Of a stretch of DNA of 64,000 nucleotides, positions 1-64,000 are shown piece by piece. Under the pieces are notes generated by a model. The model did not search any database. It saw nothing but the letters and a program-made list of their open reading frames with translations, and had not been told where the DNA came from. The translations under genes and the position numbers were made by a program. The stretch covers positions 31,042,133 through 31,106,132 of the forward strand of contig OZ025263.1 in NCBI GenBank assembly GCA_964019135.1, written 5' to 3'. Origin of the DNA: Arenicola marina (lineage: Eukaryota > Annelida > Polychaeta > Arenicolidae). Position 1 is the stretch's first letter; each line of letters starts with the position of its first letter.

Positions 1-1020
1 CTAGAGGTCAAAATTTAAATAAGAATCAGTCCTTGAATCATCGAAACAAAAAAATGTCTATGTTCCTCGCATGCCAGACTGCCAAATGAAGTGAAATATA
101 GACCAACAGTATGAGAATGATCAGTTTATCGACGCGTTCGTTATATATTTCATTTTTCATTTTCACCAGAACGTTGATTTGGGCGGGAAAGTAGCGTTTC
201 TGCCCTTGACGCATGCTAAATGTAAAAGATTATTGTAGTACAGGCAGCCTTCTTCTATACACCACCCCCCCCCCCTCCCCCCTAGGGTGTTCTGCGGCTT
301 ATTTGGACCTGTATGACTTCTCTGAAAAAGATAATTTTATTTCCTGAAGATATATTGGATTGTTGTAAAATATAAACCCACCAAGGTACTATAGAAATAG
401 TATTATGTCATTATGTATTAGGTAAAACATAAAAGGTGAGCGCAACTTTTTTCGCACTGAAACAGTTATGCTATTCTAGACTAATGTACCGAATGACCTG
501 GGAATATCTAGGAACAATGTGAGGATCAATGCAGTTTAGATAATGTTTTCAAGTAAACTTAAGCTTCCGGGGCTTAGCATGGTCTGGGGTTGTTCGGGTT
601 GGGTTTGAGAGGATTAATTGTTGCACTTATCCTCACCTTAATTCCATAAATAGTTGGTGTTGCGATGGTATGTCAAAATTAATTTTTTGGAACTATACAA
701 GGCATTTAGTTTATAGAGAAAGGAATGGGTTGAGTTTGATGAAGGCTTTAATTTACACTATGCTTAATGTTGAAGATGTTTACCTCATCAGTAGGTCATT
801 GTGATCGGGGACACCTGGCGGAAGAACGATGCAGGATACCGTGACGCCAGCGTATCAGAGTTCATCGAGCTGAAAGATGAAGGCTGCTATAGCTAGTACA
901 GGTTACTGACCAAATTTTGGTACACTGACAACAGTAGTATTGTGAATAACATTGCCTGGATACATGCGAGTGACACAAACAAAATGTTTACTAGCACAAA
1001 AAACATGTTTTATGTCACAG
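1..1020. other. No gene recognised
   Basis: AT-rich unique-looking sequence with a C-run near 265-285. No frame with recognisable protein similarity, no splice-consistent exon and no tandem repeat was seen. Confidence 0.5.
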
Positions 1021-2256
1021 GGGGTCATTTTGTCCCCTTAAAAGGGCAAAATGGTCAGCACATTATTTCAGCATATTAGTGAGTGAACTGACCCAAGAAG
1101 GATCACACACATAAATTACAAATAACGGTTACGTTAGCAGAGGCGGATCCGGCCGGGGGGTGGGGGGGACACCCCCTTCTCTAACTCTTTGCCATTTTTA
1201 AGTGCAAAATTTTGGCCATCTGAGGCGTAGAACTCGGCTTTCATGCAAAGTCCTACTGTTGAAACCCGCCCCCCCTTTTCGAAATTTATATAACTTATAC
1301 CATTTACCATATAAAACTCAAAACGGGCCCCCCCCCCCCCTATCCAGCACCCCCCCCCCCCCGCAGGGGCGGATTCAATACATCGCTGGGTTTGTGGGGT
1401 TCCGCGGTAAAGCCCCCCCTTTTTCACAGCCAAAATCCGCTCTATGAACTCATATTTTCATATGTTTTCCCCGATCGCAAGTTTGAAGATATTCGTTCTA
1501 TAGGGGTATCTTCTTTATCACAAATATCCTCTCTCTCAGGCATCAAGGCACCCGCGGAACCCCACCACCAGATTTGATAGTATATTATATAATAGTGCCC
1601 CCCTCCCCCCCATCTGCGTCTTATCCTGACGAGCTGCTGAAAGGAATGACCCTAAGCTGTTTCCCAGGTTTCTGACTTCTCGAAATCAGCCGGGTTGTTG
1701 TTCTTCAAGCTCCCTGTGACGCACATCGTTTTCCTCTTCAAGCTTATTCGTGATCATCAAAGATGTTCCGATTCAGCGGACGTATCATCCAGTTTCCTAA
1801 AGATAACGTTTCTGTTACAGCATACATATTAAACTGGATGTGGGTAAAACGGCTCACTGGGTCATTTTGCCCCAAGCAGCGTGGGTCATTTTGCCCCTGT
1901 TAATAACCTTAACATTTGACCGATGTATGAAAAATACGGCGCGGTATATGCCGCATCTGAATTACGTTTGGGGCTTGACTTGGACTTATCTTTGATCGTG
2001 TTCATTTATCAAAATGTTCCCCCAAGCTAGTATCCACTGAGCTCTACTTTCTTCCAGTGTTTACAATAGATGGAAACAGCCCAGAATCTTTTGCTTCGGT
2101 AACGAAGGTCAGCTGTTTGCTTCAGCGCCCATGTAGATTTGTTAAGGTATCACGTAACAAACAGGAATAAATATTAAACGTTTCAATACAAGTGGCAGCA
2201 CCGCAAATGCGTGATATTGTGGTGGGCCATTTGACCCCGATGGGTCATTTTGCCCC
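1021..2256. repeat. Dispersed GGGTCATTTTGCCCC 15-mer motif
   Basis: The 15-mer GGGTCATTTTGCCCC occurs at 1858-1872, 1883-1897 and 2242-2256. A variant is present at 1022-1036, followed after a short gap by its inverted form (AAGGGCAAAATGGTC, 1041-1055), which makes a small hairpin centred on TTAA. Such motifs resemble transposon termini, but no complete element with target-site duplication could be delimited. Confidence 0.4.
1137..1610. mobile_element. Possible hAT-like terminal fragments
   Basis: GCAGAGGCGGATCCGG (about 1139) and GCAGGGGCGGATTCAATA (about 1363) resemble the CAGxGGCGGAT-type ends common in hAT elements, and both are followed by G- or C-rich runs. An inverted repeat with core GGGGTTCCGCGG lies at 1396-1407 and 1553-1567. 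No 8-bp target duplication or transposase was found, so this is a weak call. Confidence 0.2.
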
Positions 2257-2257
2257 A

Positions 2258-2745
2258 TGTTTCCCTACCACCCCAATTGGGTTGCTTCCCTTTTCCTAAT
2301 GCATGGTGTCTCCCCTTCCCTAATCTGGGATGTCTCCCCTTCCCTATCTTGGTGTACCACCCGAATGTTGAATGTCCACCTACCCCCTAACTTAGGCTAC
2401 CACCCCAACTCTTGGTGTCTTCCCTCTCCTAACTTAGGGTGTCTCCCCTTCCATAACTTAGGGTGTGCCCCCTGTCCTAACTTGGGGTGCCTCCCCTCTC
2501 CTAGCTTGGGGCAGAGACCCAATTTGAAGTGTCTTCCCTCCATTATCTTTCGGCATCACCTGAATTTGGAATGTATCCCCTCCCCTAACTTGGGGTACCG
2601 CTACAACTTGGTGTGTATTCCCTCCAATAACTCTAGGTACCATCCAACTTGGAGTGTCTGCGCCCCCCCCCTACTATCTCAGTCTCGCCTCCCCTAACTT
2701 AGAGTATGTTCCCTCTCCTAACTCCTTAAACCCCCTAACCCCGGC
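2258..2745. repeat. C/T-rich degenerate minisatellite, about 24-27 bp unit
   Basis: Imperfect tandem units of the type CCTAACTTGGGGTGTCTCCC repeat across about 490 bp with substitutions and length changes. The open frames here, such as 2257-2697 on +, simply read the repeat as P/N/L-rich peptides and are not taken as genes. Confidence 0.75.
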
Positions 2746-4145
2746 CCCCACCCCTTCCCCCTTGGATCCTGCTGAGTACCATCTGTACCGATAAATTTTT
2801 ACGTTGACAGAGATGAAGTATACATTATTGGTCGTCGTGGTGGAGAAAAAAAATCATTTAACCCCCCCCCCCCCATCCCACATACATATTTTATTCATAT
2901 GATCACGATGTAACGCGTCAACAATCGGTTGCATTGCGAATATCGAACCATGTATGAAAAAAACCTGAGACCCATCCGGCTCGCCATGCAAATACACTGC
3001 GTCGATCGACAGTCGGAAAACAGAAAAAGAGGTTCCGAATGTAAAGATTCCTTATAGATTTATCTATGTTTGTTGTATTTTGCAGTTTAAATAACTCTCT
3101 ATGACGCAAACTGGAAATATGGGTATTATAGGTCACAATTCGTAGTGCGGGTCTCAACTGCCTAGCCTTCCTGTCATTCCGTTTATGTAAAAATACGTTG
3201 CTTCTTGTGGGGTTAATAGGGTAAAGTAAGTCACCCCCTTAAAAATATATTCCAGTGAATAGATTTTGGTAGATTTTGGAAACACTACTCCTAGATACCT
3301 AAGGAATGAGAAAAAACAGGTTTCATTACTATTGCAATTTGTTTTGGGTACATCCCTATTTTGCCCGGACTATCTGGCAATCAGCGTGCGTCATGTCGTT
3401 AACACGCCACGTGTTTTGGTCATCGTCAGAGGTCAACAGACCGTTTCAGATACCCCTGGTGACATATATCGTCAATACTTGACACTGCGTGTTTCGGCTT
3501 AGAAAACCTATTCCCGCATGCTTTTAACATGCGTGCCTGTGGAGTTGGTTCAGGTGCCCGGCTTCAACGTTTCTTTTGTCCGGGGTAGGTTTGTTCTATG
3601 GCATTGTTATTCACAAAACAAACACACAAGATGTCTCTATAAACATTTCCGTAAGTATTGCATTATATAATGGAACCACAGCTTATATTTCACTACATTA
3701 AGAACAGTTTAACAGTCCTGTTAGGCTCCCCGTTCGACATTACTGTGGCCAATGGCCAATGGCGCGCTAGCGCACACAGATTCGCATTGAAAAGACAGTG
3801 GAAACCGGTCCGCCTTATATTATCATACTCCCGTGCCAAGGAATGGGTGTTTAATTGGCCCGTGTCAACCTGCATGCAGCAGCTCTTTATATCGACACAG
3901 TTTGACGTCGGGCCCATAAAACTGCTTGACGCTTGATAAGCCTCGAGCACAGCAGTAAATCGGCTGGGGAGGGCATGCTTGATATAGAGACGCAGTATGC
4001 CCCCCCCCCCCTCCCCACCGGCTAGACCCACGCCAGATAGCGTGTCATCATAACTTAACGTTATCTTACCGTTTGCAGTAGCGTTAATGCGAGGTTGTAG
4101 ACAAACGTTAATAAAATATTTTTGCTAATGCTCACCAGTATCTAC
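2746..4145. other. No gene recognised
   Basis: Mostly unique sequence with C-runs at about 2861 and 4000. A duplicated CCAAT motif (GGCCAATGGCCAATGG, about 3749-3764) is present, but no gene could be placed downstream of it. Open frames of 78-112 codons show no family motif. Confidence 0.45.
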
Positions 4146-4295
4146 CCATGGTTAAACCGTTACATCAATAACGTTATATTAATGTTAACTATTTAGCATT
4201 AAATGATGACCATTATCTAACAATGGTTGACCGTTATATCAAAAACGTTATATTAATACTCAACTGTCAACGTTAAATGCTAACCATTAGCTAAA
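4146..4295. repeat. Two-copy 75-bp AT-rich tandem duplication
   Basis: Two diverged units (about 4146-4220 and 4221-4295) share the order GGTT-ACCGTTA-ATCAA-AACGTTATATTAAT and end in a CCATTA-CTAA block. AACGTTA recurs through 4050-4280. It may be part of a small transposon, but no termini were resolved. Confidence 0.5.
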
Positions 4296-4384
4296 TATGC
4301 TTGAACCGCTATAATTCTTCTTCAAAATGTAAACCTGGTGATCGTGGGAGTAGCTATAAGTTTACTGGATCGATTCTACGCGCA

Positions 4385-4697
4385 TTTGTGTAGCTGGGCC
4401 TACACTTTAATAGGCTGCAGAGTTCGAACCCTACACAATGGGCAGCGGTGTGCTCCGGTAATGGGGAAAACCGGGTAACCGGAGCCTGAGTGTCTTGTTG
4501 GTCTCAATCTACCACCCCCTGCTTTCGGACGACAGGCCGTGATCGTTAATCCATGGCCCTCCGGTCCGCCCTGCGGAGAGCAGGATATCCATGTTGACGG
4601 GGGCGGGGAGTGGGCACGTGCGCCGTGCGAGCGGGTCAACCGGTGACCCGGACGTGATAAAGAGCCCGTGCGACTGTTGTCAAGTGTTCTCCCATTG
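4385..4697 (+). other. tRNA-like promoter boxes; possible SINE fragment
   Basis: TAGCTGGGCC at about 4391 loosely resembles a polymerase III A box. About 40 bp later GTTCGAACCC (about 4431) fits the B-box consensus GWTCRANNC. No cloverleaf or poly-A tail was seen. It could be a SINE head or chance. Confidence 0.2.
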
Positions 4698-4720
4698 ACG
4701 CATTGTTCGAACCTCACATG
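4698..4720 (+). repeat. 23-bp sequence with an exact inverted match at 29576-29598
   Basis: The 23 bases from 4698 (core GCATTGTTCGAACCTCAC) reappear perfectly in reverse complement at 29576-29598. An exact match of this length is very unlikely by chance. Here it lies about 445 bp outside the 32-bp satellite; at the other site it lies about 30 bp outside. Confidence 0.7.
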
Positions 4721-5164
4721 AGTAAATGTTTTGATTGGGTTTTAACGGTACATTCAGCCTGTCAGAGCTATGTCGTGCCATACTGGATACATTCAATCTA
4801 AATACACGCAAATACATGTGCAAAAGTCTATATTTAGGAGTTATATAGATAATTAGAGTAGGGCATTACATACACAGACAAGGCTTCTGTCTACCTTCAC
4901 CGTTCCTATGAAATGAAATGTTGGTGGTGCTTTTCTCACTGTTTTTGCCCATGTAGGTTAACTTTGGTTATGGATACCTCATGTGACAGTGAAGTTGGGT
5001 GAACCGTGGCCCAGATGCATTACCCTGGTTGTTATGCAGGGCTTATCTGTAGATCTGCAGCGGGGCCGGCTTACTAATGGGCCACGGGCCTAGGGCTGTA
5101 CTTCTGCGGCGCCAGCTTTTTCATCAAGGGTTAGGCACATCGTAACGTTAGTAACGTTAGTAAC
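4721..5164. other. No gene recognised
   Basis: Spacer between the 23-bp motif and the 32-bp satellite. The last 30 bp contain the short direct repeat GTAACGTTAGTAACGTTA. No coding signal was seen. Confidence 0.45.
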
Positions 5165-5935
5165 GTCGCCCTACGCGTTGAATAGCGAACATGAAGGTCG
5201 ACCCACGCGTTCAATATCGAACGTGAAGGTAGACCTACGCGTTCAATATCGAACGTGAAGGTCGACCCACGCGTTGAATATCGAACGTGAAGGTCGACCT
5301 ACGCGTTTAATAATCGAACGTGAAGGTCGACCTACGCGTTCAATATCGAACGTGAAGGTCGACCTACGCGTTCGCTTTCCAACGTGAAAGTCGACCTACG
5401 CGTTTAATATCGAACGTGAAGCTCGACCTACGCGTTTAATATCGAACGTGAAGCTCGCCCTACGCGTTGAATATCGAACGTGAAGCTCGACCTACGCGTT
5501 TAATATCGAACGTGAAGGTCGACCTACGCGTTCAATATCGAACGTGAAGGTCGACCTTCGCGTTCGATATCAAACGTGAAGGTCGACCCACGCGTTCAAT
5601 ATCGAACGTGAAGGTCGACCTACGCGTTGAATATCGAACGTGAAGGTCGACCCACGCGTTGAATATCGAACGTGAAGGTCGACCTACGCGTTGAATATCG
5701 AACATGAAGGTCGACCTACGCGTTCAATATCGAACGTAAAGGTCGACCTTCGCGTTCGATATCGAACGTGAAGGTCGACCCACGCGTTGAATATCGAACG
5801 TGAAGGTCGACCTACGCGTTGAATATCAAACGTGAAGCTCGACCTACGCGTTTAATATCGAACGTGAAGGTCGACCTACGCGTTTAATATCGAACGTGAA
5901 GGGCGACTTACGCGCTCGATATCGAACGTGAAAGC
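5165..5935. repeat. 32-bp minisatellite, about 24 copies, upstream of the integrase gene
   Basis: A tandem array of about 24 units with a 32-bp period. Each unit consists mostly of palindromes: AGGTCGACCT, ACGCGT and, in some units, GTTCGATATCGAAC. Variants are point substitutions such as GACCC/GACCT and TTGAAT/TTCAAT/TTTAAT. The array ends 107 bp before the integrase start codon. The same family recurs in the opposite orientation at about 28905-29545, upstream of the HECT gene. Confidence 0.95.
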
Positions 5936-5967
5936 CGGTTACGGTGACTTACGCGTAACCTGGTCAT

Positions 5968-5975
5968 CCAATCAG
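5968..5975 (+). promoter_or_regulatory. CCAAT box upstream of the integrase gene
   Basis: CCAATCAG lies 75 bp upstream of the ATG at 6043 and just after the 32-bp satellite. A CCAAT box in mirror orientation (CTGATTGG, 28875-28882) occupies the equivalent place next to the second satellite array. Confidence 0.45.
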
Positions 5976-6042
5976 ACTCACGCTTTCATTTTTCCCGCTA
6001 AATATATTTCGGCAAATGCTTAACAGTTTACGTTGAAAAAAG

Positions 6043-6152
6043 ATGGCCACTCAATTCGTTCGTGACGTAAAGTCAAAATTTGAGAGCTGCCTGCCCGATG
6101 TTTTGTATTCTTCAAACGTCAGCGAAGCAACGATGCCGGCTGTTATTTCCAG
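6043..6152 (+). CDS. Integrase gene exon 1
   Basis: ATG at 6043 begins MATQFVRDVKSKFESCL. The donor at 6153 is AG|GTTCGT, phase 2, matching the acceptor phase of exon 2. No start is closer to the family length. Confidence is moderate because only splice phase and context support it. Confidence 0.6.
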
Positions 6153-9100
6153 GTTCGTACCGTCATCAAGTGCTGGGGGGAGGGGGGGGGGTGCACATAA
6201 CCCGTAATCGGAAGTTTTACTAAAGGGTAAATCCAAATGTTGAGAAAATCTATTTATTGCATAATATTAGATTTACATATTGTATATTCGCTGCACCAAA
6301 GAATACTTGTATGGTTTAAACGATAAAATGTATGACAACCGAATAAATTTGAGGTGAAAAAAAGGAAGAAGACAAAATATAGTCCATCTGGCTCAAGTTG
6401 CTCAGAAGCCAAGATACAGGCATTTATATTATCGCATAGGGCGGCAATCTGCAATGTCCAAATCATAGGCACAGTAATTCGACTGGCACAGAAGGGGGGG
6501 GGGGAGGCGGGGGTCCGCACCGCCTACCAATTAATATACAGAGGGGGGGGGGGGCCCGCACGGCCTACTAATATTAATTAGTAGGCGGTGCGGACCCCCG
6601 CCTCCCCCCTCCCCCTCTGTGTCAGTCGATTTATTGTGCATGTGGTCCAAATGACCCCTTTATGGTAAAACGATGTAATGCCAAGCGTGATATTCATTTA
6701 GTCTCCATGAAAACTGAATATATATGTACTTGTTGGCAGCCTCTCACCCCTCCTGAAGCGATTTCTCCGCCAGACTAATTGGTATAAAGGATTAAAGCGA
6801 TAGACATTTTTAAAAGGCTGGTCTATTTATCCAATATTTTTTGTAACAAAAAATTGAATGGTTTCAATTGAGATAACCAGAGGGAAAAAAAATAGGAATA
6901 AAATATAAAAATAAAATACATAAGCTTATATATATAAAATGCATCAAAACATTTTCAAAGCCCCAAAATGTCTTTCCTGATTGCTGGCTGGCGTAAATTA
7001 GAGCAAAAAAACACCCATGCTATGCAATGCCTAGGGTATTGGGTCTTTGGGCTACCCGCTTCTCTGCCAGTGATTTCTGTTAATTAAGCTTATTTCAGTT
7101 TGACCTCTGTATACATATAAAAAGTTATATGGGCCAAGAGTTTTAGTTGCTATGTAAAGCAGTGATGCTTGCGCTTTCTCCAGTAAAATGCCAGAATGAG
7201 CTCAAGAATCCGAAAATGTCAAGATAGCTTTTTGGAAACTTTCCCACTCATGACCATATGTTGTTTAGCTATATCTCTCCACTAATATGCTTTGTGGTAA
7301 ATTTCTTCAACTGACATAGTTAATTTTGTGCCACATATACTGCTGTTTCCTGTGGTGGAAAGGTAACACGTACTCATAAATATATATATATGATATTTTG
7401 CTGATGTAGCAAATGTTTATTGTATTTTTGCATATATATATAGAATGATCCAATATTGGGAATTAAGTAATGTTCTGTTTGACCTGTGAAAAGAAGGTTC
7501 TCCCTTTTTCCAGTTTTCCTTTCACTTCTGTCGGCTAAGCACATGTACCCATTATTACAGAGCTGAAGGTGTTGAAAGGGATCTGATACGCGCCAGAGGG
7601 ACATTACTGTCACAAAGAAATACAGATCAGCTGCTGGAAGATGTAAAATTATTTCTCATGGAAGTGAGACAGATGCGTAATGGAAATGATGCTGCAGGTA
7701 AGCCGATTATAACTACTTGTGTAAGTAGGGATAGGCTGTTGCAGTCCTAGTGTAAGTAGGGTTGCACCATTGCTGTGGTAGTTACTCGGGCTTATCGCTT
7801 AACGGGTTATCGCAACAACTTTATAAGACATCCCTTCGCAGGGGTCCTTCACACGTTTCGCCAGTTCTGACACCAGTTGTTACTTTTTTCGTATAAGTCC
7901 AAAACACAACTTGTTTCCATGTCTATGCGTTTATTTATAAAGTGCCTATATATTTTGTGACCTCTGCTCTAGTCTATCTGTCTCTCCCGCTCATTCTGTC
8001 CTCTTCACATTCCCGCACCCCTTTATATATCCCTAAAAAAAGCTGCCCGTTTACCCCCCACTGCCAAACTACTCCCAGCACGTGCAACGTGTTCGTCCAA
8101 TCCACCTTTTAACCAGCCTCCCTCCTAAATAAACTACAGCTTGACCGCCAAGCGCTAAACACACCCGGCCCGCATTTCTGGACCCAGATCGCCTGCACTA
8201 GAACACCAGACGCCCCCCCGCTGGTCAGCGTTCGTAAACCCTACCGGCCAGTAGTTGCCTCCCCTTGGGATATCTCCCCACCCGTCCACCCTGGACCTAC
8301 GCCCCCTGGGGCGACTTTCTCGCTGTGGTTAACGCACTCTTTGTACTGAGGTCTCCACACTATATTCTGGGTTCCCTACATTGTCATAATGTAAGTAAGG
8401 ATGGACTGTTGCAGGCTGGTATATATTATCTCTTCCTATGCTGGCTACTCTCACAAACATTGATACTGATCCTAAAGTCTTCTCTCCTTCCAGAGTCCAC
8501 TGCATATCAATCTCCTAATGTGTCGAGTGGAATTACAGGTCGTCCAAAATACGACATTACTCACGAGCAACTCAAGTTCTTCATTAACATTAATATGACA
8601 ACTTCCATGATATCGGAAGCACTAAAAGTGTCCCAGGCAACTGTTAAGAGGCGCTTAAGGTAAGAGATCAAATGGGCAACCGTGGATAGACTATTTGTAT
8701 ATTATATCCGTATGGTCATGTGCAATCACGAATCGTATATATTTGTATATCAATGTGTTGAGATACAACACTGCATTTCAATATTGCTTGTTATGGTGTG
8801 GCGCAACTAACCTTTCAGTTTACCAATAATCTGTGTCTCTTTTCAGACAATTCAATGAGAAGTTAAGAGATCGATATAGTACTCTCTCTGATGACAATTT
8901 GGACGAAGCAATTTCTACTGTCATTGGCCACAACCAATCGTTTGGGTATGAAAGCATCCGAGCACGCTTACTGAGTAAGGGAACTAAAGCGCAGCGTTCC
9001 CGAATTCGGAGTTCTGTCGCACGGGTAGACCCAGCGGGTCTTGCCATGCGGGCGATGGCAACTAGGATTGAGCGACGAGTTTACTCTGTCCCGGCACCAA

Positions 9101-10055
9101 ACTCTCTTTGGCACATCGACGGAAATCACAAGCTTATCAGGTACAGGTTATCGGCTTAAATTTCATCGTTAACATAAAATGTTATAAAAAGGTAGACGGT
9201 TGAGAAATTAGAGAAATGACTGGAAAAATATATAGATAATTTGGAAATTAAAGTGATCGAGCAAATGAAAGTTTGCGCAAAAAACATTTGTTCTTATCCC
9301 TTTTGTAGATGGCGAATGGTTATTCACGGAGGAATAGATGGCGCCAGTAGACTTCTGACCTTCTTAAAGGCGTCAGATAACAACAAGAAGGAAACAGTTT
9401 TCAAACACTTCTCAACAGCTGTTGCCTTGTATGGGGTTCCGTCCAGAGTCCGGGTTGTCGAAGGTGGCGAGAACAACGACATAGTGTTATTCATGAAAGT
9501 GTTTAGAATGGGTAACAACGCCGCGTTGAGGGGCAAATCAGTCCATAACCAACGGATTGAACGCCTTTGGAGAGATATGTGGAATGGTGCAACGAATACG
9601 TTCTACCATATGTTTAAAGGAATGGAAAGAGAAGATATCTTGGATCCAAGCCATGAAGATCAAATATGGGCCTTACATTATGTGTTCCTGCCTCGGCTCA
9701 ACGAACAACTCGAGTTCTTTAGAAGACAGTGGAACATGCACTCAATGAGTACTGAGCATGGCAAGACACCAATACAGCAATTTGTGATTGGGTCCCTTCA
9801 AAATCGGAACTCCACCTTCCTGCTACAGAAGAACTATTTGCCAATGTTCAAGCGCCCAGAGATGAGACGCCCTTGCTTCCAGATCTTGCTGAGGGCACCT
9901 CTTACGTGGAAGTTCCGGCAATAGTCTGTCCCCTGGATGAAGTGAGACTGGCCGCTCTCAAGCAGGAGGTTGATCTACTTACAGTGTCAAGGGATAACGG
10001 GGTTTCTCTGTACAAGAGAACACTAGAACACTTTTCTAGAATCGACAAGCAATAG
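6043..10055 (+). CDS. IS3/IS481-like integrase-core gene (five exons)
   Basis: DDE-type integrase gene. The phase-consistent model is exons 6043-6152, 7561-7697, 8494-8659, 8847-9140 and 9309-9924 (440 codons), each joined by GT-AG introns. Residues about 95-140 form a helix-turn-helix (GRPKYDITHEQLKFF...VSQATVKRRLR). Residues about 226-320 hold the catalytic core: LWHIDGNHKLIRWR with Asp229, then GGEN, then NQRIERLW with Glu320. The usual second Asp (family pattern R-S-D-x-GGEN) reads VV here. Such proteins occur widely in cnidarians, amphioxus and fish and resemble transposases of eukaryotic IS3-like DNA transposons. Conserved C-terminal sequence (LPDLAEGTSYVEV through LYKRTLEHFSRIDK) lies in the neighbouring frame and ends at 10055, so the 3' end is frameshifted or mis-sequenced. 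It is a transposase remnant or a domesticated protein, converging on the HECT gene. Confidence 0.8.
6477..6629. repeat. 153-bp inverted repeat in integrase intron 1
   Basis: Arms of about 50-60 bp run from TCGACTGGCACAGA to its near-complement TCTGTGTCAGTCGA. They include a perfect 24-bp core pair (6504-6527 and 6581-6604). The centre is a G-run. The structure is hairpin-forming and MITE-like, though no target duplication was identified. Confidence 0.7.
7561..7697 (+). CDS. Integrase gene exon 2
   Basis: Acceptor ATTACAG|AG and donor GCAG|GTAAGC. It encodes RAEGVERDLIRARGTLL and QLLEDVKLFLMEVRQMRNG, a predicted helical region. Its entry phase fits exon 1 and its exit phase fits exon 3. It is too short to stand out as an open frame. 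Confidence 0.7.
7774..8380 (+). mobile_element. Probable solo LTR in integrase intron 2
   Basis: A 607-bp block begins TGTGGTAG and ends CCTACA. It is flanked by near-identical 4-bp repeats (TTGC/TTGT) and contains a TATA-like CTTTATATAT and an AATAAA in the + orientation. It interrupts a short intronic tandem repeat (TGTAAGTAGGGAT...GTTGCAG at 7721 and 8390). There is no internal coding region, as expected for a solo LTR left by recombination. Confidence 0.45.
8494..8659 (+). CDS. Integrase gene exon 3 (helix-turn-helix)
   Basis: Acceptor CTTCCAG|AG and donor TTAAG|GTAAGAG. It encodes GITGRPKYDITHEQLKFF followed by SEALKVSQATVKRRLR, a DNA-binding helix-turn-helix typical of this integrase family. 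Confidence 0.8.
8847..9140 (+). CDS. Integrase gene exon 4
   Basis: Acceptor TTTTCAG|AC and donor ATCAG|GTACAG. It continues from the HTH (QFNEKLRDRYSTLSDDNLDE) to the first catalytic motif SLWHIDGNHKLI. Exit phase 2 fits exon 5, recreating the family motif IRWRMVIHGGIDG across the splice. Confidence 0.85.
9309..9924 (+). CDS. Integrase gene exon 5 (catalytic core, C-terminus)
   Basis: Acceptor TTTTGTAG|AT. It carries VIHGGIDGASRLLTFLKASD, VEGGEN and SVHNQRIERLWRDMW. The frame ends at 9924 after a basic tail unlike the family. The expected C-terminal sequence lies one frame over and closes at 10055, which points to an indel around 9840-9865. Confidence 0.85.
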
Positions 10056-11138
10056 ATGTTAAAGGACACCGGCTATACATCTATGAGTTTATTAGAGGCT
10101 GTTGTTACAAGTTTTTGTGCATAATGGAATGAAAAAGTCCAGTTTTTATACCATCATCACCTTCCAAGAATGTCTCATAATGGATGCTTACTATTAGGCT
10201 GTGTCCTACATCACGAAGCAAGTCAAGTCTATACTTCATTATAGTCTTAGGTTTCGAGTAAACTCTCCATGGATCAGGTAATTAACCCAAACTTTCTATC
10301 GACAAGTGTTACACAATTGTTGCAATGTTTAACATGACGTGAGGGCTCTGAAATACAGACAACTCCTTGTAACAATAAATTTAGTAGTACCGTTATTGCT
10401 AAGCATCGTATTTCATTCAGTTTACGCCCAGGCATTGTTCAAACACGCTTGCTTCATGAACAGATTTTCTTAGCGGAATTTCACTGGAGAGAAATACAAG
10501 ATGCAGATCGATCCCTCAAACTTAAACATACACGCAATTCCTAAACAACGTCGCATGACGCTGTTGGCAAACAAATATACCGTCCTGAATAGCGCACCAT
10601 AAGTGTTCTAATAGTCAGCCTCGTTCCAACCACATTACTAAAGCATCATCTGATGTACTCCGAACTTCTCCGACAAATAAGCCCCCCATAACCAAATGGA
10701 TGAATTTCCGTTGCTGCATGAAAATGCGGTATTTCTCTTAGACGCACAAACACACCGATGCAGCTTATTCATGTTTAATTTGTTTCTTACTTATCAATTA
10801 TATTTTGAACAACTGGCGAATACGAACAACTGACGAACAATTATAAATGACTACATGTACATGTTTTCTGAAAGCCCGTGCATCATATGTGTAATTGCAA
10901 ATGTGCTTTTCTAAATCCATGTCTGTAGCTGTATTGATGCTGATTCAATAAAAAAAAAGAGCACATCCTTATTACCGCTCATTCAGACTCAGCACCTAAC
11001 ACAAACACTTTCTTAGCAGGTCAAACGCTTGATTTAAAATGTCAATTAACAGAACATATAAGACATCTGACGTAAGCCAGAAATTATGAAACAGTAAGAG
11101 CACGTTCTTATCACCATTAACACGAGTACCACAGCTGA
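10056..11138. other. Intergenic region between two convergent genes
   Basis: No open frame of note. It separates the 3' end of the + integrase gene from the 3' end of the - HECT gene. It contains AATAAA on + at 10374-10379 and again near 10947, followed by a poly-A tract. Confidence 0.5.
10374..10379 (+). terminator. Candidate polyadenylation signal of the integrase gene
   Basis: AATAAA lies about 320 bp after the last conserved codon of the integrase gene, in the correct orientation. Position is the only support. Confidence 0.3.
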
Positions 11139-11395
11139 CTATTCTTGACCAAAGGTTTGGCTGTTGAGGACAAGTTCCGTGAAGGCCGTCACGGCTTCTT
11201 CTGGCGCATATATGCGCCTTTGCAACGTAACGGTCAGGGCACATGTGTTTACAAACGTCGTTTCTCCAAAGTAAACGTCGATTTTTTTGTGAAACCCAAC
11301 GGCCGGTATGGTCGTCGCCCCGGTAAGCCACATCAGGAAAAAGAGCTTAGAGTTGCATATCGAGCTGACAGTTGCAACGGGTGCACCATGATAAA
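11139..11395 (-). CDS. HECT gene last exon (C-lobe, catalytic Cys)
   Basis: Encodes LFFLMWLTGATTIPAVGF, then TTFVNTCALTVTLQRR with the presumed ubiquitin-thioester Cys in the NTC context, then a final helix and stop at 11139. The HECT C-lobe pattern (F-x-TG-x3-P-x-GF, then T-C) is clear. The acceptor AACAG at 11396-11397 was chosen because it restores phase with the previous exon. Confidence 0.8.
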
Positions 11396-14300
11396 CTGTT
11401 TATACTTCAGCGTCTAAATGATCAAGAAGTGCGGGGACACGGCCATTTAGACCTGATTATCCCCCCCCCCTCTTTTGAGCACCTGCTGACTGAGATTCAA
11501 ACATTTCACACAGTGCCAACGGCCGCCGGCAAGGGAAAGTGGCGCTCTAGACGCTTCTGTTGTCAGATATAGTTATAAGGCTAGGCCCCCTGTCGGTGGG
11601 ATCGGCAAATAACATGTGTACACACGTTTTATGACGTTTCACAACAGGCACAAGTTTTCACTTTTCTAGAGGGAAAATTCACGGTTAGACTGTTTTTGTT
11701 ATTGGCAGATAATTGGTGCTGGATATGGTAGGTGTTTATAGTTTGCTATGAACCTTAAGGCCTTATGTTTGTGCTGTTATACGCAAAATATATGCACTTA
11801 TAAGAGCTGCTGACGTTATCCCTTTCAGAGAACAATCAAGCGTTACATTTGCATATGGCCATGTTCTAGATAAGTAACTAGCACATTGCAACGGTGGTCA
11901 ATATCATCTGCCATCCCAAAGTTACGAATTCGTTTCTAGCTGGATTGGTGTCACCGTGGAACAGTTCCTTGTTACCTTGTGTTGCATTCAGAAAGGTAGG
12001 GAACCCCTGCGCCGTCGCTACGTCCTGCCTGCGAGTGTTATCATTTTCGGCGTAGTGGAAGGTTAACATGCGGCCCACGGCTGCTGGCGTCACGGGCTTT
12101 ACGCCGCCGCTGAAGAAACGACGGGATGCTTCCACGTATTGTTCTTCTCGCAGCAGAGAAAGAACCTCATGCACGTTCATCCCTAACGACGGAAAAATGA
12201 ATTAACAACCAGTTAAGGTAAGCCACCCATAATAGCAAGGTAAAAGAGCTCTGTATTTGTGATTATTTTATGAAAGTATACCCAATTAGACACCTTCTGG
12301 TGAATTTGTATGATACTTTACCGTCCCGTTAAAAAAATATTCTCCATTTTCCAAGTATACCCCCATTTCACAAAATGACCAGAACTTGACACCTACCACG
12401 AACATGGATATATTTGTTACAATTCAGCTAAAAATTAAGTCAATATCATCAGTAAGAGCTCATTGGAAAGCTTAAACCTAGTGCAATACAGGAATGATAT
12501 TCAACAATGTAAATAGTAGCCACAAAAAATAACAGAATGGCAATAATAAAGTGCAGTTATGCAAAAACATGACCGTTTTTGCCAAAATTCGAAGTCACCA
12601 CATTCACAAAATTGGCTATAATTTCATCAAAAATGAAAATCATGACACCAAACCACGTTTAAAAACATAGTTCTTGTAATAAAAATAAAGAAAAATATAA
12701 GTAGCCGTGCAAATTTCCCGAGAAACACGTCCCGAAACTTGAAAATGTTATTTCAGAAATATTTTTTGGAGCAGCTTATTTCACACCAATTATCAGTAAT
12801 TTACGCCTTGTGCTCATATTTTAATAAATCTGGTTATATATAATGGTCTCCGATATAATTATGATCTACACGAATGTTTTCTGAACTATTTACACGTATT
12901 CTCCATGTTTTTTTCTTGAATATTCGAAATTTATCTCGAAGAGCCATTTTGGGGGAAATACCCTGTGAATGACGTCACGAATTGGGGATTCTCTGTGAAT
13001 GACGTAACGAGTTAGGGAATTCCCCTTTCACTGACACCCGCCGATGTTTGTCGATGGTTAACGAAGGTCTTCTCTAAATCGCCGAAGCTTATCATACGAT
13101 GTTCTATTTATTTTACCTATGTCACCACTTCTTTTCCTGCGTTTTATTCGTGCTTTGTTTCATTAAGTCTGCTTAATATATCATGGCTACCACCCGCCGA
13201 TGTTTGCCGATGTTTACCGAGGTCTGCTCAAAATTGCCGAGGCTCATTATGGGTGGCTTACCTTAAGGAAATAGTTACTGCGCTTCAGTATAAAGCTTAG
13301 GCATCGCGCAACCGTACTTATGTTCACTGTACATGTATATCGGTTATGTGCCGTCAGAAGCAATATAAGGACATTTTAAATTTCCCAGAAAACTATATCA
13401 AGTATGTGACAGTTGGCGGCCGGCTGTGAAAGCAGGCCACCGTCACGAGGAAATGAGAACAACTGAGGTGGCGGTCAAGAGGTTTATTTACCTGTATGGT
13501 GAATAAATACAGATAGAACATAAACAAATGAATGATCAGCCGTTGACGGACTGTCCACGGCTACGAATAGAGAGGAAGTCAAGTTTATTACACGCTGCTT
13601 ACATGAGAACTGTATCGTCACTTATGTGCATAAGACTAATACTATTATATAAACAATAAGATACCGTTTAAACTAGTCTCATAATTATGTAATAATGAAC
13701 GAGAGTATGAGTTGGAAGTGAAATGAAAATGAGAGGCACATACCTGTATGGTGAATAAATACAGATAGAACATAAACAAATGAATGATCAGCCGTTGACG
13801 GTCTGTCCAAGGCTACGAATAGAGAGGAAGTGAAGTAAGTTAGGCTTTCAAACCAGCGTCACATGCCACTTCTCTCTGATGACCAATGAGGGATGAATAT
13901 GATGTGACTGACCAATGAGATGTGGTTATAGCGGGTAGTCATGACTACATGATAACAATTATGGAGTCACCTAGTGAGAGAATGAAACTATGGAAAGCCA
14001 ATGAACTAATGTTATATTGTTATAATGCTATGGAAGACCACTCAAATAATAATCCTGCTACAATTCCCCCCGGGGTTAAAATCATGTCGTCCCTTGACAT
14101 GACTAGTGATATCTTGTTGAAAAAGAAGAAAAAGAACATTAGTAGCTTCTGTTACAAAATTCCACCTAAACTACTTGCGGAATTCTTCAGCATCTGTAGT
14201 ATAAATAATCAATACTGCGTGTGGTCATGTAGTAGCTGACGGCGTAACTACATGAGTACATTATACATATATCATCAGCATCGACAGATTTATTTAATAC

Positions 14301-17300
14301 ACTTATACATTCACATTCATAAGACCATTCATACAAATATTTCTTGCTCTTGCTCGTCGCTCTCTACGACCATTGCGTGAGACTGAGCAAAATCGTTAGA
14401 CGTGAACCAGTCTGGGCGGCGAGTTGTGCGCCCTGAGCGACGCGGCACCGCCTCGAAATCTATACCAATATCTGGAGGACCAGGCTCTATACCAATATCT
14501 GGAGGACCAGGCTCTCTACCATCTGCGTGAGCCTCATCCGCAGCTTCAGCCTCAGGTTCAGCCGGCGGATGGCTTTCACTCGAAGACCTTAGTCCTTCCT
14601 GTCCACTATGTACATCATGAGCTATAGCTATATCTGTCGTCCCTGCAGTCTCCTCTACAGCGGTAACTCCAACTTCTAGAGTATCCACTGGCGGGTTCAC
14701 TGGCAATTGTACACTTCTGACAACCTCAGTGGGTTGGTCAAGTGATTGTAAGGGCAACTGTGACTGGCTTTGTCTAGTCACTCTAGTTGGTGCCTTATAC
14801 GACAAACTGAACTCAACCTCAGAATCTGACGTATCACTGAGGTCAACGTCCTTGTTACTTGGTCGTTTGCTAGGCGCGACTGACACCTTTGCGACACTGC
14901 CAGACGCAGTGTCAAGTGAACCGATAGGTAATAGCATATTTCTATGCAAAGTCCTGATTTTCCCGCCTTCCTTCCGTACCTTGTATACAGGGATTGCGTC
15001 ATTGGGCTGTTTTAGCACAATATAGGCCTCATCGGACCAGCGATTAGCCAGTTTATGGGGTCCTTCCATCCCAGTCACCTTCACCAGCACCCGATCCCCC
15101 GCAGATAACGTTACATTGGTAAGTAATCGACGGGCATCATAATTACTTTTCTGTCGGTCTTGTTGCGTATCTATCCGACACGCTGCGACCTTGTACGCGT
15201 AATCTAATCGCGCTTTTAACTTGTTGACGTAATCGATATGATACTGGTGGTGAACAGCTTCTTCTTCGCGAACGCCTATAGCAATGTCGACGGGTAGCCG
15301 AGGCTGCCTGCCAAACATTAAGAAGGGGGAAAAGCCAGTGGTATCATTCTTGGTACAGTTATAAGCATATACTAGAGGCGATACGAAGTCCTTCCAATTG
15401 TACTTTTGCGTTGGCGATAGAGTACCTAGCGTGCCGAGTAATGTGGCGTTAAATCTCTCAACCTGGCCATTACCCATGGCGTGATAGGGAGTGGTTCTGG
15501 ACTTCCTGATGTTACACAATTTGCACATTTCAGCAATGACACGGGACTCAAAATTCCGTCTTTGGTCGCTATGCAGTTTCTCGGGTAGGCCATATGTAGT
15601 CACAAACGTCTTAAAAAGAGCATTCGCAGTAGTGCGAGCCGTCTGGTCTTTAGTCGGGATTGCCATCGCGAAACGCGTAAAATGGTCTGTAATTACCAGT
15701 ACGTCTTTGACTTTGCCTTTAGACTCCTCTAGTGATAAGAAATCCATGCATTGCAGTTCTAGCGGCCGTGTTGTCTTAATGGTGACTAATGGCACCGTTT
15801 GCGTCTTGGATTTACGCTTTATGCATGTCATGCATCTTTTAATATGATCGTCAGCGTCTCGTGACATGCCAGTCCAGTAATACCGTTGTTGTAAGAGATC
15901 AATGATCTTGTCTCGGCCCAAATGACCTATATCATCATGTACCCCTCGCAGGGCAGTCCTACGAAAATGATTTGGTAAAATCAGTTGGAAAATCTCCTCC
16001 TCGTGGTGAAGACGTTTCCGATATAGCACTCCGTTTCGGAAGACCAGAGAATCAGAATGGCGTAAGAGAGCTCTTACATTGGAATCAACACTTCCAGTTG
16101 TATCTCCTCTCAGAGATTTGATGACAGCTGAAATAGCTGGATCCGTCGATTGCCATTTTAGCCAATCATTTGCTGTCTATGTCGGTAAAGGGGTAGTTGT
16201 TAACTGTTCCACAGCTGATGGGGTCGTTAAGAACGCTTCTACACTAGGAACACACTGAGAATGACAGATTGCAGACGTCACCTCAGCTGTTATCGTAGAC
16301 GGCATCCTTGAGAGGGCGTCTGCATCTACGTTAGACTTCCCACTTCGATATTTTATTTCAAAGTCAAAGTTAGCGAGGGCAGACAACCATCTATGGCCCG
16401 TGGCATCAAGGCGAGCGGTCGTTAGTACATAAGTCAAGGGGTTATTGTCCGTCATAACGACGAATTTTGATCCGTACAAATAGTCCTTGAACGTATCGGT
16501 GACTACCCACTTTAATGCCAAGAATTCTAGCTTATGAGCCGCATAATTCTTCTCTGATGGAGACAGACCTCTACTCGCATATGCTATGACACGGTCAATT
16601 CCATCTTGCTCTTGATAAAGTACAGCCCCGAGACCTTGCATACTGGCATCGGTGTGCACCTTGAAAGGTAGGTCAAAATTGGCATAGCTGAGAATTGGAG
16701 CCGACGTAAGGACCTGTTTCAGTTCCTGAAAAGAGCGTTGCTGCGCTACATCCCAACAGAACAAAGTCTTTGCTTTGCCCTTCGGGGGTCCTTTTAAGAG
16801 ATCATACAAGGGTCTCGATATCTTGGCGTACCCCTTCACAAATCTACGGTAAAAGCCGGTAAATCCCAAAAACCTTCTGAGACCTTTGACATCAGCCGGG
16901 GCGGGCCAGTCTTTGACCACACTTATTTTCTCGGGATCAGTGTGTATACCTCGCTCCGAGATAACATGTCCAAGGCATTTTACAGAGCTTTGCAGGAATG
17001 AACATTTAGATGGCTTGAGTTTAAGACCATGTTCCTGCAATCGCTGGAAGATACGCTCTAGTCTCTGTAAATGCTCTTCGAGCGTAGATGAGTAGACTAT
17101 AATATCGTCTAGGTACAACAAACATTCTGTGAGATGCAAATCACCCATACATTTTTCCATTAGACGCTGGAAGGTAGCCGGGGCATTGGTTAGGCCGAAC
17201 GGCATGCGGTTAAATTCCCAGAAGCCTAACGGACCTGCGGTAAAGGCAGTCTTTTTTTTGTCACGTTCCCTCACTTTCACTTGCCAATATCCAGATTTGA

Positions 17301-20300
17301 GATCTAAGCAAGAGAAGTAACGGGCTCCTGACAGTGCATCTAATGTCTCTTCAATTCTGGGGATTGAATGAGCGTCCTTCACTGTACGGGCATTTAGCTT
17401 CCGGTAGTCAATACAAAATCGTAGACTTTGATCTTTCTTTCTCACTAAGACTACAGGTGAAGCAAATGGACTGTTACTACGTCGGATCACGCCACAATCC
17501 AGCATATTACAAAGATGTTCCCGGACTTCCTGATACATATTGGGAGGAACTCTTCTGTATCTTTCCTTGAATGGGACATCATCGTGTAAAAGGATAGGGT
17601 GCTCGACGGCCTCAGTACATCCTAAGTCATTATCTGTGGTTGAAAACACATCTTTCCACTTCACTAACAACCGGGCTAAATGTTCCTGGGTATCCACCTT
17701 CGAGCTGAACAAAGACTGAAACTCCGAGTCTGGATCAGAGTGTTCCGTTGAACCGGAAACTTCCTGCATTTGGGCTGGTACAGAGGTGATCGGCTTTGGT
17801 ACCATGGCAACAGGAGTTAGTTCACACAACGATGACTTGGCAGGGATGATTACATCATGCCTCGTCATATTGTGTATCTTGATAGGTACACGCGTACACG
17901 TATTAGAATAAGATTCTGTGTGTTGTACTGAAGGAACAAGCATTAGACCTTTGGGTAAGGATTGCGATTTGCCTTCTTCAGTCAGAGTCAGTAGCTTCCC
18001 TACATCCCCTGCGCGTACTGAGCCATGAACGGTAACTTGCATATTCCCAGGAATAAGAACCTGCTTGAGGCATTTACCTTCCCCGATCGTAGAATCTGGA
18101 GAGTAAACACTTCCGCGTTTGTAACACCCGAGCTGCTGCTTGCCAGGCATCAGCGCCTGGGGCATCACTGTGTAGTGGACCAAAGTTAAAATCAGGATCA
18201 AAGACACGACAAAGTACGTTTGTACCAACAACAAGCGGAACCTGTCTGTTATATCGCGTCTGATCTACAACAAGTACAGGTGTTAGGATATCAACATGTT
18301 TGCCAAATACATCGAATCCCAATTCCAATTCTACAACACCTCTAAAAGCAAGCTGGTGTCCTCCTGCACTCTCAACGTTTAGCAGGGTTGAGACCGGCAA
18401 AACATCAAGTTCAGGAAACTGTTCGTCTAGGAACGAAGATCCAACTGTGGTAACCTGGGAGCCTGTTTCTAAGAGGGACATACAATCCTTACTGTAGACT
18501 TTGATCTGTACCTCATTGGCTCCACCGACTAACTGGGCTCGAGATTCAACTTTCACTGTTGTGGGGCCAGCATTTGTACACCCTCGCTTTCGCCCCTTTG
18601 GGAGAGTGTCTGGGAGTTTAAAGAATGGCCTTCTTTGTGAAAGCGAGCTCTGCATCTGTCTTGTGTGTGTCCAAACCGGGCACAACGATCACAACGGACT
18701 GAGGGAGGCTTTCTCCGAGGAGAGACTCTACGCTGCTCAGTGTGTCTATTCTTATTCTTTTCTAGATTTGAGATACGATTCCCCATATCATCAACTTTCT
18801 TCAAGAGAAGATCCATCTTTGTCAAAAGTTCATCCTGAGTCACACTCTGCTGATAAACTTTAGCCCTAGGTTTACTTGAACATGAAAGTTCATGTTCCAC
18901 CTGTCTGATTTGTTTGAACAATACATCATAACGTGACTTGACGTCAAAGTGATGTCTAGTTGCCTCTTTCAATCGGTGATCGCTAAGACCCATCCAAAAC
19001 TGAGTACGAAGCATTTGGTTACTAGCCTCAACCGTCAGTTGGTCCCGATCTCTAATTTGAACTAAGAGCTCCTCTAATCGGCAACCCCAAGCTGACACAG
19101 TTTCAGCTTCACGTTGCTTTGACGAGTAGAAATCTTCAAACAACTGTTCCGTGGTGAGCACAATACCAAACACAGAATCAAATTTCTGAAAAATGTCATT
19201 CTCAGTAGCGTTTTCGCCCAAGTAACGGAGAACCCTTGCTGCTGTACCACGAAGGGAGCGACGAATAGCCTGGGGGATGACATGAGGAGGATGTTCTTCA
19301 TTTAAAAGACATCTAACATCGTACTTCCATTCAAAGTAAGACAACTCACCTTTCCCTCCATCTCCCGAAAACAGAGGTATTCTAATTTCCCTTGATGCTG
19401 ACGGTATTTGGATCCCTGGGTTAGAGTGGTGTGGGGATACATGTACTTGTGCAGGGGGAGTAGCCGTGGACACATACACGTTGTTTGCCAGTCGTGCTGT
19501 ATCAGAATGTGTGAACACACGGCTACCGGTATTATTCCTATCAGGAGCAACATTTCCGTCAGGTTCCTCAACCCGCGATATCTCTGCCACGGTGATCATT
19601 TTGTCAATCAGGTGTTGCAAAACATCCGAGGGGAGGGCCTTTAGCTGCTGTTCTAAGTCCACACACCTAGCTTGGACCCCCTCTGTCTCAGACTTTGGCA
19701 CCAGAGCCTTCAGTGTAGACTCATGGTCTACCCCACAAGCAATGAGAGTTAATTGTCTCTCAATGTTTTTCCAGATATTTCACTCACAGCTTGAGTCACA
19801 AGTTCTGTACTATAGAACAAGACAAAAGCTACCCGTAGGACACCAGGGTCTGGGGAGCCTTTAAATAGCACATGTTCTACATCCCCAATGTGGGAGAAAA
19901 GGCATTCTACCTCAGCAATGGCGACATCATCTGGCAAACCAGTAATACACATTGACCTCTTGTAAAGAGACATGATCCCCACAAGATGGTAATCCACACA
20001 GGGATACACAATTCAATTTCTGTTAAGTGCAAGTCTTGCTGATTGAAATGTGACCAACTATATCAATCACTGTGACACTGTTCAAAGAAATTCAAAGATT
20101 TCTTCAAACAAAAAATACAAATTAAATGTTCACACAATGCGGTACATATAACACATTCAATTGTAAGTTCAAACTCAGATGCACAACTGCCACATTATCA
20201 CAAGACAAGATTGCATCAAGTTTCTGTACCCATACGAGATAACATACAATTCATCATGCTACTAGATTTGTATGAAGTGTAGATTGGTACCTGAAATCAG

Positions 20301-23300
20301 AATTGATCAATAAATCAGGCGTAAATCAGATGAGAATCTGAAGAAAGAAATTAGAAAGTTCATTTCTAATGTTCCAATCTGAAATAAATTGCAGACAAAT
20401 GGAAAGGAGATAATAATGAACTCAATCACTTGGAAAAGTAATCAACGTCGGCCGAAAATATTAGCCTATCAACGGCAGGTTCTCATTCTGTGGACGCTCC
20501 TCTCCGGGTATAAATACCACGCGGTTGTATTTAGTTCATACATGTTCTTGCGCGCCAGTCCAGTGATAATAATTCAACGCACCTTATATTTAGTACAAGG
20601 AATATGATTGGACACAACCATGACGACAGGAAATAAAAAACCGCACCCACAAGAACAGTAAATTAGTGGTAATAGAGGGGGGGGAGCTGATTGGTGAACA
20701 CCACGTGAAAACAGCCCCCCACCCCCATCCGCCCATACGGCCACGAAATTACTTTGCCCACACCCTGGTTCTTCATGACACAAGTTATCGCCAAAAATAA
20801 ATTTCCGTAGCTTTTTTGGTATTTCGATAGCTGGCCATGTTAGACTTCCGGTGAAAAGCACTGGCCAAGCTTGGAGGGATGAAATTAGGTTGTACCACCA
20901 ATTATTGTGTATTTAAATTCTACAGTCAAGCCGAATAGTTATGTTTTTATGCAAGGTTTCTGAAAAGGTAACTGTAGACGACCTTAGTTAAGAACTTTTT
21001 TCCGTATCGACTTTTATTTAGCCACGGCGTGGATATAAGCCTTATGTTTTCAAAACCCTTACCTTGTGTATGGGTTTTGATGTCAAAGCTACGAATAGAG
21101 AGGAAGTCAAGTTTATTACACGCTGCTTACATGAGAACTGTATCGTCACTTATGTGCATAAGACTAATACTATTATATAAACAATAAGATACCGTTTAAA
21201 CTAGTCTCATAATTATGTAATAATGAACGAGAGTATGAGTTGGAAGTGAAATGAAAATGAGAGGCACATACCTGTATGGTGAATAAATACAGATAGAAAA
21301 TAAACAAATGAATGATCAGCCGTTGACGGTCTGTCCACGGCTACGAATAGAGAGGAAGTGAAGTAAGTTAGGCTTTCAAACCAGCGTCACATGCCACTTC
21401 TCTCTGATGACCAATGAGGGATGAATATGATGTGACTGACCAATGAGATGTGGTTATAGCGGGTAGTCATGACTACATGATACCAATTATGGAGTCACCT
21501 AGTGAGAGAATGAAACTATGGAAAGCCAATGAACTAATGTTATATTGTTATAATGCTATGGAAGACCACTCAAATAATAATCCTGCTACAAGTACATTCA
21601 AGTTTTGTTTTGCATATATTTAAAATTTCTGGTAGTTGCATGCGGTAACATATACATTCCATCACCTTCTTGGAACTGTTGAAGTTCCTCCTTACATGAT
21701 GACACTAGGTTTGCTATCAGCGCGACTTGCAAACCCGGTATGTGTTCTCTTGTAAAATAAATGGCTGGAACAATGAAGCCGGCCTCGGTGGCGAAGTCGA
21801 AGATGGAGGCGTACAGTTCTCTAATTTCTTCTTCCGATCCATTTCTCATCTGATAAATAATTTATATTTGCACCCATAATGTTTTTCGACTTGAAGTACC
21901 TCACAATAAGCAGAAATCGCCGGGCCAATGAAAACGTCTTTCCGCAAGGCCATTATCGCTAATTAATATGCGCGCCTGTGTGTCCTAAAGGGGGGTTCAC
22001 ACTAGGCGACCAATCGTTAATATCGTGTGACAAACCTTACGACGAATCATTTAACAAAGCTTACGTGCGTCGACGTCAGATGAGATAGAACCCTCCGTAA
22101 TAAACACGACCAATCGAACGGCCTCGTCAGCCAATTATCTATGTGGCTCATATACCGTTAGATTAAAGGCTGTGTGTGGGTCTTACACAAAGTAAAGTCA
22201 AAAACATACCTTCGTCAGGATTTCTTGAATGCCTGTTGGTAAATCACTGACGCTGTATGAAATGACGATGTCGTGCAACAGGAAATCCACAACTGATTCT
22301 GCAAAGATAGGCACTCCCGGGCCGTCCTGCAGTATTGACAGCGCGACCAACTTGCTCAGGTAACGAAAAGTGTCTCCAAGAAATTTCGCCGGAATGTCAG
22401 TGATCCCTCCTGGCCTGACAATGGACAAATCAGACACCAGAGAGATAAATTGGCGTTAAGAATGGTGGGTCTGTTAGAAACTACATGAATGATACATCGT
22501 TATAAAAACACAAGCTGTGTACCGCTGCTACGTATGTCGACAAAGCGCTCTAATCGTAGGAAGGAAGGATGAAATTAAATCCTTTTTATAACAATGTTTG
22601 CAAAATTGTCTTTGTTGATCATACTAGATTGAATGAAGCTTAGCAAGTAACTACAGAAGCTTAAAGCTAAGAAACGTAACATTATAAGAGCTGCTATTGT
22701 CATCCCAAGCTCAACCTCACACCTTGATAAGACTCAAATATTTATATAAGTATGGCCAAAGAAGCGAAAATAAAGAAAATGCAGGAGCACACAGGAAATA
22801 TAGGAGCGCTGGGAGATATATATGAGGGCTCAATGCTTCCATTGTACATTTAAAAGACCATTCACACGGAAAAAAACTACGAAATAACGAAGAATGTATA
22901 ACGATCAAGTTCGCGTGGCCACTGCGATTTCGCCATAGAGAGAGTTTACTGTAATTATCATTATATTCTGTTCGACTTACCCGTTACATAAATTGAATGC
23001 AACAACTGGGGCAAAAAAAATGACCAGAACTCCCTGCGTAGACCTCCGAGGTCCACGCCTTCTTCGCCAATGAAGCACACTTGCATGGCATGATGTATAT
23101 TCGGCAGGTATCTCATCACCACAGAATCGTGAAGGACCGACTCCCTCCTCACTTCTAATAGTATAACGTCATCTCCAACGTTTGCAATTTGTTCCGCCCT
23201 ACGTTTGAGGAGAGCAGCCTGTAGGTCTCCTGAGGCAATGGTATACCTTTTCAAAAACAGAAATAAAATGGTACTGGGCTGTTGTTGTTTAGTTGAAAGA

Positions 23301-26300
23301 CATGCCACCAGACAAAGTAAATCGTTTCACTGTTTACCATAGTTGTGCACAACTGTGTCAACTTGCGGTACCGTTATGTTGCGTTAAAAATGTAATAAAA
23401 TAACTGACAATCTTGATATGCAAGATATTAGCGTCACACCGATAGCAGAATTTCACAGGGCGGGAAATCCATGTACAGACCGATCCTCTGTCACAGGCGT
23501 TATAGCTTCCAGGTCCGGTGTCGTCCGGTCGATCTTAGCCGCATCGTCCCCAAGATCTCTGGCGATATCCTTTATTACGCCCAGAGAGAACCAGTAATGA
23601 TTATATACTAATTTGCAGTGGTCTGACCCTATATAGTTCAGTTATTTAATGCACACTTCTTATATATACGAATAATAATATGTACCTTTCCATCATATAT
23701 CAGCGTATGTTAAGAGCGACAGCGATCGATCGATTTTGACTCCGTGAAGTATGTTCAAGTACACGATAAACTAATAGAATAATGAACACGCAACACCTAA
23801 AACGAGTTACGTCGCATAAAATAACACGCATTTTATTGTGAATAGCACTTGTTCTCAAGCCAAGGAGTTCAAGTGTTCTTATTATTCTAACACTTAATCC
23901 AATTACGTATTTCAGAATTCTCCGGTCTAAATAAAAATGCAGCTATAATGGAATAATGCGGAATAGAAACGAAACTTCTCTCAACAGAACATGTTTTAAA
24001 ACAAAGAACAATTACGCTATACCACTCATTTAGGACTTGAATATCATGCATTGAAACAAATTCAACAATCAACAGACGCTTTACCGTCTTATGACGAGTT
24101 AGATGCAACCTTAGATAACCTTCACTAAAAATTGAGATTGTCGGGACCATTTCCAAACGAGTAACAAAGGTAAGCAACTGTATACCATGAAGTGGGCTTG
24201 CGGGCGTTCATTATTTCCTGAATAATAAAAGGTATAGTTCGGGCTTGCGTTTCCAAATTTTATGAGACTAAGATTGGCACAATGAAATTAATAACTTGTC
24301 CAAAGCACTGCGTTTCATATATATTTAGAGCCACTCGCACATATGCATAGACTATCAGGGAAATCTACAAGCCTTCGAGATATCGTACAGATAAATACTT
24401 ACCAAGTTGAATATCTTGACTTGACGAAGCATCCAGTGGCTGCTAAAATTTCCAGACAGTTATTTTTATATTTGCATATTTCCAGTTGTACAAGATTATC
24501 AAGACTCTTGATTCTTACGAATAAAGGCATGTAGGACCTACCATTATTATCCTGTAATGAAGAATTATCCAACCAAAATGGCGGTGCATTTTCCCATCGT
24601 AAAAGTTTACATATTCTCCAGTACCTTCACCTTAGGAGTTCTAATATGTTCAGCCTTTACACAACCAGCTGATAATCAGATCTTAAGAATTAACACATAT
24701 ATAGTTGGTATAATTGGGAGTCACAATAAAGGTACTTACAACATGCCCTGCAATCTCCTCAACATCCTGTAAGTCCTCAATTAAACTCGGCCTTCCTTCA
24801 TCTACAAATATGTTTGCTTGTCAACATGTCACCCAGCAAGTAATCGCAACTAGAATTTACCTTTATGTGACTGCAACGTTATGTCTAAGAACTAGTTGCT
24901 GCTCTCCTCCTACGACTAGACAATATTTGTAAAAACGCTAGGTATTCAGTAAGATTATCAACTCCTTACGAACATTTCACTCACCCACGACGCTCTCGTC
25001 TGGTTCCACTTCCTCCTACGTAAAAGGTTGACAAGTCAACGCGATTATTATAGATACATTACAATCTGTGTTACATTAAGTTAAACAATTGCACAAGTTA
25101 ATTTTAGGACCTGCATGCATAATGGTGTAACATACTCAGTGTCTGACACAACATACTTACAGCAATCAGTTCGGGTAACAACTCCAGCTCGTCTACAAAA
25201 AATTGAAATACTTCAATCAATATATTTGTTTCAGTTAGTTTTACACTGTGCAGTGTATTCTTACTATTAATCGGCTGCCAATCAGAATATTTAAAAAGAA
25301 TCTGTCTCCAGGTATAAATAGAAGCATAACCAAACATACCGTGTTCCTCCAAATCTTCTCTCTCCGGGAACGTAATCTTAAAAAGAAAAACGAACGGATA
25401 TATACGACATGCCTAGGACATGATTTAATTTATAGAAGGGAATGTACGTAACCGGAGCTATAACGACCTCATGAAATCATGTTAACAGTAAAATATATTT
25501 GTATATAAATAATATATTTTCTCTAATCACCTTCATTTCAGTTCATTTCATAAATAATATCACAGTGGTCCTTGCATTATACGGTCCCTCCATTATACGA
25601 CTCCCTCCGTTATCCGGTCTTTTCGCTGTGCGCGGAACACTTTTATATGTTAAGGCCCCTTTATTATGCGACTCCCTCGCGAAACGCAACTCACGACTGA
25701 CATTTCGGCTCGTTATACGACCGGCACACAATTTAATCCCTTTGCTGCGTGGCGGCGCGGCGTGGCAGTCGACCCGATTGGCTCTAAACAATTAAACAAC
25801 ACATCGCGCTAATCTGAGCAGACGTCATTGTTATTCGCACCTTCAGCATAGCAGCTTTGTTAGACTGAATGCTGATGCTATAATGGATAAGTGAGAAAGA
25901 GGAGCCAGAGAAGCATCAAAGACTCTGAAGCTCAGGACAATATTGTACGATGAGTTTAACAGACTGACGTTTGCCTGCTTTACAACAGCACGGTATACAA
26001 ACATTCCTCTGACGGGAAAGCTCTTCCATGGCTCTTCTCACTGGCCCTACGCTTAGATGATTTCTCCGCTTCCAATGGGTCGCTGTACAGCTTCCAGCCA
26101 CGCCACAATATAAAAGCACCAGTGCTGCATAGTCGGCTAAAGTTAACCCGGAGACAGTTGCCGATTAGTGTTGGCGATACTTAAGCAAAAACTGCCCATT
26201 TCGGGGCATTCCCTCTATTATACGACTCCCTCTGTTATACGGTCTTTTCGGGCTGGCAGAAACGAAGTCGCATAACGCAGGGACCACTGTATATGACAAT

Positions 26301-28791
26301 TACCTCATTGGACTTAGGCATTATCCAAAGTTTTGACCTCCGCTGGCCATCAAAGGCATGAATCCCTTTTGGTGTTACGGGTTCAACAGTAATCTCTACA
26401 AACTGCCTCTGTTTATTCAAGAAGCATAATCTGTACTCTTGATCTTGCAAGATGGGGAACTTCGTTCTGAATTTCTCGGCAAATTGTTCTGCCGATGCTC
26501 CCCGATCCACTAAAATTTTTTTACTTCTGTAGTAGACGCTCTCTGAAACCCCTAAAATATTTTAGACTGACCGTAATTCATTAGCATGTGGATGCGGATG
26601 AATCTAACTTTTAGACCAAACAGAACTACAAGCGATATACTGTACGCCTATATTGCAACAGAAAGTGCTACTTCCAAAACTAAATATTTTCCCGGCCCGC
26701 TAATTAGACGCTGGGTGTGTGCGCGAGACCTCACGACGGTCTCCGCGCGTGTCTGGCTGGCGCACCCCTTATCCGTCTGGATCCACTGCCCATGCAACGA
26801 GCAAGAGCGAGATGAGGATATCTCGGATAAAACTGAGTGAAATTAGTAGATATGTTTTGATTACAATAAGGAAAAAGAAAAAGAACTTCAGGCGTGGATC
26901 TTAGTGTTGAAGATAAAATACAACTATCTATCAAAACCTGCATATAAATATGATCTATTACCAATGAGGGAATTAACCACATGTACTTACTCTTCTTGCG
27001 ATATGCCGTGCACAAAGACCAACTATAAGTTTCCATTTTCACTGGTATTACTACCATGTGAAATATATATAGCAGCTGTTTCTTTGGCCGTCGTGGTCGG
27101 GGATCAAAGTGCCTGAAACTGAGGTATCAAGTGCTGAATATCTTTACCAGGTTTAGGATGGTCAATGGTCTATTAGATATTTCACATCTTGCATGACGCA
27201 GCTTTGATATCAGATATCACTAGACATGCGTTCCGCTGCAGGGCCATTTGCTCGATCCCAATTTAAAGAGAGAAGTCTGGGAAAGTGATGCAGACCGGAG
27301 ATCCCATCACTTTCTTTGCAAAGAGTATTGGGTACCCCTGACACATGGCTCTTCACACTCATTGAACTTCACATGGTCAAGATATGATCTAACAGGTTAA
27401 AGCATCCTGTTGAAACCAAGTTTTCCAACAAAAATCCCAAATATAGTGTAATTATTTAGTTTCATCTGCAATGAAATGGATAACATAATATAGATCCAAC
27501 AAATATTATATCCACCATGCCTTCCTTTTGATGTCAGAATTTAGTTGGTTAGTTATATATTCACTTATATATGTCTTTACTTTTATTTTGCTGTTTGTTA
27601 GTTAAATAGTGTTTTGAGCATTGTGAGAAGGAAGGGGAGAGTGCAGCCATGCGTCCAGGCTAATCCCACTACTTTTCAAACAAGGATGTAGGATCTTCGG
27701 CTGTTCATTCTGCAGCCAGACATGACAAAAGCAAAGCCACCAATCCACCAATACCTGAGTGTGCGGGAATGGGGTTTTCATTCCACCGTGAACTGGGAAT
27801 GAGGCAAGTAGTTCTTTGTGAAGTGGGAATGGGGTATTAGCTGACCGTCACGATCAAGAATTTCATTAGTCAGGTAATATTAAATAACGATGAATCAGGA
27901 AATGGCTAATCTAAATCATGTTCCGCCCGTCCTATGTATGCTGGAAGTTATCCTTTTCAATTCATTGTGACCTGGAAATAAAGAAATTTATTCTTCATGA
28001 TCTGGAAACACGACGCCTACCTCCCCTCCAGTGAACTTGGGCCACCTACAATATTGTGGGTGGCCCAAGTTCGCTGTCAAAAATGAGCCGGGTAAATTTC
28101 AAAGATTCACAAATTCAAACTTTAGACTTGCCAGGCCTGTCTCTTGTAACTTATCAGTCAACAATAAAATGCGGATTACTGCTGAGAACTACAAAAAACC
28201 AAAAAAAGGGTTTCTGTAGTGAAGATGGTGGCAGGTACATACATGTAGTATATTTTTTTATATACTAATATATATAGACTATATAAATTTAATCACATGA
28301 TAATCGATGTGATCTGAAAGAATTACTCGATTTCAGATGACAACCGCAAATTTACGGAAAATATGGGCCGAAACGAGAGCCTACAGCATGTATGACTTTG
28401 ATTTTATAGACTAAGCTTATATAAACTTAATCACATGATTAATAGCGATATGTGATCTGAAAGAAAAACTCGATTTCAGATAACATGGTCTTCGCTACAG
28501 AAACCCTTTTCTGGGTTTTGCGAAGTTTTGCGGAGTTTCCCGCATTATTCCGTGTTTTATTGATGCCTACTTATCACGGGGTGCGCTAACCGCGGCCCAC
28601 ATGGCATGCTGCCTAGACTGGTCAACTTCAGGCAAGTTCAGTCATTTTAGTCATTTTAGTCACCCAGTTTCTGGAGAATTACGCGGGCATACCTACCCAG
28701 AGACGAAATCATCGTCAGAGTTTTCAACGTCACCAACATTCTGGCGAAACCGATCCCCCAAACGCGCCAACCGTTCCAGCGCCACTATATG
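11139..28791 (-). CDS. G2E3-like HECT-domain E3 ubiquitin ligase gene
   Basis: Multi-exon ligase gene. In transcription order the exons are 28791-28697 (tentative), 27022-26991 (tentative), 26509-26304, 25376-25340, 25192-25161, 25015-24985, 24801-24740, 24442-24403, 23607-23481, 23246-22981, 22409-22210, 21849-21666, 12182-11976 and 11395-11139. Every junction is GT-AG and phases agree throughout; from 26509 onward the model gives about 549 codons. HECT proteins accept ubiquitin from an E2 on a catalytic Cys and pass it to substrates. Visible parts are an N-terminal PB1-like segment, an acidic linker built of microexons, the HECT N-lobe (EEGVDLGGLRREFW) and the C-lobe (LTGATTIPAVGF, then NTCALTVTLQ with the presumed active Cys). 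A 9.5-kb intron holds a TTAA element and a Gypsy element. The 5' end is uncertain; an alternative start is Met at 27057. Confidence 0.78.
11976..12182 (-). CDS. HECT gene penultimate exon
   Basis: Acceptor GTTAG|GG and donor CAAG|GTAAC. It encodes MNVHEVLSLLREEQYVEASR through AVGRMLTFHYAENDNTRRQD, the segment before the C-lobe (family pattern F-x-G-SN-x-R). Entry phase 1 fits the exon ending at 21666, 9.5 kb away across the intron that carries two transposons. Confidence 0.8.
12217..13262. mobile_element. Non-autonomous DNA transposon with TTAA target duplication
   Basis: A 1,046-bp element with perfect 17-bp terminal inverted repeats, GGTAAGCCACCCATAAT (12217-12233) and its complement (13246-13262). 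TTAA lies on each side (12213-12216, 13263-13266), as expected for piggyBac- or Kolobok-type insertion. No transposase frame was seen. It contains a direct repeat of CACCCGCCGATGTTTG. It sits 30 bp upstream of a HECT-gene 3' splice site. Confidence 0.85.
13405..14062 (-). repeat. Gypsy 3' LTR (left copy)
   Basis: In element orientation it begins TGTAGCAGG and ends TGTCACA. It is 658 bp long and contains an internal direct repeat (13491-13570 and 13742-13831). It matches the right copy over about 500 bp. Confidence 0.85.
14329..16029 (-). pseudogene. Gypsy integrase region
   Basis: Carries the zinc-binding HH-CC module (HLGRDKIIDLLQQRYYW ... CMTC), then the rve catalytic core (MDFLSL, ITDHFTRFAMAIP, GNGQVERFNATLLG) and a long acidic C-terminal tail with a duplicated EPGPPDIGI unit. 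It functions in cDNA integration. This is part of the Gypsy element and is treated as a fossil retroelement frame. Confidence 0.9.
16177..18234 (-). pseudogene. Gypsy reverse transcriptase and RNase H region
   Basis: Has the RT motifs IDYRKLNARTVKDAHSIPRI, LKSGYWQV and LLYLDDIIVYS, followed by RNase H (HTDASMQGLGAVLYQ, ALKWVVTDTF) and a connection region typical of Ty3/Gypsy pol. It is part of the fossil element at 13405-21590. Confidence 0.92.
18074..18685 (-). pseudogene. Gypsy aspartic-protease region
   Basis: Sits between gag and RT. SLLETGSQVTTVGSSFL lies at the position of the retropepsin active-site loop and is followed by a hydrophobic LVVDQ...VPLVVGTNVL stretch with the protease flap and end pattern. 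Fossil element part. Confidence 0.75.
18553..19701 (-). pseudogene. Gypsy gag (PNMA/ZCCHC12-like capsid, CCHC knuckle)
   Basis: Capsid-like helical domain starting IRIPLFSGDGGKGELSYFEW and continuing LRGTAARVLRYLG, then a coiled segment and a CCHC zinc knuckle (CDRCARFGHTQDRC). The capsid resembles the Gypsy lineage from which vertebrate PNMA/ZCCHC genes are thought to derive (inference from motif style). Fossil element part. Confidence 0.85.
19749..20009 (-). pseudogene. Gypsy gag N-terminal RRM-like segment
   Basis: MCITGLPDDVAIAEVECLF and VLRVAFVLFYST look like the RRM-like amino end found in PNMA-type gags. It lies just upstream of the capsid frame in the same element. Confidence 0.5.
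20010..21088 (-). other. Gypsy leader and untranslated region
   Basis: About 1.1 kb between the gag start and the recognisable 5' LTR. No domain was seen. It contains G- and C-runs near 20675-20725. It may include a smaller insertion, but no termini were found. Confidence 0.4.
21089..21590 (-). repeat. Gypsy 5' LTR (right copy)
   Basis: About 500 bp, about 99% identical to the left LTR and ending at the AGTA target duplication. It contains the same promoter-like and polyadenylation-like motifs. Confidence 0.85.
21666..21849 (-). CDS. HECT gene exon
   Basis: Acceptor TATCAG|ATG and donor GAAG|GTGATG. It encodes MRNGSEEEIRELYASIFDF and ELQQFQE, matching the central HECT region between N- and C-lobes. 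The nearby Gypsy end is only about 70 bp from the donor. Confidence 0.8.
22210..22409 (-). CDS. HECT gene exon (N-lobe)
   Basis: Encodes FRYLSKLVALSILQDGPGVP and HDIVISYSVSDLPTGIQE, the region corresponding to G-R-x-x-A-L-S-x-x-G-GP in HECT N-lobes. Acceptor GCCAG|GA and donor AAG|GTATGT. Both phases fit the neighbouring exons. Confidence 0.82.
22981..23246 (-). CDS. HECT gene exon (N-lobe start)
   Basis: Encodes YTIASGDLQAALLKRRAEQI and FIGEEGVDLGGLRREFW, the diagnostic start of a HECT domain (family pattern F-x-G-E-x-G-VD-x-GG-x-RREF). Acceptor AAAAG|GT and donor ACGG|GTAAGT. Confidence 0.88.
23481..23607 (-). CDS. HECT gene linker exon
   Basis: 127 bp with acceptor ATTAG|TA and a weak donor CG|GTCTGT. 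Entry phase 1 and exit phase 2 are exactly what its neighbours need. It encodes YNHYWFSLGVIKDIARDLGD followed by an acidic, Thr-rich stretch. Confidence 0.55.
24403..25376 (-). CDS. HECT gene cluster of five acidic microexons
   Basis: Five small exons of 37, 32, 31, 62 and 40 bp lie at 25376-25340, 25192-25161, 25015-24985, 24801-24740 and 24442-24403. Each has an AG acceptor and a strong donor (GTATGT, GTAAGT, GTGAGT, GTAAGT, GTAAGT). Phases alternate 0-1, 1-0, 0-1, 1-0, 0-1. They encode ITFPEREDLEEH, DELELLPELIA, EEVEPDESVV, DEGRPSLIEDLQDVEEIA and QPLDASSSQDIQL, an acidic flexible linker between the amino-terminal domain and HECT. Alternating phases would allow paired exon skipping. Confidence 0.68.
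25563..26289 (+). mobile_element. pogo/Tigger-like DNA transposon remnant
   Basis: A 727-bp element with imperfect terminal inverted repeats CAGTGGTCCxTGCxTTAT (25563 onward and complement ending 26289). The right flank is TA; the left TA is degraded to CA. Internal ATTATACGACTCCCTC motifs repeat. A fragment around 25950-26020 on + reads LYDEFNRLT ... NIPLTGKLF, resembling the pogo/Jerky transposase DNA-binding region, with stops. It lies 14 bp from a HECT-gene 5' splice site. Confidence 0.72.
26304..26509 (-). CDS. HECT gene N-terminal PB1-like exon
   Basis: Encodes DRGASAEQFAEKFRTKFPIL, YRLCFLNKQRQFVEITVEP and GQRRSKLWIMPKSNE, the conserved amino-terminal domain commonly paired with HECT in amphioxus and fish G2E3-like proteins. 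Acceptor TTTTAG|TG and donor GAG|GTAATT. Confidence 0.78.
26991..27022 (-). CDS. HECT gene tentative upstream microexon
   Basis: 32 bp encoding WSLCTAYRKK with donor AGA|GTAAGT and acceptor TATAG. Its phases bridge the 28.7-kb exon and the PB1-like exon. Alternatively the frame extends upstream to a Met at 27057 and this is the first coding exon. Confidence 0.4.
27058..28032. other. Probable intron; no feature recognised
   Basis: No coding similarity, no tandem repeat and no transposon ends seen in this stretch. Confidence 0.4.
28033..28072. repeat. 40-bp near-perfect palindrome
   Basis: GAACTTGGGCCACC is followed by TACAATATTGTGGGTGG and the complement of the left arm. Only one mismatch interrupts the dyad. 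It could be a small hairpin transposon end or a binding site. Confidence 0.75.
28197..28511. mobile_element. Small inverted-repeat element (MITE-like)
   Basis: GGGTTTCTGTAGTGAAG (about 28207) and its near-complement CTTCGCTACAGAAACCC (28491-28507) bracket two diverged internal copies of a block with TTAATCACATGAT and TGTGATCTGAAAGAA, each also holding a CTCGATTTCAGAT dyad. No coding capacity. Confidence 0.5.
28697..28791 (-). CDS. HECT gene tentative 5' exon
   Basis: Acceptor TTGTTAG|CA and donor TCTGG|GTAGGT. It encodes VALERLARLGDRFRQNVGD followed by an acidic NSDDDF, plausible for the amino end of this ligase family. There is no in-frame Met, so an earlier exon or UTR exon would be required. 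Confidence 0.4.
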
Positions 28792-28874
28792 CTAACAATT
28801 GCACGAACTTGAGTTGCACCCACCGTATGCACGGCTTCAACAAAACACCCAAAATTAGTTCTGCAACCTAAACG

Positions 28875-28882
28875 CTGATTGG
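28875..28882 (-). promoter_or_regulatory. CCAAT box near the HECT gene 5' end
   Basis: CCAATCAG on the - strand lies between the second 32-bp satellite and the tentative 5' exon, mirroring the arrangement at the integrase gene. Confidence 0.35.
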
Positions 28883-28904
28883 TCAGCCGCTTACTTGAAT
28901 TAGT

Positions 28905-29545
28905 CAACCTTCGTGTAAGTCAGGGTACGTGTAAGTCGGGGTACGCGTAAGTCAGCCTTACCTACGCGTCGGTCAGGGTGCGTGACGTAAGAGGACTGAC
29001 GCGTTCAATATTGGACGCGTAGGTCAGGGTACGTGAAGGCCAGCAGTTACGCACGTAAGTGGCACTGACACGTTCAATATGGAACGCGTTAGTGGGCTTT
29101 CACGTTCGATATTGAACGCGTAAGTGGCACTAACAAGTTCAATATTGAACGCGTAGGTCGACCTTCACGTTCGATATTAAACGCGTAGGTCGACCTTCAC
29201 CTTCGATATTGAACGCGTAGGTCGACCTTCACGTTCGATATTGAACGCGTAGCTCGACCTTCACGTTCGATATTCAACGCGTAGGTCGACTTTCACGTTC
29301 GATATCGAACGCGTAGGTCGACCTTCACGTTCGATATTCAACGCGTAGGTCGACCTTCACGTTCAATATTCAACGCGTAGGTCGACTTTCACGTTCGATA
29401 TTGAACGCATAAGTGGCACTGACACGTTCAATATTGAACGCGTAAGTCGCCTTTCACGTTCGATATTGAACGCGTAGTTCGACCTTCACGTTCGATACTG
29501 AACGCGTAGGTCTACCTTCACGTTCGATATTGAACGCGTTCAAAC
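28905..29545. repeat. 32-bp minisatellite, inverted relative to 5165-5935
   Basis: Same family as the array at 5165-5935 but in the opposite orientation. About 12-14 clear units (GACCTTCACGTTCGATATTG...) run across 29100-29545, with more degenerate units containing TACGTGTAAGTC toward 28905. AGGTCGACCT, ACGCGT and GTTCGATATTGAAC dyads are kept. Confidence 0.93.
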
Positions 29546-29575
29546 GTCGACTTTTGACCCTAATGGCGATTCATA

Positions 29576-29598
29576 CATGTGAGGTTCGAACAATGCGT
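29576..29598 (-). repeat. 23-bp inverted partner of 4698-4720
   Basis: Perfect reverse complement of the 23 bases at 4698-4720. It lies about 30 bp outside the satellite. Confidence 0.7.
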
Positions 29599-30402
29599 TT
29601 AAAGAGCGTTTTGATGTGTTTTTTAAAGCGTCTTCAATATGGAGACCTGTGGCGGATTTCCCGAACGCAGTTTAGCCGTCAACATTATAGTTGGTTGGTA
29701 ATCGTGTTAACTAGCAACAACATTCATTTAGTGCAAAAATCTGTATTGCAAACCCCGAGAAATAACTAATGTTTATATAAAAAAAAATGAAAAAAAATGC
29801 AATCGTCCCTCCGAAATTGCTTTTTTGGCGCCTCTTTGGCTGTGCACACGGGGTTTTAAACACATTTGTGACGTCACGCCTGTGTCCTGAAGACAAAGGT
29901 GGTTCTTCAAACTGCCATAACATTTTGATGAACATTCCCAGGCAACTAGAGTTCGCTTCTATCCGGGCATCGCATGGACGACGTGGGGCAGGTCGCTAGC
30001 GATTTTACAGAATGCTAAGACACGAAATGAAACAAGGGTATATTGGCGGCTAAAAACAGTTTAGGGACATTGATCAGCCTTGCATGGTGTTGGACGATAA
30101 TTTATGAATACGCGTGTTAGCTTGTGAACTGTGGGCTAGTTTGCTTCTGTCATGATGTACTGATGGTTGGTCTCTTGCAATTTTTAACACGCTTTCGATT
30201 CCGTATTCTAGAATGAGCTCTTCTCGTCCCAGAAGAGCTGAATCAATCAGGAATAAAGAATGAATTTTTACTCGCAATAACACTAACAAGGAAAATAGCC
30301 GGTTGCTGCATGTTGATAGAGCAACTTGTCGATCTGGAAACTATGGGCGGAAGTTATAACTAACAGTCGTCAGTGGACGTCAACAACCTTTCTCCCAGCT
30401 AA
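29599..30402. other. No gene recognised
   Basis: A few frames of 70-80 codons without family motifs. Nothing repetitive was identified. Confidence 0.45.
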
Positions 30403-30990
30403 GTGCCAACGCCCACTGGACGCGTTTGCGGCGCGGCGACGGAACTGACGAGGCGCGGAAAAATAGGACAGTTGAGTTGCGCTTGGCTAGCGCCCACTGC
30501 ACGCGTCAGCGGGACGGCACCAGCGCGGTGCTGTCGCGGTACCGTCGAGGCTCCGCGGAGAGATAGGACATGTTCTATTTTTCGGTCGTGGGTCGGCGCG
30601 CCGTTGACATTTCAGCCAATCAGAAAAAAAGAATGAAATTCAGCGCGATGCACACTCTCCAACATGGCGGCAAAACCCTTTGTTCCGGACACAAAGACGC
30701 ACGAAAGTTGGTGGGGACATGATACAGGGCTCCCCCAACCACATCCAGCAACTCCTGCAACTGCACTGGCGTCAATCTGAAGTAAATTTAGGTCCGAAAC
30801 CTCTCATTGTTTGCATTTTTAGCTCCTGTATTAGCCTGTGGTATTCTCCCAGTGCCAGTCTTCTTTGAAGAGTGCGATGAATCCAATACCTCTTCCTTAT
30901 GCGACGTCTTCCCGTTGCTAACAGCATGAGTGCGTCCTCATCAGAAGAATGTATCTTTCATTTGTTTCAAATACCGCCAATATCTAAAAA
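30403..30990 (-). mobile_element. PIF/Harbinger transposon remnant
   Basis: The - strand from about 30950 to 30655 encodes pieces of a Harbinger transposase amino end: RRRIRKRYWIHRTLQRRLAL, GEYHRLIQELKM, then in a shifted frame FRLTPVQLQELLDVVG and TNFRASLCPEQR. The catalytic part is missing. Beside it lie two GC-rich copies of GCCCACTG-ACGCG (30410 and 30490) and an AGGACATGTTCTATTTTTC motif, sequences often seen near Harbinger termini. Decayed and immobile. Confidence 0.65.
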
Positions 30991-31004
30991 TAGCCTAAGC
31001 CGTT

Positions 31005-31210
31005 AATTCAGACAGCTATTATCGTGATCGGGAACTGAGGAGAGTTATTTACGTGATTCGAGATCGAAGTAATTCTCGTGATCGTGATAGGGTAAAACTG
31101 CAAATACCGTGATGTGTGATTGGAAACAATTGTTTCGTGATCCCTGACCTCCGTTTCACTTGTGATCGTGATTTGCACTACAGTTATTATCGTGACTGTG
31201 ATATGCGACT
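31005..31210. repeat. Degenerate TCGTGATCGTGAT repeat
   Basis: Short CGTGAT(C/T) words recur irregularly over about 200 bp, interspersed with unique bases. The - strand open frame rich in I/T/N reads this repeat and is not considered a gene. Confidence 0.4.
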
Positions 31211-31976
31211 TCGTAGGTGTTTTTTTGCCCTGATTCTCGGCATTTAGGTCCTTCTTTGCTGCTATGAAATTAACCTGGGCCGGGTTCCGTATCACGGTTG
31301 ATCTCCGCGTACAATACTTTGTTATTTAGGCTATTTTGACACACTTTCTTCATGTCAGAAGATAGAACAAGGTATATAGAATGCATAAACACTATGATTG
31401 TACGTGCCCACATATTAATAATAAATGCTACAGACGATTCCCTATCAACGTCTAAGGATTTTAACATTGACACCGTTGTGCCCCTAGAGAAGCGGGCTTG
31501 CCTGGGGACACTTGCGCCAAGCCTGAACAATGTCATCAAGAATGAGTGATTTGGTGTATTTTGTTTTAAACATGTTCAGTGGTCCAATGCGTCGGTCAGT
31601 TGGCGGCCTCATGTTGTTGGGCCGACGGTATACCAATGTTGGCCCGCTAGACAAAGCTACTTGACCTACTTGAAGCTCGCTATTTCAAAATAGCCAACCA
31701 ACTCATGTACGTTGGATTTTATGTCGAAGTTTACGCTGATCTATAGCATAGTCGCCACTCCCAGAAGACATTGGTAAAGCTACCCACGTATAGCCACCTG
31801 AAACGTGAATATTTAGAGTTTAAATGACTTGGACTTCAACACTCTATTTTTTTTAAATGGGAATTATTACCAAGTGGGAATCGCGTATGCTGGAGGTAGT
31901 CTGGTTTTCTGGTACCAGGGCCAAGCCCGCCTGTGGATGACTCAGCTGCTTAAATGCCCGAGCTGTGGCCCGGGCC
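31211..31976. other. No gene recognised
   Basis: Two overlapping frames (31270-31539 -, 31352-31549 +) have no family motifs. The rest is unremarkable. Confidence 0.4.
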
Positions 31977-32194
31977 GTATTAATACGCCCCGGGTCGACG
32001 GCGAGGCGGGAGGACTGATCCACTTGTAGGTCTGGACCCCGGGGCGTATTAATACGGCCCGGGCCACAGGCGAGTCAGGGAGACAGATGCACTGGATGCC
32101 CTGGACCCCGGGGCGTATTAATACGGCCCGGGCCACAGGCGAGTCAGGGAGATAGATCCACTGGATGCTCTGGACTACGGGGCGTATTAATACG
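31977..32194. repeat. 69-bp tandem array built on CGTATTAATACG
   Basis: The perfect 12-bp palindrome CGTATTAATACG occurs at 31977, 32045, 32114 and 32183 (spacing 68, 69, 69). In most copies it is joined to a second perfect palindrome GGCCCGGGCC and followed by CACAGGCGAGTCAGGGAGA. Four sites with fixed spacing. Confidence 0.9.
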
Positions 32195-32704
32195 ATTAAC
32201 AGAGGGTTGAATGTCTCATTTAGTTTAATTTTAACTTTGTAACGGATAAGTCGAAAGTTGTAGGTACTAGCAATAGAGAGGGTAGAAGGGGACTGCTTGT
32301 CTACTGGTATTAGGTTACGCGCGGTCAGCCCAGCCCATAGAGCACGTGCGCGCGGGCTGGGAGGTCAAGGTCCCCCGGGTTGCTTTGCAGTTGGAGAGCA
32401 GCGAATGTAGGACACCCGTGCAGAGCAGGCTTCTCTTCAGCTGTAGAGGAGGGGGTAATTACCCTAGTAGAGCTGCACAGCCCCCACCCCCAGTCAACCT
32501 CCATCCCCCCCCCCCCCTCCCCTACACACGCACGCATACACCACCCCTGCTACTAGGCTGAGGTTACCGTATCTTTCGTAGAACACCCATATCACAAGGG
32601 GCACACTACAGGGATCCGGGATCCGTCTTATGATATAGCCTGGGGAGTCGCTACCAGGGTAAACTGCGAAACGGCGTCCAACTTGAATACGGAAGTTACA
32701 CCTC
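32195..32704. other. Low-complexity region, no gene
   Basis: Unique sequence with a C-run near 32505. No supported gene. Confidence 0.45.
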
Positions 32705-35700
32705 AGTGGCGAACTGACACATGTAATAGGCTTAGGGGGGGGGGGGTCAAAACAGCCCAAAGCATCATTCCACAATTTTTGAAAATATTTCCCACCTGGG
32801 TATGACTATCATCTTTAAGTATGTTAATAACCTTGACTTATTACATGGCATACTAGAAAGGTAACTGCCAAGGTCGAAGGCAAGGGTAAGAAAACATTGC
32901 AAAAAATCGTTTTTGATGCACCTGATTGGTACACAATTTCTACATTTGACTGTGACCTCATTATTTATATGAAAAAGGCCCAAATACTCACATGGGCCGG
33001 TCAGAAAGTATTATTAAACTTACTGTGCAATTACTTGTCTAACTGGCTAACATTAGCTATCATAACTCATTTTCCTTAAACAAATTGACCTTCTGCGAAC
33101 TATTTTAACGTGACAAAATTTGACTTATTGACATTCCATCTTTCTTTAAACCTCATATTTTCCGCAAATGAACATGCAAAGACAGTGTTCTAACCAGAAA
33201 GTAAAAAGATAACTTTATTACCCTTAAAATTACGGCCGTTTCATTCCCGGCTATCAACACCACCCATTTGCAGTCACATTGGAGCCTCGCACGGCTTTAA
33301 CATGAAGAAACCGCGCAATTGACTTTTTAGTGGAAGTGGCCCATGTTGAAGGATGGGAGACAGCGGCGAAGCCACCGGCCTGAAGAATAGGAAGTCAAAC
33401 TGTCATTGGGCCAGGTACTGACAAGACAAGACAGGTCCGGATGAACCCCTCCCACGCCAGCTTTCGACAGGACAAGACAAGTCAAGCTGTCCTAGAGACA
33501 GTTACTGAAGAAACAGGACAGGTCGGGATGAACCCATCCCATGCCAGCTTCTGACATAACATGACAAGTCAAATTGTCATTCAGACAGTTACTGACAAGA
33601 CAGGACAGGAAAGGACAAGTCAAACTGTCCCACAGACAGTTCCTGACGACACAGGACAGGTCGGGATGAACCCATCCCATGCCAGCTTCTGACATAACAT
33701 GACAAGTCAAACTGTGATTTAGACAGTTACTGACAAGACAGGACAGGTCGGTATGAACCCATCCCATGCCAGCTTCTGACATAACATGACATGTCAAACT
33801 GTCCTACAGACAGTTCCTGATGACACAGGACAGGTCGGGATGAACCCATCCCATGCACGCTTCTGACATAACATGACAAGTCGAACTGTCCTACAGACAG
33901 TTACGGACAAGACACGGCAGGTCCGGATGAACCCATCCCATGCCAGCTTCTGACATAACATGACAAGTTAAACTGTAATTCAGACAGTTACTGACAGGAC
34001 AGGAAAGGACATGTCGAGATGAACCCATCCCATGCCAGCTTCTGACATAACATGACAAGTCGAACTGTGTTACAGACAGTTAGACAGTTACGGACGAGAC
34101 AGTACAGGTAGGAATGAAACCCTCCCACGCCAGCTTTCGACAAGACAGGACAAGTCAAACTGTCCTACAGACAGTTAATGACGAGACAGGACAGGTCGGG
34201 ATGAACCCATCCCATGCCAGCCTCTGACATAACATGACAAGTCGAATTGTCTTACAGACAGTTAGACAGTTACGGACGAGACAGTACAGGTCGGAATAAA
34301 ACCCTCCCACGCCAGCTTTCGACAGGACAGGACAAGTCAAACTGTCCTACAGACAGTTACTGATGAGACAGAACAGGTCGGAAACAACCCATCCCACGCC
34401 AGCTTCTGACATAACATGACAAGTCAAACTGTCATTCAGACAGTTACTGACAAGACAGGATAGGACAGGACAAGTCAAACTGTGACGCAGACAGTTACTG
34501 ACAAGACAGAACAGTTTGGATGAACCCATCCCATGCCAGCTTCTGACATAACATGACAAGTCAAACTGTCATTCAGACAGTTACGGACACGACAGGACAG
34601 GAGAGGACAAGTCAAACTGTGATGCAGACTGTTACTGACAAGACAGGACAGGTCGGGATGAACCCATCCCATGCCAGCTTCTGACATAACATGACAAGTC
34701 AAACTGTCCTACAGACAGTTACTGACGAGACAGGACAGGACGGGATGAACCCCTCCCACGCCAATTTTCGACAGGACAGGACAAGTCAAACTGCGATTCA
34801 GACAGTTACTGACAAGACAGGACAGGTCGGGATAAACCCATCCCATGCCAGCTTCTGACATGAAATGACAAGTCAAACTGTCATTCAGACAGTTACTGAC
34901 AAGACATAACAGGTCGGGATGAACCCTTCCAATGCCAGTTTCTGACATGACATGACAAGTCAAGCTGTCATTCAAACAGTTACTTACTTTAGCTACCACA
35001 ACGCATATTCCAGGAGCAAAATTGACTTTCTTTGGACTATTTTTAGTGACGAAGTTTGATTATTTGACTTCATCTTTCGTCAAACCTCATATTTTCCGAA
35101 TGAAAACATGCAAAGACAGTGTTCTATCCAGAACATGCAAAGATAACTGTGCTGCCCTCAAAATTACGGGTCTTTTATTCCCTAGAATCAACAACACATA
35201 TTTTCAGTCATTTGGAGTGTCACACGGCCTAAATGTAACATGGGTAAAATCGAAAATTTCAGCCACAGCGCCCTCAATATTGCCGGTAGAGACTTCATGT
35301 TACTTGTACCACTCTTGTCATGTTCTGGCCCTATACCATGTTTATAATAGTATTGCTCATTGTCATTTATCGCTTAATATGTACAGTAGGCAATAAATGT
35401 TCGTACAAAAAGACAGATGTTCCCCTTTCAGAACGGTCAAATACGTTCAAATGAGCCAAACAATATCCAGAAAGACATCAAATAAGCAAGAAGGTAATGT
35501 CTACTACAATAATGGACGGAGATATTGTAACAATATCTTTAGTATAGCTATAATTAGCAAAGACTTTTCTCCGCATTTTTAGGTTGTAACCTATAGGCAG
35601 TTACATAGTACGTCTCTTGACCTTTCTCTTCATGTATATATAATACTCAGACAAGCATTATTTCCTATCGGACGGATCGAAAACATGTTTGGTGGAAAAC

Positions 35701-37160
35701 AATTTTGGTCCATTTTTCATGTCCCAAGGTCAAATCATCTCGATATTGATTCATGCACGGAAATCAATTGGGCATAATTCTCAATCAAACCCTCTCCCAA
35801 ACGAGGCTTTTACAGTGGCGAACTGACACATTTAATACGCTAGGGGATGTCAACATCGCCCAAAGCATCAAACAAAACTTACATAGCATAGGGGTCCCCT
35901 TTAAATAGCCACAGCGCCCCTAATATATTTGATAGATACTTCATGTTTCGTATATCAATCGTGCCATGATCTGGCCATATCAATTGTTTGGGACACTTTT
36001 CACGATTGTCATTTATCACTCATGCAAAGAAATCAATAAATGTTCGCCGAAAAAGACATATTTTTCACTTTCAGATAGGTCAGTTACGTCCAAATGGGTC
36101 GTAAAACATGCGGAAAGGCCTTAAATATGCAAGAATGTTATTTCCACTACAATAATCGACAAAAACATTGACAAAAATATCTTTAATATAGCCATAAAGA
36201 ACCAATAAGTTACTTTGGCGCCCAAAATCAAGGTTTGGGCGGGAAAATGAAAATTCTTGATTTTAAGTCTTTTTCTCGTACTGTTGGGTTGTACCTTATA
36301 GGCAGTTAGATAGTACGACTCTTGAGGTTTCTTTTAATGCATATATAAGACTCAGACGATCATTATTTCCTATCGAACGGATCGAAAATATGTGACTGAT
36401 TTCATAATTTTTGTCCATTTTTCATGTCCCAAGGTCAAATCATGTCAGATTTCAATCGATATTGTTCTGATCGATATTGATTCATGCACGGAAATGAATT
36501 GGGCATAATTCTCAATCAAACCCTGTCCCAAACGAGGCTTTTATAATGGCGAACTGACACATTTAATAGCCTTGGGAGGGTCAACATTGCCGAAAGTATC
36601 AAACAAATTCCACCATTTTTGGAAAATAATTCCCATCTGGGTATAACCTTCATCTTTCAAGTGTGTTAATGACCTTGACCTATTACATGACATACTAGAA
36701 GGATAACCGCCAAGGTCGATGGCAAGGGTAAGAAACATTGCAAAATATCGCGTTTTATGCATATTGGGACGCCATTTTCTACATTTGACAGTGACCTCAT
36801 TTTGTATAGGATAAGGGCCAAAATACTCACATATGTCGGTCAAAAAATATTATTAAACATACTGTGAAATTACTTATCTAACTGGGTTACTTTAGCTACC
36901 ATAACTCATTTTCCATTAACAAATTGACTTAGTTTGGACTGTTTTTATGTGATTTTATGACACAATTTGACTCATGGACTTTCCATCTTTCTTCAAACCT
37001 CATATTTTTTGAAAGGGAACATGCAAAGACATTGTTATATCCAGTAAGGGAAAGATACCCTAAACGATTACGACCTTTTAATTCCCTAGTATCAACAACA
37101 CCCATGTTCAGTCTCATGGGGGAAATCGAACATTAGCAGAACATAGGGGTCCTCTGTAAA
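32705..37160. repeat. Mosaic of diverged local duplications
   Basis: Blocks recur in direct order. The block with CAAGGTCG-GGCAAGGGTAAGAAA is at about 32740-33080 and 36560-36900. The block AACTCATTTTCC-ACAAATTGAC is at 33064, about 35000 and 36903. The TATAGGCAGTTA-ATAGTACG block is at 35590-35870 and 36290-36560. CACAGCGCCC-AATAT recurs at 35268, 35910 and, as a variant, at 37165. Divergence is about 10-20%, so the duplications are old. No protein-coding content was recognised. Confidence 0.75.
33411..34984. repeat. 87-bp satellite with longer supra-units
   Basis: About 17 units of the type GACAGGTCGGGATGAACCCA, TGCCAGCTTCTGACATAACA, TGACAAGTCAAACTGTC and AGACAGTTACTGAC. Basic period is about 87 bp, with some 133-bp units that carry an extra 46-bp half-unit. 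It interrupts one of the surrounding duplicated blocks. Repeated - strand frames (MSEAGMGWVHPDLSC) are read-throughs of the repeat. Confidence 0.92.
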
Positions 37161-39496
37161 TAGTAACAGCGCCCTTAATATAGTGGATAGATGCTTCATG
37201 TTATTTGTGGGAAGAGCACCAATAGGACGATATTGTGACCTTACTTCCTCCATAGGTTGCTGTCAAAGATCGTTATCGTGTCTCCAGTACCATTCCCATA
37301 CACTGAGAAGAACGGTGGGCCGCTAGGTCAAGACAGATAAGTTGTTGTGGGAGAGGGGTGGGCGGGGGGGGGGGTTACATAAGTGGCTCGGCTGCCAGAT
37401 GCCCTGATGGCCGCCTGGTGCGCTTGGTTTAAAGACGTGAGCCTGGTGAGAAAGGGTAATTGAAGCTTGCGGTATTGAGGTGGCTGTGGTGGGGAGGGCA
37501 ACGTATGGGGGCGAAAGGGCGGGGGCGGGGGAACGGGTGCGAGCGGAGGGGGGGGGGCGGCTGATGGAGCGTGGGGGGGGGGGAGGGGCGCGGCGGGGGT
37601 GGTGGTGCTTAACTAACGGGCTGATAGCGACAGACCACCTGCGGTGAGGTGGAGTGGCTTGGACTGGATACATTGTGGCTTGGGATCAGACAAGTTTCTT
37701 AACTGTAGGCAGCGTACAACTCGAGATCCTTATGAAGGTCTCCTTGTTCTGTAGCATAACCAGCGAGGTTATTAACGTGCAATGTTATTTCGTTATTAGA
37801 GTGTTATTGCCCTACTCATCCCGATCCGTTGTCGGAGATACGTTTACGTTTCGGTGATTCACTCTCGCGCCTCGCATAAATAGAGATATCACAGAAATAT
37901 AGATATTGCAGTCGGTGTCCAATTGACAGCCGTAAGGGTGAACGCGAAGGCGTGTTTTTCACAATTCAAAAATGCGGTCACAATAGAAACCGAATAACCC
38001 ATAACTTCGAATAAAAATGTTCATGTCTAATTCACTGATGGATTAGCACAGATAACGACCTATTCACTTCCAGAAGAACACGACATTCATTTACACGTAA
38101 TACTGCAAAATGAGAACTTACTTTGTGACCACCAATCGTAACCTGGCCGGGCCAATAATATTCCTAAATGTAGTGGTGAACTACTGGTACACATAAATAA
38201 ATGATTGTATGTTACATGATAAGACATGTGTGTGTGATCAAGAGTTGTGATAGAACGCTATCTGAGGCAGCGTGGACCCCCCCCCCCCCGGTCGCAAGTC
38301 CTGACGCCCCGCTACCCCTTTTCAAATTCCTGGATGCGTCCATGCTGGCGGGCAAAGTGGCAAGTAGATTAATGTGCGGTTTTTAAAAAACTTTATTGGG
38401 CAGGATGTATCTTAAAAGGTTCATCAGGCCATAATGAAATTGGTGGACAGTGGTTTGGGCCGGAACTCAAACAGAATAGGATCACATTTGTATTATTGAA
38501 GATTTTGTACTTTGCGTCCCCGGTACCACATATAAATGGGGCTAAATATAGTACAAAAGTGTTCTTATTCTTCAGTTTTTGCTATGGCCGAAACTCCTCA
38601 CGTTTGTCTAATTGGTACGTCGCAAATTGATGCATTGTTTTTGGTACTAATCGAATTATCTGTTATCGAGTGCAAATTAAATGTACTTTGACATTCAACC
38701 CTTTCAATTTGGCTACCATACAACAAACATCACCCCACCTCCCTGGCACGTCGAAACTGACAAAGTTATGCTATGACGATGATCACATAGATGACGCCTG
38801 TGTTATTCTCGCCGTAGTAGGCTCCATAGGCGAAGTGTATAACACGGCCAAAAACTGGTCTCCTATGGGTCCTATAAAAGAGAGCAACTTGCCATTTAGT
38901 TTCGGTCTCTATTTCTAGTTTCTACATCCCTACCATGCACATTAGTTTCATAGCAAACAACTCAATCATCCCCCCCCCACGCCTTCCCCACAGACAACAG
39001 TACACTCGCACCTCGACAGTCGGTAACGCACGCGATCGCCCAACGCCTCTCTGTTTTGATAAGCAGATTAATGAGTCGTCGCGCTTTGTCAAGATATGGC
39101 ATGCGGTGGTTTCGGGGCCCTGACAGGTCACCGGGGGACAGAGGTCGACCAGCCGTTCTTAATAGTTAATAACTCTCGTAGAGTCCCATGTTAAAGTTGA
39201 GCATTTTTGCAGAAAAACTACTTAGGCGATTTGCACAATTCCAAGACGTTATACAAGTTACCTACCGGCTCAATACGTGACATAATATACAGCGTCATTA
39301 AATGAAAACTGTGAACGTTATGGCGACTTTCCCGATTTTTTGTCCTAAATACCTCTGGTTAAAGAACAAACAAAAAATCCTGTGACTGACCTTTGACGTA
39401 CATACCCCGCTAACAAACTTGACCGAGCTATGTCGAATACCTATCGATGGGTAAAGTTACAGAACGAAATGTTGCGTTTTGCGACCTACAGAGCGC
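37161..39496. other. No gene recognised; G-rich tract
   Basis: 37360-37610 is strongly G-rich, and its Pro-rich - strand frame is compositional. 38270-38290 is a C-run. The rest looks unique and carries no supported gene. Confidence 0.45.
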
Positions 39497-39541
39497 GCGC
39501 ACACACACACACACCACACACACACACCACACACACACACA
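39497..39541. repeat. (CA)n microsatellite
   Basis: GCGCGCGCACACAC... alternating purine-pyrimidine tract of about 45 bp, capable of Z-DNA. Confidence 0.85.
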
Positions 39542-39681
39542 GACACGTATGTGTGAGTTGTGAGATCAACGGGTTGTGAGATCAGAAAATGCATCCCACG
39601 AAGCCTTCTGAGGTCGATCTCACAAGGACTTCGCACAGCTTTCCTGATCTCAGAGGGTGATCTCAGAAGGCAAAATACATT

Positions 39682-39985
39682 GATCTCGCAAGGCTTGTTA
39701 TTAGCAACAGGATCTCACAAGCGTGTGATCAAGGTCAAATACATTGATCTCGCAAGGCGTGTTATTAGCAACAGGATCTCACAAGCGTGTGATCAAGGTC
39801 AAATACATTGATCTCGCAAGGCGTGTTATTAGCAACAGGATCTCACAAGCGTGTGATCAAGGTCAAATACATTGATCTCGCAAGGCGTGTTATTAGCAAC
39901 AGGATCTCACAAGCGTGTGATCAAGGTCAAATACATTGATCTCGCAAGGCGTGTTATTAGCAACAGGATCTCACAAGCTTGTGAA
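39682..39985. repeat. 64-bp tandem array, nearly five identical units
   Basis: Units beginning GATCTCGCAAGGCGTGTTAT start at 39682, 39746, 39810, 39874 and 39938 and are almost identical. Degenerate GATCTCA-AAGG words precede them from 39560. Recent expansion. Confidence 0.92.
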
Positions 39986-40316
39986 CAAAAAACATATGTA
40001 GATCAAAATACCTTTGCAATAGAATGCAATGAAATTATTTTATTTTGAAAGAACTACATACTTAGAACAAACATCAACCAACAATTTAATTTTAGGCCGA
40101 TACATCATGTTTGTATTACTTCGCATTTACTCTTGCACCAGTCAATATTAAGCCCCAGTCAGCGGGAACAATATACATTCTTTTGTAGCAATATACTGCC
40201 CCTAGTCTCAAATAGCAACGCCGCATCTCCTCCCCCCTGTATCATAGAAGTGGTTTTCAGTAACAGTAACACCTCACGCACACTCCCCATGTCTCCAGCA
40301 GCAGTAACGCCCCCGC
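39986..40316. other. No gene recognised
   Basis: AT-rich then mixed sequence leading to the left edge of the large duplication. Confidence 0.45.
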
Positions 40317-40618
40317 GAAGTGTTCAAGGTCATTATTTTCGTTTTCGGAAAAACATAAAACGGCATTTGGCTCAAAGATGCGTATGACACATGAAACAGT
40401 GAACAATATACGAAAGATGCAAAATATGGTGTAGCACCTTGTGAATGTTACTGAACCTCGATAATCCTAATATTAACTTAGATAGACGCGTTCTAAGATT
40501 TTTTTTCAAGAAAAGCTCTGCGACCTTGACCTTTTTTCGATTTTGTCCGGTAACTAGCAAAAACGTTGCATAGTCTTCTAGCATCTGTTAGCGAAGTTTG
40601 ACAGCGATAGCTGTGAGG

Positions 40619-41155
40619 CTTCGAGAGTTATCAGACACAGAGAGCGACAGACACACACACAGACTAACTTCGAGAGTTATCAGACACAGAGAGCGACAGA
40701 CACACACACAGACTAACTTCGAGAGTTATCAGACACAGAGAGCAACAGACACACACACAGACTAACTTCGAGAGTTATCAGACACAGAGAGCAACAGACA
40801 CACACACAGACTAACTTCGAGAGTTATCAGACACAGAGAGCGACAGACACACACACAGACTAACTTCGAGAGTTATCAGACACAGGGAGCGACAGACACA
40901 CACACAGACTAACTTCGAGAGTTATCAGACACAGAGAGCGACAGACACACACAGACTAACTTCGAGAGTTATCAGACACAGAGAGCGACAGACACACACA
41001 CAGACTAACTTCGAGAGTTATCAGACACAGAGAGCGACATACACACACACAGACTAACTTCGAGAGTTATCAGACACAGAGAGCGACAGACACACACACA
41101 GACTAACTTCGAGAGTTATCAGACACAGAGAGCGAGAGACACACACACAGACTAA
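40619..41155. repeat. 49-bp minisatellite, 11 copies (duplication copy 1)
   Basis: Unit CTTCGAGAGTTATCAGACAC plus GAGAGCGACAGACACAC and AGACTAA, 49 bp, nearly identical across 11 copies. The same locus in duplication copy 2 has two copies only. Confidence 0.95.
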
Positions 41156-41670
41156 CGAGACCAAGTGACATGCTGGCGATTTTCGCCATAAAAACCCGAC
41201 ACATTTATAGTATGACGATTTTCGTCATAAAAAAAACGTACTGATAGAAGGCGGAAAAGTCGAAGATTTGCCGTCAGTGCCTATAGTGCAGTCCCCGGCG
41301 CAACTACCCCCCCCGCCCCCCTCTACTTCGCAACTGCCGCACAACCACCCGCCCCGGCGTCCCCTAATAGAGAGGGGCAGCGTGGAGGCTCCGGCCGGGA
41401 TCGAATATAGTGCAGAGAGAGGGGCCGGATGGTCTGCGGGGTGGCGCCCTGGTTGGGGGCTTGAGTACTAAGGAGGTACGGCGGGGTGGCCCCGGCCGCG
41501 AGGTCGCGTAGGACGCGGGGGGGGGGGGGCGGAGGGGGGACGCACATAGTGGAGGGGCACCGCGGGCAAGCTCTGACCTTAGTAAACTGTACCACATGAC
41601 CGTGCCACTCCGCTCGTATACCCAAACTACCCAAACTACCCAAGTAACTAGTAAGCTACTTTATCACAAT

Positions 41671-44160
41671 GGGTCACGTATGGAGCCATATATGTGCCAC
41701 CCGCTATCTCGCATGTTCGCCTGGCACAAAGTAGGGCGCGCGAGCGAGGAAGCGAGGAAGCGCGAGGCGCGCAAGCGAGGAAGCGAGGAAGCGAGTAAGC
41801 GAGGAAGCGAGAATGCGTGAGGCGCGGAAGCGAGGAAGCGAGAATGCATGAGGCGCGGAAGCGAGGAGGCGAGGAAGCGCGGGCGAGATCGCGAGATCTA
41901 TCTCACCCTTGCTTTCTCGCTTCCTCGCTTCCGCGCCTCGCGCTTACTCGCTTCCTCGCTTCCGCGCCTTGCCCTTACTCGCTTCCGCGCCTCGCGCTTA
42001 CTCGCTTCCTCGCTTCCGCGCCTCGCGCTTGCTCGCTTCCTTGCTTCCGCGCCTCGCGCTTACTCGCTTCCTCGCCTCGCGCTTCCTCGCTTCCTCGCTT
42101 CCTCGCCTCGCCCTTGCTCGCTTCCTCGCTTCCTCGCCTAACATTTTCCCGTTTTAGTCGTGTACAACATTGAGCTACTTCCGGCGTACATTTCCAATGG
42201 ATCAAGCTATAACCAAGTACCATCAACCGGGCTACACCAACGTTCAAATACTGGCTGCATTCTGAATGAAATTGCGATTGGGAGACCTACCAAGTTTTTT
42301 AGACAGGGCGGGTCACTGAGATATTGCACGACTGGGGGGCAGGGCTCACTTTACGATCTGTAATCAGGTAATGGGGCCCGCACATGATATGTAGCAACAA
42401 GCAGCATAACTGTGCCTCCTCTGCCAAATATCAGTGAGGTTGACAAACATAATAAGCTTAAACATAATCCAAGGAGGTTAGGGTCTTAAAGGGTAAGAGA
42501 CGGAAGCTTAATTCTGGGTCTCGGACATGGAACTATGCACCTTAGTCCTTTAAGCTTTTTTCCTAATAGCCTGAAAGTTCAGACGGTAACGGTTACAGTC
42601 TTGATACTTTTTTTTGTGACTGTTAAGTTACAGTAAATAAGTCATCATCAGACTGTCCGTGTCAAACTGTAGGCCTACATAACGTCTGAACATTCAGGCT
42701 AAAGCGATTAGGGATTAGCCTCATCAGGTCAGGAACTGCAGGATCACCCCCTTGTGTCCAGATATTCAGTGCTTGACTGTCGATTCCACAAAACATTTGT
42801 TCAAGTTCTACTTACCAGCTTACTATGCCTATGGATAAATTATACTTTATACTCAACACCTTGATAAAGTAAAACTGGCCGGTTTGCACACGACCAAAGA
42901 TAAATTGTCCTTTTGAGAAGAGGCGACGAGGCGCGCAAGCGAGGAAGCGAGGAAGCGAGACCGCAAGGGCGAGATAGATCTCGCGATCTCGCCTCTCGCC
43001 TCCGCGCTTCCTCGCTTCCTCGCTTGCGCGCCTCTTCTCAATAGGACAATTTATCTTTGGTCGTGTGCAACCTTTAGCTTTTGTAGCGCGTGTTTTGCAG
43101 TTTTGGGCGGCCAGTTTGAGGTGGCCAGTTTTACCTTACCGAGGTGTTGAGTATAAAGTCAAAGAACTTGTATGATTCTTTGATAAAGTATAATTTATCC
43201 ATAGGCATAGATCTAGTAAGCTGGTAAGTAGCACTTGAACAAATGTTTTGTGAAATTTGGCAGTCAAACACTGCATATCAGGACAGAAGGGGGTGATCCT
43301 GACCTGATGAGACTAGACCTAATCCTAGTTCCATCTCCGAAACCTAGGGGCTCCGCACGCTCCGCCAACACTGGCGGAGCGTGCGGAGCCACTAGGTTTC
43401 GGAGATGGAACTAGGCCTAATTAGCCTGAATGTTCAGATGTTGTAGGCCTACAGTTTGACACGGACAGTCTGATGATGACGTGAGCTTATTTACGTGAGG
43501 CACGGAAGCGAGGAAGCGAGGAAGCGAGGAAGCGCGAGGCGCGGAAGCGAGGAAGCGAGTAAACGAGGAAGCGAGGAAGCGAGAATGCGTGAGGCGCGGA
43601 AGGTAGGAAGCGAGGAAGCGAGTAAGCGATTAAGCGAGGAGGCGAGAATGCGTGAGGCGCGAAGGCGAGGAAGCGAGAATGCATGAGGCGCGGAAGCGAG
43701 GAAGCGAGGAAGCGAGGAAGCGAGGAAGCGAGGAAGCGCGAGGCGAGGAATCGAGGAAGCCCGAGGCGAGGAAGCGCGAGGCGAGGAAGCGAGGAGGCGA
43801 GAAAGAAAGGGCGAGATAGATCTCGCGTTCTCGCCCGCGCCTTCTCGCGATCTCGCCCGCGCTTCCTCGCCTCCTCGCTTCCGCGCCTCACGCATTCTCG
43901 CTTCCTCGCTTCCTCGCTTCCTCGCTTCCTCGCTTCCTCGCTTACTCGCTTCCTCGCTTCCTCGCTTTCGCGCCTCACGCATTCTCGCTTTCTCGCTTAC
44001 TCGCTTACTCGCTTCCTCGCTTCCTCGCCTCGCGCTTCCTCGCTTCCTCGCTTGCGCGCCTCGCGCTTCCTCGCTTCCTCGCTCGCGCGCCCTACTTTGT
44101 GCCAGGCGAGCATGCGAGATAGCGAGTGGCACATAAATGGCTCCATAGTCACGGGTCATG
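41671..44160. mobile_element. Foldback-like inverted-repeat element, copy 1
   Basis: The outer ends are inverted copies: GGGTCACGTATGGAGCCAT ... CTGGCACAAAGTAGGGCGCG at 41671-41742 and the complement at 44086-44155. Both continue into arrays of the 8-bp word GAGGAAGC in matching register. Each outer array turns back on itself (41738-42145 around 41900; 43492-44095 around 43830). A third small array lies at 42920-43035, at the centre of an inner inverted repeat with arms 42580-42960 and 43000-43485 (about 90% alike). About 490 bp of spacer at 42146-42640 has no partner. Inverted repeats made of short tandem units are the hallmark of foldback elements such as Drosophila FB; no transposase was seen. 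Confidence 0.72.
43324..43415. repeat. 44-bp-arm hairpin with 4-nt loop
   Basis: Arms 43324-43367 and 43372-43415 pair with one mismatch around loop ACAC (CCTAGTTCCATCTCCG ... and complement). It sits in one inner arm of the foldback structure and has no equivalent in the other, so it looks like a later insertion. Confidence 0.85.
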
Positions 44161-44865
44161 TCTACACAGTCGTATTGTGCTGGTGTGACTTTACGCCACG
44201 ACAAGGTAGTGGAGGGGCACCTCCTTGGCCTTGGGTTGTGAGTGGCAGCGTGGCGGCCGCGGCAGCGAGGTCGCGCTGAGGGAGGCCGCGTGGGTCAGCG
44301 GCGTGGTCCAGGCTAGGGTCGAGCGTTGGAGGGAGGGGCCGAGTTATTTTCTACGACACATGCACCAATGTTAACTCGCTTCACAGCTTGTGCTGACCAC
44401 AAGAGTGACTGTATTTCTGCGCCCGCTGTCCCCACCTAATACGCAAGTCCCCGGCCTTTCTCTAGAGTGGCTGAAAAGGCCGAGGGCGAACATACTAGAA
44501 ACCCATTCTTTGCTTTGTGCACAGAACTGATAGTAAATTAATTAACTCGTTTTCAAAGTCTGAAAACCTTAACTGATACATTCCTTGGTCTCGGCTTGAT
44601 TATTGATAACAACGTATGGTTAAGGGGGCAGCCAAGACCAGCGATGAATGATTTTTTATTGAAAATATGAAACCAAAGCTATTCATCCCCAGTATGACAT
44701 ATTTTGCGATTGAATGCTGTATAGCAGCTAATGATGACGTCACCGATGCTTAATCCAATATTTCCCACCTCGCTCGCCCGCTGTTGCAGCCCGTAATCCG
44801 GAGAGATGTCGGCAAAAATGTCCATTCAAGTTCCTGGGTCCACTTCCCACGGTGTATATCCTTGA
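44161..44865. other. No gene recognised
   Basis: Sequence within the duplication between the foldback structure and the repeated modules. No coding signal. Confidence 0.45.
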
Positions 44866-47520
44866 TGTCTGACTTACTGGATAGTGCTACTACCCTCCGT
44901 CTTCTAGTGTTAGATATTAGGAGTCACCATGGAAGGTCTGATATGTAGACGGCTGCCAGCATGGACGTCGAAGGGGTCACCCCCAAGTTAGCGGCATGGT
45001 GTGTTGTCTATAATTTATACATCGTCAACGTTTCTTCAGACCATTTCTGACAGGGAAGGTTTAAAATCCCTGGCAATGGTAAGAGACGAAAATGCCTAGA
45101 AAGGAACTGAAAAAGAAACACGAAAGAGAGTGGGGTTCATTTGTTTGGCACTTCAACATTTATTTATTAATATATGCACTACTGTCGGTGGCATCAATAA
45201 ATTATCAACAACTTTGACATGCCTTCTACTTTAACACTAGTTCTAAAAGGTTTGTCATTGACAAATCAACAGAGGATGACGTGTTAATATGAATAAAACT
45301 AAGACTATTGCATTTTAATTTAGAGTTGTAGATCCCTGAACAAAAATCAGAAATTTGTCTGCAAAGGTAAGCCCCTTCAAGTTGTGTCTTACTATAAATA
45401 CCTCTTTATCACATTTCCTCCATGTCCTAAACGGGCAAACCAGCGGCAATTATTACAGAAATTTCACAAAACTGTGGAGAGACTTTTTTTGACAAACCTA
45501 CAACTATCTATATCTGCAACTACCTATACTTACAACTACCTATACTTACAACTACCTATACTTACATACAGTGCCGACCTTAGGGGCTAAGATGTCAAAG
45601 ATTGCATAAAACGTGAACATACGACACTTTGTAAGTATGTTTTGGGCGTGCCATTGAGTTAATTATGGTGAATGTCTGACTTACTGGATATTGCTACTAA
45701 CCTCCGTCCGAGTCACCATGGAAGGACGGATATGTAGACGGTCCCCAGCATGGACGTCGAAGGGGTCACCACCAAGTTAGCGGCATGGTGTGTTTTTGTC
45801 TATAATTTATACATCGCCAACGTTCGTTTGTTCAGACCATTTCTGACAGGGGAGGTTTAACTGGACGCAAGTGAGGAAAATCCTGGCAATGGTAAGAGAC
45901 GAAAACGCCAAGAAAGGAACTGAAAAAGAAACACGAAAGAGAGTGGGGTTTATTTGTCTCACACTTCAACATTTATTTATTAACATATTCACTACTGTCG
46001 GTGGCATCAATAAATTATCAACACTCGTGATAGTTCCCGAAGGTTATCTTATTCCACTGCGAGACCTCGACATGCCTTCTACTTTAAGACTTAAAGTTGT
46101 TCTTTGAAGACCTGCTGCTCTTGACCTAATGACAGCGGCTGAAGATACCACGATCAATACAGTCGTAGAGCACGCAGAGGGGGGAGTTGGGTAGGGGGGG
46201 GCATTCCTATAGATACGAAATAGCAGAAGGCATGCTAATCAGGCTCGAAGAACAACAGCTGGGTGAAATACTAACGTTATACTTATAGACAACCTGAATA
46301 AGACAAAACATGAACTTGAATCTCGGAAAGCTCAAGTTTTGGTCAGATATTTTCTCATGATGGCATGATTTTGCTTCATACATGGTTCCTTAGTTATAGC
46401 TGCTCTGAAGCAGTATTTAAAAGGTTTTTAATGGCTTGAGCCGACAGTATTTAACCAAGGAAGTTCCTATTACGCTCCTGCAGAATATGTTACTCTCGCT
46501 GGTTGCCCAAATTGCATGTTCCTCATTGATGAATTCTGGAATTCTTTCTTTTTATGCAGAATCAGAGTTAGATTTTTCGAGATTTAGCTGTTCGATGTAA
46601 AAGCTCAGAGGGAATGGTTAGTAGAAAACTGATGCCATGGGCAAACTTTCTGTACATCATGATCGGTTCGATACCAATATGTTCATCTCATCAAATTCTC
46701 AACCGTTTGATTCACTAAGTTGGTTATTACAGTCTCAACTAAGTTGTTTTTGGTCACTATATTCCTGCCATCACTACGATACATCTGACATTTTCATTGT
46801 TTAAGTATGGTGGCGATGATCCAGTCAACTGTTCGGTACTGAAGTCAACTTGCACGACACATGAGATTTAGTTCAAACTCTTTATTGTTACCAAATCAAA
46901 GAAGTGAATTGACAGTATCACAGAATATACCTTTGGGGTCCCACCCTGTATATGCCGATCTCCACAGAAAGCGTCGGCCATCTTTATTACGTAGTCAAGT
47001 CCACCCATGTGGCGGCCTTCTTGGTCACGTGGTCACGTATACAATGGCGGCCATCTTGATCACGTCGTCACGTATTCCATGGCGGCCATCTTGGTCAATG
47101 TCTTCTAGTGTTAGATATTAGGAGTCACCATGGAAGGTCTGATATGTAGACGGCCCCCAGCATGGACGTCGAAGGGTTCACCCCCAAGTTAGCGGGATGG
47201 TGTGTTTTTGTCTATAATTTATACATCGTCAATGTTCATTTGTTCAGACCATTTCTGACAGGGGAGTCTTAAATGGAAAGCAAGTGAGGAAAACAATGGC
47301 AATGGTAAGAGACGAAAATGCCAAGAATGGAACTGAAAAAGAAACACGAAAGAGAGTGGGGTTCATTTGTTTCGCACTTCAACATGTATTTATTAATATA
47401 TTAACTACTGTCGGTGGCATCAATAAATTATCAACACTCGTGATATTTCCCGAAGGTTATCTTATTCAACTGCGAGACCTCGACATGCCTTCTACTTTAA
47501 CACTTAAAGTTGTTCGTCGG
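44866..47520. repeat. Three direct copies of a roughly 420-bp module
   Basis: Modules at about 44866-45240, 45670-46107 and 47097-47520 share AGGAGTCACCATGGAAGG or a close variant, CAGCATGGACGTCGAAGG, CTATAATTTATACATCG and GTCGGTGGCATCAATAAAT. Divergence is about 5-10%. A 78-codon frame is open in two copies but its differences are mostly amino-acid-changing, so it does not look like a selected gene. Between modules 2 and 3 there is about 1 kb of unique sequence. Confidence 0.8.
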
Positions 47521-47985
47521 AGACCTGCGGCTATCTTGATCACGTTGTCAAGTATACCATTGCGGCCATCTTGGTCACGTCGTCACTTATACCAGGGCGG
47601 CCATCTTGGTCAATGGCAGCCATCAAGGTCACGTGGTCAAGTATACCATGGCGGCCATCTTGGTCACGTCGTCAGGTAAACCATGGCGGCCATCGTCGTC
47701 ACGTCGTGAAATCCACACATATGGCGGCCATCCTGATCACGTTATCAAATATAACATGGCGGCCATCGTGGTCACATTGTCAAGTATACCATGATGGCCA
47801 TCTTGGTCACGTTGTCACGTATAACATGGCGGCCACCTTGGTCAATGGCGGCCATCTCGGTTACGTTGTCAAGTATACCATGGCGGCCATCTTGGTCACT
47901 TCGTCAGGTCCACCCATGTGGCGGCCATCTTGATCACGTTGTCAAGTAACACATGACGGTCATCTCGTTCACGTCGTTGAGTTCA
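46975..47985. repeat. 35-bp GGCGGCCATCTTGG minisatellite
   Basis: Units of about 35 bp (CATGGCGGCCATCTTGGTCA + CGTTGTCAAGTATAC) form a short array at 46975-47100 and a longer one at 47525-47985, separated by module 3. The GGCCATCTTGG core resembles the YY1 recognition sequence. The open frames of 60-131 codons here are repeat read-throughs. Confidence 0.88.
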
Positions 47986-48041
47986 GTGGGGGTCCAGGGG
48001 GGGCACAGGAGGCCCGTGCACCCCCCCCCTCACACTTTCGC

Positions 48042-48061
48042 TGTATATATATATATATATA
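48042..48061. repeat. (TA)n microsatellite
   Basis: Uninterrupted TATATATA tract just downstream of the GNAT gene's stop codon (on the gene's strand). Confidence 0.8.
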
Positions 48062-48233
48062 CGCGAGGTAAATATGTTCATATGGTGTAATATACAATTG
48101 CGGTCACGTGGGTAGAGACGGTCTCTCTATCAATGTTCCACCACTTACGGTATCTGGCTCCGCCCGCAGTGTCTAGGACTTACGTGTGTACAATGCGTAG
48201 CGCCTTAGCGTTCCCACCTCGAGTGTGCGACTG

Positions 48234-48866
48234 TCACGTTGAGTCCGAAGCCTCGTGTTGGCGAGCTGGTGGGCTAAAGACCCTTCGTTGGATGGTGGTG
48301 TCGTTCTCCAGACCCATGAGCCCTCCCTTGTCGTGCCAGCTCCCAGACTTGAAGCCGCCCTCCCGCAGTATGGCCTCCACGGTGGCCGGCACGGCCAGGG
48401 TATGCGGGTAGTAGTAGACGAACTCGACGTTGAGGTCGGGGTTGGAGAACAATTGGCCGCTGCCCAACATCTCAATGGCCTTCAGGACGTGTTGCGTCAA
48501 CCGGAAGTCGTCGCCGCCGTAGACGGACACGTCAAAGCGGACGCCGGCTTGACACAACACGGGGGCCACGAAGGACACAGCGTCGCACTCTCTGCCCCAG
48601 GTGGCGCCACTCATCTGCACGACGGACTCCTCATATAGGCGCTGGCCCCCCATGGGTGTGGCGGGATGCGGAATCCAGGAGGAGAGGATGTAGTAGTGAG
48701 GAAACACTTCAGCTATTCTGTCCGGACACTGGAACAGGTCCTGAACTTGGTCCGCATTCGCGCGACCTGCCTGATCCAGGGCAAAGTCCTCCTTCAGCTG
48801 CTGGAATTCCGGAGACTTAGCCCATCGAAGGATCTTGTCGAGCGGTGCGCTCAAATTCTGGAAGTG
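48234..48866 (-). CDS. GNAT gene exon 3, copy 1
   Basis: 210 codons and stop, starting HFQNLSAPLDKILRWAK after acceptor GATCCAG. At the protein level it is identical to the second copy at 61339-61971; at least one nucleotide difference (near 48717/61822) is silent. Confidence 0.8.
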   Translation of the reverse strand, partial: HFQNLSAPLDKILRWAKSPEFQQLKEDFALDQAGRANADQVQDLFQCPDRIAEVFPHYYILSSWIPHPATPMGGQRLYEESVVQMSGATWGRECDAVSFVAPVLCQAGVRFDVSVYGGDDFRLTQHVLKAIEMLGSGQLFSNPDLNVEFVYYYPHTLAVPATVEAILREGGFKSGSWHDKGGLMGLENDTTIQRRVFSPPARQHEASDST

Positions 48867-51800
48867 CTGGATCACCAAGACCAGGGACAAAGGTAAATAT
48901 TGATATAACTAATTTACAGAAAGCTCACATTAACACTTTGCATATGTAAATAATAATGTTATTCCGTTATTGATTGCAGACGCTGTTGTTAATGGAACAC
49001 AGATGGTGGGTCGTTTTCAGATAACTGCTTTAAAAGGTTTATTATAAAAAACTCAACAGAGGATGAATAAAAGTAAGACTATTGCATTTTAATTTAGAAT
49101 GGTAGATCCCTGAACAAAGATCAGAAATCGTTCTACAAAGGTACGCCTCTTCAAGCTGTATCTTACTATAAATATTTTTTTGTGTCACAGTCTTAACAAC
49201 AAATTGTAAATCCTGATGACTGTAATGAACACATTGTCCAGGAGAGTAATCGCTGGAACAGATTTAGTTGTTGTAATTTATGGACTATGAAACACTACAA
49301 ATTCGAATACGCCTTTTGTAAAAGTCCTGACTAGAACCTGGACACGGTGTATCTTCTCTTGGCCAGTTTTGTATGGTCATGATAGGCCCGTTGTATAACA
49401 ATAAAGAAAAGATAAAATAATTCTAAGAAAAATTCCCATTTGACATGATGATTGGGGATAAATACTGTTTAACTTTCTTCGGAAGAATTATTTTTTTAAA
49501 AAACGTCCAATACATATGGAACAAAAATAGCTCTGATTAATCGCCTGCATGTTAGGGACGGATCATTTTCATATTCAGAGTGGGAGGGGGGCGCTATATT
49601 TTGGGGGGAAAAGGTCGGGCTGTGATTTTATCTTTGCCTGTTAGTGATAAAAAAATTGTCCTCTATTTCTTTTTCTATCTTAAATCATGCCTCCGTACTA
49701 ATACGTGCTAAATACATTTTGCAGATCAACAAATAAAATCCAGCCATCACCAAAACCTCAAGGACAATTCTGACCTTCCCATGGCTAACAGAAACATTCA
49801 GCCCTCGTCAAAAACCAAAAAACTAGTTTGGGTCCCCACCCAAAAAGCATAGCCCCGCTGGATATCAAATGGTCCGCCCCTTATTTTGGGGTTAAGGATT
49901 TGGTCGGTGGGCCCCCGTCCTTACACAAGTCACAGTGTCTGGGGTGAGTATATAGGCCACGCTGCTGTTAGCCCCGCTTTTGGGACTCTTCTCACAGAGC
50001 GAGTACATGCGCTCGCTAGGAAGCATATGAGACCAATTTTCAAAGCCAATCACGCTCCGCGGTCGCCCAAAATCACAGACGGACGGAAAAGCCATCAATT
50101 ACGGGTTAAAGCGCGACAGCCCGGTCAAAGGTTAAAGTAGCTTTTGCTGTGGGCATGCTTTTCTCGGCATGACAACGATATCCAATATGACGACGACTGC
50201 ACCTTATCAGTGAATAAATATTACTGCTAATCAGTTTGAGATAACGACGAGATATCACTAGCTAAATTTATTTTTCTGTTATTCAGGGCCATGTGCAGGA
50301 ATTCTTGAAAGGCACAAAAACAAAATGTGTGTAACAGCCTGAGACGTAATTAAGTGACCGTGGTGCACATAATTTGATAGGGGAGTGGGAGGGGGAGGGG
50401 AGTAAGGTATATCGTAGGGTCTAAACGGGAAGGGGGGCACGTGCCCCTGTGCTCCCCCACACCTGGCCAGGGGGCACAGAACTTGAAAAGGGGGGGGGGC
50501 ACAGATATCCTATGGTCTGAAACTGGGGGTATGTGTCCCCTGTGCCCCCCCCCCCCCCCCCACTAAACACGCCCATGTTATTATTTTACAGAAAGATTAT
50601 ACTGCATTATAATTATCATTTCAATTATTTAATATTGCGGCGATATTTTTTATTGTACCATGTAAGTATCAACTAAGCGTATTTCTTAGTGTTTGATAAT
50701 ATTATGTTTAAAAATGATTCAAAATATTATGCCTGAAATTGATGTAACAGGACCAATTTTGTCAGTTGTCACTGGATTTACTTTTCATGTTTATCTCCTC
50801 AAATTTAGAGAATCGGGACTCAGAATTGCGCACATGTCTTCTGCCGGAAATGTTGAGCGTCCTTGACCTTGCTTTGTCCTCCATTTTGGTGGTTTAAAGG
50901 TGTTTGATGTCCTTTATTTCTAAAGCCATTTAAAGAGTGGTGTTTACATCTCTAGACAGCTAGTTGTCTCACATACGTGATGTCATATGAGTTATCAATA
51001 GTTTGTTTATCCCTATAGATATTAGGTTGAAGTAAAGGTAGAATTATGAAGGCACAGCGAGGGCTTGTCTGAAATTGGTTTATAATATTATGTCTGAAAT
51101 TGATTTATATCGCATTTTGACTATGATACTTAATGTATATATATTTTGACTATGATACTTCATATATATATATTTTGACCATGCTAGGCCTACTTGGTGT
51201 ATATATCTTTTACATAGGCCTATGCGTACTTACCCTGGAGCCTAGATTCCTGTAGACGTCGCCGGCCCTCTCGAAGCGGCTGACGTGCCTGGGGTCCCTC
51301 ATGAAAGGCACCCCTAAGGCCTCGAACTCCTCAAAGTTGAGGCGCCCCTGATGCTCCAGGTCTGCCGCCACGGCTGCGAGCAGCTTGGTGTTGTTGCCCG
51401 TGCCCCGGTGCTCGGGCAGGGTCCGGGCAGCTCCGAAGCCGGTCATCAGGCCGCAGTCACTGCAGTAACCGCAGGCAAAGCTCACCTGGAAACACAACAG
51501 TAGCGATGTCACTTAGCAGGTTACATTCACCATTGTGTGTTAAAACTATTAGAATCTGTGGAACAGAACGGATCCAGATATGCCGGAAGTGGGGGGGGGG
51601 GGAGGGTACGGTTTCGAGTAATGGCCTAGATGTTTGGTCTTCATAGGTATTAATCTATATTACAGTATATACGCTTAGGGATAAGCCACTTGATATAATG
51701 GACATGTTATATAGTATCTGAACACAGTATGGAAGAGCGAAAAGGCGATGCTGGATTTGCTTTTTTGGCCCACTCAACCTCTATATATATATATAGTCTC

Positions 51801-52985
51801 CATTCCAGCCTGTATTCTGCACGGGTGTTTAAAAGAAATAATAGGCGCATTTGGAAATTCTGACTTACCTGGAGGCCCATGCCCTGGGAATAAATATCAC
51901 CAATCCGTACAGATGAACCCTTTAGCTATGTGCGTTAGACAATAAATATTTGTCACTTGTATCTGTCTTTGCAAGTTGGTTCCCAGCATATGACTCTTCG
52001 CTAGATGGCGCTGTCAGACGGGGCACCAGTGTGCCATCAGATAATTTAGAATTTCCAAATGCGCCTATTCAGTTTAAAAGTCCTTGTGTGAAACCCAGGC
52101 TGGAACCGAGACCCAACGGCGGAACAGAGTGGGTCAGAGAGGGTCTCCCGAGGCTACTCTGCCCCACGTCACCGCCCACCTCACGGTTGACCTCAACGTT
52201 TTTTTTCAAATTGTTATCTAACTAACACCGTGTCAGAGCTTCACGCCTCACGCTTTAGACCTAAATGGAACTCACAAACCTACGTTCGATACCAGCAGCA
52301 CAATAAATGCTACACAGTGGTATACATGATTGCAAACTGCGAATCTATGCTCGATTAGATTCATTTCCATTTTCGCGTATGAAGGATAATTTTGATGGTT
52401 AAATTTGACGTGGGGCAGAGAGACAGTACGTGAGATAGACGACAGGCTACACTAATTAACAGGTCAGTGACGATGCCATCCATTTACCCTTTGTCCGTCG
52501 ATTGTTTCCATCACGCAGCCGTTAAAGTTGGGACTGTCGATGATGAAGGGATAGGCGAAGTCGATATAATCCAGACCGCTGTGGCCGACCGGCAGGATGT
52601 TGACAACCGCGCGGTGGTCCGCTGCTACGGCCCGCCGGATGCGAAACCCTTCCGGGCCCTCCGGATGCGGGATGTCCGTGCTGTCCCAGACCAGCGTCTC
52701 CTCCCCGGACTCCAAAGGGGCCTCCTTCAGGGCGGTTGCCAGGGGTGACTGGGATGCGAATCCCGACCGTAGGCTGCTCTGAGCTGAGGTTTGCATGCCG
52801 GAGGAGACATCCGAGGAGGCCATCCTGCGCGTCCGGTGCGCCATCGATCCCGAGAATCCCGATGGGACGTTTGAGGCGCCCTCCGCCGCCAGGGGCTGAG
52901 TCCTGCTGGCCGCTGTCCCGATCTGGATAACGGCTGGGGTGTGCCTGACCCTGCAGAGGGCGGCCATTCCCTTGGATAGCAGCAT
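48234..52985 (-). CDS. GNAT acetyltransferase, histidine N-acetyltransferase/NAT16-like
   Basis: Three-exon gene with exons 52985-52488, 51485-51234 and 48866-48234, all phase 0 (AGG|GTAAAT, CAG|GTGAGC, AGG|GTAAGT, CAG|CAC); about 460 codons. GNAT enzymes transfer acetyl from acetyl-CoA to an amine. Residues about 114-165 form the GNAT start (FRIRRAVAADHRAVVNIL ... YIDFAYPF). Residues about 166-250 include FGAARTLPEHRGTGNNTKLL, whose RGTGN matches the acetyl-CoA-binding motif (R/Q-x-x-G-x-G/A), and VPFMRDPRHVSRFERAG. The C-terminal half (HPATPMGGQRLYEES, NPDLNVEFVYYYPHTLAVP) resembles HISAT/NAT16 proteins, but the substrate cannot be told from sequence. The first about 110 residues are Ser/Arg-rich and may be a targeting peptide; Met52967 or later Mets are alternative starts. 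The whole gene lies within duplication copy 1. Confidence 0.75.
48867..51233. other. GNAT gene intron 2
   Basis: 2.4 kb. It contains a diverged copy (49055-49180) of a block also found at 45270-45410, and a G/C-run region at 50380-50575 with GGGCACGTGCCC and mirrored GGGGCACAG/CTGTGCCCC motifs. No other gene seen. Confidence 0.5.
51234..51485 (-). CDS. GNAT gene exon 2
   Basis: 84 codons encoding VSFACGYCSDCGLMTGFG, the acetyl-CoA loop (RTLPEHRGTGNN) and GRLNFEEFEALGVPFMRDP. Acceptor TTTCCAG and donor GTAAGT are both strong. The corresponding exon of copy 2 lies beyond the window. Confidence 0.82.
51486..52487. other. GNAT gene intron 1
   Basis: About 1 kb with a G-run near 51590 and a (TA)n tract near 51783. 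The short motif GGAAATTCTGA-TTA near 51853 has an inverted partner TAATTTAGAATTTCC near 52045. No coding signal. Confidence 0.5.
52488..52985 (-). CDS. GNAT gene exon 1
   Basis: 166 codons from Met at 52985 (MLLSKGMAALCRVRHTPAV) to DSPNFNGCVMETIDGQR. The donor is AGG|GTAAAT. The early part is low-complexity; similarity to GNAT begins near residue 110. Confidence 0.72.
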
Positions 52986-53092
52986 GTTGACTGGCGGTCG
53001 GGAGGTGAGTGCTGAACAGCTTCAGCGATCGAGCGGCTCAGAAGACGGACGACTGGTGAAGGCTGTTGTGCAATGCGCAGGCAGTCTGGGTA

Positions 53093-53104
53093 GGCATATA
53101 TATG
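53093..53104 (-). promoter_or_regulatory. Candidate TATA-like box of the GNAT gene
   Basis: CATATATATG lies about 110 bp upstream of the first Met on the gene strand. Position alone supports it. Confidence 0.25.
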
Positions 53105-53784
53105 TAGGCGCTGGGTGAGTGAGACCCGTGTGGGTTTACCGTGGGGCGGGGAACTGGTGACCGGGCTGACAGGTTTGTCCCAGGCAGTGGCAAGCACAGG
53201 GTCGCCCTCAACACCCATAGAGGGACTCCTCGATTCCTGAGTGACTGGTGTCACCATTCACCGGCGGCCACTTCACCTTCACATAATTATCGAAAGCTCT
53301 GCGATCAATGCGCACTGATAGAGGACCAAGTGGGTCCGGATATTATGGCATATTGTATCTGTGAGAAGGTCAGCGTCTCTCAAAGCCTTACACCGTACCA
53401 CCCGCTGATGGTGTCGAGTGGGAGGGGTGGTGCGAGCCAGGGGCAGGAACGTGGGATAGGTGGGGGGGGGGGGTGCTTGCAATTCTCTCTCTTGATTATG
53501 TAAATAATGTGACAGTTCGATAGCCTTAGCCTTTGCTATCGTCACTGAAGTATATAATTGGTATTTAATAAATACGTTTGATAATAATTAAGAAGGTTTC
53601 GCAACATTAAATCGTATTTATGGGGGGTAGTCGATTATCGGTCATCATTGTACGATCAAACTATATGCCTCACGGTTTTTAGTCACAAATCTCAAATTTA
53701 GCAGACCTCCTTACTATTCCTATTTTTATGACCGGCTAGCGTCCCAGAGGGATATCTTCCACTTAAATATGTCAAACCACAGAA
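53105..53784. other. Upstream region of the GNAT gene and duplication junction
   Basis: No gene. Contains a G-run near 53462. The second copy of the large duplication begins at 53785. Confidence 0.5.
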
Positions 53785-54086
53785 GAAGTGTTCAAGGTCA
53801 TTATTTTCGTTTTCGGAAAAACATAAAACGGCATTTGGCTCAAAGATGCGTATGACACATGAAAAAGTGAACAATATACGAAAGATGCAAAATATGGTGT
53901 AGCACCTTGTGAATGTTACTGAACCTCGCTAATCCTAATATTAACTTAGATAGACGCGTTCTAAGATTTTTTTTCAAGAAAAGCTCTGCGACCTTGACCT
54001 TTTTTCGATTTTGTCCGGTAACTAGCAAAAACGTTGCATAGTCTTCTAGCATCTGTTAGCGAAGTTTGACAGCGATAGCTGTGAGG

Positions 54087-54184
54087 CTTCGAGAGTTATC
54101 AGACACAGAGAGCGACAGACACACACACAGACTAACTTCGAGAGTTATCAGACACAGAGAGCGACAGACACACACACAGACTAA
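54087..54184. repeat. 49-bp minisatellite, 2 copies (duplication copy 2)
   Basis: Same unit as 40619-41155 with only two repeats, a nine-unit difference between otherwise near-identical duplicates. Confidence 0.95.
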
Positions 54185-54698
54185 CGAGACCAAGTGACAT
54201 GCTGGCGATTTTCGCCATAAAAACACGACACAGTCATAGTATGACGATTTTTCGTCATAAAAAAAACGTACTGATAGATGGCGGAAAAGTCGAAGATTTG
54301 CCGTCAGTGCCTATAGTGCAGTCCCCGGCGCAACTACCCCCCCCCCCCTACTTCGCAACTGCCGCACAACCACCCTCCCCGGCGTCCCCTAATAGAGAGG
54401 GGCAGCGTGGAGGCTCCGGCCGGGATCGAATATATTGCAGAGAGAGGGGCCGGATGGTCTGCGGGGTGGCGCCCTGGCTGGGGGCTTGAGTACTAAGGAG
54501 GTACGGCGGGGTGGCCCCGGCCGCGAGGTCGCGTAGGACGCGGGGGGGGGGGGGGCGGAGGGGGGTCGCACATAGTGGAGGGGCACCGCGGGCAAGCTCT
54601 GGCCTTGGAGTAAACTGTACCACATGACCGTGCCACTCCGCTCGTATACCCAAACTACCCAAACTACCCAAGTAACTAGTAAGCTACTTTATCACAAT

Positions 54699-57263
54699 GG
54701 GTCACGTATGGAGCCATATATGTGCCACTCGCTATCTCGCATGTTCGCCTGGCACAAAGTAGGGCGCTGCGAGCGAGGAAGCGAGGAAGCGCGAGGCGCG
54801 CAAGCGAGGAAGCGAGGAAGCGAGTAAGCGAGGAAGCGAGAATGCGTGAGGCGCGGAAGCGAGGGAAGCGAGAATGCATGAGGCGCGGAAGCGAGGAGGC
54901 GAGGAAGCGCGGGCGAGATCGCGAGATCTATCTCACCCTTGCTTTCTCGCTTCCTCGCTTCCGCGCCTCGCGCTTACTCGCTTCCTCGCTTCCGCGCCTT
55001 GCCCTTACTCGCTTCCGCGTCTCGCGCTTACTCGCTTCCTCGCTTCCGCGCCTCGCGCTTGCTCGCTTCCTTGCTTCCGCGCCTCGCGCTTACTCGCTTC
55101 CTCGCCTCGCGCTTCCTCGCTTCCTCGCTTCCTCGCTTCCTCGCTTGCTCGCTTGCTCCCTTGCTCGCTTCCTCGCTTCCTCGGCCTCGCCCTTGCTCGC
55201 TTCCTCGCTTCCTCGCCCTAACATTTTCCCGTTTTAGTCGTGTACAACATTGAGCTACTTCCGGCGTACATTTCCAATGGATCAAGCTATAACCAAGTAC
55301 CATCAACCGGGCTACACCAACGTTCAAATACTGGCTGCATTCTGAATGAAATTGCGATTGGGAGACCTACCAAGTTTTTTAGACAGGGCGGGTCACTGAG
55401 ATATTGCACGACTGGGGGGCAGGGCTCACTTTACGATCTGTAATCAGGTAATGGGGCCCGCACATGATATGTAGCAACAAGCAGCATAACTGTGCCTCCT
55501 CTGCCAAATATCAGTGAGGTTGACAAACATAATAAGCTTAAACATAATCCAAGGAGGTTAGGGTCTTAAAGGGTAAGAGACGGAAGCTTAATTCTGGGTC
55601 TCGGACATGGAACTATGCACCTTAGTCCTTTAAGCTTTTTTCCTAATAGCCTGAAAGTTCAGACGGTAACGGTTACAGTCTTGATACTTTTTTTTGTGAC
55701 TGTTAAGTTACAGTAAATAAGTCATCATCAGACTGTCCGTGTCAAACTGTAGGCCTACATAACGTCTGAACATTCAGGCTAAAGCGATTAGGGATTAGCC
55801 TCATCAGGTCAGGAACTGCAGGATCACCCCCTTGTGTCCAGATATTCAGTGCTTGACTGTCGATTCCACAAAACATTTGTTCAAGTTCTACTTACCAGCT
55901 TACTATGCCTATGGATAAATTATACTTTATACTCAACACCTTGATAAAGTAAAACTGGCCGGTTTGCACACGACCAAAGATAAATTGTCCTTTTGAGAAG
56001 AGGCGACGAGGCGCGCAAGTGAGGAAGCGAGGAAGCGCGATGCGAGGAAGCGAGGAAGCGAGACCGCAAGGGCGAGATAGATCTCGCGATCTCGCCTCTC
56101 GCCTCCGCGCTTCCTCGCTTCCTCGCTTGCGCGCCTCTTCTCAATAGGACAATTTATCTTTGGTCGTGTGCAACCTTTAGCTTTTGTAGCGCGTGTTTTG
56201 CAGTTTTGGGCGGCCAGTTTGAGGTGGCCAGTTTTACCTTACCGAGGTGTTGAGTATAAAGTCAAAGAACTTGTATGATTCTTTGATAAAGTATAATTTA
56301 TCCATAGGCATAGATCTAGTAAGCTGGTAAGTAGCACTTGAACAAATGTTTTGTGAAATTTGGCAGTCAAACACTGCATATCAGGACAGAAGGGGGTGAT
56401 CCTGACCTGATGAGACTAGACCTAATCCTAGTTCCATCTCCGAAACCTAGGGGCTCCGCACGCTCCGCCAACACTGGCGGAGCGTGCGGAGCCACTAGGT
56501 TTCGGAGATGGAACTAGGCCTAATTAGCCTGAATGTTCAGATGTTGTAGGCCTACAGTTTGACACGGACAGTCTGATGATGACGTGAGCTTATTTACGTG
56601 AGGCACGGAAGCGAGGAAGCGAGGAAGCGAGGAAGCGCGAGGCGCGGAAGCGAGGAAGCGAGTAAACGAGGAAGCGAGGAAGCGAGAATGCGTGAGGCGC
56701 GGAAGGTAGGAAGCGAGGAAGCGAGTAAGCGATTAAGCGAGGAGGCGAGAATGCGTGAGGCGCGAAGGCGAGGAAGCGAGAATGCATGAGGCGCGGAAGC
56801 GAGGAAGCGAGGAAGCGAGGAAGCGAGGAAGCGAGGAAGCGCGAGGCGAGGAATCGAGGAAGCCCGAGGCGAGGAAGCGCGAGGCGAGGAAGCGAGGAGG
56901 CGAGAAAGAAAGGGCGAGATAGATCTCGCGTTCTCGCCCGCGCCTTCTCGCGATCTCGCCCGCGCTTCCTCGCCTCCTCGCTTCCGCGCCTCACGCATTC
57001 TCGCTTCCTCGCTTCCTCGCTTCCTCGCTTCCTCGCTTCCTCGCTTACTCGCTTCCTCGCTTCCTCGCTTTCGCGCCTCACGCATTCTCGCTTTCTCGCT
57101 TACTCGCTTACTCGCTTCCTCGCTTCCTCGCCTCGCGCTTCCTCGCTTCCTCGCTTGCGCGCCTCGCGCTTCCTCGCTTCCTCGCTCGCGCGCCCTACTT
57201 TGTGCCAGGCGAGCATGCGAGATAGCGAGTGGCACATAAATGGCTCCATAGTCACGGGTCATG
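54699..57263. mobile_element. Foldback-like inverted-repeat element, copy 2
   Basis: Duplicate of 41671-44160. The first 8-bp array (54768-55220) and the central mini-array (56001-56140) are longer than in copy 1 by tens of bases. The right-hand array (56595-57198) is unchanged. Confidence 0.72.
56427..56518. repeat. 44-bp-arm hairpin, duplication copy 2
   Basis: Same hairpin as 43324-43415, with no visible change. Confidence 0.85.
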
Positions 57264-57968
57264 TCTACACAGTCGTATTGTGCTGGTGTGACTTTACGCC
57301 ACGACAAGGTAGTGGAGGGGCACCTCCTTGGCCTTGGGTTGTGAGTGGCAGCGTGGCGGCCGCGGCAGCGAGGTCGCGCTGAGGGAGGCCGCGTGGGTCA
57401 GCGGCGTGGTCCAGGCTAGGGTCGAGCGTTGGAGGGAGGGGCCGAGTTATTTTCTACGACACATGCACCAATGTTAACTCGCTTCACAGCTTGTGCTGAC
57501 CACAAGAGTGACTGTATTTCTGCGCCCGCTGTCCCCACCTAATACGCAAGTCCCCGGCCTTTCTCTAGAGTGGCTGAAAAGGCCGAGGGCGAACATACTA
57601 GAAACCCATTCTTTGCTTTGTGCACAGAACTGATAGTAAATTAATTAACTCGTTTTCAAAGTCTGAAAACCTTAACTGATACATTCCTTGGTCTCGGCTT
57701 GATTATTGATAACAACGTATGGTTAAGGGGGCAGCCAAGACCAGCGATGAATGATTTTTTATTGAAAATATGAAACCAAAGCTATTCATCCCCAGTATGA
57801 CATATTTTGCGATTGAATGCTGTATAGCAGCTAATGATGACGTCACCGATGCTTAATCCAATATTTCCCACCTCGCTCGCCCGCTGTTGCAGCCCGTAAT
57901 CCGGAGAGATGTCGGCAAAAATGTCCATTCAAGTTCCTGGGTCCACTTCCCACGGTGTATATCCTTGA

Positions 57969-60623
57969 TGTCTGACTTACTGGATAGTGCTACTACCCTC
58001 CGTCTTCTAGTGTTAGATATTAGGAGTCACCATGGAAGGTCTGATATGTAGACGGCTGCCAGCATGGACGTCGAAGGGGTCACCCCCAAGTTAGCGGCAT
58101 GGTGTGTTGTCTATAATTTATACATCGTCAACGTTTCTTCAGACCATTTCTGACAGGGAAGGTTTAAAATCCCTGGCAATGGTAAGAGACGAAAATGCCT
58201 AGAAAGGAACTGAAAAAGAAACACGAAAGAGAGTGGGGTTCATTTGTTTGGCACTTCAACATTTATTTATTAATATATGCACTACTGTCGGTGGCATCAA
58301 TAAATTATCAACAACTTTGACATGCCTTCTACTTTAACACTAGTTCTAAAAGGTTTGTCATTGACAAATCAACAGAGGATGACGTGTTAATATGAATAAA
58401 ACTAAGACTATTGCATTTTAATTTAGAGTTGTAGATCCCTGAACAAAAATCAGAAATTTGTCTGCAAAGGTAAGCCCCTTCAAGTTGTGTCTTACTATAA
58501 ATACCTCTTTATCACATTTCCTCCATGTCCTAAACGGGCAAACCAGCGGCAATTATTACAGAAATTTCACAAAACTGTGGAGAGACTTTTTTTGACAAAC
58601 CTACAACTATCTATATCTGCAACTACCTATACTTACAACTACCTATACTTACAACTACCTATACTTACATACAGTGCCGACCTTAGGGGCTAAGATGTCA
58701 AAGATTGCATAAAACGTGAACATACGACACTTTGTAAGTATGTTTTGGGCGTGCCATTGAGTTAATTATGGTGAATGTCTGACTTACTGGATATTGCTAC
58801 TAACCTCCGTCCGAGTCACCATGGAAGGACGGATATGTAGACGGTCCCCAGCATGGACGTCGAAGGGGTCACCACCAAGTTAGCGGCATGGTGTGTTTTT
58901 GTCTATAATTTATACATCGCCAACGTTCGTTTGTTCAGACCATTTCTGACAGGGGAGGTTTAACTGGACGCAAGTGAGGAAAATCCTGGCAATGGTAAGA
59001 GACGAAAACGCCAAGAAAGGAACTGAAAAAGAAACACGAAAGAGAGTGGGGTTTATTTGTCTCACACTTCAACATTTATTTATTAACATATTCACTACTG
59101 TCGGTGGCATCAATAAATTATCAACACTCGTGATAGTTCCCGAAGGTTATCTTATTCCACTGCGAGACCTCGACATGCCTTCTACTTTAAGACTTAAAGT
59201 TGTTCTTTGAAGACCTGCTGCTCTTGACCTAATGACAGCGGCTGAAGATACCACGATCAATACAGTCGTAGAGCACGCAGAAGGGGGAGTTGGGTAGGGG
59301 GGGGCATTCCTATAGATACGAAATAGCAGAAGGCATGCTAATCAGGCTCGAAGAACAACAGCTGGGTGAAATACTAACGTTATACTTATAGACAACCTGA
59401 ATAAGACAAAACATGAACTTGAATCTCGGAAAGCTCAAGTTTTGGTCAGATATTTTCTCATGATGGCATGATTTTGCTTCATACATGGTTCCTTAGTTAT
59501 AGCTGCTCTGAAGCAGTATTTAAAAGGTTTTTAATGGCTTGAGCCGACAGTATTTAACCAAGGAAGTTCCTATTACGCTCCTGCAGAATATGTTACTCTC
59601 GCTGGTTGCCCAAATTGCATGTTCCTCATTGATGAATTCTGGAATTCTTTCTTTTTATGCAGAATCAGAGTTAGATTTTTCGAGATTTAGCTGTTCGATG
59701 TAAAAGCTCAGAGGGAATGGTTAGTAGAAAACTGATGCCATGGGCAAACTTTCTGTACATCATGATCGGTTCGATACCAATATGTTCATCTCATCAAATT
59801 CTCAACCGTTTGATTCACTAAGTTGGTTATTACAGTCTCAACTAAGTTGTTTTTGGTCACTATATTCCTGCCATCACTACGATACATCTGACATTTTCAT
59901 TGTTTAAGTATGGTGGCGATGATCCAGTCAACTGTTCGGTACTGAAGTCAACTTGCACGACACATGAGATTTAGTTCAAACTCTTTATTGTTACCAAATC
60001 AAAGAAGTGAATTGACAGTATCACAGAATATACCTTTGGGGTCCCACCCTGTATATGCCGATCTCCACAGAAAGCGTCGGCCATCTTTATTACGTAGTCA
60101 AGTCCACCCATGTGGCGGCCTTCTTGGTCACGTGGTCACGTATACAATGGCGGCCATCTTGATCACGTCGTCACGTATTCCATGGCGGCCATCTTGGTCA
60201 ATGTCTTCTAGTGTTAGATATTAGGAGTCACCATGGAAGGTCTGATATGTAGACGGCCCCCAGCATGGACGTCGAAGGGTTCACCCCCAAGTTAGCGGGA
60301 TGGTGTGTTTTTGTCTATAATTTATACATCGTCAATGTTCATTTGTTCAGACCATTTCTGACAGGGGAGTCTTAAATGGAAAGCAAGTGAGGAAAACAAT
60401 GGCAATGGTAAGAGACGAAAATGCCAAGAATGGAACTGAAAAAGAAACACGAAAGAGAGTGGGGTTCATTTGTTTCGCACTTCAACATGTATTTATTAAT
60501 ATATTAACTACTGTCGGTGGCATCAATAAATTATCAACACTCGTGATATTTCCCGAAGGTTATCTTATTCAACTGCGAGACCTCGACATGCCTTCTACTT
60601 TAACACTTAAAGTTGTTCGTCGG
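57969..60623. repeat. Three direct 420-bp modules, duplication copy 2
   Basis: Counterparts of the modules at 44866-47520, offset by 13,103 bp, essentially identical. Confidence 0.8.
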
Positions 60624-61088
60624 AGACCTGCGGCTATCTTGATCACGTTGTCAAGTATACCATTGCGGCCATCTTGGTCACGTCGTCACTTATACCAGGG
60701 CGGCCATCTTGGTCAATGGCAGCCATCAAGGTCACGTGGTCAAGTATACCATGGCGGCCATCTTGGTCACGTCGTCAGGTAAACCATGGCGGCCATCGTC
60801 GTCACGTCGTGAAATCCACACATATGGCGGCCATCCTGATCACGTTATCAAATATAACATGGCGGCCATCGTGGTCACATTGTCAAGTATACCATGATGG
60901 CCATCTTGGTCACGTTGTCACGTATAACATGGCGGCCACCTTGGTCAATGGCGGCCATCTCGGTTACGTTGTCAAGTATACCATGGCGGCCATCTTGGTC
61001 ACTTCGTCAGGTCCACCCATGTGGCGGCCATCTTGATCACGTTGTCAAGTAACACATGACGGTCATCTCGTTCACGTCGTTGAGTTCA
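60078..61088. repeat. 35-bp GGCGGCCATCTTGG minisatellite, duplication copy 2
   Basis: Counterpart of 46975-47985 with the same number of units, in contrast to the 49-bp array. Confidence 0.88.
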
Positions 61089-61338
61089 GTGGGGGTCCAG
61101 GGGGGGCACAGGAGGCCCGTGCACCCCCCCCCCCTCACACTTTCGCTGTATATATATATATATATACGCGAGGTAAATATGTTCATATGGTGTAATATAC
61201 AATTGCGGTCACGTGGGTAGAGACGGTCTCTCTATCAATGTTCCACCACTTACGGTATCTGGCTCCGCCCGCAGTGTCTAGGACTTACGTGTGTACAATG
61301 CGTAGCGCCTTAGCGTTCCCACCTCGAGTGTGCGACTG

Positions 61339-61971
61339 TCACGTTGAGTCCGAAGCCTCGTGTTGGCGAGCTGGTGGGCTAAAGACCCTTCGTTGGATGG
61401 TGGTGTCGTTCTCCAGACCCATGAGCCCTCCCTTGTCGTGCCAGCTCCCAGACTTGAAGCCGCCCTCCCGCAGTATGGCCTCCACGGTGGCCGGCACGGC
61501 CAGGGTATGCGGGTAGTAGTAGACGAACTCGACGTTGAGGTCGGGGTTGGAGAACAATTGGCCGCTGCCCAACATCTCAATGGCCTTCAGGACGTGTTGC
61601 GTCAACCGGAAGTCGTCGCCGCCGTAGACGGACACGTCAAAGCGGACGCCGGCTTGACACAACACGGGGGCCACGAAGGACACAGCGTCGCACTCTCTGC
61701 CCCAGGTGGCGCCACTCATCTGCACGACGGACTCCTCATATAGGCGCTGGCCCCCCATGGGTGTGGCGGGATGCGGAATCCAGGAGGAGAGGATGTAGTA
61801 GTGAGGAAACACTTCGGCTATTCTGTCCGGACACTGGAACAGGTCCTGAACTTGGTCCGCATTCGCGCGACCTGCCTGATCCAGGGCAAAGTCCTCCTTC
61901 AGCTGCTGGAATTCCGGAGACTTAGCCCATCGAAGGATCTTGTCGAGCGGTGCGCTCAAATTCTGGAAGTG
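61339..61971 (-). CDS. GNAT gene exon 3, second copy (gene cut by window end)
   Basis: Encodes the same 210 C-terminal residues as 48234-48866, from HFQNLSAPLDKILRWAK to the stop. Acceptor CAG at 61972-61974 is kept. Exons 1 and 2 of this copy would lie past 64000, so completeness cannot be judged here; the surrounding identity suggests a full paralogue. Confidence 0.78.
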   Translation of the reverse strand, partial: HFQNLSAPLDKILRWAKSPEFQQLKEDFALDQAGRANADQVQDLFQCPDRIAEVFPHYYILSSWIPHPATPMGGQRLYEESVVQMSGATWGRECDAVSFVAPVLCQAGVRFDVSVYGGDDFRLTQHVLKAIEMLGSGQLFSNPDLNVEFVYYYPHTLAVPATVEAILREGGFKSGSWHDKGGLMGLENDTTIQRRVFSPPARQHEASDST

Positions 61972-64000
61972 CTGGATCACCAAGACCAGGGACAAAGGTA
62001 AATATTGATATAACTAATTTACAGAAAGCTCACATTAACACTTTGCATATGTAAATAATAATGTTATTCCGTTATTGATTGCAGACGCTGTTGTTAATGG
62101 AACACAGATGGTGGGTCGTTTTCAGATAACTGCTTTAAAAGGTTTATTATAAAAAACTCAACAGAGGATGAATAAAAGTAAGACTATTGCATTTTAATTT
62201 AGAATGGTAGATCCCTGAACAAAGATCAGAAATCGTTCTACAAAGGTACGCCTCTTCAAGCTGTATCTTACTATAAATATTTTTTTGTGTCACAGTCTTA
62301 ACAACAAATTGTAAATCCTGATGACTGTAATGAACACATTGTCCAGGAGAGTAATCGCTGGAACAGATTTAGTTGTTGTAATTTATGGACTATGAAACAC
62401 TACAAATTCGAATACGCCTTTTGTAAAAGTCCTGACTAGAACCTGGACACGGTGTATCTTCTCTTGGCCAGTTTTGTATGGTCATGATAGGCCCGTTGTA
62501 TAACAATAAAGAAAAGATAAAATAATTCTAAGAAAAATTCCCATTTGACATGATGATTGGGGATAAATACTGTTTAACTTTCTTCGGAAGAATTATTTTT
62601 TTAAAAAACGTCCAATACATATGGAACAAAAATAGCTCTGATTAATCGCCTGCATGTTAGGGACGGATCATTTTCATATTCAGAGTGGGAGGGGGGCGCT
62701 ATATTTTGGGGGGAAAAGGTCGGGCTGTGATTTTATCTTTGCCTGTTAGTGATAAAAAAATTGTCCTCTATTTCTTTTTCTATCTTAAATCATGCCTCCG
62801 TACTAATACGTGCTAAATACATTTTGCAGATCAACAAATAAAATCCAGCCATCACCAAAACCTCAAGGACAATTCTGACCTTCCCATGGCTAACAGAAAC
62901 ATTCAGCCCTCGTCAAAAACCAAAAAACTAGTTTGGGTCCCCACCCAAAAAGCATAGCCCCGCTGGATATCAAATGGTCCGCCCCTTATTTTGGGGTTAA
63001 GGATTTGGTCGGTGGGCCCCCGTCCTTACACAAGTCACAGTGTCTGGGGTGAGTATATAGGCCACGCTGCTGTTAGCCCCGCTTTTGGGACTCTTCTCAC
63101 AGAGCGAGTACATGCGCTCGCTAGGAAGCATATGAGACCAATTTTCAAAGCCAATCACGCTCCGCGGTCGCCCAAAATCACAGACGGACGGAAAAGCCAT
63201 CAATTACGGGTTAAAGCGCGACAGCCCGGTCAAAGGTTAAAGTAGCTTTTGCTGTGGGCATGCTTTTCTCGGCATGACAACGATATCCAATATGACGACG
63301 ACTGCACCTTATCAGTGAATAAATATTACTGCTAATCAGTTTGAGATAACGACGAGATATCACTAGCTAAATTTATTTTTCTGTTATTCAGGGCCATGTG
63401 CAGGAATTCTTGAAAGGCACAAAAACAAAATGTGTGTAACAGCCTGAGACGTAATTAAGTGACCGTGGTGCACATAATTTGATAGGGGAGTGGGAGGGGG
63501 AGGGGAGTAAGGTATATCGTAGGGTCTAAACGGGAAGGGAGGCACGTGCCCCTGTGCTCCCCCACACCTGGCCAGGGGGCACAGAACTTGAAAAGGGGGG
63601 GGGGCACAGATATCCTATGGTCTGAAACTGGGGGTATGTGTCCCCTGTGCCCCCCCCCCCCCCCACTAAACACGCCCATGTTATTATTTTACAGAAAGAT
63701 TATACTGCATTATAATTATCATTTCAATTATTTAATATTGCGGCGATATTTTTTATTGTACCATGTAAGTATCAACTAAGCGTATTTCTTAGTGTTTGAT
63801 AATATTATGTTTAAAAATGATTCAAAATATTATGCCTGAAATTGATGTAACAGGACCAATTTTGTCAGTTGTCACTGGATTTACTTTTCATGTTTATCTC
63901 CTCAAATTTAGAGAATCGGGACTCAGAATTGCGCGCATGTCTTCTGCCGGAAATGTTGAGCGTCCTTGACCTTGCTTTGTCCTCCATTTTGGTGGTTTAA
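61972..64000. other. GNAT second-copy intron 2 (partial)
   Basis: Matches 48867-50895 almost base for base, including the G/C-run region at about 63485-63665. Confidence 0.6.

Follow-up and report, generated by a model that had tools for sequence, protein, structure and literature searches.

Probable remains of a large IS3EU-like DNA transposon pairing an integrase-type transposase gene with a HECT-like ligase gene in Arenicola marina

The window, a 64,000-nucleotide stretch of an Arenicola marina contig, contains at 4698-29598 a block in which two genes converge: an integrase gene on the + strand, read from 6043, and a HECT-like gene on the - strand, with located exons from 26507 to 11139. 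The integrase gene comprises five exons, all on the + strand: exon 1 (6043-6152), with a splice site placed by eye and a counterpart in a second genomic copy, B; exon 2 (7561-7697), with splice sites placed by eye; exon 3 (8494-8659), which is helix-turn-helix-like and gives weak Pfam matches below cut-off; exon 4 (8847-9140), which carries the first catalytic D in WHIDG; and exon 5 (9309-9924), which encodes the rva_4 core. We found that the integrase matches the rva_4 integrase core (PF24764) at E 5.1e-65 with the main exon and at E 2.3e-78 with the exons joined by hand. The match to Pfam rve fell below threshold, and a profile of the rva_4 core recovered retroviral integrases from the PDB only weakly (best E 0.0016; six of nine matches at E<=1). 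In exon 5, the second catalytic D is replaced by V, and the C-terminal part is out of frame relative to copy B. The D, D, E triad is present in the three other aligned rows (B, K and the protein at C3:54242561), indicating that the window copy is a broken member of a DDE set.

The exons of the ligase gene all lie on the - strand. From its 5' side they are an upstream exon (26298-26507) that is conserved in copies A and B and has no Pfam match; the N-lobe exon (22979-23245; GVDLGGLRREFW); the matched parts of three further exons at 22207-22407, where the N-lobe continues, 21664-21846 and 11977-12180; and the last exon (11139-11399), an open frame encoding the C-lobe with a conserved cysteine in FVNTCAL. 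This cysteine, which we take to be the catalytic cysteine of the C-lobe, is invariant across all three aligned families. The W (window) and B proteins gave no match to Pfam HECT (PF00632) at E<=0.1, which counts against the explanation we prefer below; five integrase-linked relatives elsewhere pass the Pfam HECT cut-off. A single-sequence PDB search with the ligase returned HECT ligases as 35 of 36 matches (best E 0.0019), and a three-family profile returned them as 47 of 47 (best E 4.2e-6, RSP5). We call the protein a divergent HECT-like E3 ligase with putative activity. The ligase parts scanned showed no PHD or RING domain, and no substrate domains of known kinds were found in the ligase.

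Within the HECT intron between 12180 and 21664 sits a nested LTR retrotransposon (13560-21591, - strand), identified by its LTR stretches (13560-14063 and 21088-21591, 99.4% identical over 504 bp) and its reverse transcriptase, RNase H and integrase domains. The 25-kb block thus owes about 8 kb to a later insertion. Outside the block, positions 41735-50897 and 54795-64000 form a tandem duplication of ~9.2 kb, 98.7% identical, with many 8-bp GAAGCGAG-type repeats and repeated reading frames.

A 32-bp satellite lies upstream of both genes. The integrase-side subterminal array (5165-5932, + strand) holds 24.0 copies, and the HECT-side array (29069-29539, - strand) holds 14.7 copies of the inverted unit; 281-nt arms of the two are 92% complementary. 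Between the left array and the integrase start is a CCAAT box (5968-5972, +), and another lies on the HECT side (28878-28882, -; ATTGG on the + strand), where a second ATTGG occurs at 29010. The initial annotation had described convergent DDE integrase and HECT genes, inverted satellites upstream of both 5' ends, a CCAAT box following each array and a perfect 23-bp inverted match outside the arrays, and each of these features is indeed there, the last at 4699-4721 (+) and 29576-29598 (-).

The exact 32-mer occurs at at least 23 positions in ten places of the window's own assembly (867 Mb, 762 contigs; all genome counts given here are lower bounds). The same sequence read backwards occurs at none, so this recurrence is not chance. 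At three of the nine other 32-mer places (L001, L002 and L004), TATRMGGCGCCATTAGGGTC precedes the array. The window's right end reads TATGAATCGCCATTAGGGTC... (29551-29575), the terminal inverted repeat being TATGAATCGCCATTAGGGTCAAAAG on the - strand. Because this terminal sequence is shared with L001, L002 and L004, the element ends at 29575, and the 23-mer starts at the next base, outside it. The 23-bp match was considered as a terminal repeat and rejected: it adjoins the right terminus from outside, and its left copy, which is not a transposon end, lies in sequence similar to another genomic place, next to a highly repeated stretch. The stretch containing that left copy (4647-4745) resembles genomic place L011 (74% over 116 columns) and, over shorter lengths, L012-L014. 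Beside it, 4511-4576 recurs at at least 41 other positions (40 of 769 candidates scored), which would fit a dispersed, SINE-like repeat. Beyond the 23 bp, we found no significant similarity between the window flanks; the match itself may have arisen when a patch was copied in the course of repair, or both occurrences may belong to a single kind of repeat. Local alignment found no left terminus in 4301-5400. The missing left terminus explains why no target duplication is visible at the window copy, as the initial annotation had reported.

The termini recur widely in the genome. The W-type terminus (up to 3 mismatches) occurs at least 73 times (36 forward, 37 reverse) and that of a sister family, AB, at least 68 times (34 in each orientation), with none in either control. 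When neighbouring termini less than 30 kb apart were taken as end pairs, we found at least 39 convergent pairs (24 W and 15 AB) versus 1 divergent and 6 same-strand pairs. The elements so bounded measure from 92 bp to 21,740 bp. Nine of the W pairs belong to one duplicated cluster, at C11:32232602-32835595: these copies are ~1 kb long and spaced ~65 kb apart, and segmental duplications are their probable carriers.

Flanks were compared for 31 of the 39 pairs, with one of the 9 C11 copies included. Of these 31, 14 have an exact 6-bp target duplication and 22 have one with at most 1 mismatch; by set, the first gave 12 of 24 exact and 19 of 24 within one mismatch, and the second gave 2 of 7 and 3 of 7. 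In contrast, mispaired flanks gave 0 exact duplications of 552 and 5 of 552 within one mismatch. When lengths of 3-10 bp were scanned, the only exact flank match of another length among 24 pairs was one of 5 bp. Nine of the 31 pairs have no good 6-bp duplication, which counts against the explanation we prefer: C1:74638866, C13:29005375, C17:11962375, C13:18333374, C5:14157215 (which has a 5-bp match instead), C2:51611182, its duplicate on C663 (an AB pair with identical flanks), C2:44149753 and C1:15292893.

Some copies join the two sides of the block directly. At L002, the integrase-side end is joined to sequence corresponding to 27764-28120 on the HECT side (95.8%), and the same junction is apparent by eye at L001; internal deletions of one unit would give such junctions. 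Together, the convergent pairs with duplications and the junctions at L002 and L001 indicate that both ends belong to one mobile element. Three places (L096, L103 and L104) hold 92-bp, near-palindromic mini-elements composed of two facing AB end pieces and one ACGCGTTCAATATTGAACGCGT-like centre; since L104 repeats the flanks of L103, these are two distinct insertions. An exact 6-bp duplication also flanks an array-less copy of 92 bp, a further point against our preferred explanation, in that arrays were not required for movement unless this copy shrank after insertion.

The gene pair also recurs. A query with the HECT N-lobe exon of B gave six listed matches, all within 20 kb of an integrase and all convergent with it. 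The C-lobe exon query likewise gave six, all within 20 kb, five of them convergent and the sixth a decayed locus on C9. Thus all 12 listed close matches to HECT exons, on different chromosomes and with different flanks, adjoin an integrase (11 convergently); for a random site, the probability of lying within 20 kb of a listed integrase is at most 0.0028. The K N-lobe query (E<=10), which reaches the M HECT at E 5e-5, gave at least 27 matches, nine of them at loci already counted. Among the other 18, 14 are near an integrase, all convergent, and four are not (two on C373, C4:16.88M, which adjoins a Pfam HECT match, and C17:14.87M, which adjoins several). Pfam HECT itself has at least 62 matches; five are near an integrase, all convergent, and the other 57 may include both host genes and orphan relatives.

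Viewed from the integrase, 24 of the 61 listed positions have a HECT-like neighbour: W, three AB copies, K, N, M, three units at C2:28.7-28.8M, eight at C8:24.6-25.0M, and one each at C2:26.0M and on C9, C13, C18, C19 and C613. The remaining 37, with no HECT-like match nearby, weigh against our preferred explanation, in a set that includes exon fragments and decayed copies and with HECT detection by single exons being limited. At C8:24576970-25003677, eleven integrase matches are spaced ~41 kb apart and eight of them face a HECT-like match convergently, so that integrase-HECT units are amplified here in tandem. The recurrence of the pair at many genomic places makes the ligase look like a working transposon part rather than an ordinary host gene. 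The initial proposal that the 25-kb block is one transposable unit is upheld by copies elsewhere with the same ends, 6-bp duplications and the same pair, except for the ~8 kb contributed by the later LTR insertion; these copies also support its reading of the satellites as subterminal or promoter repeats and of the ligase as an accessory.

Other families follow the same plan. Copies A (C17) and B (C182) of the AB family share 98.7% identity across a main block of 6.2 kb and have different flanking sequences. B carries integrase and HECT genes between both ends (14,008 bp, duplication TCGCAT), as does a copy at C20:8372092-8393831 (21,740 bp, duplication TACGGC); the right end of A was not found within the stretch read. 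A third family, K (C244), has integrase and HECT genes in 15,125 bp, termini TATCGC..GCGATA and the duplication AGTTTT; the flanks of its relative N (C3) do not match. A fourth lineage, M (C10:14.6 Mb), has a convergent integrase-HECT pair and, on the HECT side, a 21-bp array read as palindromic; no array was found on its other side within the 19 kb read, again a point against our preferred explanation. The array units of W, AB (a 21-mer, TTACGCGCGTAAGTGACTGGG, in opposite orientation at either end of B) and K (approximately TGAATTCAAGATATCTTAAAT, inverted at both ends) are unrelated in sequence and inverted at the two ends in each family, and their palindromes exceed shuffled expectation (P 0.004 for W, 0.005 for AB and 0.02 for K). 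An alignment of B's two ends spans 328 columns at 88% and takes in both array and CCAAT box; the similarity gives out ~60 bp short of the integrase ATG and ~30 bp short of the proposed HECT ATG.

Silent differences across families are saturated in both genes (pS 0.79-0.85), which makes the dN/dS ratio unusable; pN is 0.21-0.24 for the HECT exons and, for the integrase, 0.14 between W and B and 0.41-0.42 against K. Because the proteins are conserved where silent sites are saturated, we conclude that both were under selection across families and that the ligase was maintained by it. Integrase identities (W-B 76.6%, W-K 43.2%, B-K 43.0%) disagree with those of the HECT protein (60.9%, 65.5% and 59.8%, respectively), which suggests that ligase and transposase modules were exchanged between families, or that rates changed strongly, in a comparison of three taxa. 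A 53-bp minisatellite in the HECT N-lobe exon counts against our preferred explanation: B carries 3 repeats and A carries 29, and either number should shift, and so break, the frame compared with a single repeat. The halves of this exon lie ~4.7 kb apart in the C20 copy, suggesting a larger expansion.

Our data make it very probable, taken as a whole, that block 4698-29598 is the worn remains of a large, autonomous-type DNA transposon, an IS3EU-like cut-and-paste element in which an integrase-type DDE transposase and a divergent HECT-like E3 ligase converge, and that a transposase of the family mobilized its short, internally deleted relatives in trans. The class assignment draws on termini and target duplications; the transposase itself matches rva_4 (PF24764). 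The window copy itself is probably immobile, given the loss of its second catalytic D, its C-terminus out of frame relative to B and its missing left terminus. Among the matches listed from the same assembly, no integrase exceeds 76% identity to it, and the source that moved the short W copies is thus presumably lost or absent from this genome.

Such an element would use each end as a combined transposition end and promoter. The transposase would act at the terminal repeat and probably bind the palindrome-containing satellite units, while on either side array and CCAAT box would drive a gene inward, and the two genes would thereby be expressed and regulated together. Given the exact duplication at the array-less 92-bp copy, we favour a mainly regulatory or enhancing role for the arrays. 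Less certainly, the ligase might benefit the element by ubiquitinating the transposase itself or host factors of silencing, repair or the cell cycle; our leading suggestions are that it counters host control or tunes the transposase.

Could the transposon be real and the HECT gene passively captured, useless cargo from the host? The frame-breaking minisatellite in the ligase of A and B, the 37 of 61 integrase positions without a HECT-like neighbour and the short copies entirely without a ligase are what such cargo would lead one to expect. We nevertheless consider this unlikely, because no fewer than four distinct families (W, AB, K and M) have the convergent pair, because the ligase protein is conserved while its silent sites are saturated, and because the 37 are drawn from positions that include fragments and decayed copies, with single-exon detection limited. 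We give almost no credence to an ordinary host HECT gene beside which integrase and satellites arrived independently. The initial annotation had named independent occurrence of the parts as evidence against one unit, and ends and satellites without genes do exist, yet as paired-end short copies with duplications; moreover, 12 of 12 listed close HECT matches adjoin an integrase, where a fraction of at most 0.0028 is expected, and full-length copies with both genes carry target duplications, which already contradicts independent arrival.

A retrovirus-like or Ginger/Polinton-type integrase element, in place of an IS3EU-like one, appears highly improbable. The weak PDB matches to retroviral integrases (best E 0.0016) and the sub-threshold rve match point toward it; against it, the TA..TA termini and 6-bp duplications are those published for IS3EU in the accessible text of PMC10045372, and the H2C2/rve retroelement integrase in the window belongs to the separate nested element. 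We also considered IS481EU, for which that text gives target duplications of about 4, 15 or 25 bp (PMC10045372), and rejected it, as exact matching peaks at 6 bp among the lengths of 3-10 bp scanned. No integrase or ligase relatives were confirmed in viral contigs.

If the block is, as we prefer to read it, an IS3EU-like element with its own ligase, then the few accessory enzymes retained by eukaryotic DNA transposons, among them the alpha-kinase and TET/JBP of fungal IS3EU, would be joined by a ubiquitin ligase. Such an element also offers a tangible origin for multicopy HECT genes that otherwise pass as belonging to the host. Its tandem-satellite ends, wholly different in sequence between families and constant in plan, present a case in which the co-evolution of a DNA-binding transposase with its sites can be tested. 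As a tentative, somewhat speculative extension, an animal lineage of long standing may have fixed a partnership between a DDE transposase and a transposon-specific HECT ligase, both driven from inverted end modules of fast-changing palindromic satellites read by the transposase; the ligase would remove host restraint, ligase modules would be swapped between transposase lineages, and many 'G2E3-like' genes of amphioxus and fish would be such transposon genes.

In the open literature, searched partly by title and abstract and with Repbase reports outside its scope, we found no paper joining IS3EU with HECT or describing a transposon-borne HECT, and none linking 'phase-specific E3 ubiquitin-protein ligase' to transposable elements, while two that mention IS3EU and ubiquitin are, judged by title, on other subjects; the integrase-HECT pairing may already be recorded in Repbase. 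The portions of PMC10045372 on IS3EU describe TA..TA termini and, usually, 6-bp target duplications. We found such termini in W (TATGAGG..CCTCATA), AB (TATGAGGGG..CCCCTCATA) and K (TATCGC..GCGATA), with 1-2 terminal bases altered in some copies and only the right end kept in the window copy, and the 6-bp duplication at the frequencies given above. The element thus resembles IS3EU in its integrase-type DDE transposase, TA..TA termini, 6-bp duplications and terminal inverted repeats, and differs from IS3EU as those portions describe it in its accessory HECT gene and tandem satellite ends (PMC10045372). Fungal IS3EU, in the accessible sections of PMC12730594, carries an alpha-kinase gene opposite the transposase with TET/JBP between. 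Our element shares with these fungal TET+ elements the 6-bp duplications and an accessory enzyme gene opposite in orientation to the transposase; however, the accessories there are an alpha-kinase and a TET/JBP dioxygenase and here a HECT ligase, and the ends there read TAYGG..CCRTA and here TATGAGG or TATCGC (PMC12730594, same sections). Like RSP5/NEDD4-type HECT ligases, the ligase has an N-lobe GVDxGG region and a C-lobe cysteine, found by profile; unlike them, it is too divergent for the Pfam HECT model and is linked to an integrase. G2E3-like HECT genes are multicopy in amphioxus and fish, and they and this ligase are alike in being divergent, multicopy HECT genes.
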